Shown: in pieces, positions 1 to 64,000 of the stretch | Layout: each line of letters opens with the position of its first letter | Position numbering within the stretch: position 1 is the first letter of the stretch | Source: Tridacna crocea | Taxonomy: Eukaryota; Mollusca; Bivalvia; Cardiida; Cardiidae | Direction of reading: 5' to 3' | Length of the DNA: 64,000 bases | NCBI GenBank assembly: GCA_943736015.1 | Contig: OX031058.1 | Coordinates: forward strand, 18,873,001-18,937,000 | Notes under the pieces: generated by a model | What the model saw: only the letters and a program-made list of their open reading frames with translations | Databases searched by the model: none | Told to the model about the DNA's origin: nothing | Translations under genes and position numbers: made by a program

Positions 1-125
1 AATGAATATTACAATATAGTAAATTTTATATATGGTTATTCAGACACTGCAATATGAAAACAAACGTATTCAGGTCGCAAAAAAGTCAGTGGTACAATCG
101 TTATTACACTTATTCGGCACTTCCT

Positions 126-354
126 AAACCCTTTACCTAATATGCCAATTTGAGGCTCTTTCATTTCAGCAGCAAATAAAGATATGATGTCAAAAATATG
201 GACAAATGAGGATACAAATATCTGATTGAGTGGAAAACATTGTGGGAAAAGGAGAAATTGCTCATTACGAGCAATTTCTCCTTTACCCACAATGTTTTCA
301 AAAGCTGTCTGTTGTTGATACATCAAAATGAGTATCTTTGGAGTAAAGGGTTAA
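126..354. repeat. TH-B-like hairpin MITE
   Basis: Starts with AACCCTTTACC and ends TGGAGTAAAGGGTTAA. The stem is the shared AAAACATTGTGGGAAAAGGAG stem, with the tip GCTCATTACGAGC, so the B-type tip has one asymmetric base. The outer arms differ from TH-A, and the same right end recurs at 4135-4156, so this is a distinct end subtype. Confidence 0.75.
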
Positions 355-397
355 AAGTTCCATGGGTCTAAAATATACCCGTATGTCAGGCAACGCC

Positions 398-625
398 TTA
401 ACCCATTACCACACAATCCCTACTTTTGACGACCCTGTGAAAGAAGCCTTTAGAAAACATTGTGGGAAAAGAAGAAAATGCTGGTAACCAGCATTTTCTC
501 CTTTTCCCACAATGTTTTCTACCCTTCCAAAACCAAATTTCAATTTTTCAGTCACATTTTTTTTTTGTCTGCAAATACTTTTAATTTGGACCAGTCTAAA
601 ATTTACTCGTGTGGTAAAGAGTTAA
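398..625 (+). repeat. TH-A MITE, intact
   Basis: TTAA at both ends, left end TTAACCCATTACCACACAA, right end GGTAAAGAGTTAA. The central hairpin is near-perfect with GGTAACC at the tip. The subterminal motif TTTTGTC(G)TCTGC lies about 60 bp from the right end. Confidence 0.9.
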
Positions 626-717
626 TGTTGTACGTTTACGAGCGATATTTATGTTGAGTATCTTCATTTCCATTTCATCGTTATCCTTTCTGCTGTGAAT
701 TACCTGAGCCTAAACTT

Positions 718-889
718 TTCACTACCGGTCATTTTTTCTGTATGTCAAAGGACCAATCTACCACATGATTAGGTCGATTGTTGAGAAAAGTGGCTGATAT
801 GGATCCATAAGTATGCTATGGTTTGCTCAGTGTGACGGATTACGGAGATGCATTAGGCCCCTTTTGCCAGAGCACGGCTCATATAAGTA
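718..889 (+). repeat. Family C MITE, right part
   Basis: Carries the C internal sequence (TTTCTGTATGTC...GGACCAATCTACC, GATATGGATCCATAAGTATG) and the right end GCATTAGGCCCC...AGAGCACGGCTCATA. The left third with the GC-rich hairpin is missing. Confidence 0.7.
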
Positions 890-1067
890 GAACTCTGCTA
901 AAAGATGTTAGCGCATCTCTGTACCACATTATATATACTACTCAAAACTTTCTAGGGATCAACCTAAAGGATTCATCCTAAATATATATGTGATATGTAT
1001 CATGTGTGGTTTTAAAATATGTTACATTGCCTCACTGATCAATAAAATGACATGTGGAAATGGATCT

Positions 1068-1290
1068 TTAAGCCTTTACCACACAATGCCGACTGTTAAA
1101 GACACTGAGAAAGAAACCTTTAGAAAACATTGTTGAAAAAGGAGAAAATACTGGATAGCAGCATTTTCTCCTTTTCCAACGATGTTTTCTACCATATGGC
1201 AGACAGCATAGTGCACGTTGCATATGGTTTTTGATAAGCAAATGCTTTCAACTTGGACAAATCTACATTTACAGTTTGGTAAAGAGTTTA
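1068..1290 (+). repeat. TH-A MITE, diverged
   Basis: Left end CCTTTACCACACAATGCC, right end TTTGGTAAAGAGTTTA, central hairpin with several mismatches (tip TACTGGATAGCAGCA). The inner right arm around 1190-1230 is replaced by unrelated sequence. Confidence 0.8.
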
Positions 1291-1569
1291 TGCAAAGCTG
1301 TTGTAACATATAAACCCATACAGAAATATGTAAGTGATCACTATCAAAGTTTGAGTAGTATACTAAGCCAATCTCACCATATGGATGCATTTTACGCAGA
1401 TTGCGCAGGCTGACCTGCTCGATACTGTTTGCAGATGTGGAAACCACCTCGTTAAAGAGCTTGACACAGTTACTCTCCATGAATGTATTATGAACTTTAA
1501 TGACAGACCGTTCCAGAGCGGCAATAGCCATCATGGACGGGTGCTAGGATGGATGTCTTGGTTTTGATG

Positions 1570-2449
1570 CCATATTGGAATAAATAATTAGAAGCCGTCA
1601 GGAACAGGTGAAATACACCGGCTAATATGTCCCGGAAACTATTTCCAATTAGAATTCCATGAATATAATTGGCTCTCTGTTGTTTCAGGAACAGAATGAC
1701 TTGGCGAATTTCTGTTACAACAACTGGAGACGGCTTTTTCCATCCTGCAGCAGACGGCTTTTGTTAAAAGCAACTTTGCAAAAGGTGTGGTAAATACACG
1801 CTTGTTTCCTTTGTTTTCTTTTTATTAATTTTTTAAGGGGGTTAAGTTTTGCTTTGAAAAACTACTTTAACAAAAAACATAGCCTACCCTTTTCTGAAAG
1901 CGTAAAGAAACTGGACAGTTACATCTGATGAAGAAATGCAAATGTGACCTTAAATAACGTATCGGTAACTTCGTCTATTGTTATGATATTTGATATGACG
2001 TCATCGTACTCATTTGAATACGATCCTACCATTCTCTAAACCTTTTATGAGCCACTGATCGAATTCCTAGGCCTCATTACAGAGGGTGATATGTACAGTT
2101 CAGCTTTCAATTTCAATAAGCTCATTTCCAAATTCATTTTTCAATGTGATTTATCAATTTCATCCATGGCCAGTTCTCGCTGATGTTTGTTTACGTTTCT
2201 TAACGCACGTAGTTCGGTGACGTCGCACGGTATTTCAGGTCCTAACCCTTTACGAACATTGGAACGTTTTATTGCCCCTGAATATCATCTAAATTTGAGA
2301 AAAAAAAATTCAAAAATTGATTTGTAAAGTTATAACGTGACGTTCTCGAAGACCTAATTCGAATATACACCAATGATAACGAAGGCTGTCTTGATCAACT
2401 ACTGGTGACGTCTTTGAAATCGACAGGCTTCGCCATGCACTCTCCATGC
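1570..2449. other. Unique sequence without a gene
   Basis: I see no credible exon or repeat copy. A perfect CRE-type octamer TGACGTCA is at 1996-2003, with nothing nearby to show that it is functional. Confidence 0.5.
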
Positions 2450-2535
2450 TAGTTACCAGCATTTTCTCTTTTTCCCACAATGTTTTCAAAAGGCCTGTAT
2501 CTTAGGGTCGTTAAAACCAGGGATTGTCTTCCTGT
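2450..2535 (-). repeat. TH-A half element
   Basis: Begins inside the hairpin (TTACCAGCATTTTCTC) and runs through CCCACAATGTTTTC to AACCAGGGATTGTC. The left half is absent, so the break lies at the palindrome centre. Confidence 0.7.
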
Positions 2536-2662
2536 ATATTGCTTTACTGTAAAGCTGTCTTTTAACCTACTAATTAGTGTTTATCTCGTATGAATAAATA
2601 CGCTATTAGTATAACAAATTTTACAATGGATGTGTTTATATTCTATGCAAATAAAGATATAT

Positions 2663-2711
2663 ATGTATGTATGTATGCATGTATGTATGTATGTATGTAT
2701 GTATGTATGTA
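2663..2711 (+). repeat. (GTAT)n microsatellite
   Basis: About twelve GTAT units with one GCAT interruption. Confidence 0.95.
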
Positions 2712-3019
2712 TTACGCTGACTTCTTGCGTCTAAAACAGCGCCTTTATGCCAGCCATAGTTCTTTCCTTTTTTTAAAAAAAAAAAGGAAACCTTTCTTGT
2801 TTCATCAGATCTTTCCCGGCCTTTGAAGTGACTGACTGCAATATATTACTGCATTCTTAATTTCTTCTTTCAGACTTGGCAGCTTGGTGTCTGAGGGCGA
2901 GGAAATATATTTGAACCCACCAACAAACATCCTGGAAACCTCACCATGTTACCAGTGAACCGTACTCGTGTGCCTTTTATTTAATCCTTTACAAAACAAC
3001 CCCGATTTTTGAAGCGACC

Positions 3020-3248
3020 TTAACCCTTTCCCAAACGACAAACTTTTGGACTAGACCAAATTGAAAGCGTTTGCAGACGACAATTCAACTCTTGCTGAAA
3101 AGATCATTTCTGTCAATGATAGGGTAAGAAACATTGTAGGAAAAGGAGAAAATGCTGGTTACCAGCATTTTCTCCTTTTCCCACAATGTTTTCAAAAGGC
3201 TATTATTCCAGATCCGTAAAAACCAGGGATTATGTGGGAAAGGGTTAA
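3020..3248 (-). repeat. TH-A MITE, intact
   Basis: TTAACCCTTTCCCAAACGAC at the left, GGGAAAGGGTTAA at the right, full hairpin with GGTTACC at the tip. Its ends use TTTCCC where most TH-A copies have TTTACC, as TH-B does. Confidence 0.9.
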
Positions 3249-3412
3249 GAAAGAATGAAAAAAAAATGTTGGAAAAGAAGAGAATGCTGGTAACAACCAT
3301 TGGTTTTTTCCCCACAACGCTTTCTTCGTGTTTAAAGATAAATCACATCATTTGAATAATGATTGTTGTCGTTTGTGAGTGCTTTCAATATTTTGTCGTC
3401 TGCCAAAGAGTT
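3249..3412 (+). repeat. TH-A remnant abutting the previous copy
   Basis: Follows the right TTAA of 3020-3248 directly. A decayed hairpin (GAATGCTGGTAACAACCATTGG) is followed by TTTTGTCGTCTGCCAAAGAG, a fused subterminal and terminal end. Confidence 0.6.
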
Positions 3413-3629
3413 TGCTCGTTGCCTGCCTTATTAAAAGAAATTTGAACTATAGACTTCTTTGAAAAAAAAAAAGCTTGGACAAATTAGGCACAATGTAATT
3501 AAGCATGTGAAACATTGCAGTCAATGGAGACAATGCTCGCTGGTAGATATTGCTCACTGTTCCAAAAAGTCAAGAAAAAGGTAAAAGTAAAAATGACGTC
3601 TACTCGGTGCAGTTAAATCAGACGGCACC

Positions 3630-3857
3630 TTAACCCTTTCCCAAACGACAAATTTTGGACTCTTCCAAACCAAAAGAGTTTGCAGACGACAATTTTAGGT
3701 TTAGAGAAAATGCCAGAAAGTTCTCAAAACTGGTAGAAAACATTGTGGGAAAAGGAGAAATTGCGCGTTACGAGCAATTTCTCCTTTTCCCACAGTGTTT
3801 TCAAAAGACTTTTACCGCAGACACGTAAAAACCAGGGCTTGTCTGGGAAAGGGTTAA
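3630..3857 (-). repeat. TH-B MITE, intact
   Basis: TTAA on both sides. The left end is TTAACCCTTTCCCAAACGAC, the right end CTGGGAAAGGGTTAA. The outer stem is as in TH-A but the tip is TTGCGCGTTACGAGCAA. The right TTAA is also the left TTAA of the next element. Confidence 0.9.
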
Positions 3858-4156
3858 CTCTTTACCAAACAACAAAATTTTAGACTGGTCCAAATCGAAA
3901 GCACTAGCATATGACATAATAAACGTAACTAAAAAATTATAAAATTGCTTTCCAGGAGGGTAGAAAACATTGCCGGGAAAGGAGAAAATGCTGGTTACCA
4001 GCATTTTCTCCTTTTCCACCAATGTTTTCAAAAGGCTATTATAGAAAACATTGTAAAAAAAGGTGCACGAGCAATTTCACGTTCATTGCCACAAAGTTTT
4101 CAAAAGGCTCCTACAAGCAATGCATAGAAATGAGTATCTATGGAGTAAAGGGTTAA
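3854..4156 (-). repeat. Composite TH-A/TH-B element
   Basis: Shares its left TTAA with the preceding TH-B. It starts as TH-A (TTAACTCTTTACCAAACAAC), has a complete TH-A hairpin at 3962-4031, and continues into a second, decayed TH-B hairpin (GTGCACGAGCAATTTC). It ends with the B2-type GGAGTAAAGGGTTAA. Two hairpins lie in one TTAA-bounded unit. Confidence 0.75.
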
Positions 4157-4264
4157 TATGTTATGGTTTTCACTACTGTGTTCATTTTTGCGTTTATGTC
4201 AATAAAATGTATTCTTTTTAAATCTAATTGTTTTTTTTTTTAATTCTACTTCTTTAAAGATTAA

Positions 4265-4534
4265 TATGAGCCAGGCTCTGAAAATGGGAGGAGCTTAATG
4301 CATCTCCTTGGTGTAGGAAACCTAGCAGGTCAGCAAACAACCATGGAAAATCCATTTTGTCTAACAATCAACAGAATCGTGATGTAGACTGGTCCTTGGA
4401 CATACAGAAAACTGACTAAAAGCGAAAAGTTTCGGCCCAGGTCAGCCTGCGCGGACTGCGCAGGCTGACCTGGGCGGATACTTTTCGCAGATGCATTTAG
4501 CCCCCTTTTTCACAGAGCATGGTCCCTATATTTT
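4265..4534 (-). repeat. Family C MITE, full length
   Basis: Left end ATGAGCCAGGCTCTG, right end CACAGAGCATGGTCCCTAT. The 67-bp hairpin at 4422-4488 (arms begin GCGAAAAG) has the tip CAGCCTGCGC...GCGCAGGCTG and sits near the right end, so orientation is reversed relative to 19440-19709. Confidence 0.85.
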
Positions 4535-4790
4535 GAATCGGTGAAGAGAGATGCACCTACAAAAATGTATCGATAAGGATCAGTCTGCGCTGTCCGAGAA
4601 GGGTTACATGGGTATAAACCTATTTCAATTGGTAGATTTTATACATGTTTAAGGACCACTCTACCACATGATTCAGTCGATTGTTCATTAAAATGGATAT
4701 TAGTTAATTGTCCATGATTCTTTGATAACTGGCTCTGAATGATGCTTCATGGAGATCTACCCAACCTAGTTTTGCTAGAAAGTCGCTTGT
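4535..4790 (+). repeat. Family C MITE, decayed
   Basis: Carries C internal sequence (AAGGACCACTCTACCACATG, CATGGAGATCTACCCAACC) with only a trace of the hairpin near 4580-4610. It lies head to tail against the previous C copy. Confidence 0.5.
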
Positions 4791-4806
4791 CTATTTACAT
4801 GTTTGG

Positions 4807-5216
4807 TACATAGGCACTCGGTTTCCTTTTCTTTTACTTTTGTACCTTAACTCTTTTATTTCTGGATATCTTAAACACCAGTATTTAAGATATGCAGAAA
4901 TAGAAGAGTTAACCCCTACCCAAACAATCCCTGGTTTTTACGACCCCGAAATGAAAGCCTTTTGAAAACATTTTGGGAAAAGAGAAAATGCTGGTAACCA
5001 GTATTTTCTCCTTTTCCCACAATGTTTTCTGCCCAGCTAGAAACGAATTTCAATTTCTGAATTACGCTTAATTTGTTGTCCGCAAGTGCCTTCGATTTGG
5101 ATCGGTCTCAAATTTTCGTGTGGTTCAGAGTTAAGGTAGTACTTAAGATATGGAGAAATAGAAGAATAAGGTACATAAGTAAAAGACAAGGAAACCGAGT
5201 GCCTATGGTTTAGTAC
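4807..5216. repeat. Nested palindromic element
   Basis: Outer arms of about 40 bp at 4807-4846 and 5169-5216 (GGCACTCGGTTTCC against GGAAACCGAGTGCC) enclose an inner near-perfect 66-bp palindrome at 4847-4912 that starts and ends with TTAA. A TH-A copy (4909-5134) uses the right TTAA of that palindrome. Confidence 0.75.
4909..5134 (+). repeat. TH-A MITE, intact, inside a palindrome
   Basis: TTAACCCCTACCCAAACAAT at the left, GTGTGGTTCAGAGTTAA at the right. The left arm of the hairpin has lost one G of GGAG; otherwise it pairs fully. Confidence 0.85.
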
Positions 5217-5396
5217 AAAAATACTGGAAAAATCAAGGCTTTTTAAAAAATTTTTAATACAATAAAAACTAAAAAAAAAAAGCAGTTTCAATACAAAGTT
5301 TCCTTGTTTTATCCTCTTACCAGTCGATCGTGAAGGGAAAGGTACACATAGTTCTGTCTACAGACATGAGGTAGGAACTCACATTGTCATTTTCCT

Positions 5397-5483
5397 CATA
5401 TCGTCGGTTTACTTCCAAAACCTCGTAACTACAGCTTGAAACAAGCTGTAGTTACGAGATTTTAGAAGTAAACCGACGATATG
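5397..5483. repeat. Foldback hairpin, 41-bp arms
   Basis: Arms CATATCGTCGGTTTAC.../...GTAAACCGACGATATG differ at only two positions in 41, around a 5-base loop (GAAAC). No other copy is seen in the window. Confidence 0.85.
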
Positions 5484-6281
5484 CGTGGTGATAGAAAAAT
5501 CCAAAGAAAGGAAGAGTTTGATATGCGGGTCCCAGCGCCCCTCTCCGCCACGAATATAACACCATTTCAAAAGACTCACTATCGGAATAAAGTCCCGCAT
5601 AACGCGGCTAAAACCACTTGATAAATGACGGATTTATCGCAAATAAATGTTAGTCACGATAAAATAAGATGGAAATGGGCTTCCCAAATAACCGATGAAA
5701 GAAATATTAGAAATTGTAACCCCGATCGTAGCTTTTTAATTGATCTCCTCGGGATTCGTCGGTGTTTGAATGATATTCGATAGATTGGCTCAGCCGACGG
5801 GGCTGATAAGCAGGCGATGTAATGAGGGGCTAATGTTGTAACTGATAGGTCATTCGATACCGCCTGACGTTGATTCCCGTCCCTCGTAATTAAGTTCAGA
5901 CGAGACTTGATGGACACCTGATTTGACCTTCAGGTACTCTCACTGACATAACTATCCATGATTATAACCATTTGATGATGGAATCATAAACATGAATTAC
6001 GGTTTCAAACATAAGATGACTAAAATATTGTTTCAAGAGCAGAAGACTGCCTGTTATTTCTCCCTTTATCGTGATATTTTGAAAATGTATTGCATGAATA
6101 AAAAAATAGTCGGGGGGAGGGGGGGGGTAGGGTACGATGTCATGCTCTTTGCGTGTTGCGGGCCACATATCAAAATATGAAGAACATTTTGTTGAAAAAA
6201 TGGAGAGCTGGGAGAAACAAATATTTGTTCTGTCCAGACAATATTTCAATGCGCCAATTTACAACACTGGCGGGTGTGGGA
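5484..6281. other. Unique sequence without a gene
   Basis: Nothing recognisable. A G-rich run lies at about 6113-6130. The 87-codon minus-strand frame at 5654-5917 has no family resemblance and no convincing splice context. Confidence 0.4.
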
Positions 6282-6515
6282 TTTTGTGTGGCTCAGTGGT
6301 AAAGTGTAGGACTCTTGACCTTGAGGTCCCGGACTCGAGCCTCACAGAATCCACTGTGTCTTTCTTGGGAGTTTCCTAGGGCAACACATATTTAAGCCCT
6401 AGCCTATAACGATGATGAAGCCCAGAAATTCATGTCCATGAATATGTTAGCTGTGGTCGTAATATGAATGAGTTAGTGTTGAAAGCTGTGTAAAACACCA
6501 TTCAATAAGTGAAAT
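6282..6515 (+). mobile_element. tRNA-derived SINE
   Basis: Pol III A-box-like GTGGCTCAGTGGTAAAG near the start and a B-box-like GGACTCGAGCC about 45 bases later, followed by a non-tRNA body that ends near AACACCATTCAATAAG. The tRNA-like head cannot close a full cloverleaf, which fits a SINE rather than a tRNA gene. Confidence 0.6.
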
Positions 6516-6629
6516 ACGACACAGGCATCGACACTAACAGATCGTACAGTAAAGTAGTGAGCAGCAGCGAGTCTTCATGTTTATTTGATTTGACTGTAAG
6601 ATACAGACACACATCCTACAGACCGTTCT

Positions 6630-6853
6630 TTAATCCTATACCAAACAATCTCTGCTTTTAATGACCCTAAGGAAAAAGCCCCCTGAAAACATGGTGGGAA
6701 AAGGAGAAAATGCTTGTAACCAGCATTTTCTCCTTTTCCCACAATGTTTTCTACTCTTCCAAGGTCAAGTTTCAATCTTTGAGTCACGTCTCTTTAGTCG
6801 TATGCAAATGCTTTCAATTTGGCCTAGTCTAAAATTTTGTCGTTTGGTAAAGA
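6630..6853 (+). repeat. TH-A MITE
   Basis: Left end TTAATCCTATACCAAACAAT, right end GTCGTTTGGTAAAG (terminal GTTAA lost). The hairpin is intact apart from CATGGTGG opposite CCCACAATG and TGCTTG opposite CCAGCA. Confidence 0.85.
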
Positions 6854-6876
6854 CTGACTTTCTATAGATTTTCCCT

Positions 6877-7322
6877 CATTTTGCTAGAATGTTTCCCAAC
6901 CTTCCCTTGATCAACTCTTCTGAGCAGCAAGACTTTTAGAAGCATTGTAGGGAAGTGGAGAAATTGCAAGTTTGTCTCAAGAGGGAGCGAGAAAAATTGT
7001 CCACAGTATCTCAAGTCAGGTTCTGATAAAGCAATTATTTTCGCACCCGAGGACCTGGTTTTAAACATTTTCGTTTCCGTCTCCGTTTTCCTGTACAAAT
7101 GTCAATATTGGACAGATGTGCAATTACCGACCTTCGCCGATTACCCAAAATCCCTAGTTTTATCGACCCGGACGACGAAGGTAATCAGCCTTTTCTCCTT
7201 TTCGACATTGATTTCTAACTTTTAAAGTCAGTTTCCATATTTTCAGCCACATTGACTTTGTCATCTGCAAACCTTTCAGTATAGACCAGTCTTAAAATTC
7301 GCCAATCTACTAAGATCTTTAA
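6877..7322 (+). repeat. Two decayed TH-related copies
   Basis: 6877-7000 carries CCCTTGATCAACTCTTCTGA and GGGAAGTGGAGAAATTGCA, a variant seen again at 13465-13540. 7136-7322 keeps the TH-A order (ATTACCCAAAATCCCTAG, then TTTGTCATCTGCAAACC and a final CTTTAAC) but the hairpin is deleted to one arm. Confidence 0.5.
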
Positions 7323-8195
7323 CCCGAGCAAAAAGTCAGATTTGGTACCCTACTGTGGGAATATGTAATGTCAAGCAACTTTTCCTGCGTTGAATAACGA
7401 TTTTCCGGTCTTTGAGGACGAAGAAAAGTAGTTAGTCGTTTGTTATAGGAAAGCGTTATTAGCACCTGTATATTGTCAATTATAAAATGCAAAGCGTTTT
7501 CTCAAGACCACCAAAGGACACGTGACTCCTACCCTTTTACTGATTGAACGGTTTCTCCGAAAACATTTGTTAAGAGCAGAAGCCACCAAGTTTATAACAT
7601 AAAATACTTGCAGATGGAAGGACTTAAACAAAGCGAAATAATTAATATACGTTTCATTTACAGGTTTGATGAGATTCATAACTCCATGTCCATCGACATT
7701 CATTAATGCAGTCACTAAGTTGTTGTCGCATATAGTTGGAGAAAGAGTTTCAAGGTCAAAGGAGCGAAATCTTGTCAATTTTCTACTGATTACGTCTCTT
7801 TTGATGTTCACGTAATTCAACCTTCTTTTATGTTAATGAACTGAACAATTTTGGTTCACACGAATGGGCTTTCACGAAGGAAAAAAAAGTGTAAAATACA
7901 TTTAACTGCTTAAAATGTCGAAGTTTTGTCCTGAAGTCTCAGTTTTGAAACAGAACAGCGCTCGACTGTTCAAGCAGGATGTAAAATAATAATGGAAAAG
8001 AGAAAATGCTGATGAAAAATATCTTCTACATTTCCAAAAACATTAGCTACTCTTTCAAGAATACATTTCATCACTGGTTACATTACACATTGTTGCCTGC
8101 AGATGCTCGCAATAAGAAAGAGCTTGTCATATGATTATAGTCTAGAAAGCTCAGTAGCTCGTCATCTCGAGAGTAAGGATCGAAAATGTGATGGT
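7323..8195. other. Unique sequence without a gene
   Basis: Only a trace of a TH hairpin (GAGAAAATGCTGATG near 8000). The 114-codon minus frame at 7476-7820 has no recognised motif. Confidence 0.4.
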
Positions 8196-8362
8196 CGAAA
8201 CTTCAGCGACATACAGAGTAGCAGTCCGCGTAGGCTGACCTGTGGGACGAAATTTTTCGCCTTTGGTCGATTTTCTGTTTGTAAAAGGATAAGTCTACCT
8301 CATGATTAACTCGCTTTTTAAAAGATGGGGGATGGGCTAACTTGGTTCTATGGATCACATAG
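8196..8362 (+). repeat. Family C MITE, decayed
   Basis: Right half of the hairpin (GCAGTCCGCGTAGGCTGACC) followed by C internal sequence (TTTTCTGTTTGTAAAAGG, CTACCTCATGATTAA). The left end is gone. Confidence 0.5.
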
Positions 8363-8750
8363 GTGTATAAGCCTTTTTCCCCCGGGGCATAATAAGGTGT
8401 CAGTGCGATTTTCGTCTTATCTAGCTCCCACAGGTCGACGGTGACAAAATGACAACATGGTGGGATCATGTTAAAAAAAAATACTGATTACTTATTTAAA
8501 CTATTACACTATCGGGTTACCAAACCATTAGAGACAGTGGGAAAATCTAAAACTGTCTACTAAACTTTTGTTTATGAGATTGTCGTAAATTCATTATCCT
8601 CTGCAAGAGATTTTGAGTTTTTCAGTAAATCGCTTTTGAGAGAAAGACATGGTGGCAGAAAGAGAAAATGCTCCCGAGGAATAATGTCTTCCATTACAGT
8701 CTTAGGTCAGGAGTGACAAGCATCTTCTCCCATTCACACAATTCTACTTT

Positions 8751-8980
8751 TTAACTCTTTACCAAACGACAAAGTTTAGGCCTAACCTAAATTGTAAGCC
8801 TTTGCAGACGACAAAGTAAACGTGAATCAGACATTAAAATTTGATTTTGAAAGCGTTGAAAACATTGTTGGAAAAAGGAGAAAATGCTGGTTACAAGCAT
8901 TTTCTCCTTTTTCCACAATGTTTTCAAGAGGCTTCTTTCGTTAGGGTCGTCAAAAGTAGGGAATGTATGGTAACGCGTCA
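8751..8980 (-). repeat. TH-A MITE
   Basis: TTAACTCTTTACCAAACGAC at the left, ATGTATGGTAACGCGTCA at the right (TTAA lost). The hairpin is nearly perfect with the tip GGTTACAAGC. Confidence 0.85.
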
Positions 8981-9109
8981 ATAGACAGCATTTGAGCCTA
9001 TTGTCGAAATATTCGTTAGTAAACTAATTGTCGAAATTGTCATCAGCAAATACTTACAATCTGATATGTTCTTAACCCACAAGCTTCTAAGCACAACTCA
9101 AAGACCTTT

Positions 9110-9178
9110 TTCGGACGGTGTAGATCAAGATCAGATTGCACATAACAGTCAGTCTGATCTTGAATCTACACTGTCCGA
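9110..9178. repeat. Family F foldback
   Basis: CGGACGGTGTAGATCAAGAT pairs with its reverse copy ending at 9178. The tip is CAGATTGCAC...CAGTCTG. Confidence 0.75.
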
Positions 9179-9195
9179 TATGGCAATATATATTT

Positions 9196-9459
9196 ATGAC
9201 CCATTACGCAAAAAGGGACTTTCTGGGAACTGCGAAAAGTGTCAGCCCTGGTCAGCCTGCGCGAAATGCGCAGGCTGACCAGGGTTGACACTTTTCGCTT
9301 TAATCAATGACATTTTCCGTATGAAAAGTGATCATTGTACCTTGTTATACAATCATTTTTTAAATTGTCAACTTAAACTGGCCTGCACTATCGTTGATCT
9401 GTTGTCATCTTATTGATGTACAGAATTCCCGGATGGTCCCTTTTTGCGTGATGGGTCAC
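9196..9459 (+). repeat. Family D MITE, full length
   Basis: Inverted ends TGACCCATTACGCAAAAAGG and CCTTTTTGCGTGATGGGTCA. The hairpin at about 9233-9299 (arms GCGAAAAGTGTC...GACACTTTTCGC) has the tip CAGCCTGCGC...GCGCAGGCTG. Confidence 0.85.
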
Positions 9460-10119
9460 ATTTCTTTCGTAAAAAAAATATCTGTGAAAATTCAAAATTT
9501 GTTTTTTTTTTACTATCGACTTAAGATTTTCATTTGACTTATTTACCACCTTAAAAGTGGGTACATGTATTCAGAATTTTTACATCTCACCAAATTAAAA
9601 AAATACCCGGTATACATATCACTGAAATTCATATGAAAAAATAATACAAATCATCAATAATTAAGATTCATAAAATTACACAAAAAAAAATTTTTTGATG
9701 GTGTTCCCTTAAAAGACTACGTAGCCTCTTAAGGTATTTTTAGATTTGGCGCCAAAAATCATTAAGCATTTCGGGAATGTCAAGTGACTAGCACGTGACT
9801 CATAACGCTAAATTCCATTACATAACAAAAATGTAATAATTATTTCCATAATGTCTTCTTCGGACGCTATGTTTGAAACTTCGTCTGTGTATTCCTGTAA
9901 ACTATGTAAATGAGCGAATTGATCATCTAAAAATAGAATGTGTCTCCCGTTGGTGTCAACCTGGGCTATAGTTAATCTCTAATTTCTCATGTTGTCGAAC
10001 GGTTTTCGACTACTGGGGTTTTATGAATAAAAATTAAAAGGCTTTGGGAATATAAGGATGATTTTTTTGACATTTTTTGTAAAATTTTCATCCCTAAATC
10101 TGAAGGGCCACATTTAAGA
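9460..10119. other. Unique AT-rich sequence
   Basis: No gene or repeat copy recognised. Confidence 0.4.
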
Positions 10120-10395
10120 ACAAAGTCCGTAACAAAAAAACAAATGAACAAATTCATAGATCGAATACAAACCACAACAGGCGGGATTCGAACCCACGGA
10201 GGACAATTATCCTCGTTGTTCGAGGATTAAAAGACCAGTACCATAACCACTGAGCCATAGAGATGTCTTTAGCTCAGTGGTTAAGGTATTGACCTTTCGT
10301 CCTGGCGTTTAAGGTACGAATCCTGTTCGGTCCCTTATTTCTGCCATGCATTTCTTCATTTATTAAATTTGTTACGGACCTTGTTCGTAAGAAGC
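10120..10395. mobile_element. Two tRNA-derived SINEs head to head
   Basis: Minus-strand tRNA-like head at 10189-10264 (B box GGGTTCGAATCCC in reverse, A box CTCAGTGGTTATGG) directly abuts a plus-strand head at 10265-10334 (TAGCTCAGTGGTTAAGG, GGTACGAATCC). Bodies point outward and end in matching GTCCGTAACAAA / TTTGTTACGGAC, so the pair is a near-symmetric foldback. The same family occurs at 36400-36590 and 36700-36893. Confidence 0.7.
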
Positions 10396-10744
10396 AGGAT
10401 AAGGGTTGAATTTTTTTATCTTATGGTAAAGGGTTTATTAGAAATTTGAAATAATTACCTCGTGTTATCTAAGTTTATCTATACCTGCATCAGACAAGAG
10501 TCATTATTCTATATATGTTCAGGTATTTTGTCATATCTGGGAAATTTCACTGAACGCCGTAAATCAAACTGTTTTGTTACCCAGCTTTCCTAATAATGCT
10601 TAATTTCACGATACGGGTCACAGCCTTCGACATGAAGCGGGTACCAGTTAGAGTAATAAATGTGTCTAAAAGCGCACCTGTTTTACCCTTCGTGAAACAT
10701 GTTTCATCTTTTTTTAAATTACGAAACTTTTTTTTTTCAATGCC

Positions 10745-10829
10745 CTATGGAAGAAAACACTTTGAGGCAAGTAGAAAGTGTTGGTTACCAGCATGTCTGC
10801 TTTTCCTACAAAGTTCTTTTACCCTTTAA
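10745..10829 (-). repeat. TH-A core remnant
   Basis: AGTGTTGGTTACCAGCATGT flanked by decayed stem arms, ending against the TTAA of the next copy. Confidence 0.5.
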
Positions 10830-11057
10830 TTAACCCTTTCCCAAACAATCCATGGTTTTCACAATCCTGAAAAGAAGCCTTCTTTAAACATTGTGGGAAA
10901 AGGAGAAAATGATGGTAACCAACATTGTCTCCTTTTCCCACAAAGTTTTCTTTCGTTCCCAAAACAAATTTCAGTCCTATGGTCACGTTAATTTTGTCGT
11001 CTGCAAAATGGTTCCAATTTTGACAAGTCTAGAATTATGTCATTTGGTAAAGAGTTA
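10830..11057 (+). repeat. TH-A MITE
   Basis: TTAACCCTTTCCCAAACAAT at the left, CATTTGGTAAAGAGTTA at the right. The tip is GATGGTAACCAACAT, where two positions on the two arms no longer pair. Confidence 0.85.
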
Positions 11058-11550
11058 TTAAAGCGCATTTAACTTTGTCAACAGTGAGAGCTTTTCAAAC
11101 GGACAAGTCTGACATTTTTGATTTCTAATTAAGATTTAATTAAAAAATATATTTGACTCATATATCTAGTGTAGACTCAATTTGGCATTGGTGTGAATTG
11201 AACGGCTTCATGAAAAAAGATGAAAAATAAAGAACTTACTCGTCCCAATAAGCCATTTTCCATTTGGCGTAAACAATACATAGAACCAAATATCAGCATG
11301 AGCAAAAGTGAAAAAATCGTATCTTTACATTGTCCTTGAACCGAGTTCAATCCTCGACGATAATTATAGGGTAGGTATGTCCCTGCATTGCAGTGACCAA
11401 ATCTGGCTCTGTTGAAAGGCAGGAAACACCCGTAAAAATCTAGTTCTGTTGAAAAGCAAGAAATACCCGTAACATTGAACTGTCGCAGTTAATATACCCG
11501 AAATATTGTTAAAAAGGCATCAATGGCAACAACAAAAATTTGAAATGCAT

Positions 11551-11621
11551 ACACAAACAAACAAGCAAACAAACAAACAAATAAACAAACAAAACATACA
11601 TACATACATACATACATACAG
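11551..11621. repeat. (CAAA)n/(CATA)n microsatellite
   Basis: CAAA-type units run into six CATA units. Confidence 0.9.
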
Positions 11622-11687
11622 TTGTTTGTAACGACGTTTTCACTGCTGTTTAGTCTTAACCGTTTCAGCGTTAGAGGAGAAAACAAG

Positions 11688-11760
11688 GACGGACGGCATA
11701 GATCAAGATAAGACTGCATAGAACCTGCAGTCTGATCTTCGATCTATATCTTGTGCTTGC
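11688..11760. repeat. Family F foldback
   Basis: GACGGCATAGATCAAGATAA pairs with TCTTCGATCTATATC around AGACTGCA...TGCAGTCT. Confidence 0.65.
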
Positions 11761-11856
11761 TTATAAGGCCTTTAAGATAAAGTATTTAATATTTTTAGAG
11801 GATTGTACTGCCATCTATTGATTTCAAGAGGTCGAGTTTATTTGGCGTTGAAAAAA

Positions 11857-12050
11857 TTAACCCTTTATCACAAACCCCCTTGTGTTGACGACCCTGAATA
11901 AGAGAGCCTTTGGATACATTGTTAGAAAGGAAAGGGGTACTGTAAACTAGCATTTATCATTTTGCAACAATATTGAAACTTTGATATTTAGTTTGCAAAT
12001 GCTTTTCAATTCGGACAAGTATAAAACATTGTCCTCTGGTACAGAGTTAA
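11857..12050 (+). repeat. TH-A MITE, decayed
   Basis: TTAACCCTTTATCACAAACC to TGGTACAGAGTTAA. The hairpin has largely decayed. It shares its right TTAA with the next copy, which has the opposite orientation. Confidence 0.75.
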
Positions 12051-12278
12051 CTCTATACCAAACGACATAATTTTAAACTTGTCCAAATTTAAAGCCTTTG
12101 AAGACGACGAAAAGAAACGTGACTAAAAACTTGAAACTTGGCGTTAGAAGAGTAGAAAGCATTGTGGGAAAAGGAGAAAATGCTGGTTACCAGCATTTTC
12201 TCCTTTTTCCACAATATTTTCAGAAGGCTTCTCCCTCTGGGTCTTAAAAACCAGGGATTCTTTAGTAAGCAGTTTAAA
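12047..12278 (-). repeat. TH-A MITE, intact hairpin
   Basis: TTAACTCTATACCAAACGAC at the left and a damaged right end (TTTAGTAAGCAGTTTAAAG). The hairpin is perfect except for TCCACAATAT in the right arm. Confidence 0.85.
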
Positions 12279-12809
12279 GAATCGATAATCCTATATATCA
12301 GGAGAAAATTCTCAAAACAATTTCAACAATTTTTTATGAGCTAAACTGGAGTGAAATTTGAAATTCTGCCGGACCATGAATACCTTTTCCCGCAATGGTT
12401 TTATCCACAATTGGGAGTTTTTCGTGGTTGACAAGGGTAATAAAAATCAATCTATTTTTGGGGAAAAATTACAATCACTTACAAGTATATGCACTCTAAT
12501 TCGTTTTGCACTGACGACAGATCGGCGTTCAAAAAGAACCAAAACGTGCAAATATTTACGATTTTTTTGCTTCGATATTTAACCTACTACTGTACAAGTA
12601 TGATCGAGTATGATTTTTAACGCCACTAAAGTAAAAAGAAATTGAAATAAAAAAATGTTGAAAAAAAAAGGAGCGATGGATGACTTCTTTCTCAATACCT
12701 TTTTATACAATTCATCTGATTTAACCTGAAATTGAAATGCCCCCCACCCCTCCAAACAAAGGTTTTCGTTTGAATTTTGTAATTTCAGTATAAAAATGTC
12801 TATAAAAGT

Positions 12810-13038
12810 TTAACTCATTACCACACAATCCCTACTACTGACAACTCTGAGAAAGAAGCCTTTAGAAAACATTGTGGAAAAAGGAGAAAATGCTGGTAAC
12901 CAGCATTTTCTCCTTTTCCCAAAATGTTTTCAACCGTTTCCAAATCAAATTTTAACTGTAGATTCACATTTATTTTGTCGTGTGCAAATGCTTTCAATTT
13001 AGACTAGCCGAAAATTTCGTCGTTTGGTAAAGAGTTAA
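12810..13038 (+). repeat. TH-A MITE, intact
   Basis: TTAACTCATTACCACACAAT to GGTAAAGAGTTAA, with TTAA on both sides. Confidence 0.9.
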
Positions 13039-13220
13039 CCTACAAAAGTGAGAACAGGAAGAGAGTGAAAAATACACGAGATCTATTTAAGGTTTAACTT
13101 ATTTACAAATACTGCACAATTGTGGATTTAACATAGAAAACCCATTAGTGGTTGTTGGCTTGTTTTTACCTGGTCTAAATGTCATTCTGCTAAACAGCGA
13201 TGAATTTGAAGAGATTAAAA

Positions 13221-13460
13221 TTAAAGCTCTACCAAACGATAAATTGTAAGACTTGTCCAAATTGAAAGCATTTGCAGCAGACAATTTAAAGATAGTTCGA
13301 ATGGTGGAATTTGTCCTGGATAGAACAGAAAATATTGTGGGGAAGGGAATAAAATACTGGTCTCTAGCATTTTTCCCTTTCCTTCAATGTTTTAAAAAAG
13401 GCTTTTTCCCCAGGGTTATATATTTATCTATAACCCGGGATTGTCCGGTAATGCGTTGAC
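13221..13460 (-). repeat. TH-A MITE, diverged
   Basis: TTAAAGCTCTACCAAACGAT to GGTAATGCGTTGA. The stem has diverged to AATATTGTGGGGAAGGGAAT, with only partly matching changes in the other arm. A second small inverted repeat (GGGTTATA...TATAACCC) lies at about 13412-13439. Confidence 0.75.
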
Positions 13461-13464
13461 ACAC

Positions 13465-13679
13465 TACCCAACGTTCCCTTGATCAACTCTTCTGAGCAGC
13501 AAGACTTTTAGGGAAGTGGAGAAATTGCAGGTAACCGGCATTTTTTCTCCTTTTTCCTCACACTATTTTTACCAGTGAACGATGATAAATTCCACTCGCA
13601 GAGCCATGTTTTATATTTCGTCCGCAAAAGTTTTACAATTTAGAGGAATCTAAAATCTTGTCGTTTGGTAAAGAGTTAA
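13465..13679 (+). repeat. TH-A variant
   Basis: Left part carries CCCTTGATCAACTCTTCTGA as at 6885. The hairpin is partial, and the right end is the standard GTCGTTTGGTAAAGAGTTAA. Confidence 0.7.
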
Positions 13680-13882
13680 TTCATTGGATCTTGATACAAA
13701 GTTGCAGCTGACACAATTGGTATAATCTCAGTGAAAGTAGACAAACAGCATTTAATTCTGATACATAAATAAATTTACAAGCATTTTGGGAACAGGAAAT
13801 TAAATGTAGAATGGGTATCGTAATGCTTCATTGTTTTTTTTTAAGCACATTCTTGTCATAGATTCCACAACAGAGGATTGTA

Positions 13883-14108
13883 CAGTAAAAGGCTGTACCA
13901 GACAAAAAAATGAAAAGACTTGTTCAATTTGAAAGCAATTGCAGACCACCAATTAATTATAGCTCAAAAGTGGAATTCGGCCTTGAAAAGGTAGAAACAT
14001 AGTGGGAAAAGTAGAAAATGCTGGTTACCAGCATTTTTCCTATTTCCCAAAATGTTTTAAAAAGACTCTTTCCTCAAGGTCGTAAAAAGGTTGTTTTGTA
14101 AAGGGTCA
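13883..14108 (-). repeat. TH-A MITE, diverged
   Basis: Left end GGCTGTACCAGACAAA, tip GCTGGTTACCAGC, right end TTTTGTAAAGGGTCA. No TTAA remains. Confidence 0.75.
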
Positions 14109-14350
14109 CACCATATAAATACTCGTTCATACTTTAAAATTGCTGTCTCTGAGATAGAAAAGCAGCCAGTGGTTTATCAAAAATGTTATTCGAAATGCTG
14201 GTAAAAGAAACTCCAGAAAAGCACGAATAGATACCGCCATGATATGATTTAAATACCGACAACGGGGTGTAGCACTATAGTATAATTGAGTCAATTGGAT
14301 ACGACCAAGTCCCAAGTGACTATTTCACCGATAAAACACATTTTTTTTAA

Positions 14351-14573
14351 TTAACCCATTACCACACAGTCCCTACTTTTGACGACCCTGAGAAAGAAGC
14401 ATTTTGAAACCATTGTGGGCAAAGGAGAAAATGCTGGTGACCAGCATTTTTTTCCTTTTCCCACATTGTTTCCTACCCTTTACAAAACAAATTTCAAATT
14501 TTCAGTCACTTTCATTTTGTTGTCTGCAAAATTAATGCTTTCGATTTGGACAAACCTACAACTTAAGAGAGCC
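14351..14573 (+). repeat. TH-A MITE, right terminus lost
   Basis: TTAACCCATTACCACACAGT at the left. The hairpin tip is GGTGACC. The element stops after ATTTGGACAAACCTACAACTT without the terminal GGTAAAG. Confidence 0.8.
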
Positions 14574-14820
14574 TATCTCAGTAATGTTTACCTTCGTGGT
14601 CAATATGGGTCAGGATCAGACTAAACAAAAAATTGTATTCTTCATAGTACTTAGCAGATATTTGAGGCTTTGTGACCGACAGAAAATACATAAAGAGTAA
14701 TCCCCTTACGGGTATATCAATCGCTATGATACAGTCTGCCCTGCAAAGAGCCACACAATTATGCATTTGGACAATAAAACTGGCTAAATTATAAGGAAGC
14801 TGGTTAACAGCATTTTCTCC

Positions 14821-14922
14821 TGTACCTGTACCCGTGACGGCATCAAAAACCTTGTCTCTTTGTACTCACATGACCACAGATATGGTAAAATCATTTGTTA
14901 TATTACAAGATACATGTACATG
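14821..14922 (+). repeat. Dispersed duplicate, copy 1
   Basis: Nearly identical to 15594-15696: CATCAAAAACCTTGTCTCTT through ATTACAAGATACATGTA, with only a few differences in about 100 bases. Copy 2 lies inside the long-TIR element at 15343-16264. Confidence 0.85.
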
Positions 14923-15342
14923 TACCAGGTATTGTTTTATCGAATAAACATTTATTTTAGTTTGAAATTCAAAGTAACGGTTGTCGCTTAGAAATGTGGT
15001 CTGGTCATGTGTACCAAGGATGCCCAAATTAGACAGATAAGTATTTGTGTAATGCCATCTAGCGGGAGATAATGCGTTTAACTCTTTACCACACAATCCC
15101 GAGTTCTAACAAACCTGATAGACATAGACATAGACGTACTTTACTACGTTGTATAAGTTCCCATTTTGATAGTAAACAACTTGTCCAAGTTTGATGTAAA
15201 GATCAACAGAAGTATTGCAGAATGTCAGGTTTTTGCAGCACGATGACGACGACAGTGCCAACTGGTGCTAGGGCAATCTCTCGTCGTTATATCCGATACC
15301 AGCCGAGCTCAAAATACAGACACACAATATCGTCTACAGCTC

Positions 15343-16264
15343 GTTGTCTGCGCATGTCATATTCTTCGAAGATTCGACCTGTCTTATATGACGTATCACT
15401 AGCCCTGATATCGGGAAACTATAGTATTAAGCTCTAAAAAGTAGCAATGTAGAAAATTCTTTGCTATGAAATATGAATCATTTTCAAATCACATATAATT
15501 AAAACTAGTAATCATTGTCTATGAAATATGTCCGTTCCCTGGTCGCTATTGCCTCATTATGCCCACCTGGATTGCTGACGCTTTTTTTTTTTGCACCTGT
15601 ACCTGTGATGGCATCAAAAACCTTGTCTCTTTGTACTCACATGACCACAGATATGGTAAAATCATTTGTTATATTACAAGATACATGTATATATAACTAG
15701 TTAAGTATTTTTGACACAGTTATTGCCCCCTCTCGTGTGCAGGTTTTTTTTTTTCTTCAGAAAATAAAGCACTATCAACCAGGTATTGGTACCAGCATAC
15801 GGTGTTCTTGTTTCATCTTGGAGTAGATTTCCAGAAACAGCTTGCGAAAACATCATGGTCAACCCTAGAGCTGCCAAACGCGACTCGGGGCGCTTTTATG
15901 TGACATTGTAGATGAAGATAATGATCAGAGTGCACAAAACAAGCAGTCCGATACTTGCAACAGATACCCATTGAAAAAAATGACAACTTGACGAGTATTT
16001 GATATATACACGTAGGCCTACTATCAATAGTAGTTAAAGCTACAGTTAAAAGCATGTACCTGGTGCAATTCACTCAGCCATGATCAGCAGTTTACAAAAA
16101 TCTGGAGCTAAAACAGGCCTGATTTTTCCTCAAACGTATTGATAAAGGCATTTTCCTCATTGCTACTTTTTAGCGTGTATTATTACAGTCTCCTCGATAT
16201 CGTGGAGAGTGATGTGTCATGTAAGACAGGTCGAATCTTCGAAAATATGATATACGCAGACAAC
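15343..16264. mobile_element. Long inverted-repeat element
   Basis: Arms of about 120 bp at 15343-15467 and 16148-16264 (GTTGTCTGCGCATGTCATAT, TCGAAGATTCGACCTGTCTT, AAAAAGTAGCAATG on the left and their complements on the right). The interior of about 680 bp has no transposase frame. It contains copy 2 of the duplicate. The superfamily is unassigned. Confidence 0.7.
15594..15696 (+). repeat. Dispersed duplicate, copy 2
   Basis: Partner of 14821-14922. It starts at ACCTGTACCTGTGATGGCAT and loses similarity after ATACATGTA. Confidence 0.85.
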
Positions 16265-16329
16265 GGAATTAAACGTGAGTAAAAACTTGTCTGATTGGCC
16301 ATCTCTATTAAGCAAGGATACATGAACGT

Positions 16330-16382
16330 GCAGGCAAGATCAGACTACCTACTTGCAGTCTGAGCTTGGTCTAATCTCTTCA
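16330..16382. repeat. Family F foldback, short
   Basis: CAAGATCAGACTACC pairs with GCAGTCTGAGCTTG. The outer arms are decayed. Confidence 0.5.
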
Positions 16383-16640
16383 CAAAAGCTATTTCAGTGA
16401 AACATTTAAACCGCTATGATTGCATATAAATTTGCGCGGAGGGCTTTGAATTGGCTCTGTCCCGTTCGCGTTACCTTAGGGAGTGCCATTACTGTAGTAC
16501 ACTTAATATTCTTTTGGCAAAAGAAGGAAACCGAATCCAAAATAAACAAAGCAAAAAAACTACTTAAGACGTGATAACTGCGTGAAAACATATCCCTGAA
16601 TTGAAAATACCTGTACACAAAACATAACTGGAAACAGGCT

Positions 16641-16853
16641 CTAACTCTTTACCAGACGACAAAAATTTTGAGCTTGTCTAAATTCAAAGCGTTTGCAGAC
16701 GACAAATCAGGGGTTAAATTTGTCGGTAAAAGGACAAAAACATTAAAGACAAAAAATAATGTTGGTAGTCAGTATTTTCTTCTTTTTTCACAATTTTTTC
16801 AAAAACCTTTTTGTCAAGGTCATTAAAAACGAAATCCTTTGGTAAACGGTTAA
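16641..16853 (-). repeat. TH-A MITE, diverged
   Basis: CTAACTCTTTACCAGACGAC to TTTGGTAAACGGTTAA. The hairpin is decayed (GTTGGTAGTCAG at the tip). Confidence 0.75.
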
Positions 16854-17156
16854 GCTATTGGCGAACGCAACGATTGGTTCTTTTCTTATTGACTCTCAGC
16901 AAGCTATGTATTCTAGTGTTAAACTACTACGTTACCTTAAAATTTTTAATGGTTCGGTCCGAACTTTTATTTCTTTTATTCACAACGTGTTGGATTTTCC
17001 TGTCGAACGTACATTTTGCTGTCGGTTTTGTCCGTTAAAGTTCAACCACATTTACACGTATTTACACGTATTTTAGACACAACATTTTCGTTAAAATTCG
17101 ATAAACTCTATAGTGATCAGGTAATTAGGCTTCTTAGCGCTACTCTGTGTACTTTT

Positions 17157-17204
17157 GCAGACGGTGTAGGTCAAGATCAGACCACACAGAACAATACAAA
17201 CTGA
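17157..17204. repeat. Family F half
   Basis: GCAGACGGTGTAGGTCAAGA and CAGACCACAC without the returning arm. Confidence 0.5.
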
Positions 17205-17256
17205 TGAAAAAAATCCCAAGAAAAGAATTTTGTAAAGAATTTACGATCGATTATAC

Positions 17257-17506
17257 ATGAGCCAGGCTCTGACAAAAGGGGCTTGACGCATCTCCATGGT
17301 GCAGGATACTAAATTATCATATGGTCGTAAATCTGTAAAATTCATTTTGTCTAACAATCAACAGAAGCATTATGTAGCTCGTCCTTTGACATACAGAAAA
17401 TTGACCTATAGCGAAAGTTTTCGGCCAAGGTCAGCCTGCGCGGACTGCTGATCTGGGTCGATACTTTTCGCAGACGCATTAAGCCCCCTTGTTACAGAGT
17501 TTGGTT
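17257..17506 (-). repeat. Family C MITE
   Basis: ATGAGCCAGGCTCTGAC at the left, CATTAAGCCCCCTTG at the right. The hairpin at about 17408-17470 has lost the returning GCGCAGG of its tip. Confidence 0.75.
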
Positions 17507-17525
17507 AATTATGTATATATTTATT

Positions 17526-17718
17526 TCATTCTTTACCAAACGACAGTTTTAGACCTGTCCACTTTGTAAGCAATTTGCAGATGAAACATGGAATGTTGCT
17601 CAATACCACGTTTTCTTCCTTTACTTAAACAAACTTCAATTCTGTCACATTCATTTTGTCGTCTGCAAATGCTTTCAATTTGGACCAATCAAAATTTTTG
17701 TCGTTTGGTAAGAGTTAA
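17526..17718. repeat. TH-A chimera with two like ends
   Basis: The left end (TTTACCAAACGACAG) and right end (GTCGTTTGGTAAGAGTTAA) are inverted copies of the same TH-A terminus. The other terminus and the hairpin are missing, so the element is symmetrical by recombination. Confidence 0.65.
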
Positions 17719-18002
17719 CAATGTTTGATAGAAAGTATTCACTACCTAAAAAAGATACTGCGAAAGACTGGTAAAAGAAAATCCATAAAAGTATGGGCAA
17801 CAGCATCATGGGCCGCCGCGAGTATCCTGAAATAATGTAGAAAAAAGCGTAAGACACATACACACACGCACACAAAAAAAAGGAAGATGTTGGCACTTAT
17901 ATTCATATATGATTTAATACGTATTTTCAACAGAGTTTCGATTTCATTACAGTAGACAACATTTCTTATATATTATCAGGGCATAAGTCAAACTTAGAAG
18001 CC

Positions 18003-18075
18003 ACTGCGGGCAGAAAAGATCAAGATCAGACTTTGCTACCTTTGTAGTCTGATCTTATATATACTGTCCACTTGT
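18003..18075. repeat. Family F foldback
   Basis: AAGATCAAGATCAGACT pairs with AGTCTGATCTTATAT. The loop is GCTACCTTTGT-like. Confidence 0.6.
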
Positions 18076-18119
18076 TCATTTCTTAACTTTGGCAAAATCA
18101 TCAATGTTTTAAAAAAGGT

Positions 18120-18330
18120 CACACTTTTACTAATTTACTAAACAACTTCGTTCTTTTACGACTTTTACTGATAAAGGTTTTTGGAATTATAGTGGAAAAG
18201 GAGAAAAATGCTAGTAACAGCATCCTCTACATTTCATGCAATGTTTAATTCGCTCCCAAAGTTAAATCCCTATACTTAAACCTTATTCATCGTTGTCAAA
18301 TTTTCCCATTTGCAGAAGTCTAAAATTGTA
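18120..18330 (+). repeat. TH-A remnant
   Basis: Order of motifs kept (TTTACTAAACAACTTCGTTC, GGAAAAGGAGAAAAATGCTA, CAGAAGTCTAAAATTGT). Both termini are decayed. Confidence 0.45.
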
Positions 18331-18424
18331 TATTATGTTAAATATATAAGCTGTCATAAATAAAGGCACACCGAATTTGAGAAAGATAACCCATAGGCTG
18401 CCAAGCGCGATTCACTGACCTTTT

Positions 18425-18495
18425 GCTGATAGTATAGACCAAGATCAGACTGCACAGAACGTGCTGTCTGATCTTAGATCTATACCGTGTGATAA
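18425..18495. repeat. Family F foldback
   Basis: GATAGTATAGACCAAGATCA returns as TGATCTTAGATCTATACC around AGACTGCAC...GTGCTGTCT. Confidence 0.7.
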
Positions 18496-18628
18496 GGAGA
18501 TAGTATACCCCCAATAGATGGCTTTGAAATAGCAATATTTGGGTTTCTGCTATCGAATATAAAATTTCAATTTAGTTACATAGCAAAATAAAGGTTAAAT
18601 CAATTGCTGCCTATAATTCTCCGATGTA

Positions 18629-18752
18629 ACATATGAGCCATGCTCTGTGAAAAGAAGGGTAGAAAACATTATGGGAAAAGGAGAAAATGCTGGTTACCAG
18701 CATTTTTTCCTTTTCCCACAATATTTTCAAAGGCTTTCTATCTCAGGATCGT
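18629..18752 (-). repeat. C left end fused to a TH-A core
   Basis: ATGAGCCATGCTCTGTGAAA (C terminus, 18632 on) runs straight into GGGTAGAAAACATTATGGG and a perfect TH-A hairpin with GGTTACC, then stops at CTCAGGATCGTTA. Confidence 0.7.
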
Positions 18753-18789
18753 TAGTTTAAACATATTTATTTTACATCGATTGAGAAAC

Positions 18790-18963
18790 AAGTTCTTACA
18801 ACTTATACTAATCTCTCTCGATTCTGCTTCCTGGGAACTATACCAGTACTCGCGCCGATTGTGTGGGCCAATGAAAAATCCCAAAGTTGACACCCGCTTC
18901 CAGGTATCGAACTCAGGACCCTTAGGTTATGAGGCCGACGCTCTACCTCACGACCACGGACAC
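18790..18963 (-). mobile_element. tRNA-derived SINE
   Basis: Read on the minus strand: GTGGTCGTGAGGTAGAGCG (A-box region) and GAGTTCGATACC (B box), about 40 bases apart, then a body ending near the GAATCGAGAGAG run. It is a different family from the 10120 and 20226 SINEs. Confidence 0.6.
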
Positions 18964-18999
18964 CACAACAAGGATCGTTAAAGGTCGGGAGTGTATATT

Positions 19000-19133
19000 A
19001 AAGGTTTAAGGCATCGCATTTATAAAATGTATCGATTCATATCAGCCTTCGCAGTCATCGCAGGCCGATATGAATCGAGACTCTTTGCCATTTGTGATTT
19101 TTTGCATGTTCAAGGACCATTCTATCTTATGAT
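19000..19133 (+). repeat. Family C MITE, left part
   Basis: Hairpin ATCGATTCATATCAGCC.../...GGCCGATATGAATCGA, followed by C internal sequence up to CTTATGAT. It is interrupted at TTAA by the TH-A at 19134-19362. The C sequence resumes at 19363 (TCGTTTGCTAGACGAAATGG). Confidence 0.65.
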
Positions 19134-19362
19134 TTAACCCATTACCACTCAATCCCTACTTTTGACGCCCCTGAGAAAGAAGCCTTTTGAAAACACTGTG
19201 GGAAAAGGAGAAAATGCTGGTAACCAGCATTTTCTCCTTTTCCCGCAGTGTTTTCTACCCTTCCCAGAGCAAATTTCTACATTTCAGTCACCTTTATTTT
19301 GTCGTCTGCAAATGCTTTCAATTTGGACTAGTCCAAAATTTTCTCGTGCGGTAATGATTTAA
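19134..19362 (+). repeat. TH-A MITE, intact, inside family C
   Basis: TTAACCCATTACCACTCAAT to GGTAATGATTTAA. The stem reads CACTGTGGG opposite CCCGCAGTG: the CATTG-to-CACTG change is matched in the other arm, and a second change (A to G) makes a mispair. Confidence 0.9.
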
Positions 19363-19439
19363 TCGTTTGCTAGACGAAATGGGCTTAAAGCATCCATAAT
19401 TATATGATGATCTGCCAAGTATGATACATCACAGATATG

Positions 19440-19709
19440 GCTGAGCCACTCTCTGTGATAAAGGAAACTAATGCAACCGCGAAAAGTATCGATTCAGGTC
19501 AGCCTGCGCAATTCGCGCAGGCTGACCTGAGCCGAAACTTTTCGTTATCGGGTCAATTTTCTGTATGCGCATGAACCAGTCTATCCCATGATTAAGTTGG
19601 TTAATCAAAAAAGTCGATATTATGGATCCATAAGTATGGGACGATCTACTTGGTAGCGCGGACCATGAAGCTGCATTAGGCCCCCTTTTGTCAGGGCATG
19701 GCTCATGTA
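19440..19709 (+). repeat. Family C MITE, full length
   Basis: Left end GCTGAGCCACTCTCTGTG, right end TCAGGGCATGGCTCATG. Perfect-tip hairpin at 19479-19547 (CAGCCTGCGC...GCGCAGGCTG), and GATATTATGGATCCATAAG in the interior. Confidence 0.85.
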
Positions 19710-19916
19710 AAAACTCCTTTTTCACAGGGCGCAGCATATGTATATATGATGGAAAAGTACCGAACGTCGCCTTGTTCTTAACAACATTCACTCACAGGGC
19801 CCAGATTGCACAATTCACTGAGGATATAAAATACAAATATCAAGCTTCAAAGATCAATAAACAGTACATAACAAGATCTCGCACAAAGAGAACCTTTTTT
19901 GCTTGAAGAACATCAC

Positions 19917-20130
19917 ATATGATTGAGCCTGCTCTGTGAAAAGGGGGCTAAATGCATCTGCAAAAAGTATCGATTGAAGTCAGCCTGCGCTATCCGCGCA
20001 GGCTGACTCGAATCGATACTTTTTGCTATCTTTAATTTCGCCATGTCCAAGGACCATTCTAGCTCTAAATGTAGTCATTTATTCGACTGAATAGATTTTA
20101 TGAATACACACATATATATGATGCGTTGTT
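19917..20130 (+). repeat. Family C MITE, right end lost
   Basis: ATGATTGAGCCTGCTCTGTG at the left. Hairpin at about 19962-20030 (AAAAAGTATCGAT.../...ATCGATACTTTTT). It fades after GAATAGATTTTATGAATAC. Confidence 0.75.
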
Positions 20131-20225
20131 TAGTAAAATACATCTCGGAGTGAATTAATCCCCTTTTTGCAAGACCCATTAAGCGTTTTATCCCTAGATA
20201 AGAGTTATTGAAATATTATGCCAGC

Positions 20226-20442
20226 GCCGAGCCAGGTTGTCTAGTCGGTACGCACATGGCTTGAGATCAGTGGGAGGGCTGGTTCGAGTCCCAAGGTCGG
20301 CCTTTTTCTGTCCTAAAATTGGTGATTATCATTGTAGGGTTCATTTCTCTCTCGCCGCTGAAGATTGTTTCAGCGGTATTTATGTGAGAAGAATATTGTG
20401 TAAAATTAAAAATGATTGATAAAAAATAATAATAATAAAGAC
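20226..20442 (+). mobile_element. tRNA-derived SINE with (AAT)n tail
   Basis: Head at 20226-20301: acceptor-like GCCGAGC/GGTCGGC pairs at 6 of 7 positions, A-box-like GTTGTCTAGTCGGTACGC, consensus B box GGTTCGAGTCC. The body contains a CCGCTGAAG...TTCAGCGG hairpin and ends in an AATAATAATAATAAAG tail. The head is close to a real tRNA but the D arm does not fold cleanly and a tail follows. Confidence 0.75.
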
Positions 20443-20844
20443 GAGAAATCGTTTAGTTACTATCTAAAAAAACAAATTTTAGACCATACCAAACTGACAG
20501 CACCCGCAGTCGATATTTCATGTGCTAAATTTACGAGCTGTAGTAAAGGCATTTTTAGAAACAGATGACGCAGAGAACATCGATAAAAATGCATGTATTT
20601 TCACCGCAATAACAATGAAATGCTGTCGAAAATGACGCTATGAACCACGACACATATAGTCCATTCCAATACTTTATGGTAGTAGTAAAGATTTGGAATG
20701 CTTTCAAAATCTTTATTACTAGCCTGAAGTATGGGGATGGAATATTTTGATGAGCATGAAAGTGATCGAGACCATGCTGCGAGTTGGAAAAGTAAGATGG
20801 CCAATCACTTGAAACGAGTAGCTATTCATGACATGAAACACACC

Positions 20845-21037
20845 CAGGCTTGTGTTCAGCAACCATTCTGAGTAACATTCTTGGTATAATTGTCAAGAAT
20901 TTTCTAAATCTTAAAGTAATGCAATTTCTGAATGGCTAATTCAAATACTTTAGCTAAACAGAATAACATTACTTTGTATTTTCATTTTCGAAGTTGAACT
21001 CGTGTCTTGTGGAAGAAAGAATGGTTGGTGACTACAT
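20845..21037. repeat. Family G foldback, diverged
   Basis: Ends CTTGTGTTCAGCAACCATTC and GAATGGTTGGTGACTAC. The central CCAATCAGAAGT stem is eroded. Confidence 0.65.
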
Positions 21038-21567
21038 GCCCTACAGGACGCTTGATGAATTAACTTAAGATGAATTCTTGGATTTTTCAAAAGATTTAGG
21101 CTTGTGCATTTGGCGGATTCTATCAAACCTTTGAGATCTACATGTTTATGATATGCTAAGATACATCATTTGTCTAAATATGAGTAGTTTTTGCTATATA
21201 GATTATTAAACACATGCGAAAATATGAATAAAACAAAAGTACATTATGAGGCATATCAATCTTTCCATACATAACGAAAACTTTTACAAAAATGATATCG
21301 AAAATACAGTCTTATCCACCCATTACATAATAATATTACACTTTTTTAATGGATGTATTGAAGGGAAAAGAGCAGTTGCTTGAAAAAAGTAACTTCTCCT
21401 TTCCTTACAATGGTTGAATTGACGTTTGAAAGGTTGGTATTTCGTTGTTGCAATTATTTCTCCGTTTAAGTTGTCCTGTCTTGAGTAAACAAACTGTAAA
21501 CCTAGTTTACTAAAGTCAAAACTATTCCATATTCCGTTACTTAAATACTGATAAATCTTTGATCCAG

Positions 21568-21659
21568 TTTACGAGCAATTTCTCCTTTTCCCACAGTGTT
21601 TTTCGAAAGACTTTTACTGCAGACACGTAAAAACCAGGGCTTGTTTGGGAAAGGGTTAA
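21568..21659 (-). repeat. TH-B half element
   Basis: Starts within the tip (TTACGAGCAATTTCTCC) and runs to TTGGGAAAGGGTTAA. Like 2450-2535, it is broken at the hairpin centre. Confidence 0.8.
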
Positions 21660-22210
21660 ATGGAAGTAATAAAAACATAATACTTTTTTCCTAACCCGAA
21701 TCCTAGGCGATTCTAAAATCTCTACTGTAGATATCATGTTAAATGAATGATACATTTTTTCTTCGTCTTATTACTTTGGAAATACTTTCTGATATCAATT
21801 CCTCCTTTCATACAATTGCAAAGGCCATATGATGCGGTTTTGTGGACAGAACACAACTTAAAATTATTTGATTTTTCGAACAAAAATGTCACATTAAAAT
21901 CGTACCTAAATTGTAAAAAGAAAACCCATGAATAAAACTTATTTTAGTTGAAGTCGTGTAAGTTAAGATATTACTAGGAAAAGAAATGCATCAGGTAATA
22001 GTGAATTACACTGTGTGCTAAATTATTTTATACAGGACATTAAATTTTGTGAAAATAGAACAAGGCTAGAACTAGTCGTTTTCTGACAAAAAAAAATATT
22101 TTGTACCCTTTTGCCTTGGCGATTTTGTCATGAACTTCAAAACAAAAACTTTTTTCTTGGTGGAAAAGAGTAGCTTTATGCTTCGCCTTTTCTATGCAGT
22201 TCTATTTAAA

Positions 22211-22411
22211 TCTGGGTCTGTATTCACCAACCATTCTTAAGAACATTCTTAGCCTTATTCTTCAGAATTTTGTTAGTGTAAAAGTAACAGGACTTCTGAT
22301 TAGCTAAAGCATACAGTTTAGCCAATCAGAAGTCCTGTTACTTTCACGGTCAGGGAATCTTGAAGTATAAGACCAAGAATGTTCTTATGAATGGTTGGTG
22401 AATACAAACCC
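22211..22411. repeat. Family G foldback, intact
   Basis: Ends GTCTGTATTCACCAACCATT and AATGGTTGGTGAATACAAAC. Perfect inner stem AGGACTTCTGATTGGCTAAA / TTTAGCCAATCAGAAGTCCT. Confidence 0.85.
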
Positions 22412-23889
22412 TGATCTCTCTTGCGCGCTTTCACCCACTCTCTCTCTCTGAAAATATTTATGCTTACATTTTCAACAAGTACAGTATTACGCATTTGGCC
22501 TGGAAATACCATGACTGAATAATAATGTACGTTCGTAGTGCAGACATCTGCTATATGATTCAACTTGGAATTTCGACTAAATTTACAGTATAAAACTTTC
22601 AGACTCATGGATAAATGTGTATTTTATATCACGATCAAAACTGTTTTGGGTATTTCACATGCTGATAATGGCAATTCGTCGAGTTTATCCTCCATCGCTT
22701 TTGCTCACAGTGTACAGTAATGTCATGCTGGATGATGTAAATCTAGTATAGATGAATTTGTAAATCGATATAAACAACGGATTCACCAAAGTAGCGTTAC
22801 TTATACCAATGTAGGGTATATACCAAATACCGGTATTATGTTATAACAATAACTTTCTTGGTGCTTTCCTTAGTGGTGTTTGAGTGTACTTGAGTCTTGC
22901 GGGAAAATTTGGTTTGTCGCAAGGACCGATTTTTGAATGAAGATGTCCACAATATTGCCATATACGAATCTCGCTTTTCCGAGTAACAAGGAAGTTTCAT
23001 CCATTCAATATTGAGGAATTATTCTTTCGCAGCGCGGACTTAGACCAAAGTTGTTTACTTTTCGAAGCAGTTCACTTGTATGTAAAAGAGAGAAAACATT
23101 TTAAGTGATCGACGCCTATTAAAACAGGGTTAATTTTACCGGATGCCCAACAGACAGCACCATCCGATTTTCTTTCATCTCTTTTTTCCTTTTCAATCAA
23201 TACTCTTCTTTTTTTTCTCTCTTCAACCCCCCGCCCCACCCCCTGTCTTTTTTCTATACAATATAAAGAAGAAAAATGTTCAATGTACTTGTCATTGTTG
23301 TAAAAAGAACTATTGAAATTGTCTTGTAGGGAAAAGATTGATTCTTGGTTGAGAGAACTTGTAAACCGACTCAATTTCAATTTATATGTAATAAAATATG
23401 TTTAAATTAACTGCGATATATTGTTGCTAACATTAAAGGTATATAACATAAGAAGTATTATGTTGCAGGAACGTCCCTGTTGTTTGTATTGGTTTCGACT
23501 TGCCTGAGATTTGGACATCGCGCATCAGAATCTGTATTTACCTGCCATAATCTAAGAAAAAAAATCTACGTCTTCCTCTCATTATTTTTTCTAAATTTGA
23601 AAATAATGCAACCGCTGATTGGCTGAATAAAGCGGCTTAACCTATCAGAAGATGTGTAACTTTTTAAATCTAGAAATACACTTGGAATGAAATTAAGAAT
23701 AGCTGGATACGGACTCAGAATATTTTTAAAGGAATTTTGAAGCAAAAACAAGCCCCAGAAATGTAGCTATAACATAATATTTGATAACCCTTATTCTGCT
23801 AAAAAAGTGAAATAGAAATTTTAAAGGCTATGGTTAAACCCCAAATGTCTCTTGATCAAAGGTCATTCTTTAGGGGAAAATATGTCCTT
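22412..23889. other. Unique sequence without a gene
   Basis: No recognisable exon. A purine/pyrimidine-skewed stretch lies at 23165-23255 (CCCCGCCCCACCCCCTG inside a T/C run). The TGATTGGCTGAATAAAGCG segment near 23613 recalls the G core without its ends. Confidence 0.4.
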
Positions 23890-23960
23890 TTCGGACAGTG
23901 TAGATCAAAGATCAGACTGCATGATTTGTACAGTCTGATCTTGATCTACGCTGTCTGCAA
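23890..23960. repeat. Family F foldback, intact
   Basis: CGGACAGTGTAGATCAAAGA returns as GATCTTGATCTACGCTGTC. The tip is AGACTGCATGATTTGTACAGTCT. Confidence 0.8.
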
Positions 23961-24669
23961 CAGGCCAGTGAGTCGCGCTAAGCAGCCTAAGGGTTAGGTT
24001 TTCCGTATAGTTCATGTTTTTTTCTTTCTACAACAAGTGGGGACAGTATCAAAATCATGGCATGTGCTAACTGAGAACTATTTGGATAACAAAACCTTTT
24101 CACAATTTTCATTTGAAGCAGAAGTTTCAAAAAGGAAGATAAGCTTTACGACGTTTCACCAAACGACTTCGATCGTAAAATTTATCTTTAAGACGACTTT
24201 ATCTGATTCTCTGAGAATCTATGATCCGTGTTTATCAGTTGCCATTTCTGTAATACAATGTTCGTTATGCTGGACTTGAATAAAGGGGGAGACATGCCCA
24301 TGAAATTGATCAGTAACCAAATATCATAGCGAATAAATCTACAGTCAGCATACTTCGTAAGGTAACACATGGGAATTTATTTACTGTTCGAACGTACAAT
24401 CTTCCAAAGTTAAATCACTGCCCCATTCCTTTAGGGCTGAAATGTTAGTTGGTTTTGTTTGCTTGAACTTTGCGAAATAAAGTGAACATCAGAACTAAAG
24501 TATTTTTTCCCTATCCCACATTTTTGAAGGCCTTCTTTCTTGTGGTCGTTAAAGCACTGGATTATTTGAAAAATGTTAACTCATATCACACAAAAATGAC
24601 TCACGTCCATGTCAAAAGACAGCTCCTAAGAATATCCTTGCCAAAAGAACATTACTTGTCAAAAGCATC
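23961..24669. other. Unique sequence without a gene
   Basis: Only a weak TH trace (TATTTTTTCCCTATCCCACA near 24500). This interval is 3' of the Pax1/9 main exon on the minus strand, where any further Pax1/9 exon would be expected. I could not identify one. Confidence 0.35.
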
Positions 24670-24866
24670 TGGGTCCGTGTTCACCAACCATTCTTAAAGA
24701 AAAATTCTTATTCTTCTGAACTTTGTCAATGTGAAAGTAAAAGAACTTTTGATTGGCTAAACCAAATGGTTTAGCCAATCAGAAGTTCTTTTACTATCAC
24801 AGTCAGCACATCTTGAAGAATAAGACAAATAACTTTCTAAAGAATCGTTGGTGAATACAGGTCCTG
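24670..24866. repeat. Family G foldback, intact
   Basis: Ends GGGTCCGTGTTCACCAACC and GTTGGTGAATACAGGTCC. Inner stem TTGGCTAAACCA / TGGTTTAGCCAA is perfect. Confidence 0.85.
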
Positions 24867-25054
24867 GTCCTTTTCTCTCATCTTTTTCCCACACAGTTCA
24901 AGAAAAGTGTACGTCTTGCCTGTGGCCGATTCTCCTTTGCATCATGAGTAGAGCATTTTTAGTCCGCTAGAATTTGTCTCGAGCGGTAATTAGTAAAGCT
25001 CCTTTTTTCCAATCACCCACAATCTCTAGGGTATTCCTCTTAGCTAAATGTTAT

Positions 25055-25060
25055 TTTATT
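25055..25060 (-). terminator. Possible polyadenylation signal
   Basis: AATAAA on the minus strand, 37 bases after the TGA at 25097. This would give an unusually short 3' UTR, so it supports the main exon being terminal only weakly. Confidence 0.3.
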
Positions 25061-25096
25061 ATCAAGATTTGCGCCAATAACTTTAAGAACTCAGTC

Positions 25097-25914
25097 TCAG
25101 CTTTGTAAATACATCGGTTGGACCGGTTGTTTCATACTATAGTAGTTAAAATTATAATTTTGTCCTAATTGGTGATTGTTCATGGACTCACATGGCATTG
25201 GGGCTTGGTGTGACATCGTTTGGGGTGTTGTCCTGAAGCCCAGAATGTCATTTACGGAATGGGAGGAAGCCCAAGCACGCATCATAGACGGAGTAACACA
25301 GTTTGACATTTGTGGCTTATTGTTCATTTGATGATTTAATTGCGTAAAACCACTCTGAGTTGGCATTGTCGGTGGCGGACATGATTGCATAGTTGGTGGT
25401 GGGCACGAATACGGGTACATTTGAAACTGGGGATTGTATAAGGGACCTGGTGCCGGGCCACCAACTGGTACATTCTTTGGGTCAAAATTCGTGTTTTGGT
25501 TTGTAGGAGATCCACTGTTGCCTATTTTATTCCTTAATATTCGACTAATGGAGCTAACTGACGGTACATTATATTTGTCACAAACTCCGTCCGCGAGGAG
25601 TTTATCCCGAATTTCCCAGGCGAATATTCCAGGATCACGTTCCTTATAAAGCTTTATATGTTTCACAACGTTTGGTGTCGTCACTCTTGGCTTGCTGCCA
25701 CCGATGGCGCCCGGTAGTATAGATCCGGTCTCGTTGTATCGGGCGAGAATCTTGCTTACACAACCGTGGGAGACCCTTAACTGGCGGGATATATCACAGG
25801 GCCGCACTCCCATTTGGGCCAACTCTATGATCCGCAGTCGTATTGCATTGGGGAGCGGCCGGCCGTTGACAAAGACACCTCCAAGTTGATTTACCTCTCC
25901 AAATGTTGTTTGTT
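25097..25914 (-). CDS. Pax1/9: Pax1/9 paired-box transcription factor, main exon
   Basis: DNA-binding transcription factor of Pax group I (vertebrate Pax1 and Pax9, fly Pox meso), acting in the nucleus. The exon starts after a minus-strand acceptor (pyrimidine-rich ...CTACTTCAG, AG at 25916-25915) and opens with two bases of a split codon, then [20 protein letters not shown]. The paired domain spans roughly residues 7-134 (counting a two-residue N-terminus) and includes [19 protein letters not shown] and the class signature [20 protein letters not shown], ending [11 protein letters not shown] Pro/Met/Gln-rich linker follows, then the octapeptide HSVNDILG at about 220-227 with the Pax9-like context [14 protein letters not shown]. 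No homeodomain follows, as expected for this group. The frame runs to TGA at 25097 (about 273 residues). That is shorter than vertebrate Pax9, and an internal donor at 25191 could instead splice on. Confidence 0.96.
25186..25191 (-). promoter_or_regulatory. Possible internal splice donor of Pax1/9
   Basis: GTGAGT on the minus strand after ...CCAT, 16 residues past the octapeptide, leaving phase 1. From memory, vertebrate Pax9 also splices shortly after the octapeptide. Use of this site would drop the last 31 codons and require a further exon below 25097. Confidence 0.35.
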
Positions 25915-26098
25915 CTGAAGTAGACAGTGATAGAAGCTGATTAAGAAAATAGACATCTTATATGCATGTTATATAATTATTAAATTATTCTAGAGGTAAA
26001 GTTTTTCATGCAAATCAGCAGATTATGTACTGGAATGACTGACAGCGAAAATTACAAAACTTGAATATGGTCATCACATTTTCACATTTTTGTGCGAC

Positions 26099-26315
26099 AA
26101 CTCTTTACCAGACCGTAGAATTTTAGACTTGTTCAAATTCAAAGCATTTGTTGTCGACTAACTATAGGTGGCTCAAGTGATCAAAGTTCTGTTTCAATAC
26201 TAAAACCATTGCGGGACAAGGTGAAAGTACTTTTCCCTAGCTTTCCTCCTTTCCGTGCAATGTTTTAAAAGCCTTATTAGTTTGGGTCATAAAGCTGGGT
26301 ATGGTTTTTTAAATT
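26099..26315 (-). repeat. TH-A MITE, decayed
   Basis: CAACTCTTTACCAGACCGTA at the left. The stem is degraded (CCATTGCGGGACAAGGTGAA). The right end is decayed. Confidence 0.6.
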
Positions 26316-26574
26316 GTTATCACAGTGAGCACATTTTACAAATCTAAATAATTATGTATGGAAGCAAATTGTGTGGATGTTTATGTATAGGTACTAGTAT
26401 ATTTCAATGATTCAAAGTTGTTTATTGATTTGGTTTACTTTTAGAAATGCAGAGAATTATTGATATTTTGAAATCAAAATTACTCTCTTTATCTGGACCT
26501 TTAACATAGTATAATTCTCACGAAAAAAAGAAACTTAGTCTTGAAATGGTATTGAAAAGAAATTTAGACACACT

Positions 26575-26818
26575 CTTAATTATTTACCAAATGAAAATAA
26601 AATAAAATATATATCTACTGGTCAGGATTGCAAGCATTTACAGACGACAAATTAAACTGAGATCAAATAATGAAGCTAAAGTTTGTCTTTAAAATGGAAG
26701 ATTACAATATGGAAAAAGGATAAAACACTTGTTACTGGCATTTTTCACTCATTACAGTATTTTCAAATACCGTCTTTCTGGGGGTTCTTAAATTTGCGAA
26801 TGGCGGAGTAAATGTTTA
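26575..26818 (-). repeat. TH-A MITE, decayed
   Basis: CTTAATTATTTACCAAATGA to GGCGGAGTAAATGTTTAAA. Hairpin TGTTACTGGCA-type with many mismatches. It abuts the next copy. Confidence 0.6.
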
Positions 26819-27045
26819 AATAATAGCCAAACGACAAAGTTTTAAGCTTGTTCAAACTGAAAGCATTTGTAGACGACAATTCAAATGTGTCTGACAAAAA
26901 AAAAATGAAATTTGTCTTGGAGGGGTAGAAAACCTTGTTGTAAAAGAAGAAAATGCTGATTGCCAGCATTTTCTTCTTTTTCTACAATGTTTTCAAAAGG
27001 CTTATTTCCAGGGGCCGTTCAAAGTCGGGAATGGTAGGGTAAATC
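26819..27045 (-). repeat. TH-A MITE
   Basis: CCAAACGACAAAGTTTTAAG at the left, GGGAATGGTAGGGTAAATC at the right. The stem reads TTGTTGTAAAAGAAGAAAAT opposite ATTTTCTTCTTTTTCTACAA: the G-to-A changes (GGAG to GAAG) are matched in both arms. Confidence 0.8.
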
Positions 27046-30000
27046 TTACTTCAGTATAATGAATAGTATAACAAACAAAAATATCGCATAAGGACCTTCA
27101 TCAAGTCGACAAAAGGCAAGTCCATATTGAACACATTGGCCCACACCATTTTAATCTTAAAAGAGGACATTTTTCTTCAAAGGATAGGGAAAATTTGAGC
27201 AAGTAAATAAAACTCTGGTACATTTTCTCCCTCCCTCGACGCTAAATATGACAAAATAATACTAGAAATATTCCAGTTGTAAGAAAACCAAAGGATAGCG
27301 CAGAGCTCTGCATGTTAAACTTATTCTAAATGCGTAATATCGTTCTATGATGAAATAAACAACCACAACATGCACCCCCGTGCATGACTTAATGCACCGC
27401 AATTTTATTTGTACTCCATACCCCTAATGACAAGTCATTCTTTATTTTGATTGGCTGTAAAGAAGGCAGGATTTTTCTTTTTGGAAAAAAATAACAGTAT
27501 GTTGGGGATAGACAGTTGTGACAATATCGCATGAAAGGGTTTGTTTTGCAAAATTCAGTAATTATTCCAATGATTATAGGAAGCCTTGTGGAATTTCAAT
27601 AACGATTTAGAGATCTCATTTGTTTTTAAGTAAAAATTTTTATAGAAAAACGTAACGAAAACGCTTTGAAATGACGTCGAACTATGAGAGTACTCTTTCA
27701 AATTTTTCTTGAAACTTCGTTATATTATACAGCAACGCACACTTTGGTCGTGATTCGTTTTTAAATGTAGAATAAAAACAATGTTCGTTTAATGGCCTTG
27801 TAAAAATAATACTGGCAGAAATATGATTTTTGTGTGTAGAAAGCATGCTGCATCTCCTGACTTTCGTTTATTTAACTGAAATATCTTATGGTGTTAGAGC
27901 AGAATCCTACTCGGACAAGAAGCTTGCATGTAGTGTTCCGTCTTGAAATGATATCGGATCGAAAACAAATGAAAACAAGTTATTTTGAAATCAAAAGAAG
28001 CCCTAAAGTCATGTCTAATTGATACACTTGTACATATTGAACACCTTTTATATTTCTCAGATAAAAATTATATTTGACACAAAATCTAGTTGCAGAATGA
28101 ACTGACATCTCCAACACACGTTGACAATCATATGATATCTCTAGGCTTTAAAGTAAATGAATTGATTTTTTCTGGAAAAAAATTTTAGCTGCGATTCTGT
28201 TTACTCGATTGACCATTCAATTTTGCTGTTTATCATTTGCGACATGCGATTACCTTCTTGCAAAAGTTCAGAATTCAAGTACATGTAATATATTTAAAGT
28301 TTAGCGTACAGTATCTGTTTTTTTTAGCTGTATAACAACAGATAGTGCAATATCGTGGTCTGTATAGGCTTACCAATCTTTGTAATATTCTTAGTTTAAT
28401 TGTGAAGAATTTTCTAGATTCACTGTAAGACACTTTCTGGTCGACTAAACCAAAATATACTGGGCCAGAACTGGGTAAAATATACGTTATTAAAAATATT
28501 TTATGTCAGTATTAGATACATTGATGAGTCAACACTTTGGGATCTATGCCAAGAATTTGCTTAAAAACATATTCAATAGTTTTCGAAGTCCTTGCTTAAT
28601 ATTTTACCCTTCTTAACATACTAAAACGACCTGGATTTTTCTCTATTCATTGTTTAATTATTGAAGCTGGGACTAAAACTGATACGCCGTACATACGGAG
28701 AGAGGAAACTACATTGATAAATAATGATGATGATTCAAATAATGAATAAGTCGATTATAAATTTCATAAGCGTTAAAAAAATGCAAGGCTATTTGGGCGA
28801 CGTAGAGTTTTTCCCAATACGTGCAATATACAATAGTTATAAGATATTAATATCAAACGAGATACCTTTTATTCATTCCTATTGCCCTCTTTTAATGGTT
28901 CGAGTAGACACGTTGAAAGCGTTTATTTTGATATAAGAATAAAATTGCACGTATCATGTCTTATTTTCCACTTTTTGACAAACTGTGCTATTCCGAAAAC
29001 TAGCTGATCAATCAGTTATTGTCCCACACGACTGGATTTGTCTTCGCAAGAAAACGAGTGAAATGAGAAACTCGACAGAAAAAGTAAAGTTTCAAATCAT
29101 GTGTCCCCTCGCGTAAAAAAAATTATTCAATAGATGTGCAATTTAGGAAAATATCATATTTATAATTTTGTTTATAAAAAAAATCGTTTTATTTAGATTC
29201 TTCTAGTAAAGTAGGCCCTGTACTGAAATGTTGTTATCTTTTAACAAATCAGTACAAATCAATACAATTAAGCTGTACTTCTTAGTATTGTAAAAGATCA
29301 CCGATAACTATAGAAAGAATTTTTTTAAGTTTTATTTTAACACTGCAGACAAGTAAGCAAGAAACGTCTCTCTCCAGCTGATTGTAAATAAACATTTGGG
29401 CATGGGTAAACAATATCGAATAAAGGAGACCACCATCAACAACATGTCATTTGAAACGCGAAATTGCGAAGCAGGCACACAATAGAGTGACTCCTCGACC
29501 TGAAAGAAATCTAAAGTACTGCACTGATGAAATTTCATAAATATTTTTCCACAAGTTTTCCCCGTAAAATTACATTCATCAACACGTTACAATGCCGATA
29601 AGTGATCACTTCAAACGGAATCAATTTTCTTGTTATCTGAAATTAATTGCCCCTCACAGTAAGTTGGGGTCCAAAATGACCCCTTAGGGACCAATAATCG
29701 GCATTGTCGGTTTATAATATCAACAAGATGAGGATTCTGATGGATTTATTTGATTTGGCCGATCTGATAAACCATTTAGTTATTGCTTGTCTCGGATTTC
29801 CGAATCTAGTAATTAAGTTTGCATCAGTTTATTCGAAGTAGCAATTGTAAATATCTGGTGTATGTTTCTTCTAATACGGTTATTCATGCAGAAAAATACG
29901 CATATTGGCTGTTATAACTTCTTGCTATGCTAGTATCGTTAAAGCTTAATTCTTGGGAAAAACTACTGACAATAAACTGAATGCAGCGAATTACCGCATA

Positions 30001-30458
30001 ATTGAATGTGATAAAGCTATAGCTAACTCGCAGGTGCACCAAGAGAAATTCAATAAATATTTTTTCGAAAAAGTGTAATGAAAACAAAAAAAAAATGCTC
30101 CTTACGAGCAATGGCAGCATGCTTACCAAAACCATATGAAAAAGAGAAAAAGCATTTCATTTCTTTCAGTTGTCCGTGTGCGGGTCACATGTACAATTTA
30201 AGAACATGAACAATGTCGACAATTCTAATGCTTCTTTCTATCAAACTCTTTCTTTTTTGTCTATTAAATGAGTTATTGTAAAATATATAAAAAAAAATAT
30301 ATAAAAATGCGTTTAACAAAGAGAAAAGGGAAAATATATCTATTGTAACAGTAAAGCAAAGGAACTGCATATAAACAAACAGATGGATCTATATCTACAA
30401 TGTAGATATCAACTCTACAACAGTTATCTTCACTTATTGTGAATGCAGAAAAATTTTG
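27046..30458. other. Insertion-poor stretch in putative intron 1
   Basis: More than 3 kb with no intact MITE apart from half of a G element at 28360-28455. No exon recognised. It is a candidate for conserved regulatory sequence by its lack of insertions only. Confidence 0.4.
28360..28455. repeat. Family G half
   Basis: CTTACCAATCTTTGTAATAT through GTGAAGAATTTTCTAG to GACTAAACCA. The returning arm is absent. Confidence 0.5.
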
Positions 30459-30718
30459 TGACCCGTCATGCAAAAGGGACCTTCTGGGAACTGCAAAAAG
30501 TGTCAAGCCTTTTCAGACTGCGCGAATTTCGTAGGCTGACCCGGGTTGACACTTTTCGCTTTCAATAATGACATTTGCTGCATGAAATGCGGTCATTGTA
30601 CCTTGTTTTACGATCATTTTTGAATTATCAGCTTAAACTGACCTGCACTATCGATGGTATGTTTCATATTATTGATGTACAGAATTCGCAGGTGGTTCCT
30701 CTTTGCGTGATGGGTCAC
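30459..30718 (+). repeat. Family D MITE, full length
   Basis: TGACCCGTCATGCAAAAGGG to TCTTTGCGTGATGGGTCA. The hairpin tip is eroded (CAGACTGCGC...CGTAGGCTGA). Confidence 0.85.
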
Positions 30719-30797
30719 AATTATTATGAAAACATAATTTCTTGCAATTTTACGAAATTCAAGAAATTATGGTACTTATCATTTCTGTGATCTCTTC

Positions 30798-30974
30798 TTA
30801 ACTCTTTACCAAATAGTCTCGGCTTTTAACGACCCCAAGGAAAAGGCGTTTCCCACATTGTTTTCTGCTCTATCAAGGAAAAATTGTGTCTTTTTTGCCA
30901 CATTAAATTTGTCTTCTACAATTGCTTTCAATCTGGATAAGTCCAAAATTGTTTCGTTTTGTAACAAGGTAATT
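30798..30974 (+). repeat. TH-A MITE with deleted hairpin arm
   Basis: TTAACTCTTTACCAAATAGT to TTTTGTAACAAGGTAA. From GGAAAAGG the sequence jumps to TTTCCCACATTGTTTTC: most of the hairpin is gone and only the outer right arm remains. Confidence 0.75.
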
Positions 30975-32249
30975 TAAAAGGCTTAAAATGCTTCCTATAT
31001 GCACCTCCTTATATTAGATTGTACAGACGCAAAATACGAAGTAATTTTATGAAATACGCTGCAGTGTTGTTTTTATTTTTAAATTGTAGTAAAAATCATA
31101 CAATATTTTTCATGAGTATAGATTATTGACAGATAGAAGATTTGAGCATGCGGTAAAATATCTAAATTAAATAAAGCATCGATATTTTGGAACAAGAGGC
31201 AAAGAAGAAAGCATGAAAAAATCAAGTGATAGACTCGGGAAAGCTGATGTTTCCAGAGGAAGAATTTCGAATCACAAAGAGAATGCCATTAAACATCCCA
31301 AAGAGCCTCGTTTTAAGAAATTGATGTACGGCGTGTCGACCTCTGACATGAAATGTATCACTGTTAATGACATCAGGTTTGAGAAAGGTGTCAAACTTAA
31401 AACTACAAACCTGAAACCGCGTCCAATTTTTACGATAACAAGAAGGGAAATTACGTAATATATTTCTTCAGCTGTAATGCTTAGTTTAATTAGTATTGGG
31501 GTTATCAATGTGATTTATTATACGCTGGCAATAATTTGGAAAGTTTCCTGTTGTAGTTTCATTGTATTTTAGTGTAGCCTATTTGGAAGCGGCAAAATGC
31601 TTTCATCTTTTCGTACGGAAATTCTTTTGTCTGATAGCAGACAATGAATAAATGTATTATGAAAATTACAATACGGAAGAGAGTAAATTAAACTCCATTC
31701 CATCTTTTACGTTCTTTGCAGTCTTACCTAAGTGAAAAGGGTTTGGAAGCTCGCAGCCAAAGTTGAGCTGGGCATACTACTAGCTTCTTGGCGTTTTACC
31801 CAATGGGCAACCTCGTACTCAATATTACTTGCTTATTTCAGATTCTGTGAATAAACGGACATGAAACGAAAAAAAAAAAACTTTCCTAGTCATGAATTAA
31901 CATTGTGCACAGCAACAGTATAATGTCTCTTGTCTCTTGTCGCTGGTATGAAACAATATGGAATGCATGTGTGTAGCATACAAAATGGCATACAGGGCAC
32001 GTTTTGTTTCTTATAGCATATATTTATTTGATGAAGTTCAGAAAGCAGAATACGGAATATTTAACTGACTTAAACTACAAAACTTTTCGTCATTGACAAG
32101 ATGTTCAAACAGAAATCTATAAATGAATATATATATATACGAGAAAAAGTAGGGTAAAGCCATAGATAGTAAGTTAAAAGGACGAAGAAGACAGTCATTC
32201 GAAAACAATAATAGCGCTAATATTAAAGTGAGAGTGGGTTTTTGTTAAC

Positions 32250-32475
32250 TTAACCCTTTACCACACAATGAAGCCTTTTAACACCCCTGAGAAAGAAGCC
32301 TTTGGAAAACATTGTGGGAAAAGAAGAAAATGCTGGTAACCAGCATTTTCTCCTTTTCCCACAAAGTTTTCTACTCCATCAAAGCAAAATTGCACCATTT
32401 CAGCCACTTTGAAATTGTCGTCTGCAAATGCTTTCAATTTGGATAGGTCTAAAATAATGCTGTGTGGTAATTGAA
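32250..32475 (+). repeat. TH-A MITE
   Basis: TTAACCCTTTACCACACAAT at the left, ATGCTGTGTGGTAATTGAA at the right. The hairpin is near-perfect (GAAGAAAATGCTGGTAACC on the left arm). Confidence 0.85.
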
Positions 32476-32616
32476 TAAAAGACTCTGCTACATATCGACC
32501 TAATTTTTCCCGGACAAGATATCAGTACTGCTCATCAGACCAACAAATATGTAAACACTTGGCCTAACAGAAAAAAAGAACCTGCTAATGTACTTTTTAT
32601 TAGTTTAGGGATACGC

Positions 32617-32690
32617 TTGACAACTGGACAAGTAAGCAGAAAATAATATTCACTGGACAACTGGACAAATAAGCAGAAAATTATTCATCT
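32617..32690 (+). repeat. Short tandem duplication
   Basis: Two adjacent units of about 38 bases beginning GACAACTGGACAA(G/A)TAAGC, the second slightly diverged. Confidence 0.85.
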
Positions 32691-32970
32691 CAAAAATCTT
32701 GAGAATGGGGCTATTCCTTTAAATTAGATTGTCTGCCTTGCCAGATAAAGACTAAAGGTATAGAAATCATAGATAGATCCTTTCACCCGTACTCTTTTTT
32801 TATTATTCTTGATTCCCTTGGGGGTCGCGCTTGCGATATGTATAATAATGATTTATGTTATACGTGTAAGGTTCCTGTGTAATCAAAATAAAATTCTGTT
32901 CTCACAAGGAACTATATATGTATCGATTTCTTACAGACGTTTTCTACAGTTTTGTGAAAATTTAATCCTG

Positions 32971-33107
32971 TCATAGAATTTTCTAATTCTATCATATGCT
33001 GGGTAAAATTCATTGGCAAACTCAAAAATAAAAAGAAAAAGGTATGTTGCAGAGTTAGATTTTCTGCAAAATGGCTGTTTCTATGGTGACCGTTTGTATA
33101 AAAACAC
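32971..33107 (+). repeat. Direct repeat, copy 1
   Basis: Similar to 33330-33461: TCATAGAATTTTCTAATT, then AAAATGGC(T/C)GTTTC(T/C)AT and a final ACCGTTT. Confidence 0.75.
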
Positions 33108-33329
33108 CTGAAATGACTATATCTTCATAAAAGAGAGTAATACAGTGATAGAAAGTTTATTATACAATTCAAATATTATTTTCCATATTTAATATATTAT
33201 TTCTTGATTCTGTATGAATGAAATGATAATCTGAATTCATTTTCTTTTTGAAAAATTATTTTATGCTATTTCTTGACTTGCCAAAATGTTAGCAAAATCA
33301 ACATGTAGTCTTCAATTAATTCAAAATTT

Positions 33330-33461
33330 TTTCATAGAATTTTCTAATTTTTTGGTATATACAGTAAAACTTAATGGTAAGCACAAAAATGGGAAGAAAA
33401 AGATATGTTGACCTGTTAGATTTTTTTGTAAAATGGCCGTTTCCATAGTAACCGTTTAGGC
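33330..33461 (+). repeat. Direct repeat, copy 2
   Basis: Partner of 32971-33107 at moderate identity. The 146-codon minus frame at 33316-33756 is partly an artefact of this repeat. Confidence 0.75.
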
Positions 33462-33751
33462 ACTCAGACCGATTGGCACTGTCATGTTCAGTAGACTCTA
33501 GTCTCTGAGAAAGTCGATTACGCTGAAAACTTTCCTGTATTCTTCCGATCTTTTCCCCTTTAGATCTTTTTACAAAATGTCCGTTAAGTCGATATTGTAG
33601 ACTCATTCTTCGTTTCGAAAGGTATCGTATCCGAAATTCAAGGTATTGTCCGAACGATACACGAGTACCTTCTTTGAGAAGAGTTACTGTCTGTTTTTGT
33701 CTCCCTTGAAATCGCCAAAGTGATGTGCAGAAATTACTACCGAAAACGTCC

Positions 33752-33980
33752 TTCACCCTTTGCCAAACAATGCCTGGTTTTTACGACCCCGGGATAGAAG
33801 CCTTTTGAAAACATCGTGGGAAAAGGAGAAAATGCTGGTAACCAGCATTTTCTCCTTTTTCCACAATGTTTTCTACCCAGCTGGAAACAAATTTCAATTT
33901 TTGAGGAATGTTTATTTTGTTGTCTGCAAGTGCTTTCAATTTGAAACAGTCTGAAATTTTCTCGTTTGGTAAAGGGTTAA
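33752..33980 (+). repeat. TH-A MITE, intact
   Basis: TTCACCCTTTGCCAAACAAT to CGTTTGGTAAAGGGTTAA. Hairpin with one or two mismatches. Confidence 0.88.
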
Positions 33981-36399
33981 ACAATCTAACTGGATTTAGT
34001 TGAAATAGTATCCCAAGAAAATAGCTGTTCAGTGCAAGAAAATCGGGTATAAAAACCAAGTTATCCTCTTAACGGGACCATTGTACTACTGGGGAGGAAT
34101 CAAGGGAAATCACCATTAAATAATTCACTTTTCCTATCTTTCACTTCTTTGTAACAGTTGCTTATTTCGCCTGTTTCAAGTCCTAGCTTATGCGCCGGGA
34201 GTTTTGATATAGATATAAATCTATCCTAGTGCTTAAGGATAGATTTTCGAAGTATTTTTTGGATTCAAATTTTATTCAAAGTCCTTGTATAAGAGAAATG
34301 AGCTAAATCAAGAACTAGTTTTGTTTAAATACAATGACAACTCTTGATATAAATTTAGCCTAGAAAATTAACTGAAGACGGTTTTTCCCAGACAAATAGA
34401 AGCCCGTAAGTATCCAATAAATGCTTAAAACTACTGTGCAGATGTTGTTTACCCTCTGAACATTTAGTAGATGTGTTTTTAGATATATTTTATCAATATA
34501 TTATCAGATCGAATGTATATGTATATTATTTATGATGCTACTTTTTCGCTGTCATGTTAGTGTTCCAACCTGTGTTTGGGTTGACATTATTTGCATACCT
34601 TGGATGTTGAAGGTAAAATAAGTGTACACCCCAGAACTTCCCATTTTCCTTCTGATGTCTCGATTTTAACATTAAATAATTTTTTTCTATAACATGTAGC
34701 AAATAACGATGCATTGGTATTCTATAGAGTTTCTTTACAGCGTACCTGAATCACTGTGAAATGCTTTCTTTAAGCGGGAAGATTTACACAATACAACCAT
34801 TCTATGATGTCATGCACGTATCTGCTGTACCAGGTAAACATGTATGCGGTAAAACATACGCCCGCGCCTTAATCATTGGTATTTCATTGTTCTACGCGAA
34901 CGTGGATGCAGGCCGATATTTTTCAATTCATGAGAGTATGATTTTTTTCCTTGTCGTTCTCTCTTTCCCCTCTTATCGAATACCTTTCGAAAATATATGT
35001 GGAAAAAAGGGCAGATAAACAGTACAATTCTTCAAACTTTTAAAACTCTTTTCCATCCATAAATAGGGTTTTGTGTTTCTCACCTCTCACGTTAGGTGCA
35101 AAATACAGTATTTTAGTAGATATAGAAACCTTGAAAATCACACGATAGATCTGCTTTCTTCTTTATCAGAATTTTGTCAAGCATGCTCATAAAGAAGAAC
35201 AAAGACATATAGCCACTTTCAGCATGGAATTATCCGTATCTTTGGAATCATGAGTATTGACGGCATTTAGGTAAGTTCAAAACTTTTGATAATGCAAATT
35301 TCAAGAAAATTCAAGTTTTATGGTTCAGTATGAGATGTGTCGCCATATTGGAGAAATCTCTTGGTGTTTCGGAAATCGGGAAGCAGAACACAAATTCCCA
35401 AGAATACGTGCATCATATAATTATGGCAAAAACACATTAATGTACGTATGAATACATGTTCGTTGTTCTCATTTATCTATTTTACATGTTTTTAAACTTG
35501 TTTAATGGCTTGTAAACTTATGGTTTTTAAAGTTTATCAAAGATTAACTGTGGTTGCACTTTGTAACCGTGTATTAGTTGCACCTTACCAGAATTTACTG
35601 CCAAAGACAAAGATTCAGCCTGACTAAGCTTGAAGCTGTATTTTCTATACTTGTTTATGCTTTCATAATGATATCTAAGTATATCGTGTCGTGTTATTAA
35701 CGATAGATATCCAGAGAATCGTGCGGCGAGATCTACACAAAGCCCTAAGGGTAACAGGGAAACATCCAATATTTTTTGTCATGCGATTTAATATTTTCAC
35801 ATAAGGTTCATATTTCATAGTAGCATCTTATAACATTAATTCAGCTTAAATCAACACTTGCTTGTTTATAGCTTACAACAGTTATGAAACAAATTTATGT
35901 CCACATGCACAGAAAAACAAAAACCTATATGGATTGTTATTATTGAAAAGTATTGAATAAAAACATATACACGAAAAACAAAATAGTAATTTACTACATC
36001 AACACATACAGTGCCAGTTTTATCGTCGTGGTTGTTGACTCCCTTTTAATTAATAGATCCTAAGAACTACTTATAGTTTACCGAAGTTGCCCATTTACTT
36101 TGTCTCAGTTCATTGTCTCTCAGGTTTTGAAATTGCTATACGGTGTATTTAAACCATTCGAGATATTAATTTAGTGCGAAAAGATAAAATAATGGGCTTT
36201 GGATATACGTATCACCCATTGCTTCATAGCTTTCCTGTTTCTATGCATTCTTTTATCATACCAAGGACAAATGCAAATCATGGCCACTTAAAAACTGTTT
36301 AAACAAATCCCACATATTTTATTTCAACAATGTTTTTTTAATCATTTTTATCATGTTTAGATCTCTTAACTGCCTTATGAATAAAGTACTTCACAAACA
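33981..36399. other. Unique sequence without a gene
   Basis: AT-rich. I see no MITE, SINE or exon I can support. Confidence 0.4.
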
Positions 36400-36590
36400 A
36401 ATAAATGAACCGATGCATAGCAGAAATACATGGACCTGGTAGGACTAGAGCCTAGAACACCCAAACGAAAGGCCAATACCACTGATCACTGAGCTAAAGA
36501 GAATTCTCCCTAATTTGTTTTTAGGTATTTTATTTAAATCGGGATGAAGCCATGCATGAAGGAGTAGTCTCCCGTAACACACCCACTCTT
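36400..36590 (-). mobile_element. tRNA-derived SINE
   Basis: Minus strand: CCTTCATGCATGGCTTCATC, then an A-box region (TTTAGCTCAGTGATC), CGTTTGGGTGTTC and a B-box trace, then the body. Same family and orientation as the copy 300 bp downstream. Confidence 0.6.
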
Positions 36591-36699
36591 AAAGACACCA
36601 TTTATTGATGATTCAAAGCCTTGGGAGGTAGAAAGTCCGTTTTGGGGCAACCAGTAGGATTAATGGCTAAACTGCCAAACCTTTGCAAGCCCCCATCTT

Positions 36700-36893
36700 T
36701 CGAACAAAGTCCGTAACAAGGAAACAAATGCATATTAGAAATACAAGGACCAGTAGGACTCGAAACTAGAGCGCCCTGACGAAAGGCCAATACCATAACC
36801 ACTGAACTAATGAGAATTCCCGCTAACACAGTTGTTAGATATTGTGTGTAAACGGGATGAAGCCATGCATGAAGGAGTGGTCTCCCGTAACAA
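36700..36893 (-). mobile_element. tRNA-derived SINE
   Basis: Minus strand: GTTACGGGAGACCACTCC leader, TAGTTCAGTGGTTATGG (A box), TTTCGAGTCCTAC (B box), ending in GTTACGGACTTTG. The 5' leader before the tRNA-like part is shared with the previous copy. Confidence 0.65.
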
Positions 36894-37010
36894 CTGTTTT
36901 TGACAAAGACTGTTACCTTCGATTCAGTTGTTAAGCGATGTAGAGATTAATGCACTTTTCATCAGGATTTGAAGAACCAGCCTGAAATCTATTTTCGGAC
37001 AGATTTGTCT

Positions 37011-37238
37011 TTACTCATTACCAAACAACACTATTTTAGGCTTAGTCTAGATTGAAAGCATATGCAGACGACAAAATAAAAGTGACTGAAAATTAGACAT
37101 TTGTTATGTGAAATGTAGAAAACATTGTGGGAAAAGGAGGAAATGCTGGTTACGAGCATTTTCTCCTTTTCCCACCTTGTTTTCCAAAGGCTTCTTTCTC
37201 AGGGCCGTCAGAAGTAGGGATTGTTTGGTAATGGGTGA
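37011..37238 (-). repeat. TH-A MITE, intact hairpin
   Basis: TTTACTCATTACCAAACAAC to GGTAATGGGTGAA. The tip carries GGTTACGAGC, one arm B-like and the other A-like. Confidence 0.88.
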
Positions 37239-37348
37239 AGAGACACAGGTTAAGTATATAATTTTTTGCTTTTTGTCAGTTTCTGAATGTCACAGAACCA
37301 GTCTAGCTAATTCTTCAGTCGGTAGTTCGATAAAATCGTTTTTATTAT

Positions 37349-37616
37349 AATTGGAGTGCAACACGCGAAAAGGTGCATTCGGACATTTGCGTAAAGTGTC
37401 GTCTCGGATTAGCCTGCGCAATCCGCGCAGGCTAATCCGAGACGACACTTTACGACTACATTAGATTTTGTGCTACAGTAGACTTGCGTAAAACAGAAAA
37501 TCACATAAAATCGGAAAGTGTCGTTTCGGATTAGCCTGTGCGGACTGCACACGCTGATCCGAGACGACACTTTACGCAAATGTCTGAATGACCCTTTTCG
37601 CGTGTTGCACTCCATA
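37349..37616 (+). repeat. Family E MITE, full length, two hairpins
   Basis: TTGGAGTGCAACACGCGAAA and its inverse GCGTGTTGCACTCCA. Hairpin 1 at 37390-37454 (perfect arms, tip TTAGCCTGCGC...GCGCAGGCTAA). Hairpin 2 at 37513-37574 (tip partly decayed). Confidence 0.9.
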
Positions 37617-37923
37617 TACCTAGCAGTGAAATCCTGGAATTTCCCGGTGTAATAAATTTTGATATCATCACTAGTGACGATATCAACTTTCACTTCCTGC
37701 CGTAATTTAGGAACTACTTTTTTTTTTTCATTTTGCACTTATAGATAGTGTTAATTGTAAGTTCTATATTTCCAACCAGACAATCCAACTACTTTTCTTA
37801 GTCTCGTTTTGTTCTTTTAAATTATGTATTCATCCGCACTATATCCCTGATTTCTTCTCTCTGTCCAAAGTATTGATTTCGACTTTCAAACGAAAATTAG
37901 AAATAATAATGTTAATAAGGTAT

Positions 37924-38104
37924 ATAATAAATAGAATAATCAACTGGTTATTTTTTTATATGAAAAATATCTCACTCGGATGCGTCGTAAGGCATTAAAA
38001 AAAACTCGTGATGCACATTCGTTTTTTTCAACGCCTAACAACGCATCCTCGTGAGATATTTTTCATATCAAAAATAACCAGTTGATTATCCTCTATTTAT
38101 TCAT
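37924..38104. repeat. Long foldback, about 80-bp arms
   Basis: ATAATCAACTGGTTATTTTT and ATGAAAAATATCTCAC on the left return as GTGAGATATTTTTCAT and AAAAATAACCAGTTGATTAT on the right. The inner arm GGATGCGT...AGGC also pairs. Only about 10 bases lie between the arms. Confidence 0.85.
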
Positions 38105-38419
38105 CCATAATTATTTGATAAAGTGCTTGATATAATCCATCAGGGAGATACAATAAACTCCCCTTTACCAGAGCATGGATTATTTCTGTTTTCCTATCTG
38201 GTCTTATACTGTTTATTTAATAATTAGACTCTCGTATTTACCAGTAGGTCCCAGCACTGAAAGACATACTTGCGGTGGACCTCCATCCCTGTTTAATCTG
38301 ATTACAAAATTACATTAGTATTCTGATAATTTAAACCATTGCAGTTTTACATTTTATTTTTGTAAATTTTGACATCAGTGGAGGGAAAAGATGAAGCAGG
38401 CGGACTTTTGCACTAGAAT

Positions 38420-38668
38420 TGGCCTGTAACACTTGAAATGGTGCAATCGGGCATTTGCGCAAAACCTCATTTCAGATTAGCCTGTGCAGTCCCCGCAGGC
38501 TAATTGGAGACGGCACTTTTCGCCTTTACATAGTATAGTCCCAAGTATCCTCAAAACACAAAATAACATAATAACGAAAATGTGTCGTTTTCGGATTAGC
38601 CTTCGTACTCCGGGGCGACACCTTACGCAAATGTCCGAATGCCCAATTTTTGCATGTTGTAAGCCATA
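38420..38668. repeat. Family E MITE, diverged
   Basis: GCCTGTAACACTTGAAATGG to TTTGCATGTTGTAAGCC. Hairpin 1 tip TTAGCCTGTGC...CGCAGGCTAA. Hairpin 2 is collapsed. Confidence 0.75.
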
Positions 38669-38798
38669 TTAATAGTTTACAGTAATAGAAATTCTGTTTC
38701 TGTTGCTAAACTCTTATTGTTCGGGTTTAATAACCTTCCCAAGTTTTACTAGTACAATCTTGTAAGATTTATATTGCAAAAGGAATCAATCCATTGTC

Positions 38799-38872
38799 GT
38801 TTTTTTCATCTATTACAAAAGGCAAAACTGATGTGCACATCAGTTTTGCCTTTTGTAATAGATGAAAAAAAC
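38799..38872. repeat. Perfect 74-bp palindrome with no spacer
   Basis: Left arm GTTTTTTTCATCTATTAC..., centre ATGTG|CACAT between 38835 and 38836, right arm exact complement through GATGAAAAAAAC. No mismatch in 37 base pairs. No second copy in the window. Confidence 0.95.
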
Positions 38873-41800
38873 ATCCAAAGGAAGTGAGCATGATTCTTTT
38901 TGTATTGCAAGGAGCACGTTGTTGAAAAATGAGCAGTTGCATGTAAAATTATTTGTATGGTCTATGCTACCATGCAGTTTCAGGGTGTTCTGACTGGTCT
39001 AGGACCGTCCAAAAGCTACTAGAGACAGAAAAAAAAAAACACCTCTTCTTTGATAAAAGTTAACAGTAGTAAATTTGCAATATGACAGAATCAGACTAAA
39101 TTGTCTATAGTTTTACTATATAGCAAATATGAGTACAATCAGTGAACCTCGTTCAGGGTATTTTCTCAACTCATTTCTATTTACATACGTCTCTTTACGC
39201 CCATGTTGTTGACAATTTTTTTAATAAAAATGTTTGAGAACATGCATTTTCTTTTTTTAAACGTTTCATTTCATAAAATGGGGAGATTTCGCTGTCTCAG
39301 TAGATTGTGTTAATATATTTTGTAAGATATAACAAGTCTGAAAAGTTATTTAATCTGTTGTAATATTTCATGCTTTCCGGTAGGATATCGAGAAATAGCA
39401 GTGAAAATAATTTTCGATCTTACACAGCTCCTCCCAGAAAGGAATAAAAGCATGAAATAAAAAGAATATTTGTTGTTTTTTTTTTTTGTGAAAAAAGGAA
39501 ATTTATTTCATCTCGTGAACACCATCGGTAATATAATAGGAAACAAATATTCTATTTATTTCCTGCATTTAACCCTTTCTGGGAGGAGCTTTATCAAAAT
39601 CCAGTACAGTTCTTGTCCGTTATTCCCCGTGGCGTACCCATTCCGCATAGCAACGCATTACAATATTACGTCAAGCCCGAGAAATGTAAGGTATATGACG
39701 TCATATTTCCCATCTGGTTGTGAGGCACGCGCAATTCATTTCATTTTAGCTGAAAATTTTCATTTAGCATTGCAATGGTTACAAAACTGAAAAGATAAAT
39801 TCACTTGAAGATAAGACGAAATTTTGGGAATGGAGTGTGTAAGACTAGATGCATCATGGTGGTATTTAGAAGGTACATGTTATTCCATCCTTTTCAGTTT
39901 TCCGACGAGTAATTCCAAGCACTCTTTGCCTACCAGAAAAAAATATGAATACACTAAAGATTACATGTGGTGAGAAATCGCTGGAGATTTCGTTTTAACA
40001 GAGAAATGAGATTTTTGTCCTGAATCTGCGGGCTGATTTATTGTAAAGCAGTGACTGAATTAACCCCACAATAGATGTCACAACGTTGACCTCTGTACGT
40101 CAAAACGAGTTAAAATCCAACTTGAGTCCAGAGGTAGTATTCTTTTTATAACGGCAGATGCAAAATTAGAGCTAATTAAGATAAGAGCCGGGCTATCACA
40201 TAAAGTGAAGCATTGTGGGAAGAGAATGAAAAACACATCTGTGTACGGCTGGCCAAGTCTGTTTTACTCCGTTACCTCGAACAGGAGTATAATATTTCAT
40301 TGTATTTGTAATTTTAAGACATCTATGATACTCCTAGTAAAGATAGTCAAAAATAAGCTGACAATAAAAAGGGATGCTTCTTCCTTTCTGTCGCTACTTT
40401 CAGCAGCTTTTCATCTAAGAAAAGAGTACTTGTAAAGTGTGCTTGGGAACCTTAAACTTGTTACCCTGCTTTATTTTGTTGGTTGGCATAAAGCAACCAC
40501 TGGGGAGACGTGAGTTTAACTTCTAAATTTTGGACTCCTGATTTTTTTTAAACATTTTGTTTTTATTATCTCATTTTACTTGGGTTTAAACCCTGATTTA
40601 AACTGGTCCCTAGTTGCTTAGAATGAACTCGATATCGTTATACACAAAAAATAGAATTGAGTAACAATAAAATAATTTTCAAAACGGTAACCAAGCTGTT
40701 GGAAATGATAATAACTAACTGGCATTCACAAAGTCTTTTGATAGAAACTGTTGAAAGGTTTTTCGTTTTGCTTTATGTCACAGGCACGATGAAAAATTAG
40801 ACAGTATACATCCAAGGTCAGAATGCACGCTCCTGCTTTTGCTGTTGGTGCCACAACAGTTGAATACAGTTTTAAACTCGCTATCTCCTAAAACAAATGT
40901 GTTAGTAACGATTCTGAAAATATCCTTGCAAAGTATGGAACATAGATTAAAAAAAAAATGATGTTTAAAAAAAAACTGATAATAGTGATGTGACAGAAGG
41001 CTATAATGATCTTTACGATAATGGAACAAAAATAGCAAGAAGCGATTTTTCTTTTAATATTTTTTTGTCCGTTTGAACAATGCCAGCAGGATAATTGTCG
41101 TATTCTTTGATGACGGATGCTTTTCTTGCTTGAAGCTGTATTTACGTGGAAAACATCTCGGGTGTTTGTAGGTGTGCACCGAAATGGTACTATGGTGCTA
41201 TCATTGTAACCGGAAGCAGAGAAAGGTGAAGCCTGATTGAATTGGTTAAATATCATAAGTTATTGTTTTCTGTAATCTTTGATTTGAGTAACTTTTTCTT
41301 CATTCAAGTAAAGTAACGACCATGTCAAACTTATCTTTTACATATAGTATTTGTTAATATCAAGATTGAAACTATAGATTTAGATGAGAAAAAGGCGGGA
41401 AAAAAGTTATCGAAGTACAAGTATGAAGAAAAAAGGGGGAAAAAAGGTTTTTGACCAGTTTTACACCTTGTTAAATTTTATATCTGTAAAACTTGTGCAA
41501 AATAAATTTAAATGAAGCTTGCATTACATAAAATACTATAGGTAAATTGGTTAAATTATAACTAAATTAGAGTAAAGGTATTAGACGAAAAACTGTATGT
41601 ACGCGTAGCATATTGTGTGTAGCATTAACTTATATCTCGCTAAATAAGTGACGCTTTCAGGTCGAAAGCAAAAAACCCGAATAATGCTATTTCAAACATA
41701 TCTTTAGAAAAGAAATATCTCCTTATGGTAAAGGCAAGTGATTCGCGTTTACCAGCCTGACGGTTGAAATAGTGAGTGTACAATGTAACACACATGTGTG

Positions 41801-43556
41801 CAGTATTACATTGTTTGTGCATGTGTAGGGCAACACCGTTTAATTAAATCTGTCATTCAAGCCACAATTCTGTCATGTACATCTAAGGCGTTTACGTAAA
41901 TGTCAATTATGATCGTTTATTCACACTATTAGTAATTATTTATCTTAAAATATATTACAACGTTACTGCGTGTAACGTTATTAGTACAAATTTTAATAAT
42001 TTACTCGAGGTTGAAAAGGGAGATTCCGGATATATGCCACCCTGGTATTTCCCAAGAAAATAATGACGAATAGTTTTTCGCCATTTTAGCACTGATAAGA
42101 TTGAACTGCGACACTAAAAAATATCTTTTCTCGAACCCCCAGGTTTTTAGCTCAGCAGCCCTGAAGTATGAAATAAACAGCTCTTGTTGGTACCTGTTAT
42201 ATAACAGTAAATGCCCAAAGTGATCCAAAGAAAGTCTTTGTAAACAAAGAATTAAAGAAAACACTGTCATATTAATTAATGTAACAATAAAGGCTAAATG
42301 TAAGCAAAGTGGATGTTTAAATGCATTTGAATTTATATTATACCATTTATATCATACCATTTAAAGGGTATGGGAAATGTTATAAAGATGACAGTTTGCC
42401 AATGAAGGGTTGGTCCAAGTGTTAGTCGCTGACAGAGAAATTAATTTCAAAACTATGTTAAAACCTGCCAGGTTACCGTGTGTTTTGTTTACTTTTTGCC
42501 TGATTTTAATATTCTTTTCTTTTCTGTCAGCGACTACCATATGGCCCTACACACAGATTGTCATCTCCACAAAATTGTATATACTTTTAAATTGTATGGT
42601 CTAAATTGGAATGTAGTATGACACGTACTTTGATATTTTGGGATTTACTAAGCCTTAAACCGTTTCCTTCCACGCACCCGAGCTTATGTAACATGGTTTA
42701 AATGTAAGTTCAATAAACCGCGAATATTTGTAGTTTGAGTGTTCGTCGATAAATTATCACATTTTTATCTTTTTATTGCCAGTTCTTTCTTTCGTTGCCG
42801 CCATCGTTGTTGTTGTTGTCAATGAAACAACATTGATAAGCTCTAGATCACACTATCTCATTTCAAAGCATCTGTAAAAGGGCAGTAATGAAATAAATAC
42901 AATACAAAATTTGAAAATTGATAACAATTGTTATTTTGCTAAAGATTACCGAACTTTTGATGTTCGGAAGAAACATAACAAAGAAGGTTCTTTAAACAGG
43001 TTAATTCAATCAAAAACAAAGATTTTTTTAAATAAAAAAAAAATGTACAAAAATCTGGATTATCCAACTTTTTTTGCTCTAAATTTGTGCATGAAATTAC
43101 TTGTATATAATTATACAACTCAAAATTTGCTACGGATCACTCTATCAGATTCAGGCGATATATATGTGTAGCATTGTCAGGTATGGTTTTTCAATGTATT
43201 ACATTGTGAGACTGATAAAATAAACCAACATTTAAAAGTGAATGTTTTTAATGTAAAATTGTATTGTTGTAACATATACCCATATTGAAATATCTAAATG
43301 ATCCTTATCAAAGTTTGCGTAGCATAATTACACTAGACCCCAGTTAACATTATAAGCAAATGAGGTTTGCGTATCATTCGGTTGTTTTGTCTTTTGTTCA
43401 AAAGAAAATTAATTAAAAAGAAATGGAATGATAACGGCAGAATTTTGACAAACATGTTGCAGATAAGTCTTAGAACAATTACGCCTATACTTATCTTTCT
43501 CTTTGGACAGATCTCATTTTGTTTTTCAAAATGACTCATGCAGTGTGAACAGGGGC
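38873..43556. other. Insertion-poor stretch in putative intron 1
   Basis: Nearly 4.7 kb without an intact MITE. Contains a perfect TGACGTCA at 39696-39703. The frames at 39470-39790 (106 codons) and 40888-41256 (122 codons) have no recognised motif. Confidence 0.45.
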
Positions 43557-43785
43557 TTTTACCCATTACTACACAATCCTTACTTTTGACGCCCCTGAGA
43601 AAGAAGCCTTGAGAAAACATTGCGGGAAAAGGAGAAAATGCTGGTAACCAGCATTTTCTCCTTTTCCCACAATGTTTTCTACCCTTCACAAAACAATTTC
43701 AAATTTTCAGTCACTTTTATTTTGTCGTCTGCAAATGCTTTTGATTTGGACAAGCTTAAAATATTGTCGTTTGGTAATGAGTTTT
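43557..43785 (+). repeat. TH-A MITE, intact
   Basis: TTTTACCCATTACTACACAA to GGTAATGAGTTTTAA. Hairpin perfect except CATTGCGGG in the left arm. Confidence 0.9.
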
Positions 43786-44810
43786 AATGGATCTGAAAAA
43801 AGTATGGAAGCATGTCAGTTTGCGCAATCCTTGCAGGCTTTCCTTACCAACATTATTTCATTCTTTTGTTGTTTTATTGTTTCAAACACATGGTCGCCAA
43901 ATAAAAACTGCTGATATACGGATAAATTTCTCGGAATAATGCTAAAATAATCCAGAGCCATTGCTTATAAAACTGTTTTTTCATGCATAACTTAGCTAAG
44001 CAAGAAATTTCAAAGTTGAGTAATTGTAGTATAATACATCATAGTAACTTTTTTGACTTCTGAAAATTTTCATTCTGTACCCTCCAATCAAATCATAGAC
44101 TTAGGTCTGAATTTTCTCACTCCCTGGGTAATACTTAGATTAAAAATTTGAGTATAAACTCAGTTTAAGCATGAAATCAAGTTTAGAAGCACAGGCCCTA
44201 ATATATCAAATTTTAGGCTTTTATTTTTTGTTATTCTGTCTCAGCGAGAAATGGCGGACAATGCAGATTCATGAAAGGTCAACTGTATTTTCTATTCTAG
44301 CTGAAATTGATCTACATTGTCTGTAAAACATATATAGTTTAGTAACTGTTTTCTTTTTTTTTCTAATTATGTTTTAGCATTTTTGAAACGTCGAACATAA
44401 ACAAGTGAGGTTATCGATCCAGATAGTTTACCCACTATACGTATCGTATGTTTGTTTATTTATATGTCCAAGTCGTTATGGCCGACTCATTTCTAACATA
44501 TGGAAATCATACTATTTCTGCAAAATATATCACTTTCATAGTTGAAAAAAAAATGGACTCGTACAAGTCGACCAGGTCAAAAATTAAAAAAAAAAACTTG
44601 GTATAGATTTAACATAGCTGAGTAAAAAAGGCAACAGTGAAACCCTAGAGCAACAAACTTTTTATGTCAAAAGATACAAAGCCGTGTAACTTTGCAACCC
44701 TTTTTCTTCAGAATATCTTGCACAAAAACAAACAGTGTAGGACCAAGGTCGCTTCAACATCCCTGATCTCTGATCTTTACTTTCAGACAGAGCAACTCCA
44801 GTCCTAAAAT
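43786..44810. other. Unique sequence without a gene
   Basis: No repeat copy or exon recognised. Confidence 0.4.
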
Positions 44811-45395
44811 GTAGAAAGTTAAATGTTCATTTCCGCTGGTCCGAACATGCCACATTCCCTTTTTATTGGCTAGTCAGTGCACCTCGTCATACAGCCAATC
44901 GGACTGTCATGGGTGTTACTGTTAGCAGCTGTGATTTTTGTCTGTATGTCTGTGTGTTTGAATTACTTTCAAAAAACCTTTTTCCACTTAGTTAAACGAT
45001 TGTAAATGCAGAAAGTTAAATGTTCATTTCCGCTTGCCCGATCATAACTGACATTCTTTTCTTATTTTCTTGTCAGTACACTTCGTCACACGGTCAGTCA
45101 GACAGTTATAGGTGTTACTGTCAGCAGCTGTGATTTTTGACTGTATATCCGTGTGTTTGAATTACTTTCAAAAATTTTTTTTCTATTTAGTAAAACTATT
45201 GTAAATGTAGAAAGTTAAAATGTTCATTTCCGCTTGTCCAATTACGCCACATCCCTTTCTTATTGTTAGTACACTTCGTCATACAGTCTGTCGGACAGTC
45301 ATAGGTGTTACTATTAGCAACTGTGATTTTTTGTTTGCATGTCTGTATGTTTGAATTAATTTCAAATAACCCTTTTTCCCTTACTTTAATTCACG
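44811..45395 (+). repeat. Tandem repeat, three units of about 198 bp
   Basis: Unit starts at 44811, 45008 and 45207 (G(T/C)AGAAAGTTAAA...TGTTCATTTCCGC), each with TGTTACT(G/A)TTAGCA-type and CTGTGATTTTTG segments. The units have diverged substantially, so the array is old. Confidence 0.88.
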
Positions 45396-46914
45396 TGATT
45401 TACTATGTTTTGTAATTGTATGTGAAGTAGACGATGTACATGTACAAGTCTATATGAAATATCTGTATCTGTACCTAAAACCGCCTTTTTGAGCCGGAGG
45501 GATTAAAGGAGAATCCCTCATTTTTTTTTTTCACATGTTCATGAACTAACTTTTGAATTACAACTTGCAGAAGATAATTTTACTGAGTATATTTTTAGGA
45601 GATCGGGACAGTAGAGTTTTTTTACGGATGGTTCATGTGAAAGTGACAAACCCGATGTCCATTTTTTAAGCATACTGCACTATTGGCAAAATATATACGT
45701 ATAATGCCACTAATATCGGTTTTACCGTATCTCATGTTATTTAGTAATACTTTTACCCCAAAATAGACACTTCTCTTTCTTTGACTCTTAATATTACAAC
45801 TGAATTATTTTCTGAACGACATAATTTTATAGACGCCTATATGGAAAGCATTTGCATGCGAGAGTATAAGATGCTCTTTACCAACATTTGCTTCTTTAAA
45901 AATTGTTTTATAAGGTGTTAAAACTTGAAACGTGTGGGCTCATTCGCAGTAATTTCCTTTAAAGTTGTATTTCTTTTGATAAGAAAATTGAAATCAATAC
46001 TCCAAAAGACATTCGTTTTGTTTCTATTATCGAAAAATAGCCATGTTCCCGCGTCAACTTACTTCGAAAGTATTGGGTATTTCGATGGAAGTTTAATATC
46101 AATCCGAAACATTTCCAATCGAATATAGATCTTATTTGGAGGAATAAACGAGATCTCTATTTATTTGAAAAAAAAGATACTAAAAAGTTGTATAGAATTA
46201 ATGTCCCTTTTTTTGAATGATAACACGTGGAAACTATTTCACTGATATACATATTGAACTGGAAATTAATAGCTGAACCAATCTTCTTGATTTTACATTA
46301 GAATCGAAATTCTTTAATAATTATTTAGTGTGGAAGGAAGAAGATCAAAAGTAGGCAGTAAGGATATGCACTCTGGGCTTGTTCTTCCTTATTACAAAGG
46401 ATAATCGCGGTCGCAAAAAGCAGCCTATCTGTGGGTTTTTTTTGTCGATAAATTGTCGTTTTTTTTTTTATATAAATAAGCCGTACTTGAAGTATTGAAA
46501 GCAGTTTGAAAAATGAAAGTACATGTAGGTGAAATCAAATCGCAGGATTGATTTGTTTACTTTTAAGAATATACTTTCTTTAAGCTTTATCGACTGAATG
46601 ATCTTTATACATAGTTGTGTTGTGTTTGTACTTTCTTATACAAGTTTCACATAGAATGGAGCATGTCTTGAGTGTATAAACCGTGAAAAAAAATTAAGTA
46701 TTCTAAAATGTATACATAAATTTATCCAATTGAACAAAGAAACACCAACACCATGTAAAACAATCAGTTGTTTATTTGCTGTTCCAACCAGGACAACATA
46801 ACTGGATGTATACACTTGAAGCACAGTTCCACTTTCATTCCTCTTTCTCCTTTTGGAGTGGACAATTTTAAATCTTTGGTCTTTACAACCGAACTGAAAA
46901 TTTCAATTTGGTTA
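45396..46914. other. Unique sequence without a gene
   Basis: Only a decayed TH-A left end at about 45797-45864 (TGAACGACATAATTTTATAG). Confidence 0.4.
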
Positions 46915-47149
46915 TTAAATCCCTTATCAGACGACAAAATTTTAGACCATTCCAAATTGAAAGCATTATCAGACGACAAAATTAAAGTGACTCAATAATT
47001 GAAAATTGTTTTCGGAAGAGTAGGAAGCATTGCAGGAGAAGGAGAAAATTAAATTCTGGTTACCCCCATTTTCTCCTTTTCTGACTATGCCTTCAAAAGG
47101 CTTCTTTTACAGACTCTTTAAAATCAGATATTGTTTGGTAAAGAGTTAA
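46915..47149 (-). repeat. TH-A MITE, diverged stem
   Basis: TTAAATCCCTTATCAGACGA to TTTGGTAAAGAGTTAA, with TTAA at both ends. The hairpin carries a small insertion (GAAAATTAAATTCTGGTTACC). It lies only about 130 bp inside putative intron 1 from the candidate Pax1/9 exon 1 donor. Confidence 0.85.
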
Positions 47150-47284
47150 CAGGAATAAGGTTTAAAGCTGTTCGCTTTAAAGTTGCTTCATGAGGTAATG
47201 AATCAAAAAGAAAACATTGGTGTCATCCCGTATGTTATAAGATAAGAAGAAGTGTCCCCCTAATAGTGAGAGCCCATCACTTAC

Positions 47285-47560
47285 CCATGACGGAACCCGT
47301 CCCGTTAGTACAGGTTAATCCGTAGGACACAAGTTTGACCCTCTCCAAATCCGTCAACTCCAGTTCGACAGACCTTATTAGTGAAACACTGGTATCTAAA
47401 AGACAATTAAATCTTGTCAAGTCTCATCCACAACTTCCAGGATTTGAATGAAAGATTTAAATGAATTAATCTCAAATCGACCAAATCACAGAACTGGACT
47501 CAAGGTAGAAAGTTTGAAAAAGAGATAAAAAGCTCTCCAGTTGGTCTACTTTCAGCCCAG
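47285..47560 (-). CDS. Pax1/9: Candidate Pax1/9 exon 1 (5' UTR plus start codon)
   Basis: On the minus strand, ATGG (47288-47285) abuts a consensus donor GTAAGT (47284-47279). The single G left over completes the split codon of the main exon (G+AA, Glu), giving Met-Glu-Gln-Thr-Thr-Phe-Gly-Glu, which resembles the Pax1/Pax9 start as I recall it. This ATG is the first in its frame after an in-frame TGA at 47426-47424. Only four bases would be coding. The transcription start is not visible, so the upper boundary is a guess. The distance of 21 kb and the lack of transcript evidence keep this an inference. Confidence 0.5.
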
Positions 47561-47565
47561 CCCCC

Positions 47566-47640
47566 TACTGATAAGCCTTATCTCGTCTAATTAGCTAGGG
47601 CAAAGTCTGATTGGTTATTAACCGGGAAACCCGCCAATCA
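47566..47640 (-). promoter_or_regulatory. Candidate Pax1/9 promoter motifs
   Basis: Two CCAAT motifs facing opposite ways (47610-47614 and 47634-47638), a back-to-back GATA pair (GATAAG 47570-47575, CTTATC 47577-47582) and a homeodomain-type TAATTA at 47588-47593, all within 75 bp. No TATA box on the minus strand. Confidence 0.35.
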
Positions 47641-48048
47641 AGTTTTAATGTACACCCACTGGAAAATAGAGAACCTGTAAAAAGAAAGTTTGGAATGATT
47701 ACACCGTTTTTCCGTGGTACTTTGAATAAATGTTGATGGAATCCAATAAATTGTATATTCTGGGATTTTGTTGAAATCTTGTTCAAATATTTTGACATGC
47801 TCGCGTGCATTTTTTAAATTGACGGTGAACTTGCCATTTCACTGCAGATCACAGTTCAAGGTTTGGAACTCCGTCTGCCCGAGCACTTCGGTTAGAAGTT
47901 TCTTTCTACCTCAGCTACGACGTGACAGTTCGGATGGCTTTTTACAACTTTACACCATACTAGATAATATTTTATATAGACTTGCCCCTTTTGAAAGCTT
48001 TTTCAAATGAGAATTCAACTATGGATCAAAGGTAATTTGCCTTTTAAA

Positions 48049-48160
48049 AAATAGAAAAATTTGTTGGAAAAAGGCGAAAAATGACGGTTACCAGCATTTT
48101 CTCCTATTCCCTCAATGTTTCAAAAGCCTTCTTTGTCAGATTGGACAGTTTTGCAAAGCA
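48049..48160 (-). repeat. TH-A remnant
   Basis: GACGGTTACCAGCATTTTCT with partial stem arms. Termini gone. Confidence 0.55.
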
Positions 48161-48419
48161 TAAATCTATACTGGGCTTAAGATTAACCTTATTACCACCT
48201 TGAAACAACTATTTTACATCTTGGAACAGGCCTTTAAAAAAAATGAGTCGAACGATGCACCTTTTGCCGCAGTATTTTTTCATGTTTTCATGTACTTGAT
48301 AGTGGTTTACGTTTGACTGCGGACGTTCTGAAAGACGTAGACGATAAGTTGTTTTCAATGTAGGTATTGAGTTAGCGGGCTAAAGAAAGAGACCCACAAT
48401 AGAAATGATGGTTGCTCAC

Positions 48420-48605
48420 AACACAGTACCGGCTTTTAACAGCCCGTGAGAAGGCTTTTTGAAAACATTATAGGACAAGGAGAAAATGTATGTGACAAGC
48501 ATTTTATCCTTTTCACATAATGTTTTCTAACCTTCCAAAAAATAACCGTCAGTTTTTTAATAAATGAAAATGCTTTCACTTTGGATGTCCAAAATTGTGA
48601 AAGAG
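48420..48605 (+). repeat. TH-A MITE, diverged
   Basis: GGCTTTTAACAGCCCGTGAG, a stem with CATTATAGGACAAGGAG opposite CTTTTCACATAATG, and a decayed right end. Confidence 0.65.
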
Positions 48606-48616
48606 GTCCATAATAG

Positions 48617-48825
48617 AAAAACCCTTTATCAAACAATCTCTGGTTTTTACAACACTGTCATTTGCCCCATTATTTTTAAAAGGTAACCAGCATTTTCTCC
48701 TTTTTCCAAAATGTTTTCTACCTTGTTTGAAATTATCTTAAATTTTTGAGTTATGTTTATTTTGTTGTCTGCTAGTGCTTTCAATTTGGACCATTCTAAA
48801 ATTTTGTCCTTTGGTAAAGGGTTAA
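48617..48825 (+). repeat. TH-A MITE with truncated left arm
   Basis: AAACCCTTTATCAAACAATC to CTTTGGTAAAGGGTTAA. The left stem arm is replaced, leaving GGTAACCAGCATTTTCTCC onward. Confidence 0.75.
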
Positions 48826-49675
48826 AGAAATGGTATGTAGAAAATTCTTCAGAATAATTTTTTAGTTGTTATTTGAAATGGCTGGTGAATAAGGACAGTA
48901 GTCTTCAAACAACGCTTACGAAAAAGTGTGACACGATGAATTATTTACATAGATCTACAAGCCTCCAAAGGCCCGGATAGATACTGTTACAGAAACACAA
49001 AGATATAGACTTTCCAGGAAGGGGTTTGCTACGAATTCCCGTTTTCCCTAGGGTACTCATCGTTTTTTAAACGCATGTTCCTTTCAGTCTTGAGTAAATG
49101 CGTTTAGCAGGGTACCATCTTATGCTCGGTATTTTATCATTTTGTCCCAGCAGCATTGAGAAATTTCCGGTCTGTCGACAGGAGGCGAAGTGAAGCCAAT
49201 CGCATAGAAACCGGTAACCAGCCATTGCAAGTTCCCGCTGTTTTGGTAATGTATGAACTGATTACCTTCTACAACGAATTTCAAGAAGATGACTTTGGAT
49301 GTTATAGTTATACAAAATGAATATGTGAAATTTATCAAGACTTGAATATATGAATAAATACATGATTGGACATCGTGGTCAAAGAAGCTGCTCGCTATAA
49401 GCAGTTTCTCCTTGAAGCCACAATGTTTCCGATATTGGTTCCCAGCAATACGGAAAAAAGGTCGTCTGCGCAGGAGGTAACAGGTTAATAACGACGAAAA
49501 CTGAATCGAAATATGATTTGCATTCCGGCCATGGTCTATCACGTCTCGATTCATGCAATTTGCGTCCCAAGGTTGAATAAGATCGTTGTAGTAATACCGT
49601 ATCAACAGTCTCATTCTTAACTTGTTCCTCAGGCTTGTTTATTTACCCTTCCAGCGCCTTTCCTAACTTTAACTA
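48826..49675. other. No supported gene
   Basis: The longest anonymous frame of the window (164 codons, minus, 49120-49614) lies here. It crosses a TH-like remnant at about 49385-49430 and shows no domain, so I do not call it. Confidence 0.35.
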
Positions 49676-49750
49676 CCTATGCGGCCAGTATGGATCAAGA
49701 TCAGACTGCACAAAACGTGCAGTCTGATCTTTATTCTTCACTGTCCAACT
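49676..49750. repeat. Family F foldback
   Basis: GTATGGATCAAGATCAGACT with the tip AGACTGCAC...GTGCAGTCT. The right outer arm is partly decayed. Confidence 0.75.
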
Positions 49751-50925
49751 TGTTGAGACATTCAGAACAAGACAACATTTTGAATTACAATTATTTTGGG
49801 TTCCTTTCATGTGTTTACTCGGCGTTTTAAGGGTTAAGATATGCATGCACAAACTGTGCAGACTATTTCCTGCTCTATTGAATTAGAAAGATTAAGTAAG
49901 ACAGGATTGTCCGTTAGCTCAGTTGTTGTCATTTCTGCACAGACATTTTTTTTCTCTCGATCTTCCTCCTCTCTGGGTATGAAGCAGTTATTTTTTTCTG
50001 TAGACTTTGGATGGTTTCAAGCAGTTATTTTTTGTTTCGTGGAACATTATCTGATGACAGGTTTGTAGAATTATGATATTTTATCTATTTTATTGTTTTA
50101 TTCATGTCTCTTGATATTTCAGGGCGTAGATAGATATGAGGCAAAAATCATCATGAATCTTTATCTTCATGTGTTCTTTGTAGAAAAAAAAAAAACCTTT
50201 GTGTATGATAGTTGTTTCTCCCCGGTTGATTTACTTGTAAAGCTACTGCGTGCACACAGGAATAGTCGTCACCTCTGGACACTGTTTTATACTAGTAACA
50301 GAAATTCCAGGAACGTATACATGTATAGGTTCTGTGATACAACTGTGATACACAGTCAACAACAAGTTACCGGACAAACCAATCAGGGATGTTGAAAAAG
50401 TTTTTCTTTTCTTAAGTCTGTGTGCGTTTATACCTTGCCTCCATGTAACGATGTCTCTTTCTTTTTTTACTTCAGACTTCAAGTTCATTATTTGCCGTCA
50501 AGTGGATAGCAAAATATATGCATGTTTTTCAAGACTTTCGACAAATTTTCTTTTTACATGGTTAACTTCCACTAAAAAAGAATGAAATCTATCCTGATTT
50601 CTTAAATGATCTGGTTATTACATGCAACTTCCCGGTGCATTAAAACTTTTTTGTCCAACAGGTTCTTTGAATACTTTGAAAAGTCAACTTTCAGTTGACC
50701 TGTTTACGCAAAAACTACACACCAGAAGAAGACTCTGGACCTTTTTAATCGTCGATATCTTGCAGCTATGAATAAAAAAACATAATTTAGCTAATACAAA
50801 GTTACATAACTTTTACAAATACAATATAAAAATACAGAAATGAGATTCCATTATGTGTAACACTATATCTACTGCAGAGAGTGATAGTTTTTAAGAAACA
50901 TAATGTTAAAAGATAGTTTGAATCA
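49751..50925. other. Unique sequence without a gene
   Basis: Nothing recognised on either strand. Confidence 0.4.
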
Positions 50926-51145
50926 TCTGCAAAAGATACCGACCCTGGTCAACGTACACAGTCCATGTAAGCTGACCAGGGTCAAAAATTTTTTTCTATT
51001 GGTAAAATTTTCCACAAATCACGGTAAAATTATGCCTCGTTATTCTGTCGTTTTGTGGACACGATGGGTCCGTATTTTGTGACAATCTTGTATAATATGT
51101 TTCTGGGAAATGGTAGATCCCGTATACCAGAGCACAGCTCATAGG
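50926..51145 (+). repeat. Family C MITE, diverged
   Basis: Hairpin ACCGACCCTGGTCA.../...TGACCAGGGTC with a decayed tip, and the right end CAGAGCACAGCTCATAGG. It directly precedes a D element. Confidence 0.6.
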
Positions 51146-51405
51146 TGACCCGTCACGCCAAAAAGGGCTTTCTGTGAACTGCGAAAAGTGTCAACCCTGG
51201 TCAGACTGCGCGAATTGCGCAGGCTGACCAGGGTTGATACATTTCGCTTTTATGATATTTTCTGTATGAAAAGTGGTCATTCTGCCTTACAATACAATCA
51301 CTTTTTAACTATTAACTTCAATTGACCTGCACTATATCTATGTTCAGTTTTCATCTAACTGATGTACGGAATTCCCAGATTGTCCATTTTCGCGTGACGG
51401 GTCAC
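51146..51405 (+). repeat. Family D MITE, full length
   Basis: TGACCCGTCACGCCAAAAAG to TTTTCGCGTGACGGGTCA. Hairpin tip CAGACTGCGCGAATTGCGCA. It is followed within five bases by an E element, making a C-D-E array. Confidence 0.88.
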
Positions 51406-51409
51406 ATAT

Positions 51410-51680
51410 AATTGGAGTGCAACACGCGAAAAGGGTCATTCGGACATTTGCGTAAAGTGTCGTCTCTGATCAGCGTGTGCAGTCCGCACAGGCTACTCCG
51501 AAACGACACTTTCCGATTTTATGTGATTTTCTGTTTTACGCAAGTCTACTGTAGCAGAAAATCTAATGTAGTCGTAAAGTGTCGTCTCGGATTAGCCTGC
51601 GCGGACAGCGCAGGCTAATCCGAGACGACACTTTACGCAAATGTCCGAATGCACCTTTTCGTGTGTTGCACTCCATATAT
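51410..51680 (-). repeat. Family E MITE, full length, two hairpins
   Basis: Opposite orientation to 37349-37616. Hairpin nearest the right end is perfect (tip TTAGCCTGCGCGGACAGCGC). The left hairpin has a mutated arm (ATCAGCGTGTGC). Confidence 0.9.
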
Positions 51681-51848
51681 GACAAAACATGTTTTAAATT
51701 GCCACAAAGTAAATCGCTGAAATAATCTTGTTACAACGCTTAATAGCGTCTTAGTCTCTTATAATTCTATAGAATGGTCATGTACATGTACTTCCATGTC
51801 TTTTATATCAGTTTTAAATAGTGTTGTACATGAATGAGACTCTAATAA

Positions 51849-51849
51849 A

Positions 51850-51882
<33 letters not shown>
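51849..51882 (+). repeat. (ATT)n microsatellite
   Basis: Eleven uninterrupted ATT units. Confidence 0.95.
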
Positions 51883-52116
51883 TTAAATTTAAAAAAAAAA
51901 AGGAAAAAAAATGAAACTTTTTTAAGTGTTTAATATTATAACCATTTCTTCTGGTCATTTACATGGATGTTAATTTCCTGCCTTGATTCCTACCTGTTGT
52001 TCATCTCTCACCTATTTATTTGTAGCACATGTACCAAGTTCAACAGAGTTTTGAAATAATCAAAACTATTTTACGGTATCGGTGGAAATATATCCATCTG
52101 ACTTCATTTATATAAA

Positions 52117-52378
52117 AATGGACCATCCTCTGTGAAGAGAGGCTACAATGCATTCGCGAAATGTATCCATCCTTGTCAGCTTGCGCAATCAGGGCAGGCT
52201 GACATGAGTCGAAACATTTTACTAGGTGCAAGTTGTCTACATGACTAAGGACATTCTACCTCATGACTCAGTTGGTTGTCGGGCAAAATGGATTTTATGG
52301 ATCCATAAATGTATGACGACTTTTTTTGTATATTGCATAACGGAGGTGCGTTAAATCCCCTTTTTCCCACAGCTTGGT
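52117..52378 (+). repeat. Family C MITE, interrupted at its right end
   Basis: CCATCCTCTGTGAAGAGAGG, hairpin with CAGCTTGCGC...GGCAGGCTGA, GATTTTATGGATCCATAAAT, and right end CCACAGCTTGG running into the TTAA of the next TH-A. Confidence 0.7.
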
Positions 52379-52607
52379 TTAACAAATTACCAGACGACAA
52401 AATTTTAGACTAGTCCAAATTGGAAGCATTTGCAGACGACAATATTAACGTGACTCAAAATTTGAAATTTGTTTTGAGAAGGTTAGAAAACATTGTGGGA
52501 AATGGAGAAAATGCTGGTTACCAGCATTTTCTCCTTTTCCCACGATGTTTTCTACAGGCTTCTTTCTCAGAGTCGTCAAAAGTAGGGATTGTGTGGTAAT
52601 GGGTTAA
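52379..52607 (-). repeat. TH-A MITE, intact
   Basis: TTAACAAATTACCAGACGAC to GGTAATGGGTTAA, TTAA both sides. One stem mismatch each at GGAAATGGAG and CCCACGATG. Confidence 0.9.
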
Positions 52608-54028
52608 ATGTGTCTCTCTGAGAACTAAGTTTTATAAAAATAAGTATGTTATAATAACTAGAGTAAAGTACATCAAAATATGGCAAGATAAATAAACCAT
52701 AAATCAAACAAGCTAGTTTTGCATTGTTGGACCGGGGACAAAAGTTACAGAAAATCTAAAAACCACCTCGATACATTCAGTGACATTATAATGACAATGC
52801 GTCTAACTCATTACGACGAAAAATTGTATCGATAGCTCAAAAATCAATTTAATAACACTAGGAAATATGAATTACCTTTACTGAATACACAAAATGAAAT
52901 CCTAACATTTTAAATACATGCTAGGTAAATAACATATTTTTTTCTAAAAAATCAGGAACAACTTCCCTTTTTTCATTTCCATTATAAAATTTCCCAAACA
53001 TAAGTTGTACTGCTGACGAAAGAAAAATATGAAGCTTTCAGATTGTGTATTGTTAAAGAATTTCAAATTAATTTGTGGTTATTTCTTTTAATGTGCCACA
53101 GAGTTGTTCTAAATACCTGGCTTAAACCGTTGGAGTCTCTTTTCAGCAATTTTATATGAATGCCTAATAGATTTGAAAGCTTACGCTTGCCATAGTCATG
53201 GTCGAAATTTTTTATCACATCTTAGACTATTTCAAACCGCTCGGAACTGTCTCTGATTACAAATTTAATTGGCTCAAGTCGTTAGCTATAAGAATTATTG
53301 TTATTGTGAAACAAGAGAAAATACCTAATAGCAAAAAAAAAATCTTATTTCGAAGTGACGAATCATAGAGATATGTGTTATCTAGGAGGCAGCCGAAAAA
53401 TATGAAATTGGATAAACTTGCGTATAGACGTCTGCTTTTTCCATTCATCACTTATTCCCCTGTTAAAAGCTAAGGCCAAATGTATACACAATTCGGGGTT
53501 TCTTTGATGCCTATGCCGTTTAGTAATTAAATTTGCCTGATTGCTTTATCATATGTCGAACCAGCTTAATCGCGATGTATGTGAGAAAAATACGACCTCG
53601 CCCGACCTTTCTGTATATTTTCCCAAGATGCATTTCTGTCTGAATTTAAATATTGATTGGACGTTGACATTAAAGTCCTTGTTTCAGTATGCAAATGTGG
53701 AGGACTCTTTAAATCGGAAAAGCGAAACTATAACTATGTCAGGCTTATTGTCACATGTAGTTTTCACAATTAGCAACTTATTTTCCCGAAATTCTTGCAA
53801 AGTCTGATAATCACTTCCGAAACATAGGTTTCAATCAATTATTATTTTTTTTTGCATAATTAAGGTTTGATGTTAAATGCTGCAACTACTTAAGACTATA
53901 ACATATCTTTCAGACCTACTTTCTTTAAAATACACGTGATAAAAACGACATTTATTATCACTTAGACAACGACTTTGAAAAAAATGACCAGCATGATAGC
54001 TCTCAACTTTGTTTCGTGGAGAAAAAAT
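52608..54028. other. Unique sequence without a gene
   Basis: No repeats or exons recognised. Confidence 0.4.
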
Positions 54029-54287
54029 GGCTTGCATTACGCCAAAAGGGGCTTCCGGACATTTGCGTAAAGTGTCGTCTGAAATAAGCCAGTCCGCGCA
54101 GGCTAATCCGAAACGGTACTTTCCATTTTTCTGCATTTTTTTGTTTTGCACAAAGCTATTGAAGAACAAAATCTAATGTAGTCGTAAAGTGCCGTCTCGG
54201 ATTAGCCTGTGCGGACTGCGCAGGCTGATCCGAGACAACACTTTACGCAAATATCCGATTGCCCCTTTTCGCGCGTTGTAAACCAAA
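54029..54287 (-). repeat. Family E MITE
   Basis: GCATTACGCCAAAAGGGGC to CCTTTTCGCGCGTTGTAAAC. The right hairpin is intact (TTAGCCTGTGCGGACTGCGC). The left hairpin has lost part of the tip. Confidence 0.8.
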
Positions 54288-56342
54288 TTTTGTAGGTTGG
54301 TACTATTATTTGCCAAAAACATCTCAGCAAAGAGGACAAGTTCAAAGAACAGTTGACAAAAACTCAACAAAAAAAAGCCATATGGGAAAAATCCAGAATA
54401 GCCGTGTTTTATAGCTATATACACATTGACTAAAAGACACCGTTTAATCAAGCTGGAACAATTTGAATTTTACTGGGACAGCACCATGCATATTTTAACA
54501 CTTTTCAAAACTTTCAGCATGATGAACAGCATCATATCTGAAGTTTTGGTTATCAATCGGCAAACGTTTACTTTGTGGGATTGTTCCGATTTATGTTTAT
54601 TAAGCAGATTTTTCAGCGTGCATTTAGCTCATATTTATAGTGGTATTTATCCCATTAAACCAAGTTTCCTATCAGTTTATAATTTCCTGTACACAGCTAA
54701 GGGCTATGGCTGTCCTTATCAAGCCCAAAACCGTTGTCCATTACAACCAAATTAGCGGCCAACCTATTTGCATCAATTTGTACTGTATTAGAAATTCAAG
54801 CCAAGTTCTCACTCTGACCTGAATGCTTTATGAAAATTATTTTGACCCCCATGCATCAGCCGAAGTATTTTCTTAGTTTTCAAAATTTTTCAGCGCCGAA
54901 TTCTCATCTGTCACTTACAGCATTTACTCGACCGAATCGTGAATTTAATTTCCATAAATAAGAAACGACTTTTCAAAAAATATGTGTTACGTGTAATGTT
55001 ATGAGTTGGGAGGCTTCCAGCAGAATTGTTATTACTCAATTCAATAGCAGACAGGATTAAAAGATATGATTAAAAGCTGCATTTGCAATATAAGGGCCTA
55101 ATGACGCTTTTGGACGGTAGGGAGGAGGAAAAATTGCAGTAATATTTTTCAATATGTTCGTTTAAAGCTCATATCTGAAACACATAAAAAGAAGTCGTGA
55201 GTGCATTTTTCATATTTATTTTCTCTTTAACCTGATAATTTTCTTTTTACAGAGAATAATTATACAACTTCACTTTTCGTGAATTTGTCACTGCTTTTAT
55301 TACTATTTTTATTCAAGGCTCTTTTTTTCTGACCATATTTTCAAAAATATTAACACGGGTATTTCACTTCTTGAATTATATGTGCTACCCTAACTGTCGG
55401 ATTTCGATTTGTTTCCATCATTGTTTCGTGTAAAAGAAAGCTTTCTCACTTGGTAATTGATGTAATTCAAAAACTATGCAAAACGTCTCAAACATCTTCC
55501 CCACTCTCTTGCGTGATGATTATCGTTGTTTCGATGACAAATCTATATAGACGGTATGCAGTTATCACATTTTCATTATTTTTATTATTCAGTCTGTTTA
55601 CTTGTGATTACTTATTTTAGATTAATTTTGATATTTTTTAAATGTATGATAAATACGTCAATTGTAGGAAATTTAAATGTAATTAATCAACAAATTTAAA
55701 CATGGCCTGGCAAAAGATAAATCTTAAAGATAAGAGACATTTTTGTGCGATCGTATGTCTACACATAAGACTATATATCTTTCTCGATTGATCGAAAATT
55801 CTTTACTAAAGTTTAGTTTATTTATTTAGATATCTATTTTCTAAGAGTTACTGTATTTGTAAAAATGTAATTTTTGTCGATATATTTCACAACGAATTAT
55901 AATTGTTCTTAAATTATCATTGCTTTTTTTTCCTTTGCACTTACCGAGGTTTTTAATCACGCCATACACACACACATACGTACATACATATATTCTTTTT
56001 CCTCTGCTTCATTAAAATACCTCTGTGACCTATAAAGCTGATTTTTAAATTATTTATGCAAATGACAAATATGTACAAATGTGCAAATCAATTTTACAGC
56101 ATTTCTTAGAAACATTAGATTTGATTCACGATATTCGGATATTTGGAGGGAAGTCGGGTTTTCTCATCATTTCGATAAGTAATGCAATAATTTCTCTTTG
56201 AATTAGAATTGTTATTGAATAATAATTTAGTGTCGCCCGATGAAGTGATTTGTCCGTTAAAGAAAAATCGTATGAAACCCATATCACAAAAAGTAGTACA
56301 TATTCACGGTTTCTTTTTACTTTGTCGAGATGCCACAACTCT
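54288..56342. other. Unique insertion-free sequence
   Basis: The frame at 54426-54755 (109 codons, plus) has no recognised motif. A short CA-rich microsatellite trace lies near 55968-55990. Confidence 0.4.
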
Positions 56343-56396
56343 TTTCATTTATTTATCTATTTATTTGTTTATTTGTTTATTCATTTATTTTTTCAT

Positions 56397-56435
<39 letters not shown>

Positions 56436-56440
56436 TTATT
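56343..56440 (+). repeat. (TTTA)n microsatellite
   Basis: Interrupted TTTA units, perfect over 56396-56437. Confidence 0.95.
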
Positions 56441-57185
56441 TCAAAATTAATATAGAGCAACTAAGACATGTCATTCAGACGTATGTAGTGTCTTGTCTAA
56501 ATATAATTTTTGAATAAATACTGTCACATAAGTTTATGCAGATTAATGATGAAGTAAAAAGTAAAATCGAAAAAGTTGTTTACCGAAAGTTGCTTTAAAA
56601 AACCCAAAGATTTACATGTACAAAAAAGAAAAATCTACGTTATTGAAAGAAAAGTGTAACCTAAAATTTTTAATCAAAACAAAGACAGGAAAAAAAATAT
56701 GACCAAGTAGTAAGATAAAAAAGAGGGAGACTTGACCATAGGAAAGCAAGAACGATCAAGCTTTAATAGTCCAAAAAGACAAACAGTTTCACCCTCTTTG
56801 GTCTGTGCAAGGCAAACAAAGTAAATGGATTCCCTGTTAAGAAATATCGGCCATCACTATGTTACCAAAACAGGAAAATTTCAGAAAAAATACTAAAATC
56901 TTGGTGAATCCTCCTTCTTCATTTAAAATCTATCTCTGTCTTTTTGTACGCCCACTGCTCCAAAATGAAAGCATCAAAATTTTGCATACGGCAATTAAAA
57001 GTGACTTAGACGAAGGATTTCCTCTTGTAAATGGGTTGAAAACACTGTGGAAAAAAAAAAGAAAAGAAAAATAAATGGTTCAGCAAGAGTGAATTAAATA
57101 CATGTCGATGATGCATTGATATGAACCAAGTTATCCGTTAAAATCTGTGATTCTGGATCCAAAAATCCATTTCTGTATAGCTGTA
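56441..57185. other. Unique sequence without a gene
   Basis: Nothing recognised. Confidence 0.4.
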
Positions 57186-57417
57186 ATTACCCCATTGCCA
57201 CACAATCCCTACTTTTGACGATCCCTGAGAAAGAAGCCTCTTGAAAACATTGTGGGAAAAGGAGAAAATGCTGGTAACCAGCATTTTCTCCTTTTCCCAC
57301 AATGTTTTCTACCCTTCACAAAACAAATTTCAAATTCTAAGTCACTTTTATTTTGTCGTCTGCAAATGCTTTCGATTTGGGCAGACCTAAAAATTTTGTC
57401 GTTTGGTAATGATTTAA
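57186..57417 (+). repeat. TH-A MITE, intact
   Basis: ATTACCCCATTGCCACACAA to GGTAATGATTTAA. The 65-bp hairpin is perfect. Confidence 0.9.
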
Positions 57418-57456
57418 CAAGCAAGTTAATAAAGCAACAGCAAAAACGTTCCAATT

Positions 57457-57690
57457 TCTGTGACAAGGGGGTTTAATGTACTTGCGAAAAGTATCGACCC
57501 AGGTCAGCCTGTGCAGTCCGCGTAGGCTGACCTGGGCCAAAACTTTTCGCTGGTGTTCTCTTTTCTGTATACCCACGGGCCATTCTACCCTCAGATTCAG
57601 TCATTTATTAGACTAAGTGAATATTATGGATCCGTGATTATATCATGACTTGTATCACGAAGCCCCCTTTTGTCAGAGCATGCCTCAATG
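57457..57690 (+). repeat. Family C MITE, left end short
   Basis: Starts GTGACAAGGGGGTTTAATG. Hairpin at 57484-57550 (tip CAGCCTGTGC...GCGTAGGCTG), right end GTCAGAGCATGCCTCA. Confidence 0.8.
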
Positions 57691-57727
57691 TATTTTATAT
57701 CTTATTATTATATTGGAAAACAATAAA

Positions 57728-57757
57728 GATAGATAGATAGATAGAAAGACAGGTAGG

Positions 57758-57788
<31 letters not shown>

Positions 57789-57818
57789 GTAGATAGATAG
57801 GTAGATAGACGGAGTAGG

Positions 57819-57851
<33 letters not shown>
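57728..57851 (+). repeat. (GATA)n microsatellite
   Basis: About 30 GATA units with GGTA and GAAA interruptions. Confidence 0.95.
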
Positions 57852-58225
57852 CACTTTGAGGTGAAATAACAAGTGCTGTAATGCACACCTTTTAACATGT
57901 ATCTATAATCACTCTTTTTACAAAAAAATTAAATCAGAAAGTAATAAATATGATATATTACCCCTAGGATCATGAACAGTTACACGTGTTTTCCATCTGG
58001 ATATCCCGCCATGCCCTTCGTGTCCAGGGAAACCACTTCCTGGCGAATCTTCGACAACGGTATCAAGTGTATGTTTATGTCATATCAGAATTGAGAATTA
58101 TCGAAATGCACCCTAGTTTGAGTTTTTAACGATGGTATTAATCTTCAGCCTACTCAAGACGGTCTTGTAGGTTTGCTGTTTTACCCTTTACCTAAGGGTC
58201 ACGTGATGAACGAACCCGTCACAGT
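57852..58225. other. Unique sequence without a gene
   Basis: Nothing recognised. Confidence 0.35.
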
Positions 58226-58453
58226 TTAACTCTATACCACACGACAAAATTTCAGATTGGTCCAAATTGAAAGCATTTGCAGACGACAAAATAAATGTGA
58301 CTTAGGCATTGAAATTTGTTTTTGGAAGGAAAGAAAACATTGTGGGAAAAGGAGAAAATGATGGCTAGCAGCATTTTCTCCTTTTCCCACAAGTTTTCAA
58401 AAGGCTTCTTTAACAGAGGTGATAAAAGTCGGGATTGTGTGGTGCAGGGTTAA
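58226..58453 (-). repeat. TH-A MITE, intact
   Basis: TTAACTCTATACCACACGAC to GTGTGGTGCAGGGTTAA. The tip is GATGGCTAGCAGC. The right TTAA abuts the next remnant. Confidence 0.9.
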
Positions 58454-58586
58454 TTAAATAGCTTTCAAAAGCATCATGGGAAGAGGAGAAAATGCTGGGT
58501 GATAGCATTTCCTCTTTTTTTCTAGAATGGTATCAATCCTTTTAAAGATAAGTTTTTTTCATAATTTGTCGTCTGTAATTGCAATG
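58454..58586 (+). repeat. TH-A remnant
   Basis: CATCATGGGAAGAGGAGAAA, tip CTGGGTGATAGCA, then AATTTGTCGTCTGTAATTGC. Terminus missing. Confidence 0.55.
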
Positions 58587-58589
58587 TCT

Positions 58590-58922
58590 TTTTTACCAAA
58601 CTACAGAATTTTGGACTAGTCACATTGAAAGCACTTGCAGACGACAAAATCAACATAACTCAAAAAACTGAAATTGGTTTCTGGAAGGGTAGAAAACATT
58701 GTGGGAAAAGGAGAAAATGCTGGTTACCAGCATTTTCTCCTTTTCCCACAATGTTTTCTTTCCTTCCCGAAACAAATTTCAATAATCAAGTCACAAATCA
58801 GCATAACTCAAAAACTGAAATTGGTTTCTGAAAGGGTTACCAGCATTTTCTCCTTTTCACACAATGTTTTCACAAGGCTTCTACCTCAGAATCGTAAAAA
58901 CCAGGGATTGTTTGGTAAAGGG
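58590..58922 (-). repeat. TH-A composite with internal duplication
   Basis: Left end TTTTTACCAAACTACAGA, a perfect 65-bp hairpin at about 58692-58757, then the segment CATAACTCAAAAA...CTGAAATTGGTTTCTG again (58801-58835) and a second half-hairpin to TTTGGTAAAGGGG. It looks like two overlapping elements resolved into one. Confidence 0.75.
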
Positions 58923-58949
58923 GCTCGGCCCCCTTCTTCTGGTAAGTAG

Positions 58950-59324
58950 TTGGTACACTAAATTTTCCCTGGATACTGGCTGCACAACTGTGTTCTATCA
59001 AGAAGACTGTCCTCTTTCCAGGAACAACTGCAAACAAAGGTTTAAGTTGGCCGTGGACCATGTTGGTTGGGTCAGAGTGGACTTTCGATCTTTTCCCTTA
59101 ACAGACGATTCCAAGTACTGTCCACATTACTGAGGCAGGATTGCTATGGCATGGCAGAGGCCGGAGCTAGATTCCTTGCAGCATGCATTTCTGCGTTATT
59201 GGCTTTAATCGAGACAACTACGCCTCGGATCAGGGCGGGACCATTTATGACGGACATAGAGGCCTCCTTGTCCTTGACCAGGGTGCACTGCACAGTGGTA
59301 ACAAGAAGAAGTTCTGAACGCCAG
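58950..59324 (+). other. Possible exon or exon remnant
   Basis: GC-richer block with long open frames, bracketed by an acceptor-like TTCTTCTGGTAAGTAG and a consensus donor CAG|GTAAGA at 59325. One frame to 59133 encodes a Cys-containing segment (GCTTVFYQEDCPLSRNNCKQ...). A second starts at ATG 59151 with a hydrophobic stretch (FLAACISALLALI) and is open through the donor in phase 0. A third, from 59180, reads HFCVIGFNRDNYASDQGGTI. The switch of plausible frames along the block suggests frameshifts or short introns. No family recognised, and the minus strand is also partly open. Confidence 0.3.
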
Positions 59325-59440
59325 GTAAGATTTATGCTTTTGAATTAGGCAATTTTTTTCTCTAAATGGCAAAAATGTCCGTCTCCATAGTGCCCATGTA
59401 GTGTAAAGAGAGGGTACTTTACGTCAAAACTAAGCAGCCT

Positions 59441-59458
59441 CCCCCCCCCCCCCCCCCC
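59441..59458 (+). repeat. Poly-C tract
   Basis: Eighteen consecutive C residues followed by a CA-rich stretch. Confidence 0.95.
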
Positions 59459-59605
59459 ATCCACACACACTTTATATAATTGACTTTGGGTGAAATGAGC
59501 TGCAGGTTCGAATTTCCGCTCGTTGTGTCCGACGTAGAGTTAAACGTAAATCTACTAAGGAGCTTGGTGTTTTGCCTCTCAAAGAAAAAAATGCCCTCAC
59601 ATTTC

Positions 59606-60492
59606 TATGGTGGCATATTTCTGCCGCGAGACACGAGATAGTTATTGCAATAATTTAAGGGAACTACCGTGATAAAAAAAAGTTTCCTGGAAATATAATT
59701 TAGAAAATTAAATTTTTCATGACAGTAATATCAAAATAATTCTCAATTTTATCGTGATTTTGCTTTCGTGCCAATCAGTTACATTCACGGTATCTGTAAT
59801 TAGATAGGGTTTCGGAAAATCTTCGTTTACATCCTTATAAATCCTTCTTTTTGATTGAATGCTTTAAAAAAAATATTTGGGAGAAATTTCGAGTCGTCTT
59901 TGTGATTTTATAGACTTCTTTTCATTTCAAGTCTTGTCAAAGTTACCATTTAAACTACAATCGTTATTGATTCGAATTTTAATTCTTGTGAAGTCAAAAA
60001 CTACCGAGCTTATCCAAATAATGATTTCTTTATTTAACCCATTACCACACAATCCCTACTTTTGACGCTCTTGAGAAAGACGCCTTTAGAAAACATTGTG
60101 GGAAAAGGAGAAAATGCCGGTAACTAGCATTTTCTCCTTTTCCCACAATGTTTTCTACCCATCACAAATCACATTTCAAATTTTCAGTGACTTTTATTTT
60201 GTCGTCTACAAGTGCTTTCGTTTTGAGTAAACCTAACATTTTGTCGTTTGGTAATGAGTTAAAGATATCAAGAAACAGATAGAAATATGACAATAATTTC
60301 TTCTCGAAAGTATGCTTCATGCACGACTGAGATAATTTGCGTTAAAATATTAATTTTACCCTGATATTTTTTTTTCAGGAAACTTTTCACGATCTCCTTA
60401 AATTTTTCTGGAAACTTTAATTTATGGCCATTTTTTTTCTAAAATTAACGTGATAGCTATTTCATATCTGGTGGCAGAAATATGCCACCATA
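59606..60492. mobile_element. Long inverted-repeat element enclosing a TH-A
   Basis: TATGGTGGCATATTTCTGCC on the left returns as GGCAGAAATATGCCACCATA on the right. Further matching segments (AAAAGTTTCCTG, AATTTAAGG) extend each arm to about 150 bp. The interior holds unrelated sequence and the TH-A at 60034-60262. No transposase. Confidence 0.6.
60034..60262 (+). repeat. TH-A MITE, intact
   Basis: TTAACCCATTACCACACAAT to GGTAATGAGTTAA. Perfect hairpin except at the tip (GCCGGTAACTAGC). Confidence 0.9.
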
Positions 60493-60714
60493 TGAATGCT
60501 AGTTAAAGAGATGGGTTTAAGTCGTTGTCGGGTCTCATTCTAGATATAATATCGATTCTGTACCAATTGCATAGATGCCTTTCTTTCTTTTTCAATTTTG
60601 AAAATTGTGCATTCTATTAAAAGCTCTTACGATAATGATCGTCCAACTTAAACTTTATAGACGATGTAAAACACGGTAAAAGCAGCTACTAACCAGAGAC
60701 TATAAGCTCCCAGA

Positions 60715-60795
60715 ATGAGCTACTCTCTGCGAAAAAAGTAGTTGATAGCTCTACAAGCACTATCGACTCACGTCAGCCTGTGCAGTCCGTAGTCT
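60715..60795 (+). repeat. Family C fragment
   Basis: GAGCTACTCTCTGCGAAAAA and CACGTCAGCCTGTGCAGTCC. It breaks before the returning arm, followed by a TH-A terminal fragment (ACGAGACGACAAAATTTTAA). Confidence 0.6.
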
Positions 60796-60824
60796 TTACG
60801 AGACGACAAAATTTTAACATCTAC

Positions 60825-61052
60825 TTAAACCATTACCACACAATCCCTACATTTGACAACCCTGAGAAAGAAGCCTTTTAAAAACATAGTGGGAAAAGGA
60901 GAAAATGCTGGTAACCAGCATTTTCTCCTTTTCCCACAATGTTTTCTTCTCTTCCTAAAACAAATTTCAATTCTTAGGCAATTTCATTTTGTTCTCTGCA
61001 AATGCTTTCAATTTGGACCAGTCTAAAATGTTGTTGTTTGGTAAAGAGTTAA
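60825..61052 (+). repeat. TH-A MITE, intact
   Basis: TTAAACCATTACCACACAAT to GGTAAAGAGTTAA. One stem mismatch (CATAGTGGG). Confidence 0.9.
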
Positions 61053-61106
61053 AGTATTTGCAGAGGGCATATCTAAAGCTGCTCTAATGATGGGACTAGT
61101 CCTTCG

Positions 61107-61335
61107 ATTACCTCTTTACCAAACGACCAAATTTTAGACTGGTCTAAATTCAAAGCACTTGCAGAGGACTTAGTGAACGTAACTCAAAAGTCGAAATTTG
61201 TTTCCAGCAGAATTGAAAACATTGTGGGAAAAGGAGAAAACGATGGTTAACAGCTTTTACTCTTTTTCCTACAATGTTTTCAAAAGGCTTCTATTTCAGG
61301 GCCGTAAAAACCAGGGACTCTTTGGTAAAGAGTTA
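61107..61335 (-). repeat. TH-A MITE
   Basis: GATTACCTCTTTACCAAACG to GGTAAAGAGTTAA. The tip is decayed (CGATGGTTAACAGC). It lies 13 bp from the next copy, which points the other way. Confidence 0.88.
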
Positions 61336-61348
61336 ACTGAACAGTGTT

Positions 61349-61576
61349 TTAACCCATTACCACACAATCCCTACTTTTGACGTCCCTGAGAAAGAAGCCT
61401 TTTGAAAACACTGTGGGAAAAGAAGAAAATGCTGGTAACCAGCATTTTCTCCTTTTCCCACAGTGTTTTCTACCCTTTCCAGAACAAGTTTCTATTTTTC
61501 AGTCACCTTTATTTTGTCGTCTGCAAATGCTTTCAATTTGGACCAGTCCAAAATTGTCTCGTGTGGTAATGAGTTA
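61349..61576 (+). repeat. TH-A MITE, intact
   Basis: TTAACCCATTACCACACAAT to GGTAATGAGTTAA. The stem has CACTGTGGG opposite CCCACAGTG, a fully compensated change from the usual CATTG/CAATG. Confidence 0.92.
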
Positions 61577-61704
61577 ATCCCTGTCTCAACTTTATTTCAG
61601 TCATATCACGGCGATATATCACATCCCCGTCTGCTCGAATGTTTCCACAATACTAAGGCTTGAGATATTTAATGTCTTGCCCACGGACGATCCAACGAAA
61701 AATC

Positions 61705-61882
61705 CAGGGCCCGTATTCACCAACCATTCTTAAGAACCTTCTTTGTCTTAGTCTCCAGAATTTTCTACATTTTGTAAGTTACACAACTTCTGATTGGCTA
61801 AACCAGTGTGATACTTACAAATTTCGAAAACCTTGGAGAATAAGACTATGAATATTCTCAAGAATGGTTGGTGAGACTCCCG
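61705..61882. repeat. Family G foldback
   Basis: CCCGTATTCACCAACCATTC to GAATGGTTGGTGAGACTC. The centre TCTGATTGGCTAAACCAG has lost its returning arm. Confidence 0.75.
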
Positions 61883-61924
61883 ATTAGGAGCCTTTCACTT
61901 TAGCCACGGAGAACGCTCTCGAAT

Positions 61925-62055
61925 TTCAAAGATCACAAATTATTGCAGAAAAGCGAGAAAACGCTGATTACCAGCAGTATCATTTTTTGCCCAATATCTT
62001 ATCAAAAGTCTTCTTCATGAAGGTCTAGAAAATATACGATTTTTTGTTAAAAGAT
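61925..62055 (-). repeat. TH-A remnant
   Basis: GAGAAAACGCTGATTACCAG and CAAAAGTCTTCTTCATGAAG. It decays into the start of the 123-codon frame at 62054. Confidence 0.5.
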
Positions 62056-62631
62056 GAAATGGGCAAAGGTTTTGGAAAATTTACTGGAAATTGTAGAATC
62101 TATTCTTGAGAGCACTTGTGGCGATTGTCCAATATTCAGTCAATTCAGTCATTTTTTCTTCTTGCCGCAATACTTTTTTTTAAAGACAGTCTGCTGGAAA
62201 ACGACAAAAGATCGTTTACTGCAGGTAACGCGTTATCTGTACAGAATGATTGTTGATATCTATAGGCAAAGGGTAGAAAATGGAAACAAACCGCTACAGA
62301 TGGCAGTCGAATTATGCGTTCTTCAATTGTTTCCCCAGTATTGTTTCACCGGTAAGCGATCTGGCGCCCAAACATCACCGGATCACCGTTTCCGCCAACC
62401 GCGCAAATTTGGCAATGACCCGTGAATAAGCGGAAAAATGTTTTCAGAGAAAATTCTCGAGAATCTATTGTACAGACGAAATGATGGCAATGAAAATATT
62501 GTGATATGTGAGAGGCGGGGAGCCAGCCGCAAACAATAACGAACGTCGAACAGTTGCTTTTAGCATTTTTATTTCTGTAAAATTCATATCCGAAAGGAAC
62601 TTTGTTTCCAATGGCGTCCTTCTTTGATAGA
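62056..62631. other. No supported gene
   Basis: Contains a 123-codon plus-strand frame (62054-62425) with two donor-like sites (GCAGGTAACG at 62220, CACCGGTAAGCG at 62348). No domain recognised, so not called. Confidence 0.35.
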
Positions 62632-62910
62632 TGAGTCACACACTGTGAAAAGGGGCCTTAACCCTTTCCAAAACAACAAATTTTGGACTCTTCCAAACCG
62701 AAAGAGTTTGCAGATGACAATTCTTGATTGGGAGAAAATTGCAGAAAGTTCTCAAAAAGGGTAGAAAACACTGTGGGAAAAGGAGAAATTGCTCGTAACG
62801 AGCAATTTCTCCTTTTCCCACAGTGTTTTCAAAGACTTTTACTGCAGACACGTAAAAACCAGGGCTTCTTTGGGAAAAGATTAATGCATCTCCGTGTTGC
62901 ATTGTCCCAA
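62632..62910 (+). repeat. Family C left end split by a TH-B insertion
   Basis: GTCACACACTGTGAAAAGGGGCC is followed by the TH-B at 62658-62884 and resumes TTAATGCATCTCCGTG. Joining across one TTAA restores the normal C sequence order (compare 4272-4310). Confidence 0.75.
62658..62884 (-). repeat. TH-B MITE, intact
   Basis: TTAACCCTTTCCAAAACAAC to TTTGGGAAAAGATTAA. The stem CACTGTGGG/CCCACAGTG is compensated, and the tip TTGCTCGTAACGAGCAA is perfect. Confidence 0.92.
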
Positions 62911-62953
62911 GAAAGACATCAAAATAAAACCTAGGGCAGATTTTCAACAGAAT

Positions 62954-63203
62954 CTGGCCTGCAACACGCGACAAGGTGTATCTACACAATTGCGTAAAGT
63001 GTCGTCTCAGATCAGCCTTTGCATTCCGCTCAGGCTTATCCGAAAGTACAAGTTCCATTTTTTTTATGTTATTCTGTTTTTCGCAAGTCTACAGTAGCAC
63101 AAAATCTAATGTAGTGCCGTCTGCCGTCTCGGATCAGTGCTGATCCGAGACTACACTTTACGCAATTGTCAGAATGCTCCTTTTCACGTGTTGCAAGCCA
63201 TAA
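62954..63203 (-). repeat. Family E MITE
   Basis: TGGCCTGCAACACGCGACAA to TTTTCACGTGTTGCAAGCC. The right hairpin is reduced to a tight GTCTCGGATCAGTGCTGATC turn. The left hairpin is diverged. Confidence 0.8.
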
Positions 63204-64000
63204 TATATTCTAAGATAACATTATCCTCAAAAAATAAACATGGGTTATAAAACAACTAATGATCAATAAATTCGAAATTCGAACATCAAACAAAACCACG
63301 GACATTTCAGAGTTACTTTTTTATCCCCTGCCGTTTTCCGTCTGACCGTTTGTCCGTCCTTCGTTTTTCGTTTTGGAACGAAAAAGCCCAGGACCAAGCG
63401 ATCGGTAGACAAATCTTGTATTACTGCGCCAGTAGAAGGCTGTGAGCGAGCGTGGCTATTTTCAATTAGTATTTCCACGATAGATAGCCTCACCCAGTGT
63501 ATTTTAATATGCCATATATCTGAGTGCTATTTAACGAAAAATCTCCTTCGGCTTTGCACAAGAATTGTCTTCGACAAATATCACAAAAACGACATACATG
63601 TAAATCTTTAAAGCCTCAGTAAAGCCAAAGAATAGGTAATTTTCACTGTAGCTCGAAAATATAATCACAAATCACAACATACATATATAAGATCGGGGAA
63701 AACCAGAACGTGTTAGTTACTGCATCGGTTGCCGTGATATACGCGAGCAAAAATGCATTGTGAAGCCTGTCGATTTCAGGCTCGCCATTGATCGAGACAA
63801 CCTTCGTTATTGTTCGTGTATATTCGAACTAGGATTTCGAAAACGTCACGTAGTAACATCGCATATCATTAGTGCTATTACGTACATGCAGTACACAAGA
63901 CTATTGTTTATACTTCCAATAGTATGTTATCTGAGAGTAAGATTGCTCATTTTGAATCTGTTTTCTTATTTCGATGTAGTAAACCCTTCCAGTATTGATG
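63204..64000. other. Unique sequence without a gene
   Basis: No repeat copy. The minus frame at 63263-63493 has no recognised motif. Confidence 0.4.

Follow-up and report, generated by a model that had tools for sequence, protein, structure and literature searches.

It is chiefly the terminal repeats that place a MITE in a family. MITEs of the Tc1/mariner (Stowaway-like) type have TA targets, are short and non-coding and reach very high copy numbers. The elements described here resemble Stowaway-like MITEs in inserting mainly at TA, in their short non-coding form and in their very high copy number, but the ends of families C, D and E start with TG, and in none of the 20 Tc1 and 14 pogo 3' ends scanned do they match the transposon's own end. 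The closest known kind are the coral CMITEs, and the arrangement here is somewhat as reported in corals. In Acropora, several CMITE families that differ in their TIRs are described as having an internal region in common, and this region varies less than the TIRs do (Wang et al. 2010, PMC2872659). CMITEs measure about 100 bp, of which the internal region takes up 75 bases; they insert at TTAA and have CCC ends, and the terms "hairpin", "stem-loop" and "secondary structure" are absent from the main text of that paper (PMC2872659). The families here likewise share an internal module that is better conserved than their TIRs, and family F has TTAA targets and CCC ends, but what these families have in common is a 67-bp hairpin in a subterminal position, the elements measure about 205-263 bp, and the targets of C, D and E are TA/ATAT. 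An earlier note on this DNA had held that no standard MITE description explains such a module, which is too strong given the published account of the coral families (PMC2872659).

Two other systems offer partial parallels. The end palindromes of piggyBac and piggyBat are given as 19 bp (PMC11707139), whereas the arms alone are 31 nt here. DINE-1 has a subterminal stem-loop whose stem varies among species, which its authors read as compensatory change (PMC2374699). The hairpin here is likewise subterminal, but DINE-1 stems are 7-11 nt (PMC2374699), whereas the stem here is 31 bp, single in C and D and paired in E, and lies behind terminal repeats of 37 bp. Among the top literature matches listed, no title or abstract describes this element group; one of six sequence words occurs in the literature text searched, in three Borrelia or tick papers, and the other five were not found there.

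Elements and hairpins in the window and the genome

The 64-kb window (the whole stretch of Tridacna crocea DNA that was analysed) contains 17 copies of AGCCTGCGC, where 0.03 are expected, and twelve of them form six perfect AGCCTGCGC-N5-GCGCAGGCT palindromes (Table 1). The C/D/E hairpin is 67 bp in a 31+5+31 layout. Exact C/D/E tips number 19,970 in the 1.05-Gb genome, and the reversed control gives 0; the F tip occurs 21,913 times (control 0). By extrapolation, the genome would contain 1.2e5 hairpins in all. The tip that the earlier note saw in C, D and E is real, and the similar tip that it saw in F occurs in exact form in the window; its loop of 4-6 nt is 5 nt in all six palindromes, and the D hairpin that it placed one base off is present at the position given in Table 1.

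Table 1. Positions of the elements and hairpins in the window
Feature	Position	Strand	Remarks
C element (TGAGCC...; other end diverged)	4267..4526	-	TA beside both ends; hairpin 4422-4488 near right end
C element, approximate ends	17258..17508	-	hairpin partly deleted, about 17411-17471
C element	19442..19705	+	hairpin 19479-19545
C element, aligned part	19923..20115	+	hairpin 19960-20026
C element, aligned part	52095..52366	+	hairpin 52156-52222
C element, aligned part	57451..57704	+	hairpin 57484-57550
D element (TATGACCC...GGGTCACA)	9195..9460	+	hairpin 9232-9298, near left end only
Second D element	51144..51406	+	hairpin 51181-51247
Hairpin of third D copy	30493..30559	+	
E element (TGGAGTGC...GCACTCCA), 263 bp	37352..37614	+	inverted repeat, 121-nt arms, 21-nt centre, one hairpin per arm
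E hairpin, perfect tip, 67 bp	37389..37455	+	
Imperfect second hairpin in that E element, 67 bp	37511..37577	-	
Second E element, 263 bp	51413..51675	+	hairpins 51450-51516, 51572-51638
Diverged E element	54025..54288	+	hairpins about 54065-54124 and 54182-54248
Diverged E-like element	38414..38669	-	hairpin 38457-38523
Diverged E-like element	62955..63202	+	hairpin about 62992-63058
F hairpin region (TTAA-target family)	49677..49752	+	exact tip 49703-49725
F hairpin region	9107..9183	+	D element at 9195 directly after
F hairpin region	18420..18497	+	
F hairpin region	23886..23962	-	
Perfect tips	4444-4466, 9254-9276, 19501-19523, 19982-20004, 37411-37433, 51594-51616		
Full hairpins around perfect tips	4422-4488, 9232-9298, 19479-19545, 19960-20026, 37389-37455, 51572-51638		

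Family E has the fixed length, terminal inverted repeats, high copy number and non-coding sequence by which MITEs are generally recognised. Its core (GGAG..CTCC) is 261 bp long in 21 of 21 copies, exact E ends number 3,339, and in 26 copies with both ends (hand-paired, among 100-odd places listed) the matched words start 248-249 bases apart. E is the youngest family, with many copies that are 99-100% identical; D is intermediate and C is the oldest.

Target-site duplication, another mark of MITEs, is seen in E: the same four bases flank both sides in 13 of the 21 copies (ATAT in 11, ATTT in 2), and the other eight have AATT/ATAT (7) or GTAT/ATAT (1). The duplication is ambiguous between TA and a 4-bp ATWT; TA fits most copies, ATTT flanking two of the 21. 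Of the 18 D copies sampled, two come from the window and 16 from among the 40 places with the best scores, and by eye ATAT lies on both sides of five and AAAT on both sides of one; TA precedes 3 of 8 C ends, also read by eye. The TTAA target of CMITEs was found in F only, C, D and E having TA/ATAT. Helitrons lack both terminal inverted repeats and target duplication; both are present here, which does not fit a Helitron.

To look for an autonomous partner, we scanned the 3' stretches of 20 DDE_3 (Tc1-type), 12 piggyBac-type and 14 DDE_1 (pogo-type) transposase frames, drawn from 150, 118 and 150 matches listed, respectively. The C/D/E hairpin is in none of the DDE_3 or DDE_1 stretches, the piggyBac stretches gave no hairpin match, and no autonomous partner or transposase tied to C/D/E ends was found among the stretches scanned. 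A C-like end (19.4 bits) beside an intact Tc1 transposase in L064 looked like a partner; it was rejected as a neighbour because in a wider stretch, L110, the Tc1 has its own repeats at 449-480 and 1946-1977 and the C-like end lies beyond them. Two further matches, an E end in L065 and a weak one to C in L104 (11.7 bits), face away from the transposase frame and were also taken as neighbours. An F element lies beyond a Tc1-like end in L079, and two A elements lie in L066 and L068. Viral contigs gave three GC-rich matches to the tip, with unlike flanks, and no match to the E pattern; seven scattered matches in bacterial genomes were put down to chance.

Relationships of C, D and E and of family F

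It is highly probable, on several lines of evidence, that a single non-autonomous MITE lineage gave rise to C, D and E as subfamilies and that all three inherited the hairpin from it. The hairpin is homologous among them across all 67 bp (31+5+31), with arm identities of 28/31 for C-D and 25/31 for both C-E and D-E. The outer flanks match in register as TG-N14-AAAAGG-N15, and in each of the three families 37 bp separate the element end from the hairpin, apart from one-base exceptions. The outer 37-nt consensus sequences agree in register at 18/37 positions for C-D (p 0.001) and 18/37 for C-E (p 0.0017), moderate identities between short consensus strings of which several were typed by eye, and at 22/37 for D-E, a value reached by 0 of 20,000 shuffles. 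The inner 30 nt, at one of E's two hairpins, match at 18/30 (C-D), 17/30 (C-E) and 19/30 (D-E), with p <=0.0016; at the other E hairpin the inner flank shows no match to C (9/30, p 0.50) and a weak one to D (15/30, p 0.016). The earlier note had given C, D and E different TIRs and flanks, while allowing that flank homology outside the hairpin would make the shared tip simple descent. The outer flanks are homologous, as are the inner ones except for one of E's, and as judged from these alignments the common tip is simple descent. The end that the three families inherited is the 37 bp followed by the 67-bp hairpin, in a lineage of elements of about 260 bp inserting mainly at TA in ATAT-like targets; C and D retain one hairpin, and E has one per arm of its 263-bp inverted repeat.

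The hairpin of F is a more distant matter. Alignment of 12 F copies gives the consensus TTAACCCTTAGGCTGC...AGGATAAGGGTTAA, from which single copies vary; it carries TTAA at each end and has CCC termini, as in piggyBac/TTAA MITEs. Against the C/D/E profile its 67-bp hairpin reaches 24.7 bits, aligned over positions 1-66, whereas the best of 60,000 random palindromes scores 17.8 bits and none reach 20, and its arms match those of C, D and E at 21-22/31 positions (p <=5e-5). The outer flanks of F have no similarity to those of C, D and E in register (p 0.41-0.85). One part of the earlier note that survives is that F, with TTAA targets and ends without clear homology to C/D/E, carries a related hairpin. 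These results speak for a single passage of the hairpin between the TA-target C/D/E lineage and the piggyBac-like, TTAA-target F, so that two kinds of transposase use it, a reading that we consider possible but somewhat doubtful. Against it, ten single F copies score 5.3-21.5 bits, four of them at least 15 (as do 3 of the 60,000 random palindromes); nine C/D/E hairpins searched in the reverse direction with an F profile gave weaker matches, with a best score of 14.2 bits, E at 4.6 bits or less and two unmatched; and an intermediate family was not found. Moreover, the outer flanks of E and F, and of C and F, come to p 0.04-0.05 when shifts are allowed, so the ends may share a weak similarity of ancestral origin. 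For the origin of the F hairpin, we consider an old transfer from one lineage to another about as likely as deep common descent.

Family A (GAAAACATTGTGG...) has the most abundant hairpin in the window, also 67 bp, and TTAA-like ends. It matches F at 16/31 arm positions (p 0.0036) and 18/37 outer-flank positions (p 0.002), but was rejected as a relative because A is matched about equally by an unrelated hairpin (15/31, p 0.007) and goes undetected by the C/D/E profile.

Conservation and covariation of the hairpin

Between families the hairpin is more conserved than the terminal repeats by 8-16 identity points with gaps allowed, as in the CMITE group, and the earlier note's idea of the hairpin as a module stands to this extent. 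Gapped identities for hairpin and outer flank are 0.71 and 0.55 (C-D), 0.64 and 0.55 (C-E) and 0.64 and 0.56 (D-E), where chance is about 0.5, and the bootstrap intervals of the ungapped difference all lie above 0.11. Within D, mismatches number 57/1202 in the hairpin and 276/3490 elsewhere (p 1.5e-4). Within E the hairpin is barely ahead of the outer flank in gapped identity (0.773 and 0.740), and without gaps the right arm stands at 0.665 and the flank at 0.676.

The two arms change together across families. Among 35 distinct hairpins, cells with both sides changed number 61, compared with 25.4 after shuffling (0/500 as high), while pairs with double changes are not unusually numerous (14 vs 11.7; 71/500 as high); the pair count kept 36 of 48 hairpins and left out 12 with indels or low scores, which favours pairing. 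Such joint change, like the inverted loop in 2 of the 18 D copies (L061 and L062), is what would be seen if template switching or cruciform repair copied arm onto arm, so that a mutational process and not selection kept the palindrome. We regard this as unlikely, as D copies carry 44 single arm changes and one compensatory double where 0.95 are expected, indicating that the arms drift independently after insertion. Still less likely is an RNA module, either a small-RNA precursor or a host-recognised stem: the 67-nt stem-loop folds very stably (-41.2 kcal/mol with DNA parameters, z -16.7), but no Rfam family reached its gathering score in the window and a duplex palindrome predicts the covariation equally.

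Of 45 copies that could be classified, 44 have a hairpin of the type that goes with their flank, and the sole discordant copy has a replaced flank. Exact chimeric junctions of two kinds number 0 and 0 genome-wide, compared with 6,774 congruent E/E junctions; since exact C/C junctions were also 0 in 276 kb of sequence, the zero counts speak more for E than for C. The exchangeable cassette that the earlier note saw moving among otherwise unrelated C, D and E is most improbable in the face of this concordance, the missing chimeras and the homologous outer flanks, for all that no other part is as well conserved between families as the hairpin and that the D loop is inverted relative to C and E.

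The likeliest role, which we infer, is that of a subterminal palindrome bound by transposase. The hairpin would work as duplex DNA, a palindromic site beside the terminal repeat that a dimeric transposase binds; palindromy would be maintained in the transposing source copies, and ordinary insertions would decay freely.

Implications for transposon ends

Two features are unusual here: between families the hairpin is kept better than the ends, and a related one lies behind the different ends of F. That the 67-bp palindrome serves two transposon lineages, with TA and TTAA targets, and that these lineages preserve it better than the ends they carry, is rather unlikely; if true, it would be a portable palindrome, bound by transposase or a host factor, that crosses superfamilies and has helped to make copies on the order of a hundred thousand in one genome. 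A survey of bivalve transposons is reported to have left MITEs unclassified (PMC10294476), so such modules could go unnoticed in a mollusc such as this one. Work on piggyBac-type transposases suggests that an internal site matters in end recognition (PMC11707139). A subterminal palindrome that outlasts the terminal repeats and recurs behind another target type suggests that end recognition may need such an internal site, and the many copies of E, the youngest family, at 99-100% identity are natural substrates for testing it.

The hairpin and flanks of families C, D and E

The unit common to the MITE families C, D and E (about 260 bp, TA/ATAT targets) is an entire 67-bp hairpin, in which two 31-nt arms are separated by a 5-nt loop. 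The earlier note had described a shared GC-rich tip; the tips are real and very abundant, but the sharing spans the whole hairpin. An exact-pattern search of the genome (1.05 Gb, 31 contigs) found the perfect tip, AGCCTGCGC-N5-GCGCAGGCT, 6 times in the window and 19,970 times genome-wide, and the control pattern 0 times. At a threshold of at least 25 bits, the full-hairpin profile detected 41 copies, of which the 64-kb window contains 18 and 200 kb of stretches chosen at round coordinates the other 23; this extrapolates to about 120,000 C/D/E-type copies per genome. In-register arm identity is 28/31 for C-D and 25/31 for both C-E and D-E. As a single strand the hairpin has a predicted folding energy of -41.2 kcal/mol (z -16.7), and the complete E element is predicted to fold as one long hairpin.

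The families had been thought unrelated outside the hairpin, but their outer flanks, and all but one of their inner flanks, are homologous, the very outcome that the earlier note had named as refuting its reading. The outer side follows TG-N14-AAAAGG-N15, 37 bp in total, with one-base exceptions in single copies. Outer consensus identity is 18/37 for C-D (p 0.001), 18/37 for C-E (p 0.0017) and 22/37 for D-E (0/20,000 shuffles). Identities over the inner 30 nt are 18/30 for C-D (p 0.0003), 17/30 for C-E (p 0.0016) and 19/30 for D-E (p 0.0002), the E flank used being the one beside the first of that element's hairpins considered; beside its second hairpin, the inner flank matches C at 9/30 (p 0.50) and D at 15/30 (p 0.016).

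Exchange of the hairpin as a cassette among C, D and E is contradicted by the agreement between hairpins and flanks. Forty-eight hairpins were typed twice, independently, by outer flank and by hairpin; 45 had a clear flank, and the two types agreed in 44 of these (30 E, 11 C, 3 D). The sole disagreeing copy (L011, 6206) has a replaced flank, which leaves its score at the threshold. Exact chimeric junctions were absent genome-wide (E flank with C hairpin 0, C flank with E hairpin 0), against 6,774 exact E/E junctions. No exact C/C junctions occurred in the 276 kb examined, and the chimera test is therefore weak on the C side. Hairpin sharing among C, D and E is mostly explained by descent. What is unusual is that the palindrome is conserved beyond the element ends and is common to family F.

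Conservation of the hairpin and its relative in family F

Between families, the hairpin is better conserved than the ends. Ungapped identities of the two arms and of the outer 37 bp are 0.64 and 0.52 vs 0.40 for C-E, 0.74 and 0.66 vs 0.40 for C-D, and 0.67 and 0.60 vs 0.47 for D-E, with all bootstrap intervals for the difference above 0.11, a contrast that is inflated by gaps in the flanks. Gapped identities of hairpin and outer flank, for which chance levels are 0.50 and 0.47, are 0.641 vs 0.547 (C-E), 0.707 vs 0.550 (C-D) and 0.635 vs 0.558 (D-E). On consensus sequences the contrast gives p 0.0003 for C-D, 0.011 for C-E and 0.07 for D-E. Within families it is small (gapped, E 0.773 vs 0.740, C 0.751 vs 0.687); 18 D copies differ from their consensus at 57/1,202 hairpin positions and 276/3,490 positions elsewhere (Fisher p 1.5e-4).

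Family F, a piggyBac-like MITE with TTAA targets, is a distinct element of about 205 bp with ends TTAACCCTTAGG...GGATAAGGGTTAA and the same 67-bp hairpin layout. The C/D/E profile matches the F consensus hairpin at 24.7 bits over positions 1-66, against a maximum of 17.8 among 60,000 random palindromes; a consensus is more readily matched than an individual copy. Ten single F copies scored 5.3-21.5 bits, with at least 15 bits in 4/10, a score reached by 3/60,000 random palindromes. The reverse search was weaker: against nine C/D/E hairpins, the F profile scored at best 14.2 bits, with E at 4.6 or less and two without a match. Arm identities of F to C, D and E are 22/31, 21/31 and 21/31 (p 5e-5 or less). 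Its outer flanks show no likeness to theirs in register (p 0.41-0.85); when shifts are allowed, that for C-F (p 0.046) and E-F (p 0.040) is too slight to be relied on. A related hairpin thus stands behind two kinds of end, which may reflect either one old transfer or shared ancestry followed by change of the ends. At 9107-9460 in the window, a D element (at 9195) directly follows an F hairpin and interrupts the remainder of the F element.

Family A, with TTAA-like ends, has hairpins of about 67 bp in an element ending TTAACCCATTACC...GGTAATGAGTTAA; its arms match the perfect palindrome at 38799-38872 at 15/31.

Other features in the window
Feature	Coordinates	Strand	Remarks
Family A hairpins (GAAAACATTGTGGGAAAAGGAGAAAATGCTGG)	e.g. 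19189-19255, 57243-57309, 61404-61470		24/35 hairpins listed in the window; most abundant family
Perfect palindrome, 36-nt arms, 2-nt loop	38799-38872		No relation to C, D, E or F by arm test
286-aa frame with paired-box (PAX) domain	25097-25957	(-)	E 5e-66; taken to indicate an animal host

Symmetry, insertion sites and ages

The pairing alignment comprises the better 36 of the 48 hairpins and counts related copies many times; in its 35 distinct hairpins 84.8% of cells are paired, and both sides have changed in 61 cells vs 25.4 when shuffled (0/500), slid versions giving 20 at most. The number of pairs with a double change is not unusual (14 vs 11.7 shuffled; 71/500 as high). The D copies show 44 single changes and 1 compensatory double (0.95 expected), indicating that insertions decay freely, and it must be in the source copies that symmetry is restored or selected. 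The D loop runs in the opposite sense to that of C and E, and is turned round once more in two D copies, L061 and L062, which suggests a tip capable of flipping; it may have flipped in these two. Both carry the loop AATTC, the reverse complement of GAATT, without the tip mismatch seen in most D copies.

The E core, GGAG...CTCC, is 261 bp in 21/21 copies (20 fetched and 1 from the window). Flanking bases are ATAT/ATAT in 11, ATTT/ATTT in 2, GTAT/ATAT in 1 and AATT/ATAT in 7, which fits a TA duplication within ATAT, with a 4-bp ATWT as the alternative. At one end, these last seven (L028-L032, L046 and window copy 51413-51675) carry two or three additional bases, AT or, for L046, AAT, which separate TGGAG from the adjoining TA, as though the cut had been made a little away from the element end; similar cases occur among the exact E ends listed. 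Read by eye, D flanks (n = 18) are ATAT on both sides in 5, AAAT on both sides in 1 and ATAT on the right in 12; the bases before TGAG at 8 ends of the C copies, whose divergence precludes a definite assignment, are TA in 3, CA in 2 and others in 3. Matched words start 248-249 bases apart in 26 E copies with both ends listed (paired by hand), and among the matches listed (about the first hundred of 3,339 exact ends) no paired ends lay 1-20 kb apart.

The best 40 of 3,869 first-look candidates for E, among them the window's, are 99-100% identical. Excluding the query, D places are 84-89% identical (40 scored of 3,818) and C places 78-91%, many of them partial (40 scored of 4,325). C is old, D intermediate, and E has had a recent burst. 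At 51144-51675 in the window, D and E elements lie 6 bp apart, that E copy being near-identical to many in the genome.

Known systems and a possible role

The statement that no MITE description fits was too strong. Coral CMITEs, as described in PMC2872659, have TTAA targets and TIRs that differ, while the internal region they have in common is conserved to a greater degree; for DINE-1 elements, compensatory changes in a subterminal stem-loop are reported (PMC2374699). The C/D/E group is set apart by the length of its subterminal palindrome, by TA/ATAT targets and by its copy number, and by sharing that palindrome with a TTAA family.

No autonomous partner was found in the 3' stretches of 20 Tc1, 14 pogo and 12 piggyBac transposase frames. 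A stop-free Tc1-type frame of 347 aa occurs with the same score at four places, including G000:C7:39960294; the one examined (L110) adjoins a C-type end.

The ends of piggyBac are described as carrying 19-bp subterminal palindromes, each bound by two cysteine-rich domains (PMC11707139). The arm start GCGNAAAG closely resembles the terminal motif CGCGAAAAGG, so that the right arm would carry a further copy in inverted order. We infer that the hairpin would work in duplex form, offering a dimeric transposase two binding sites next to the terminal repeat.
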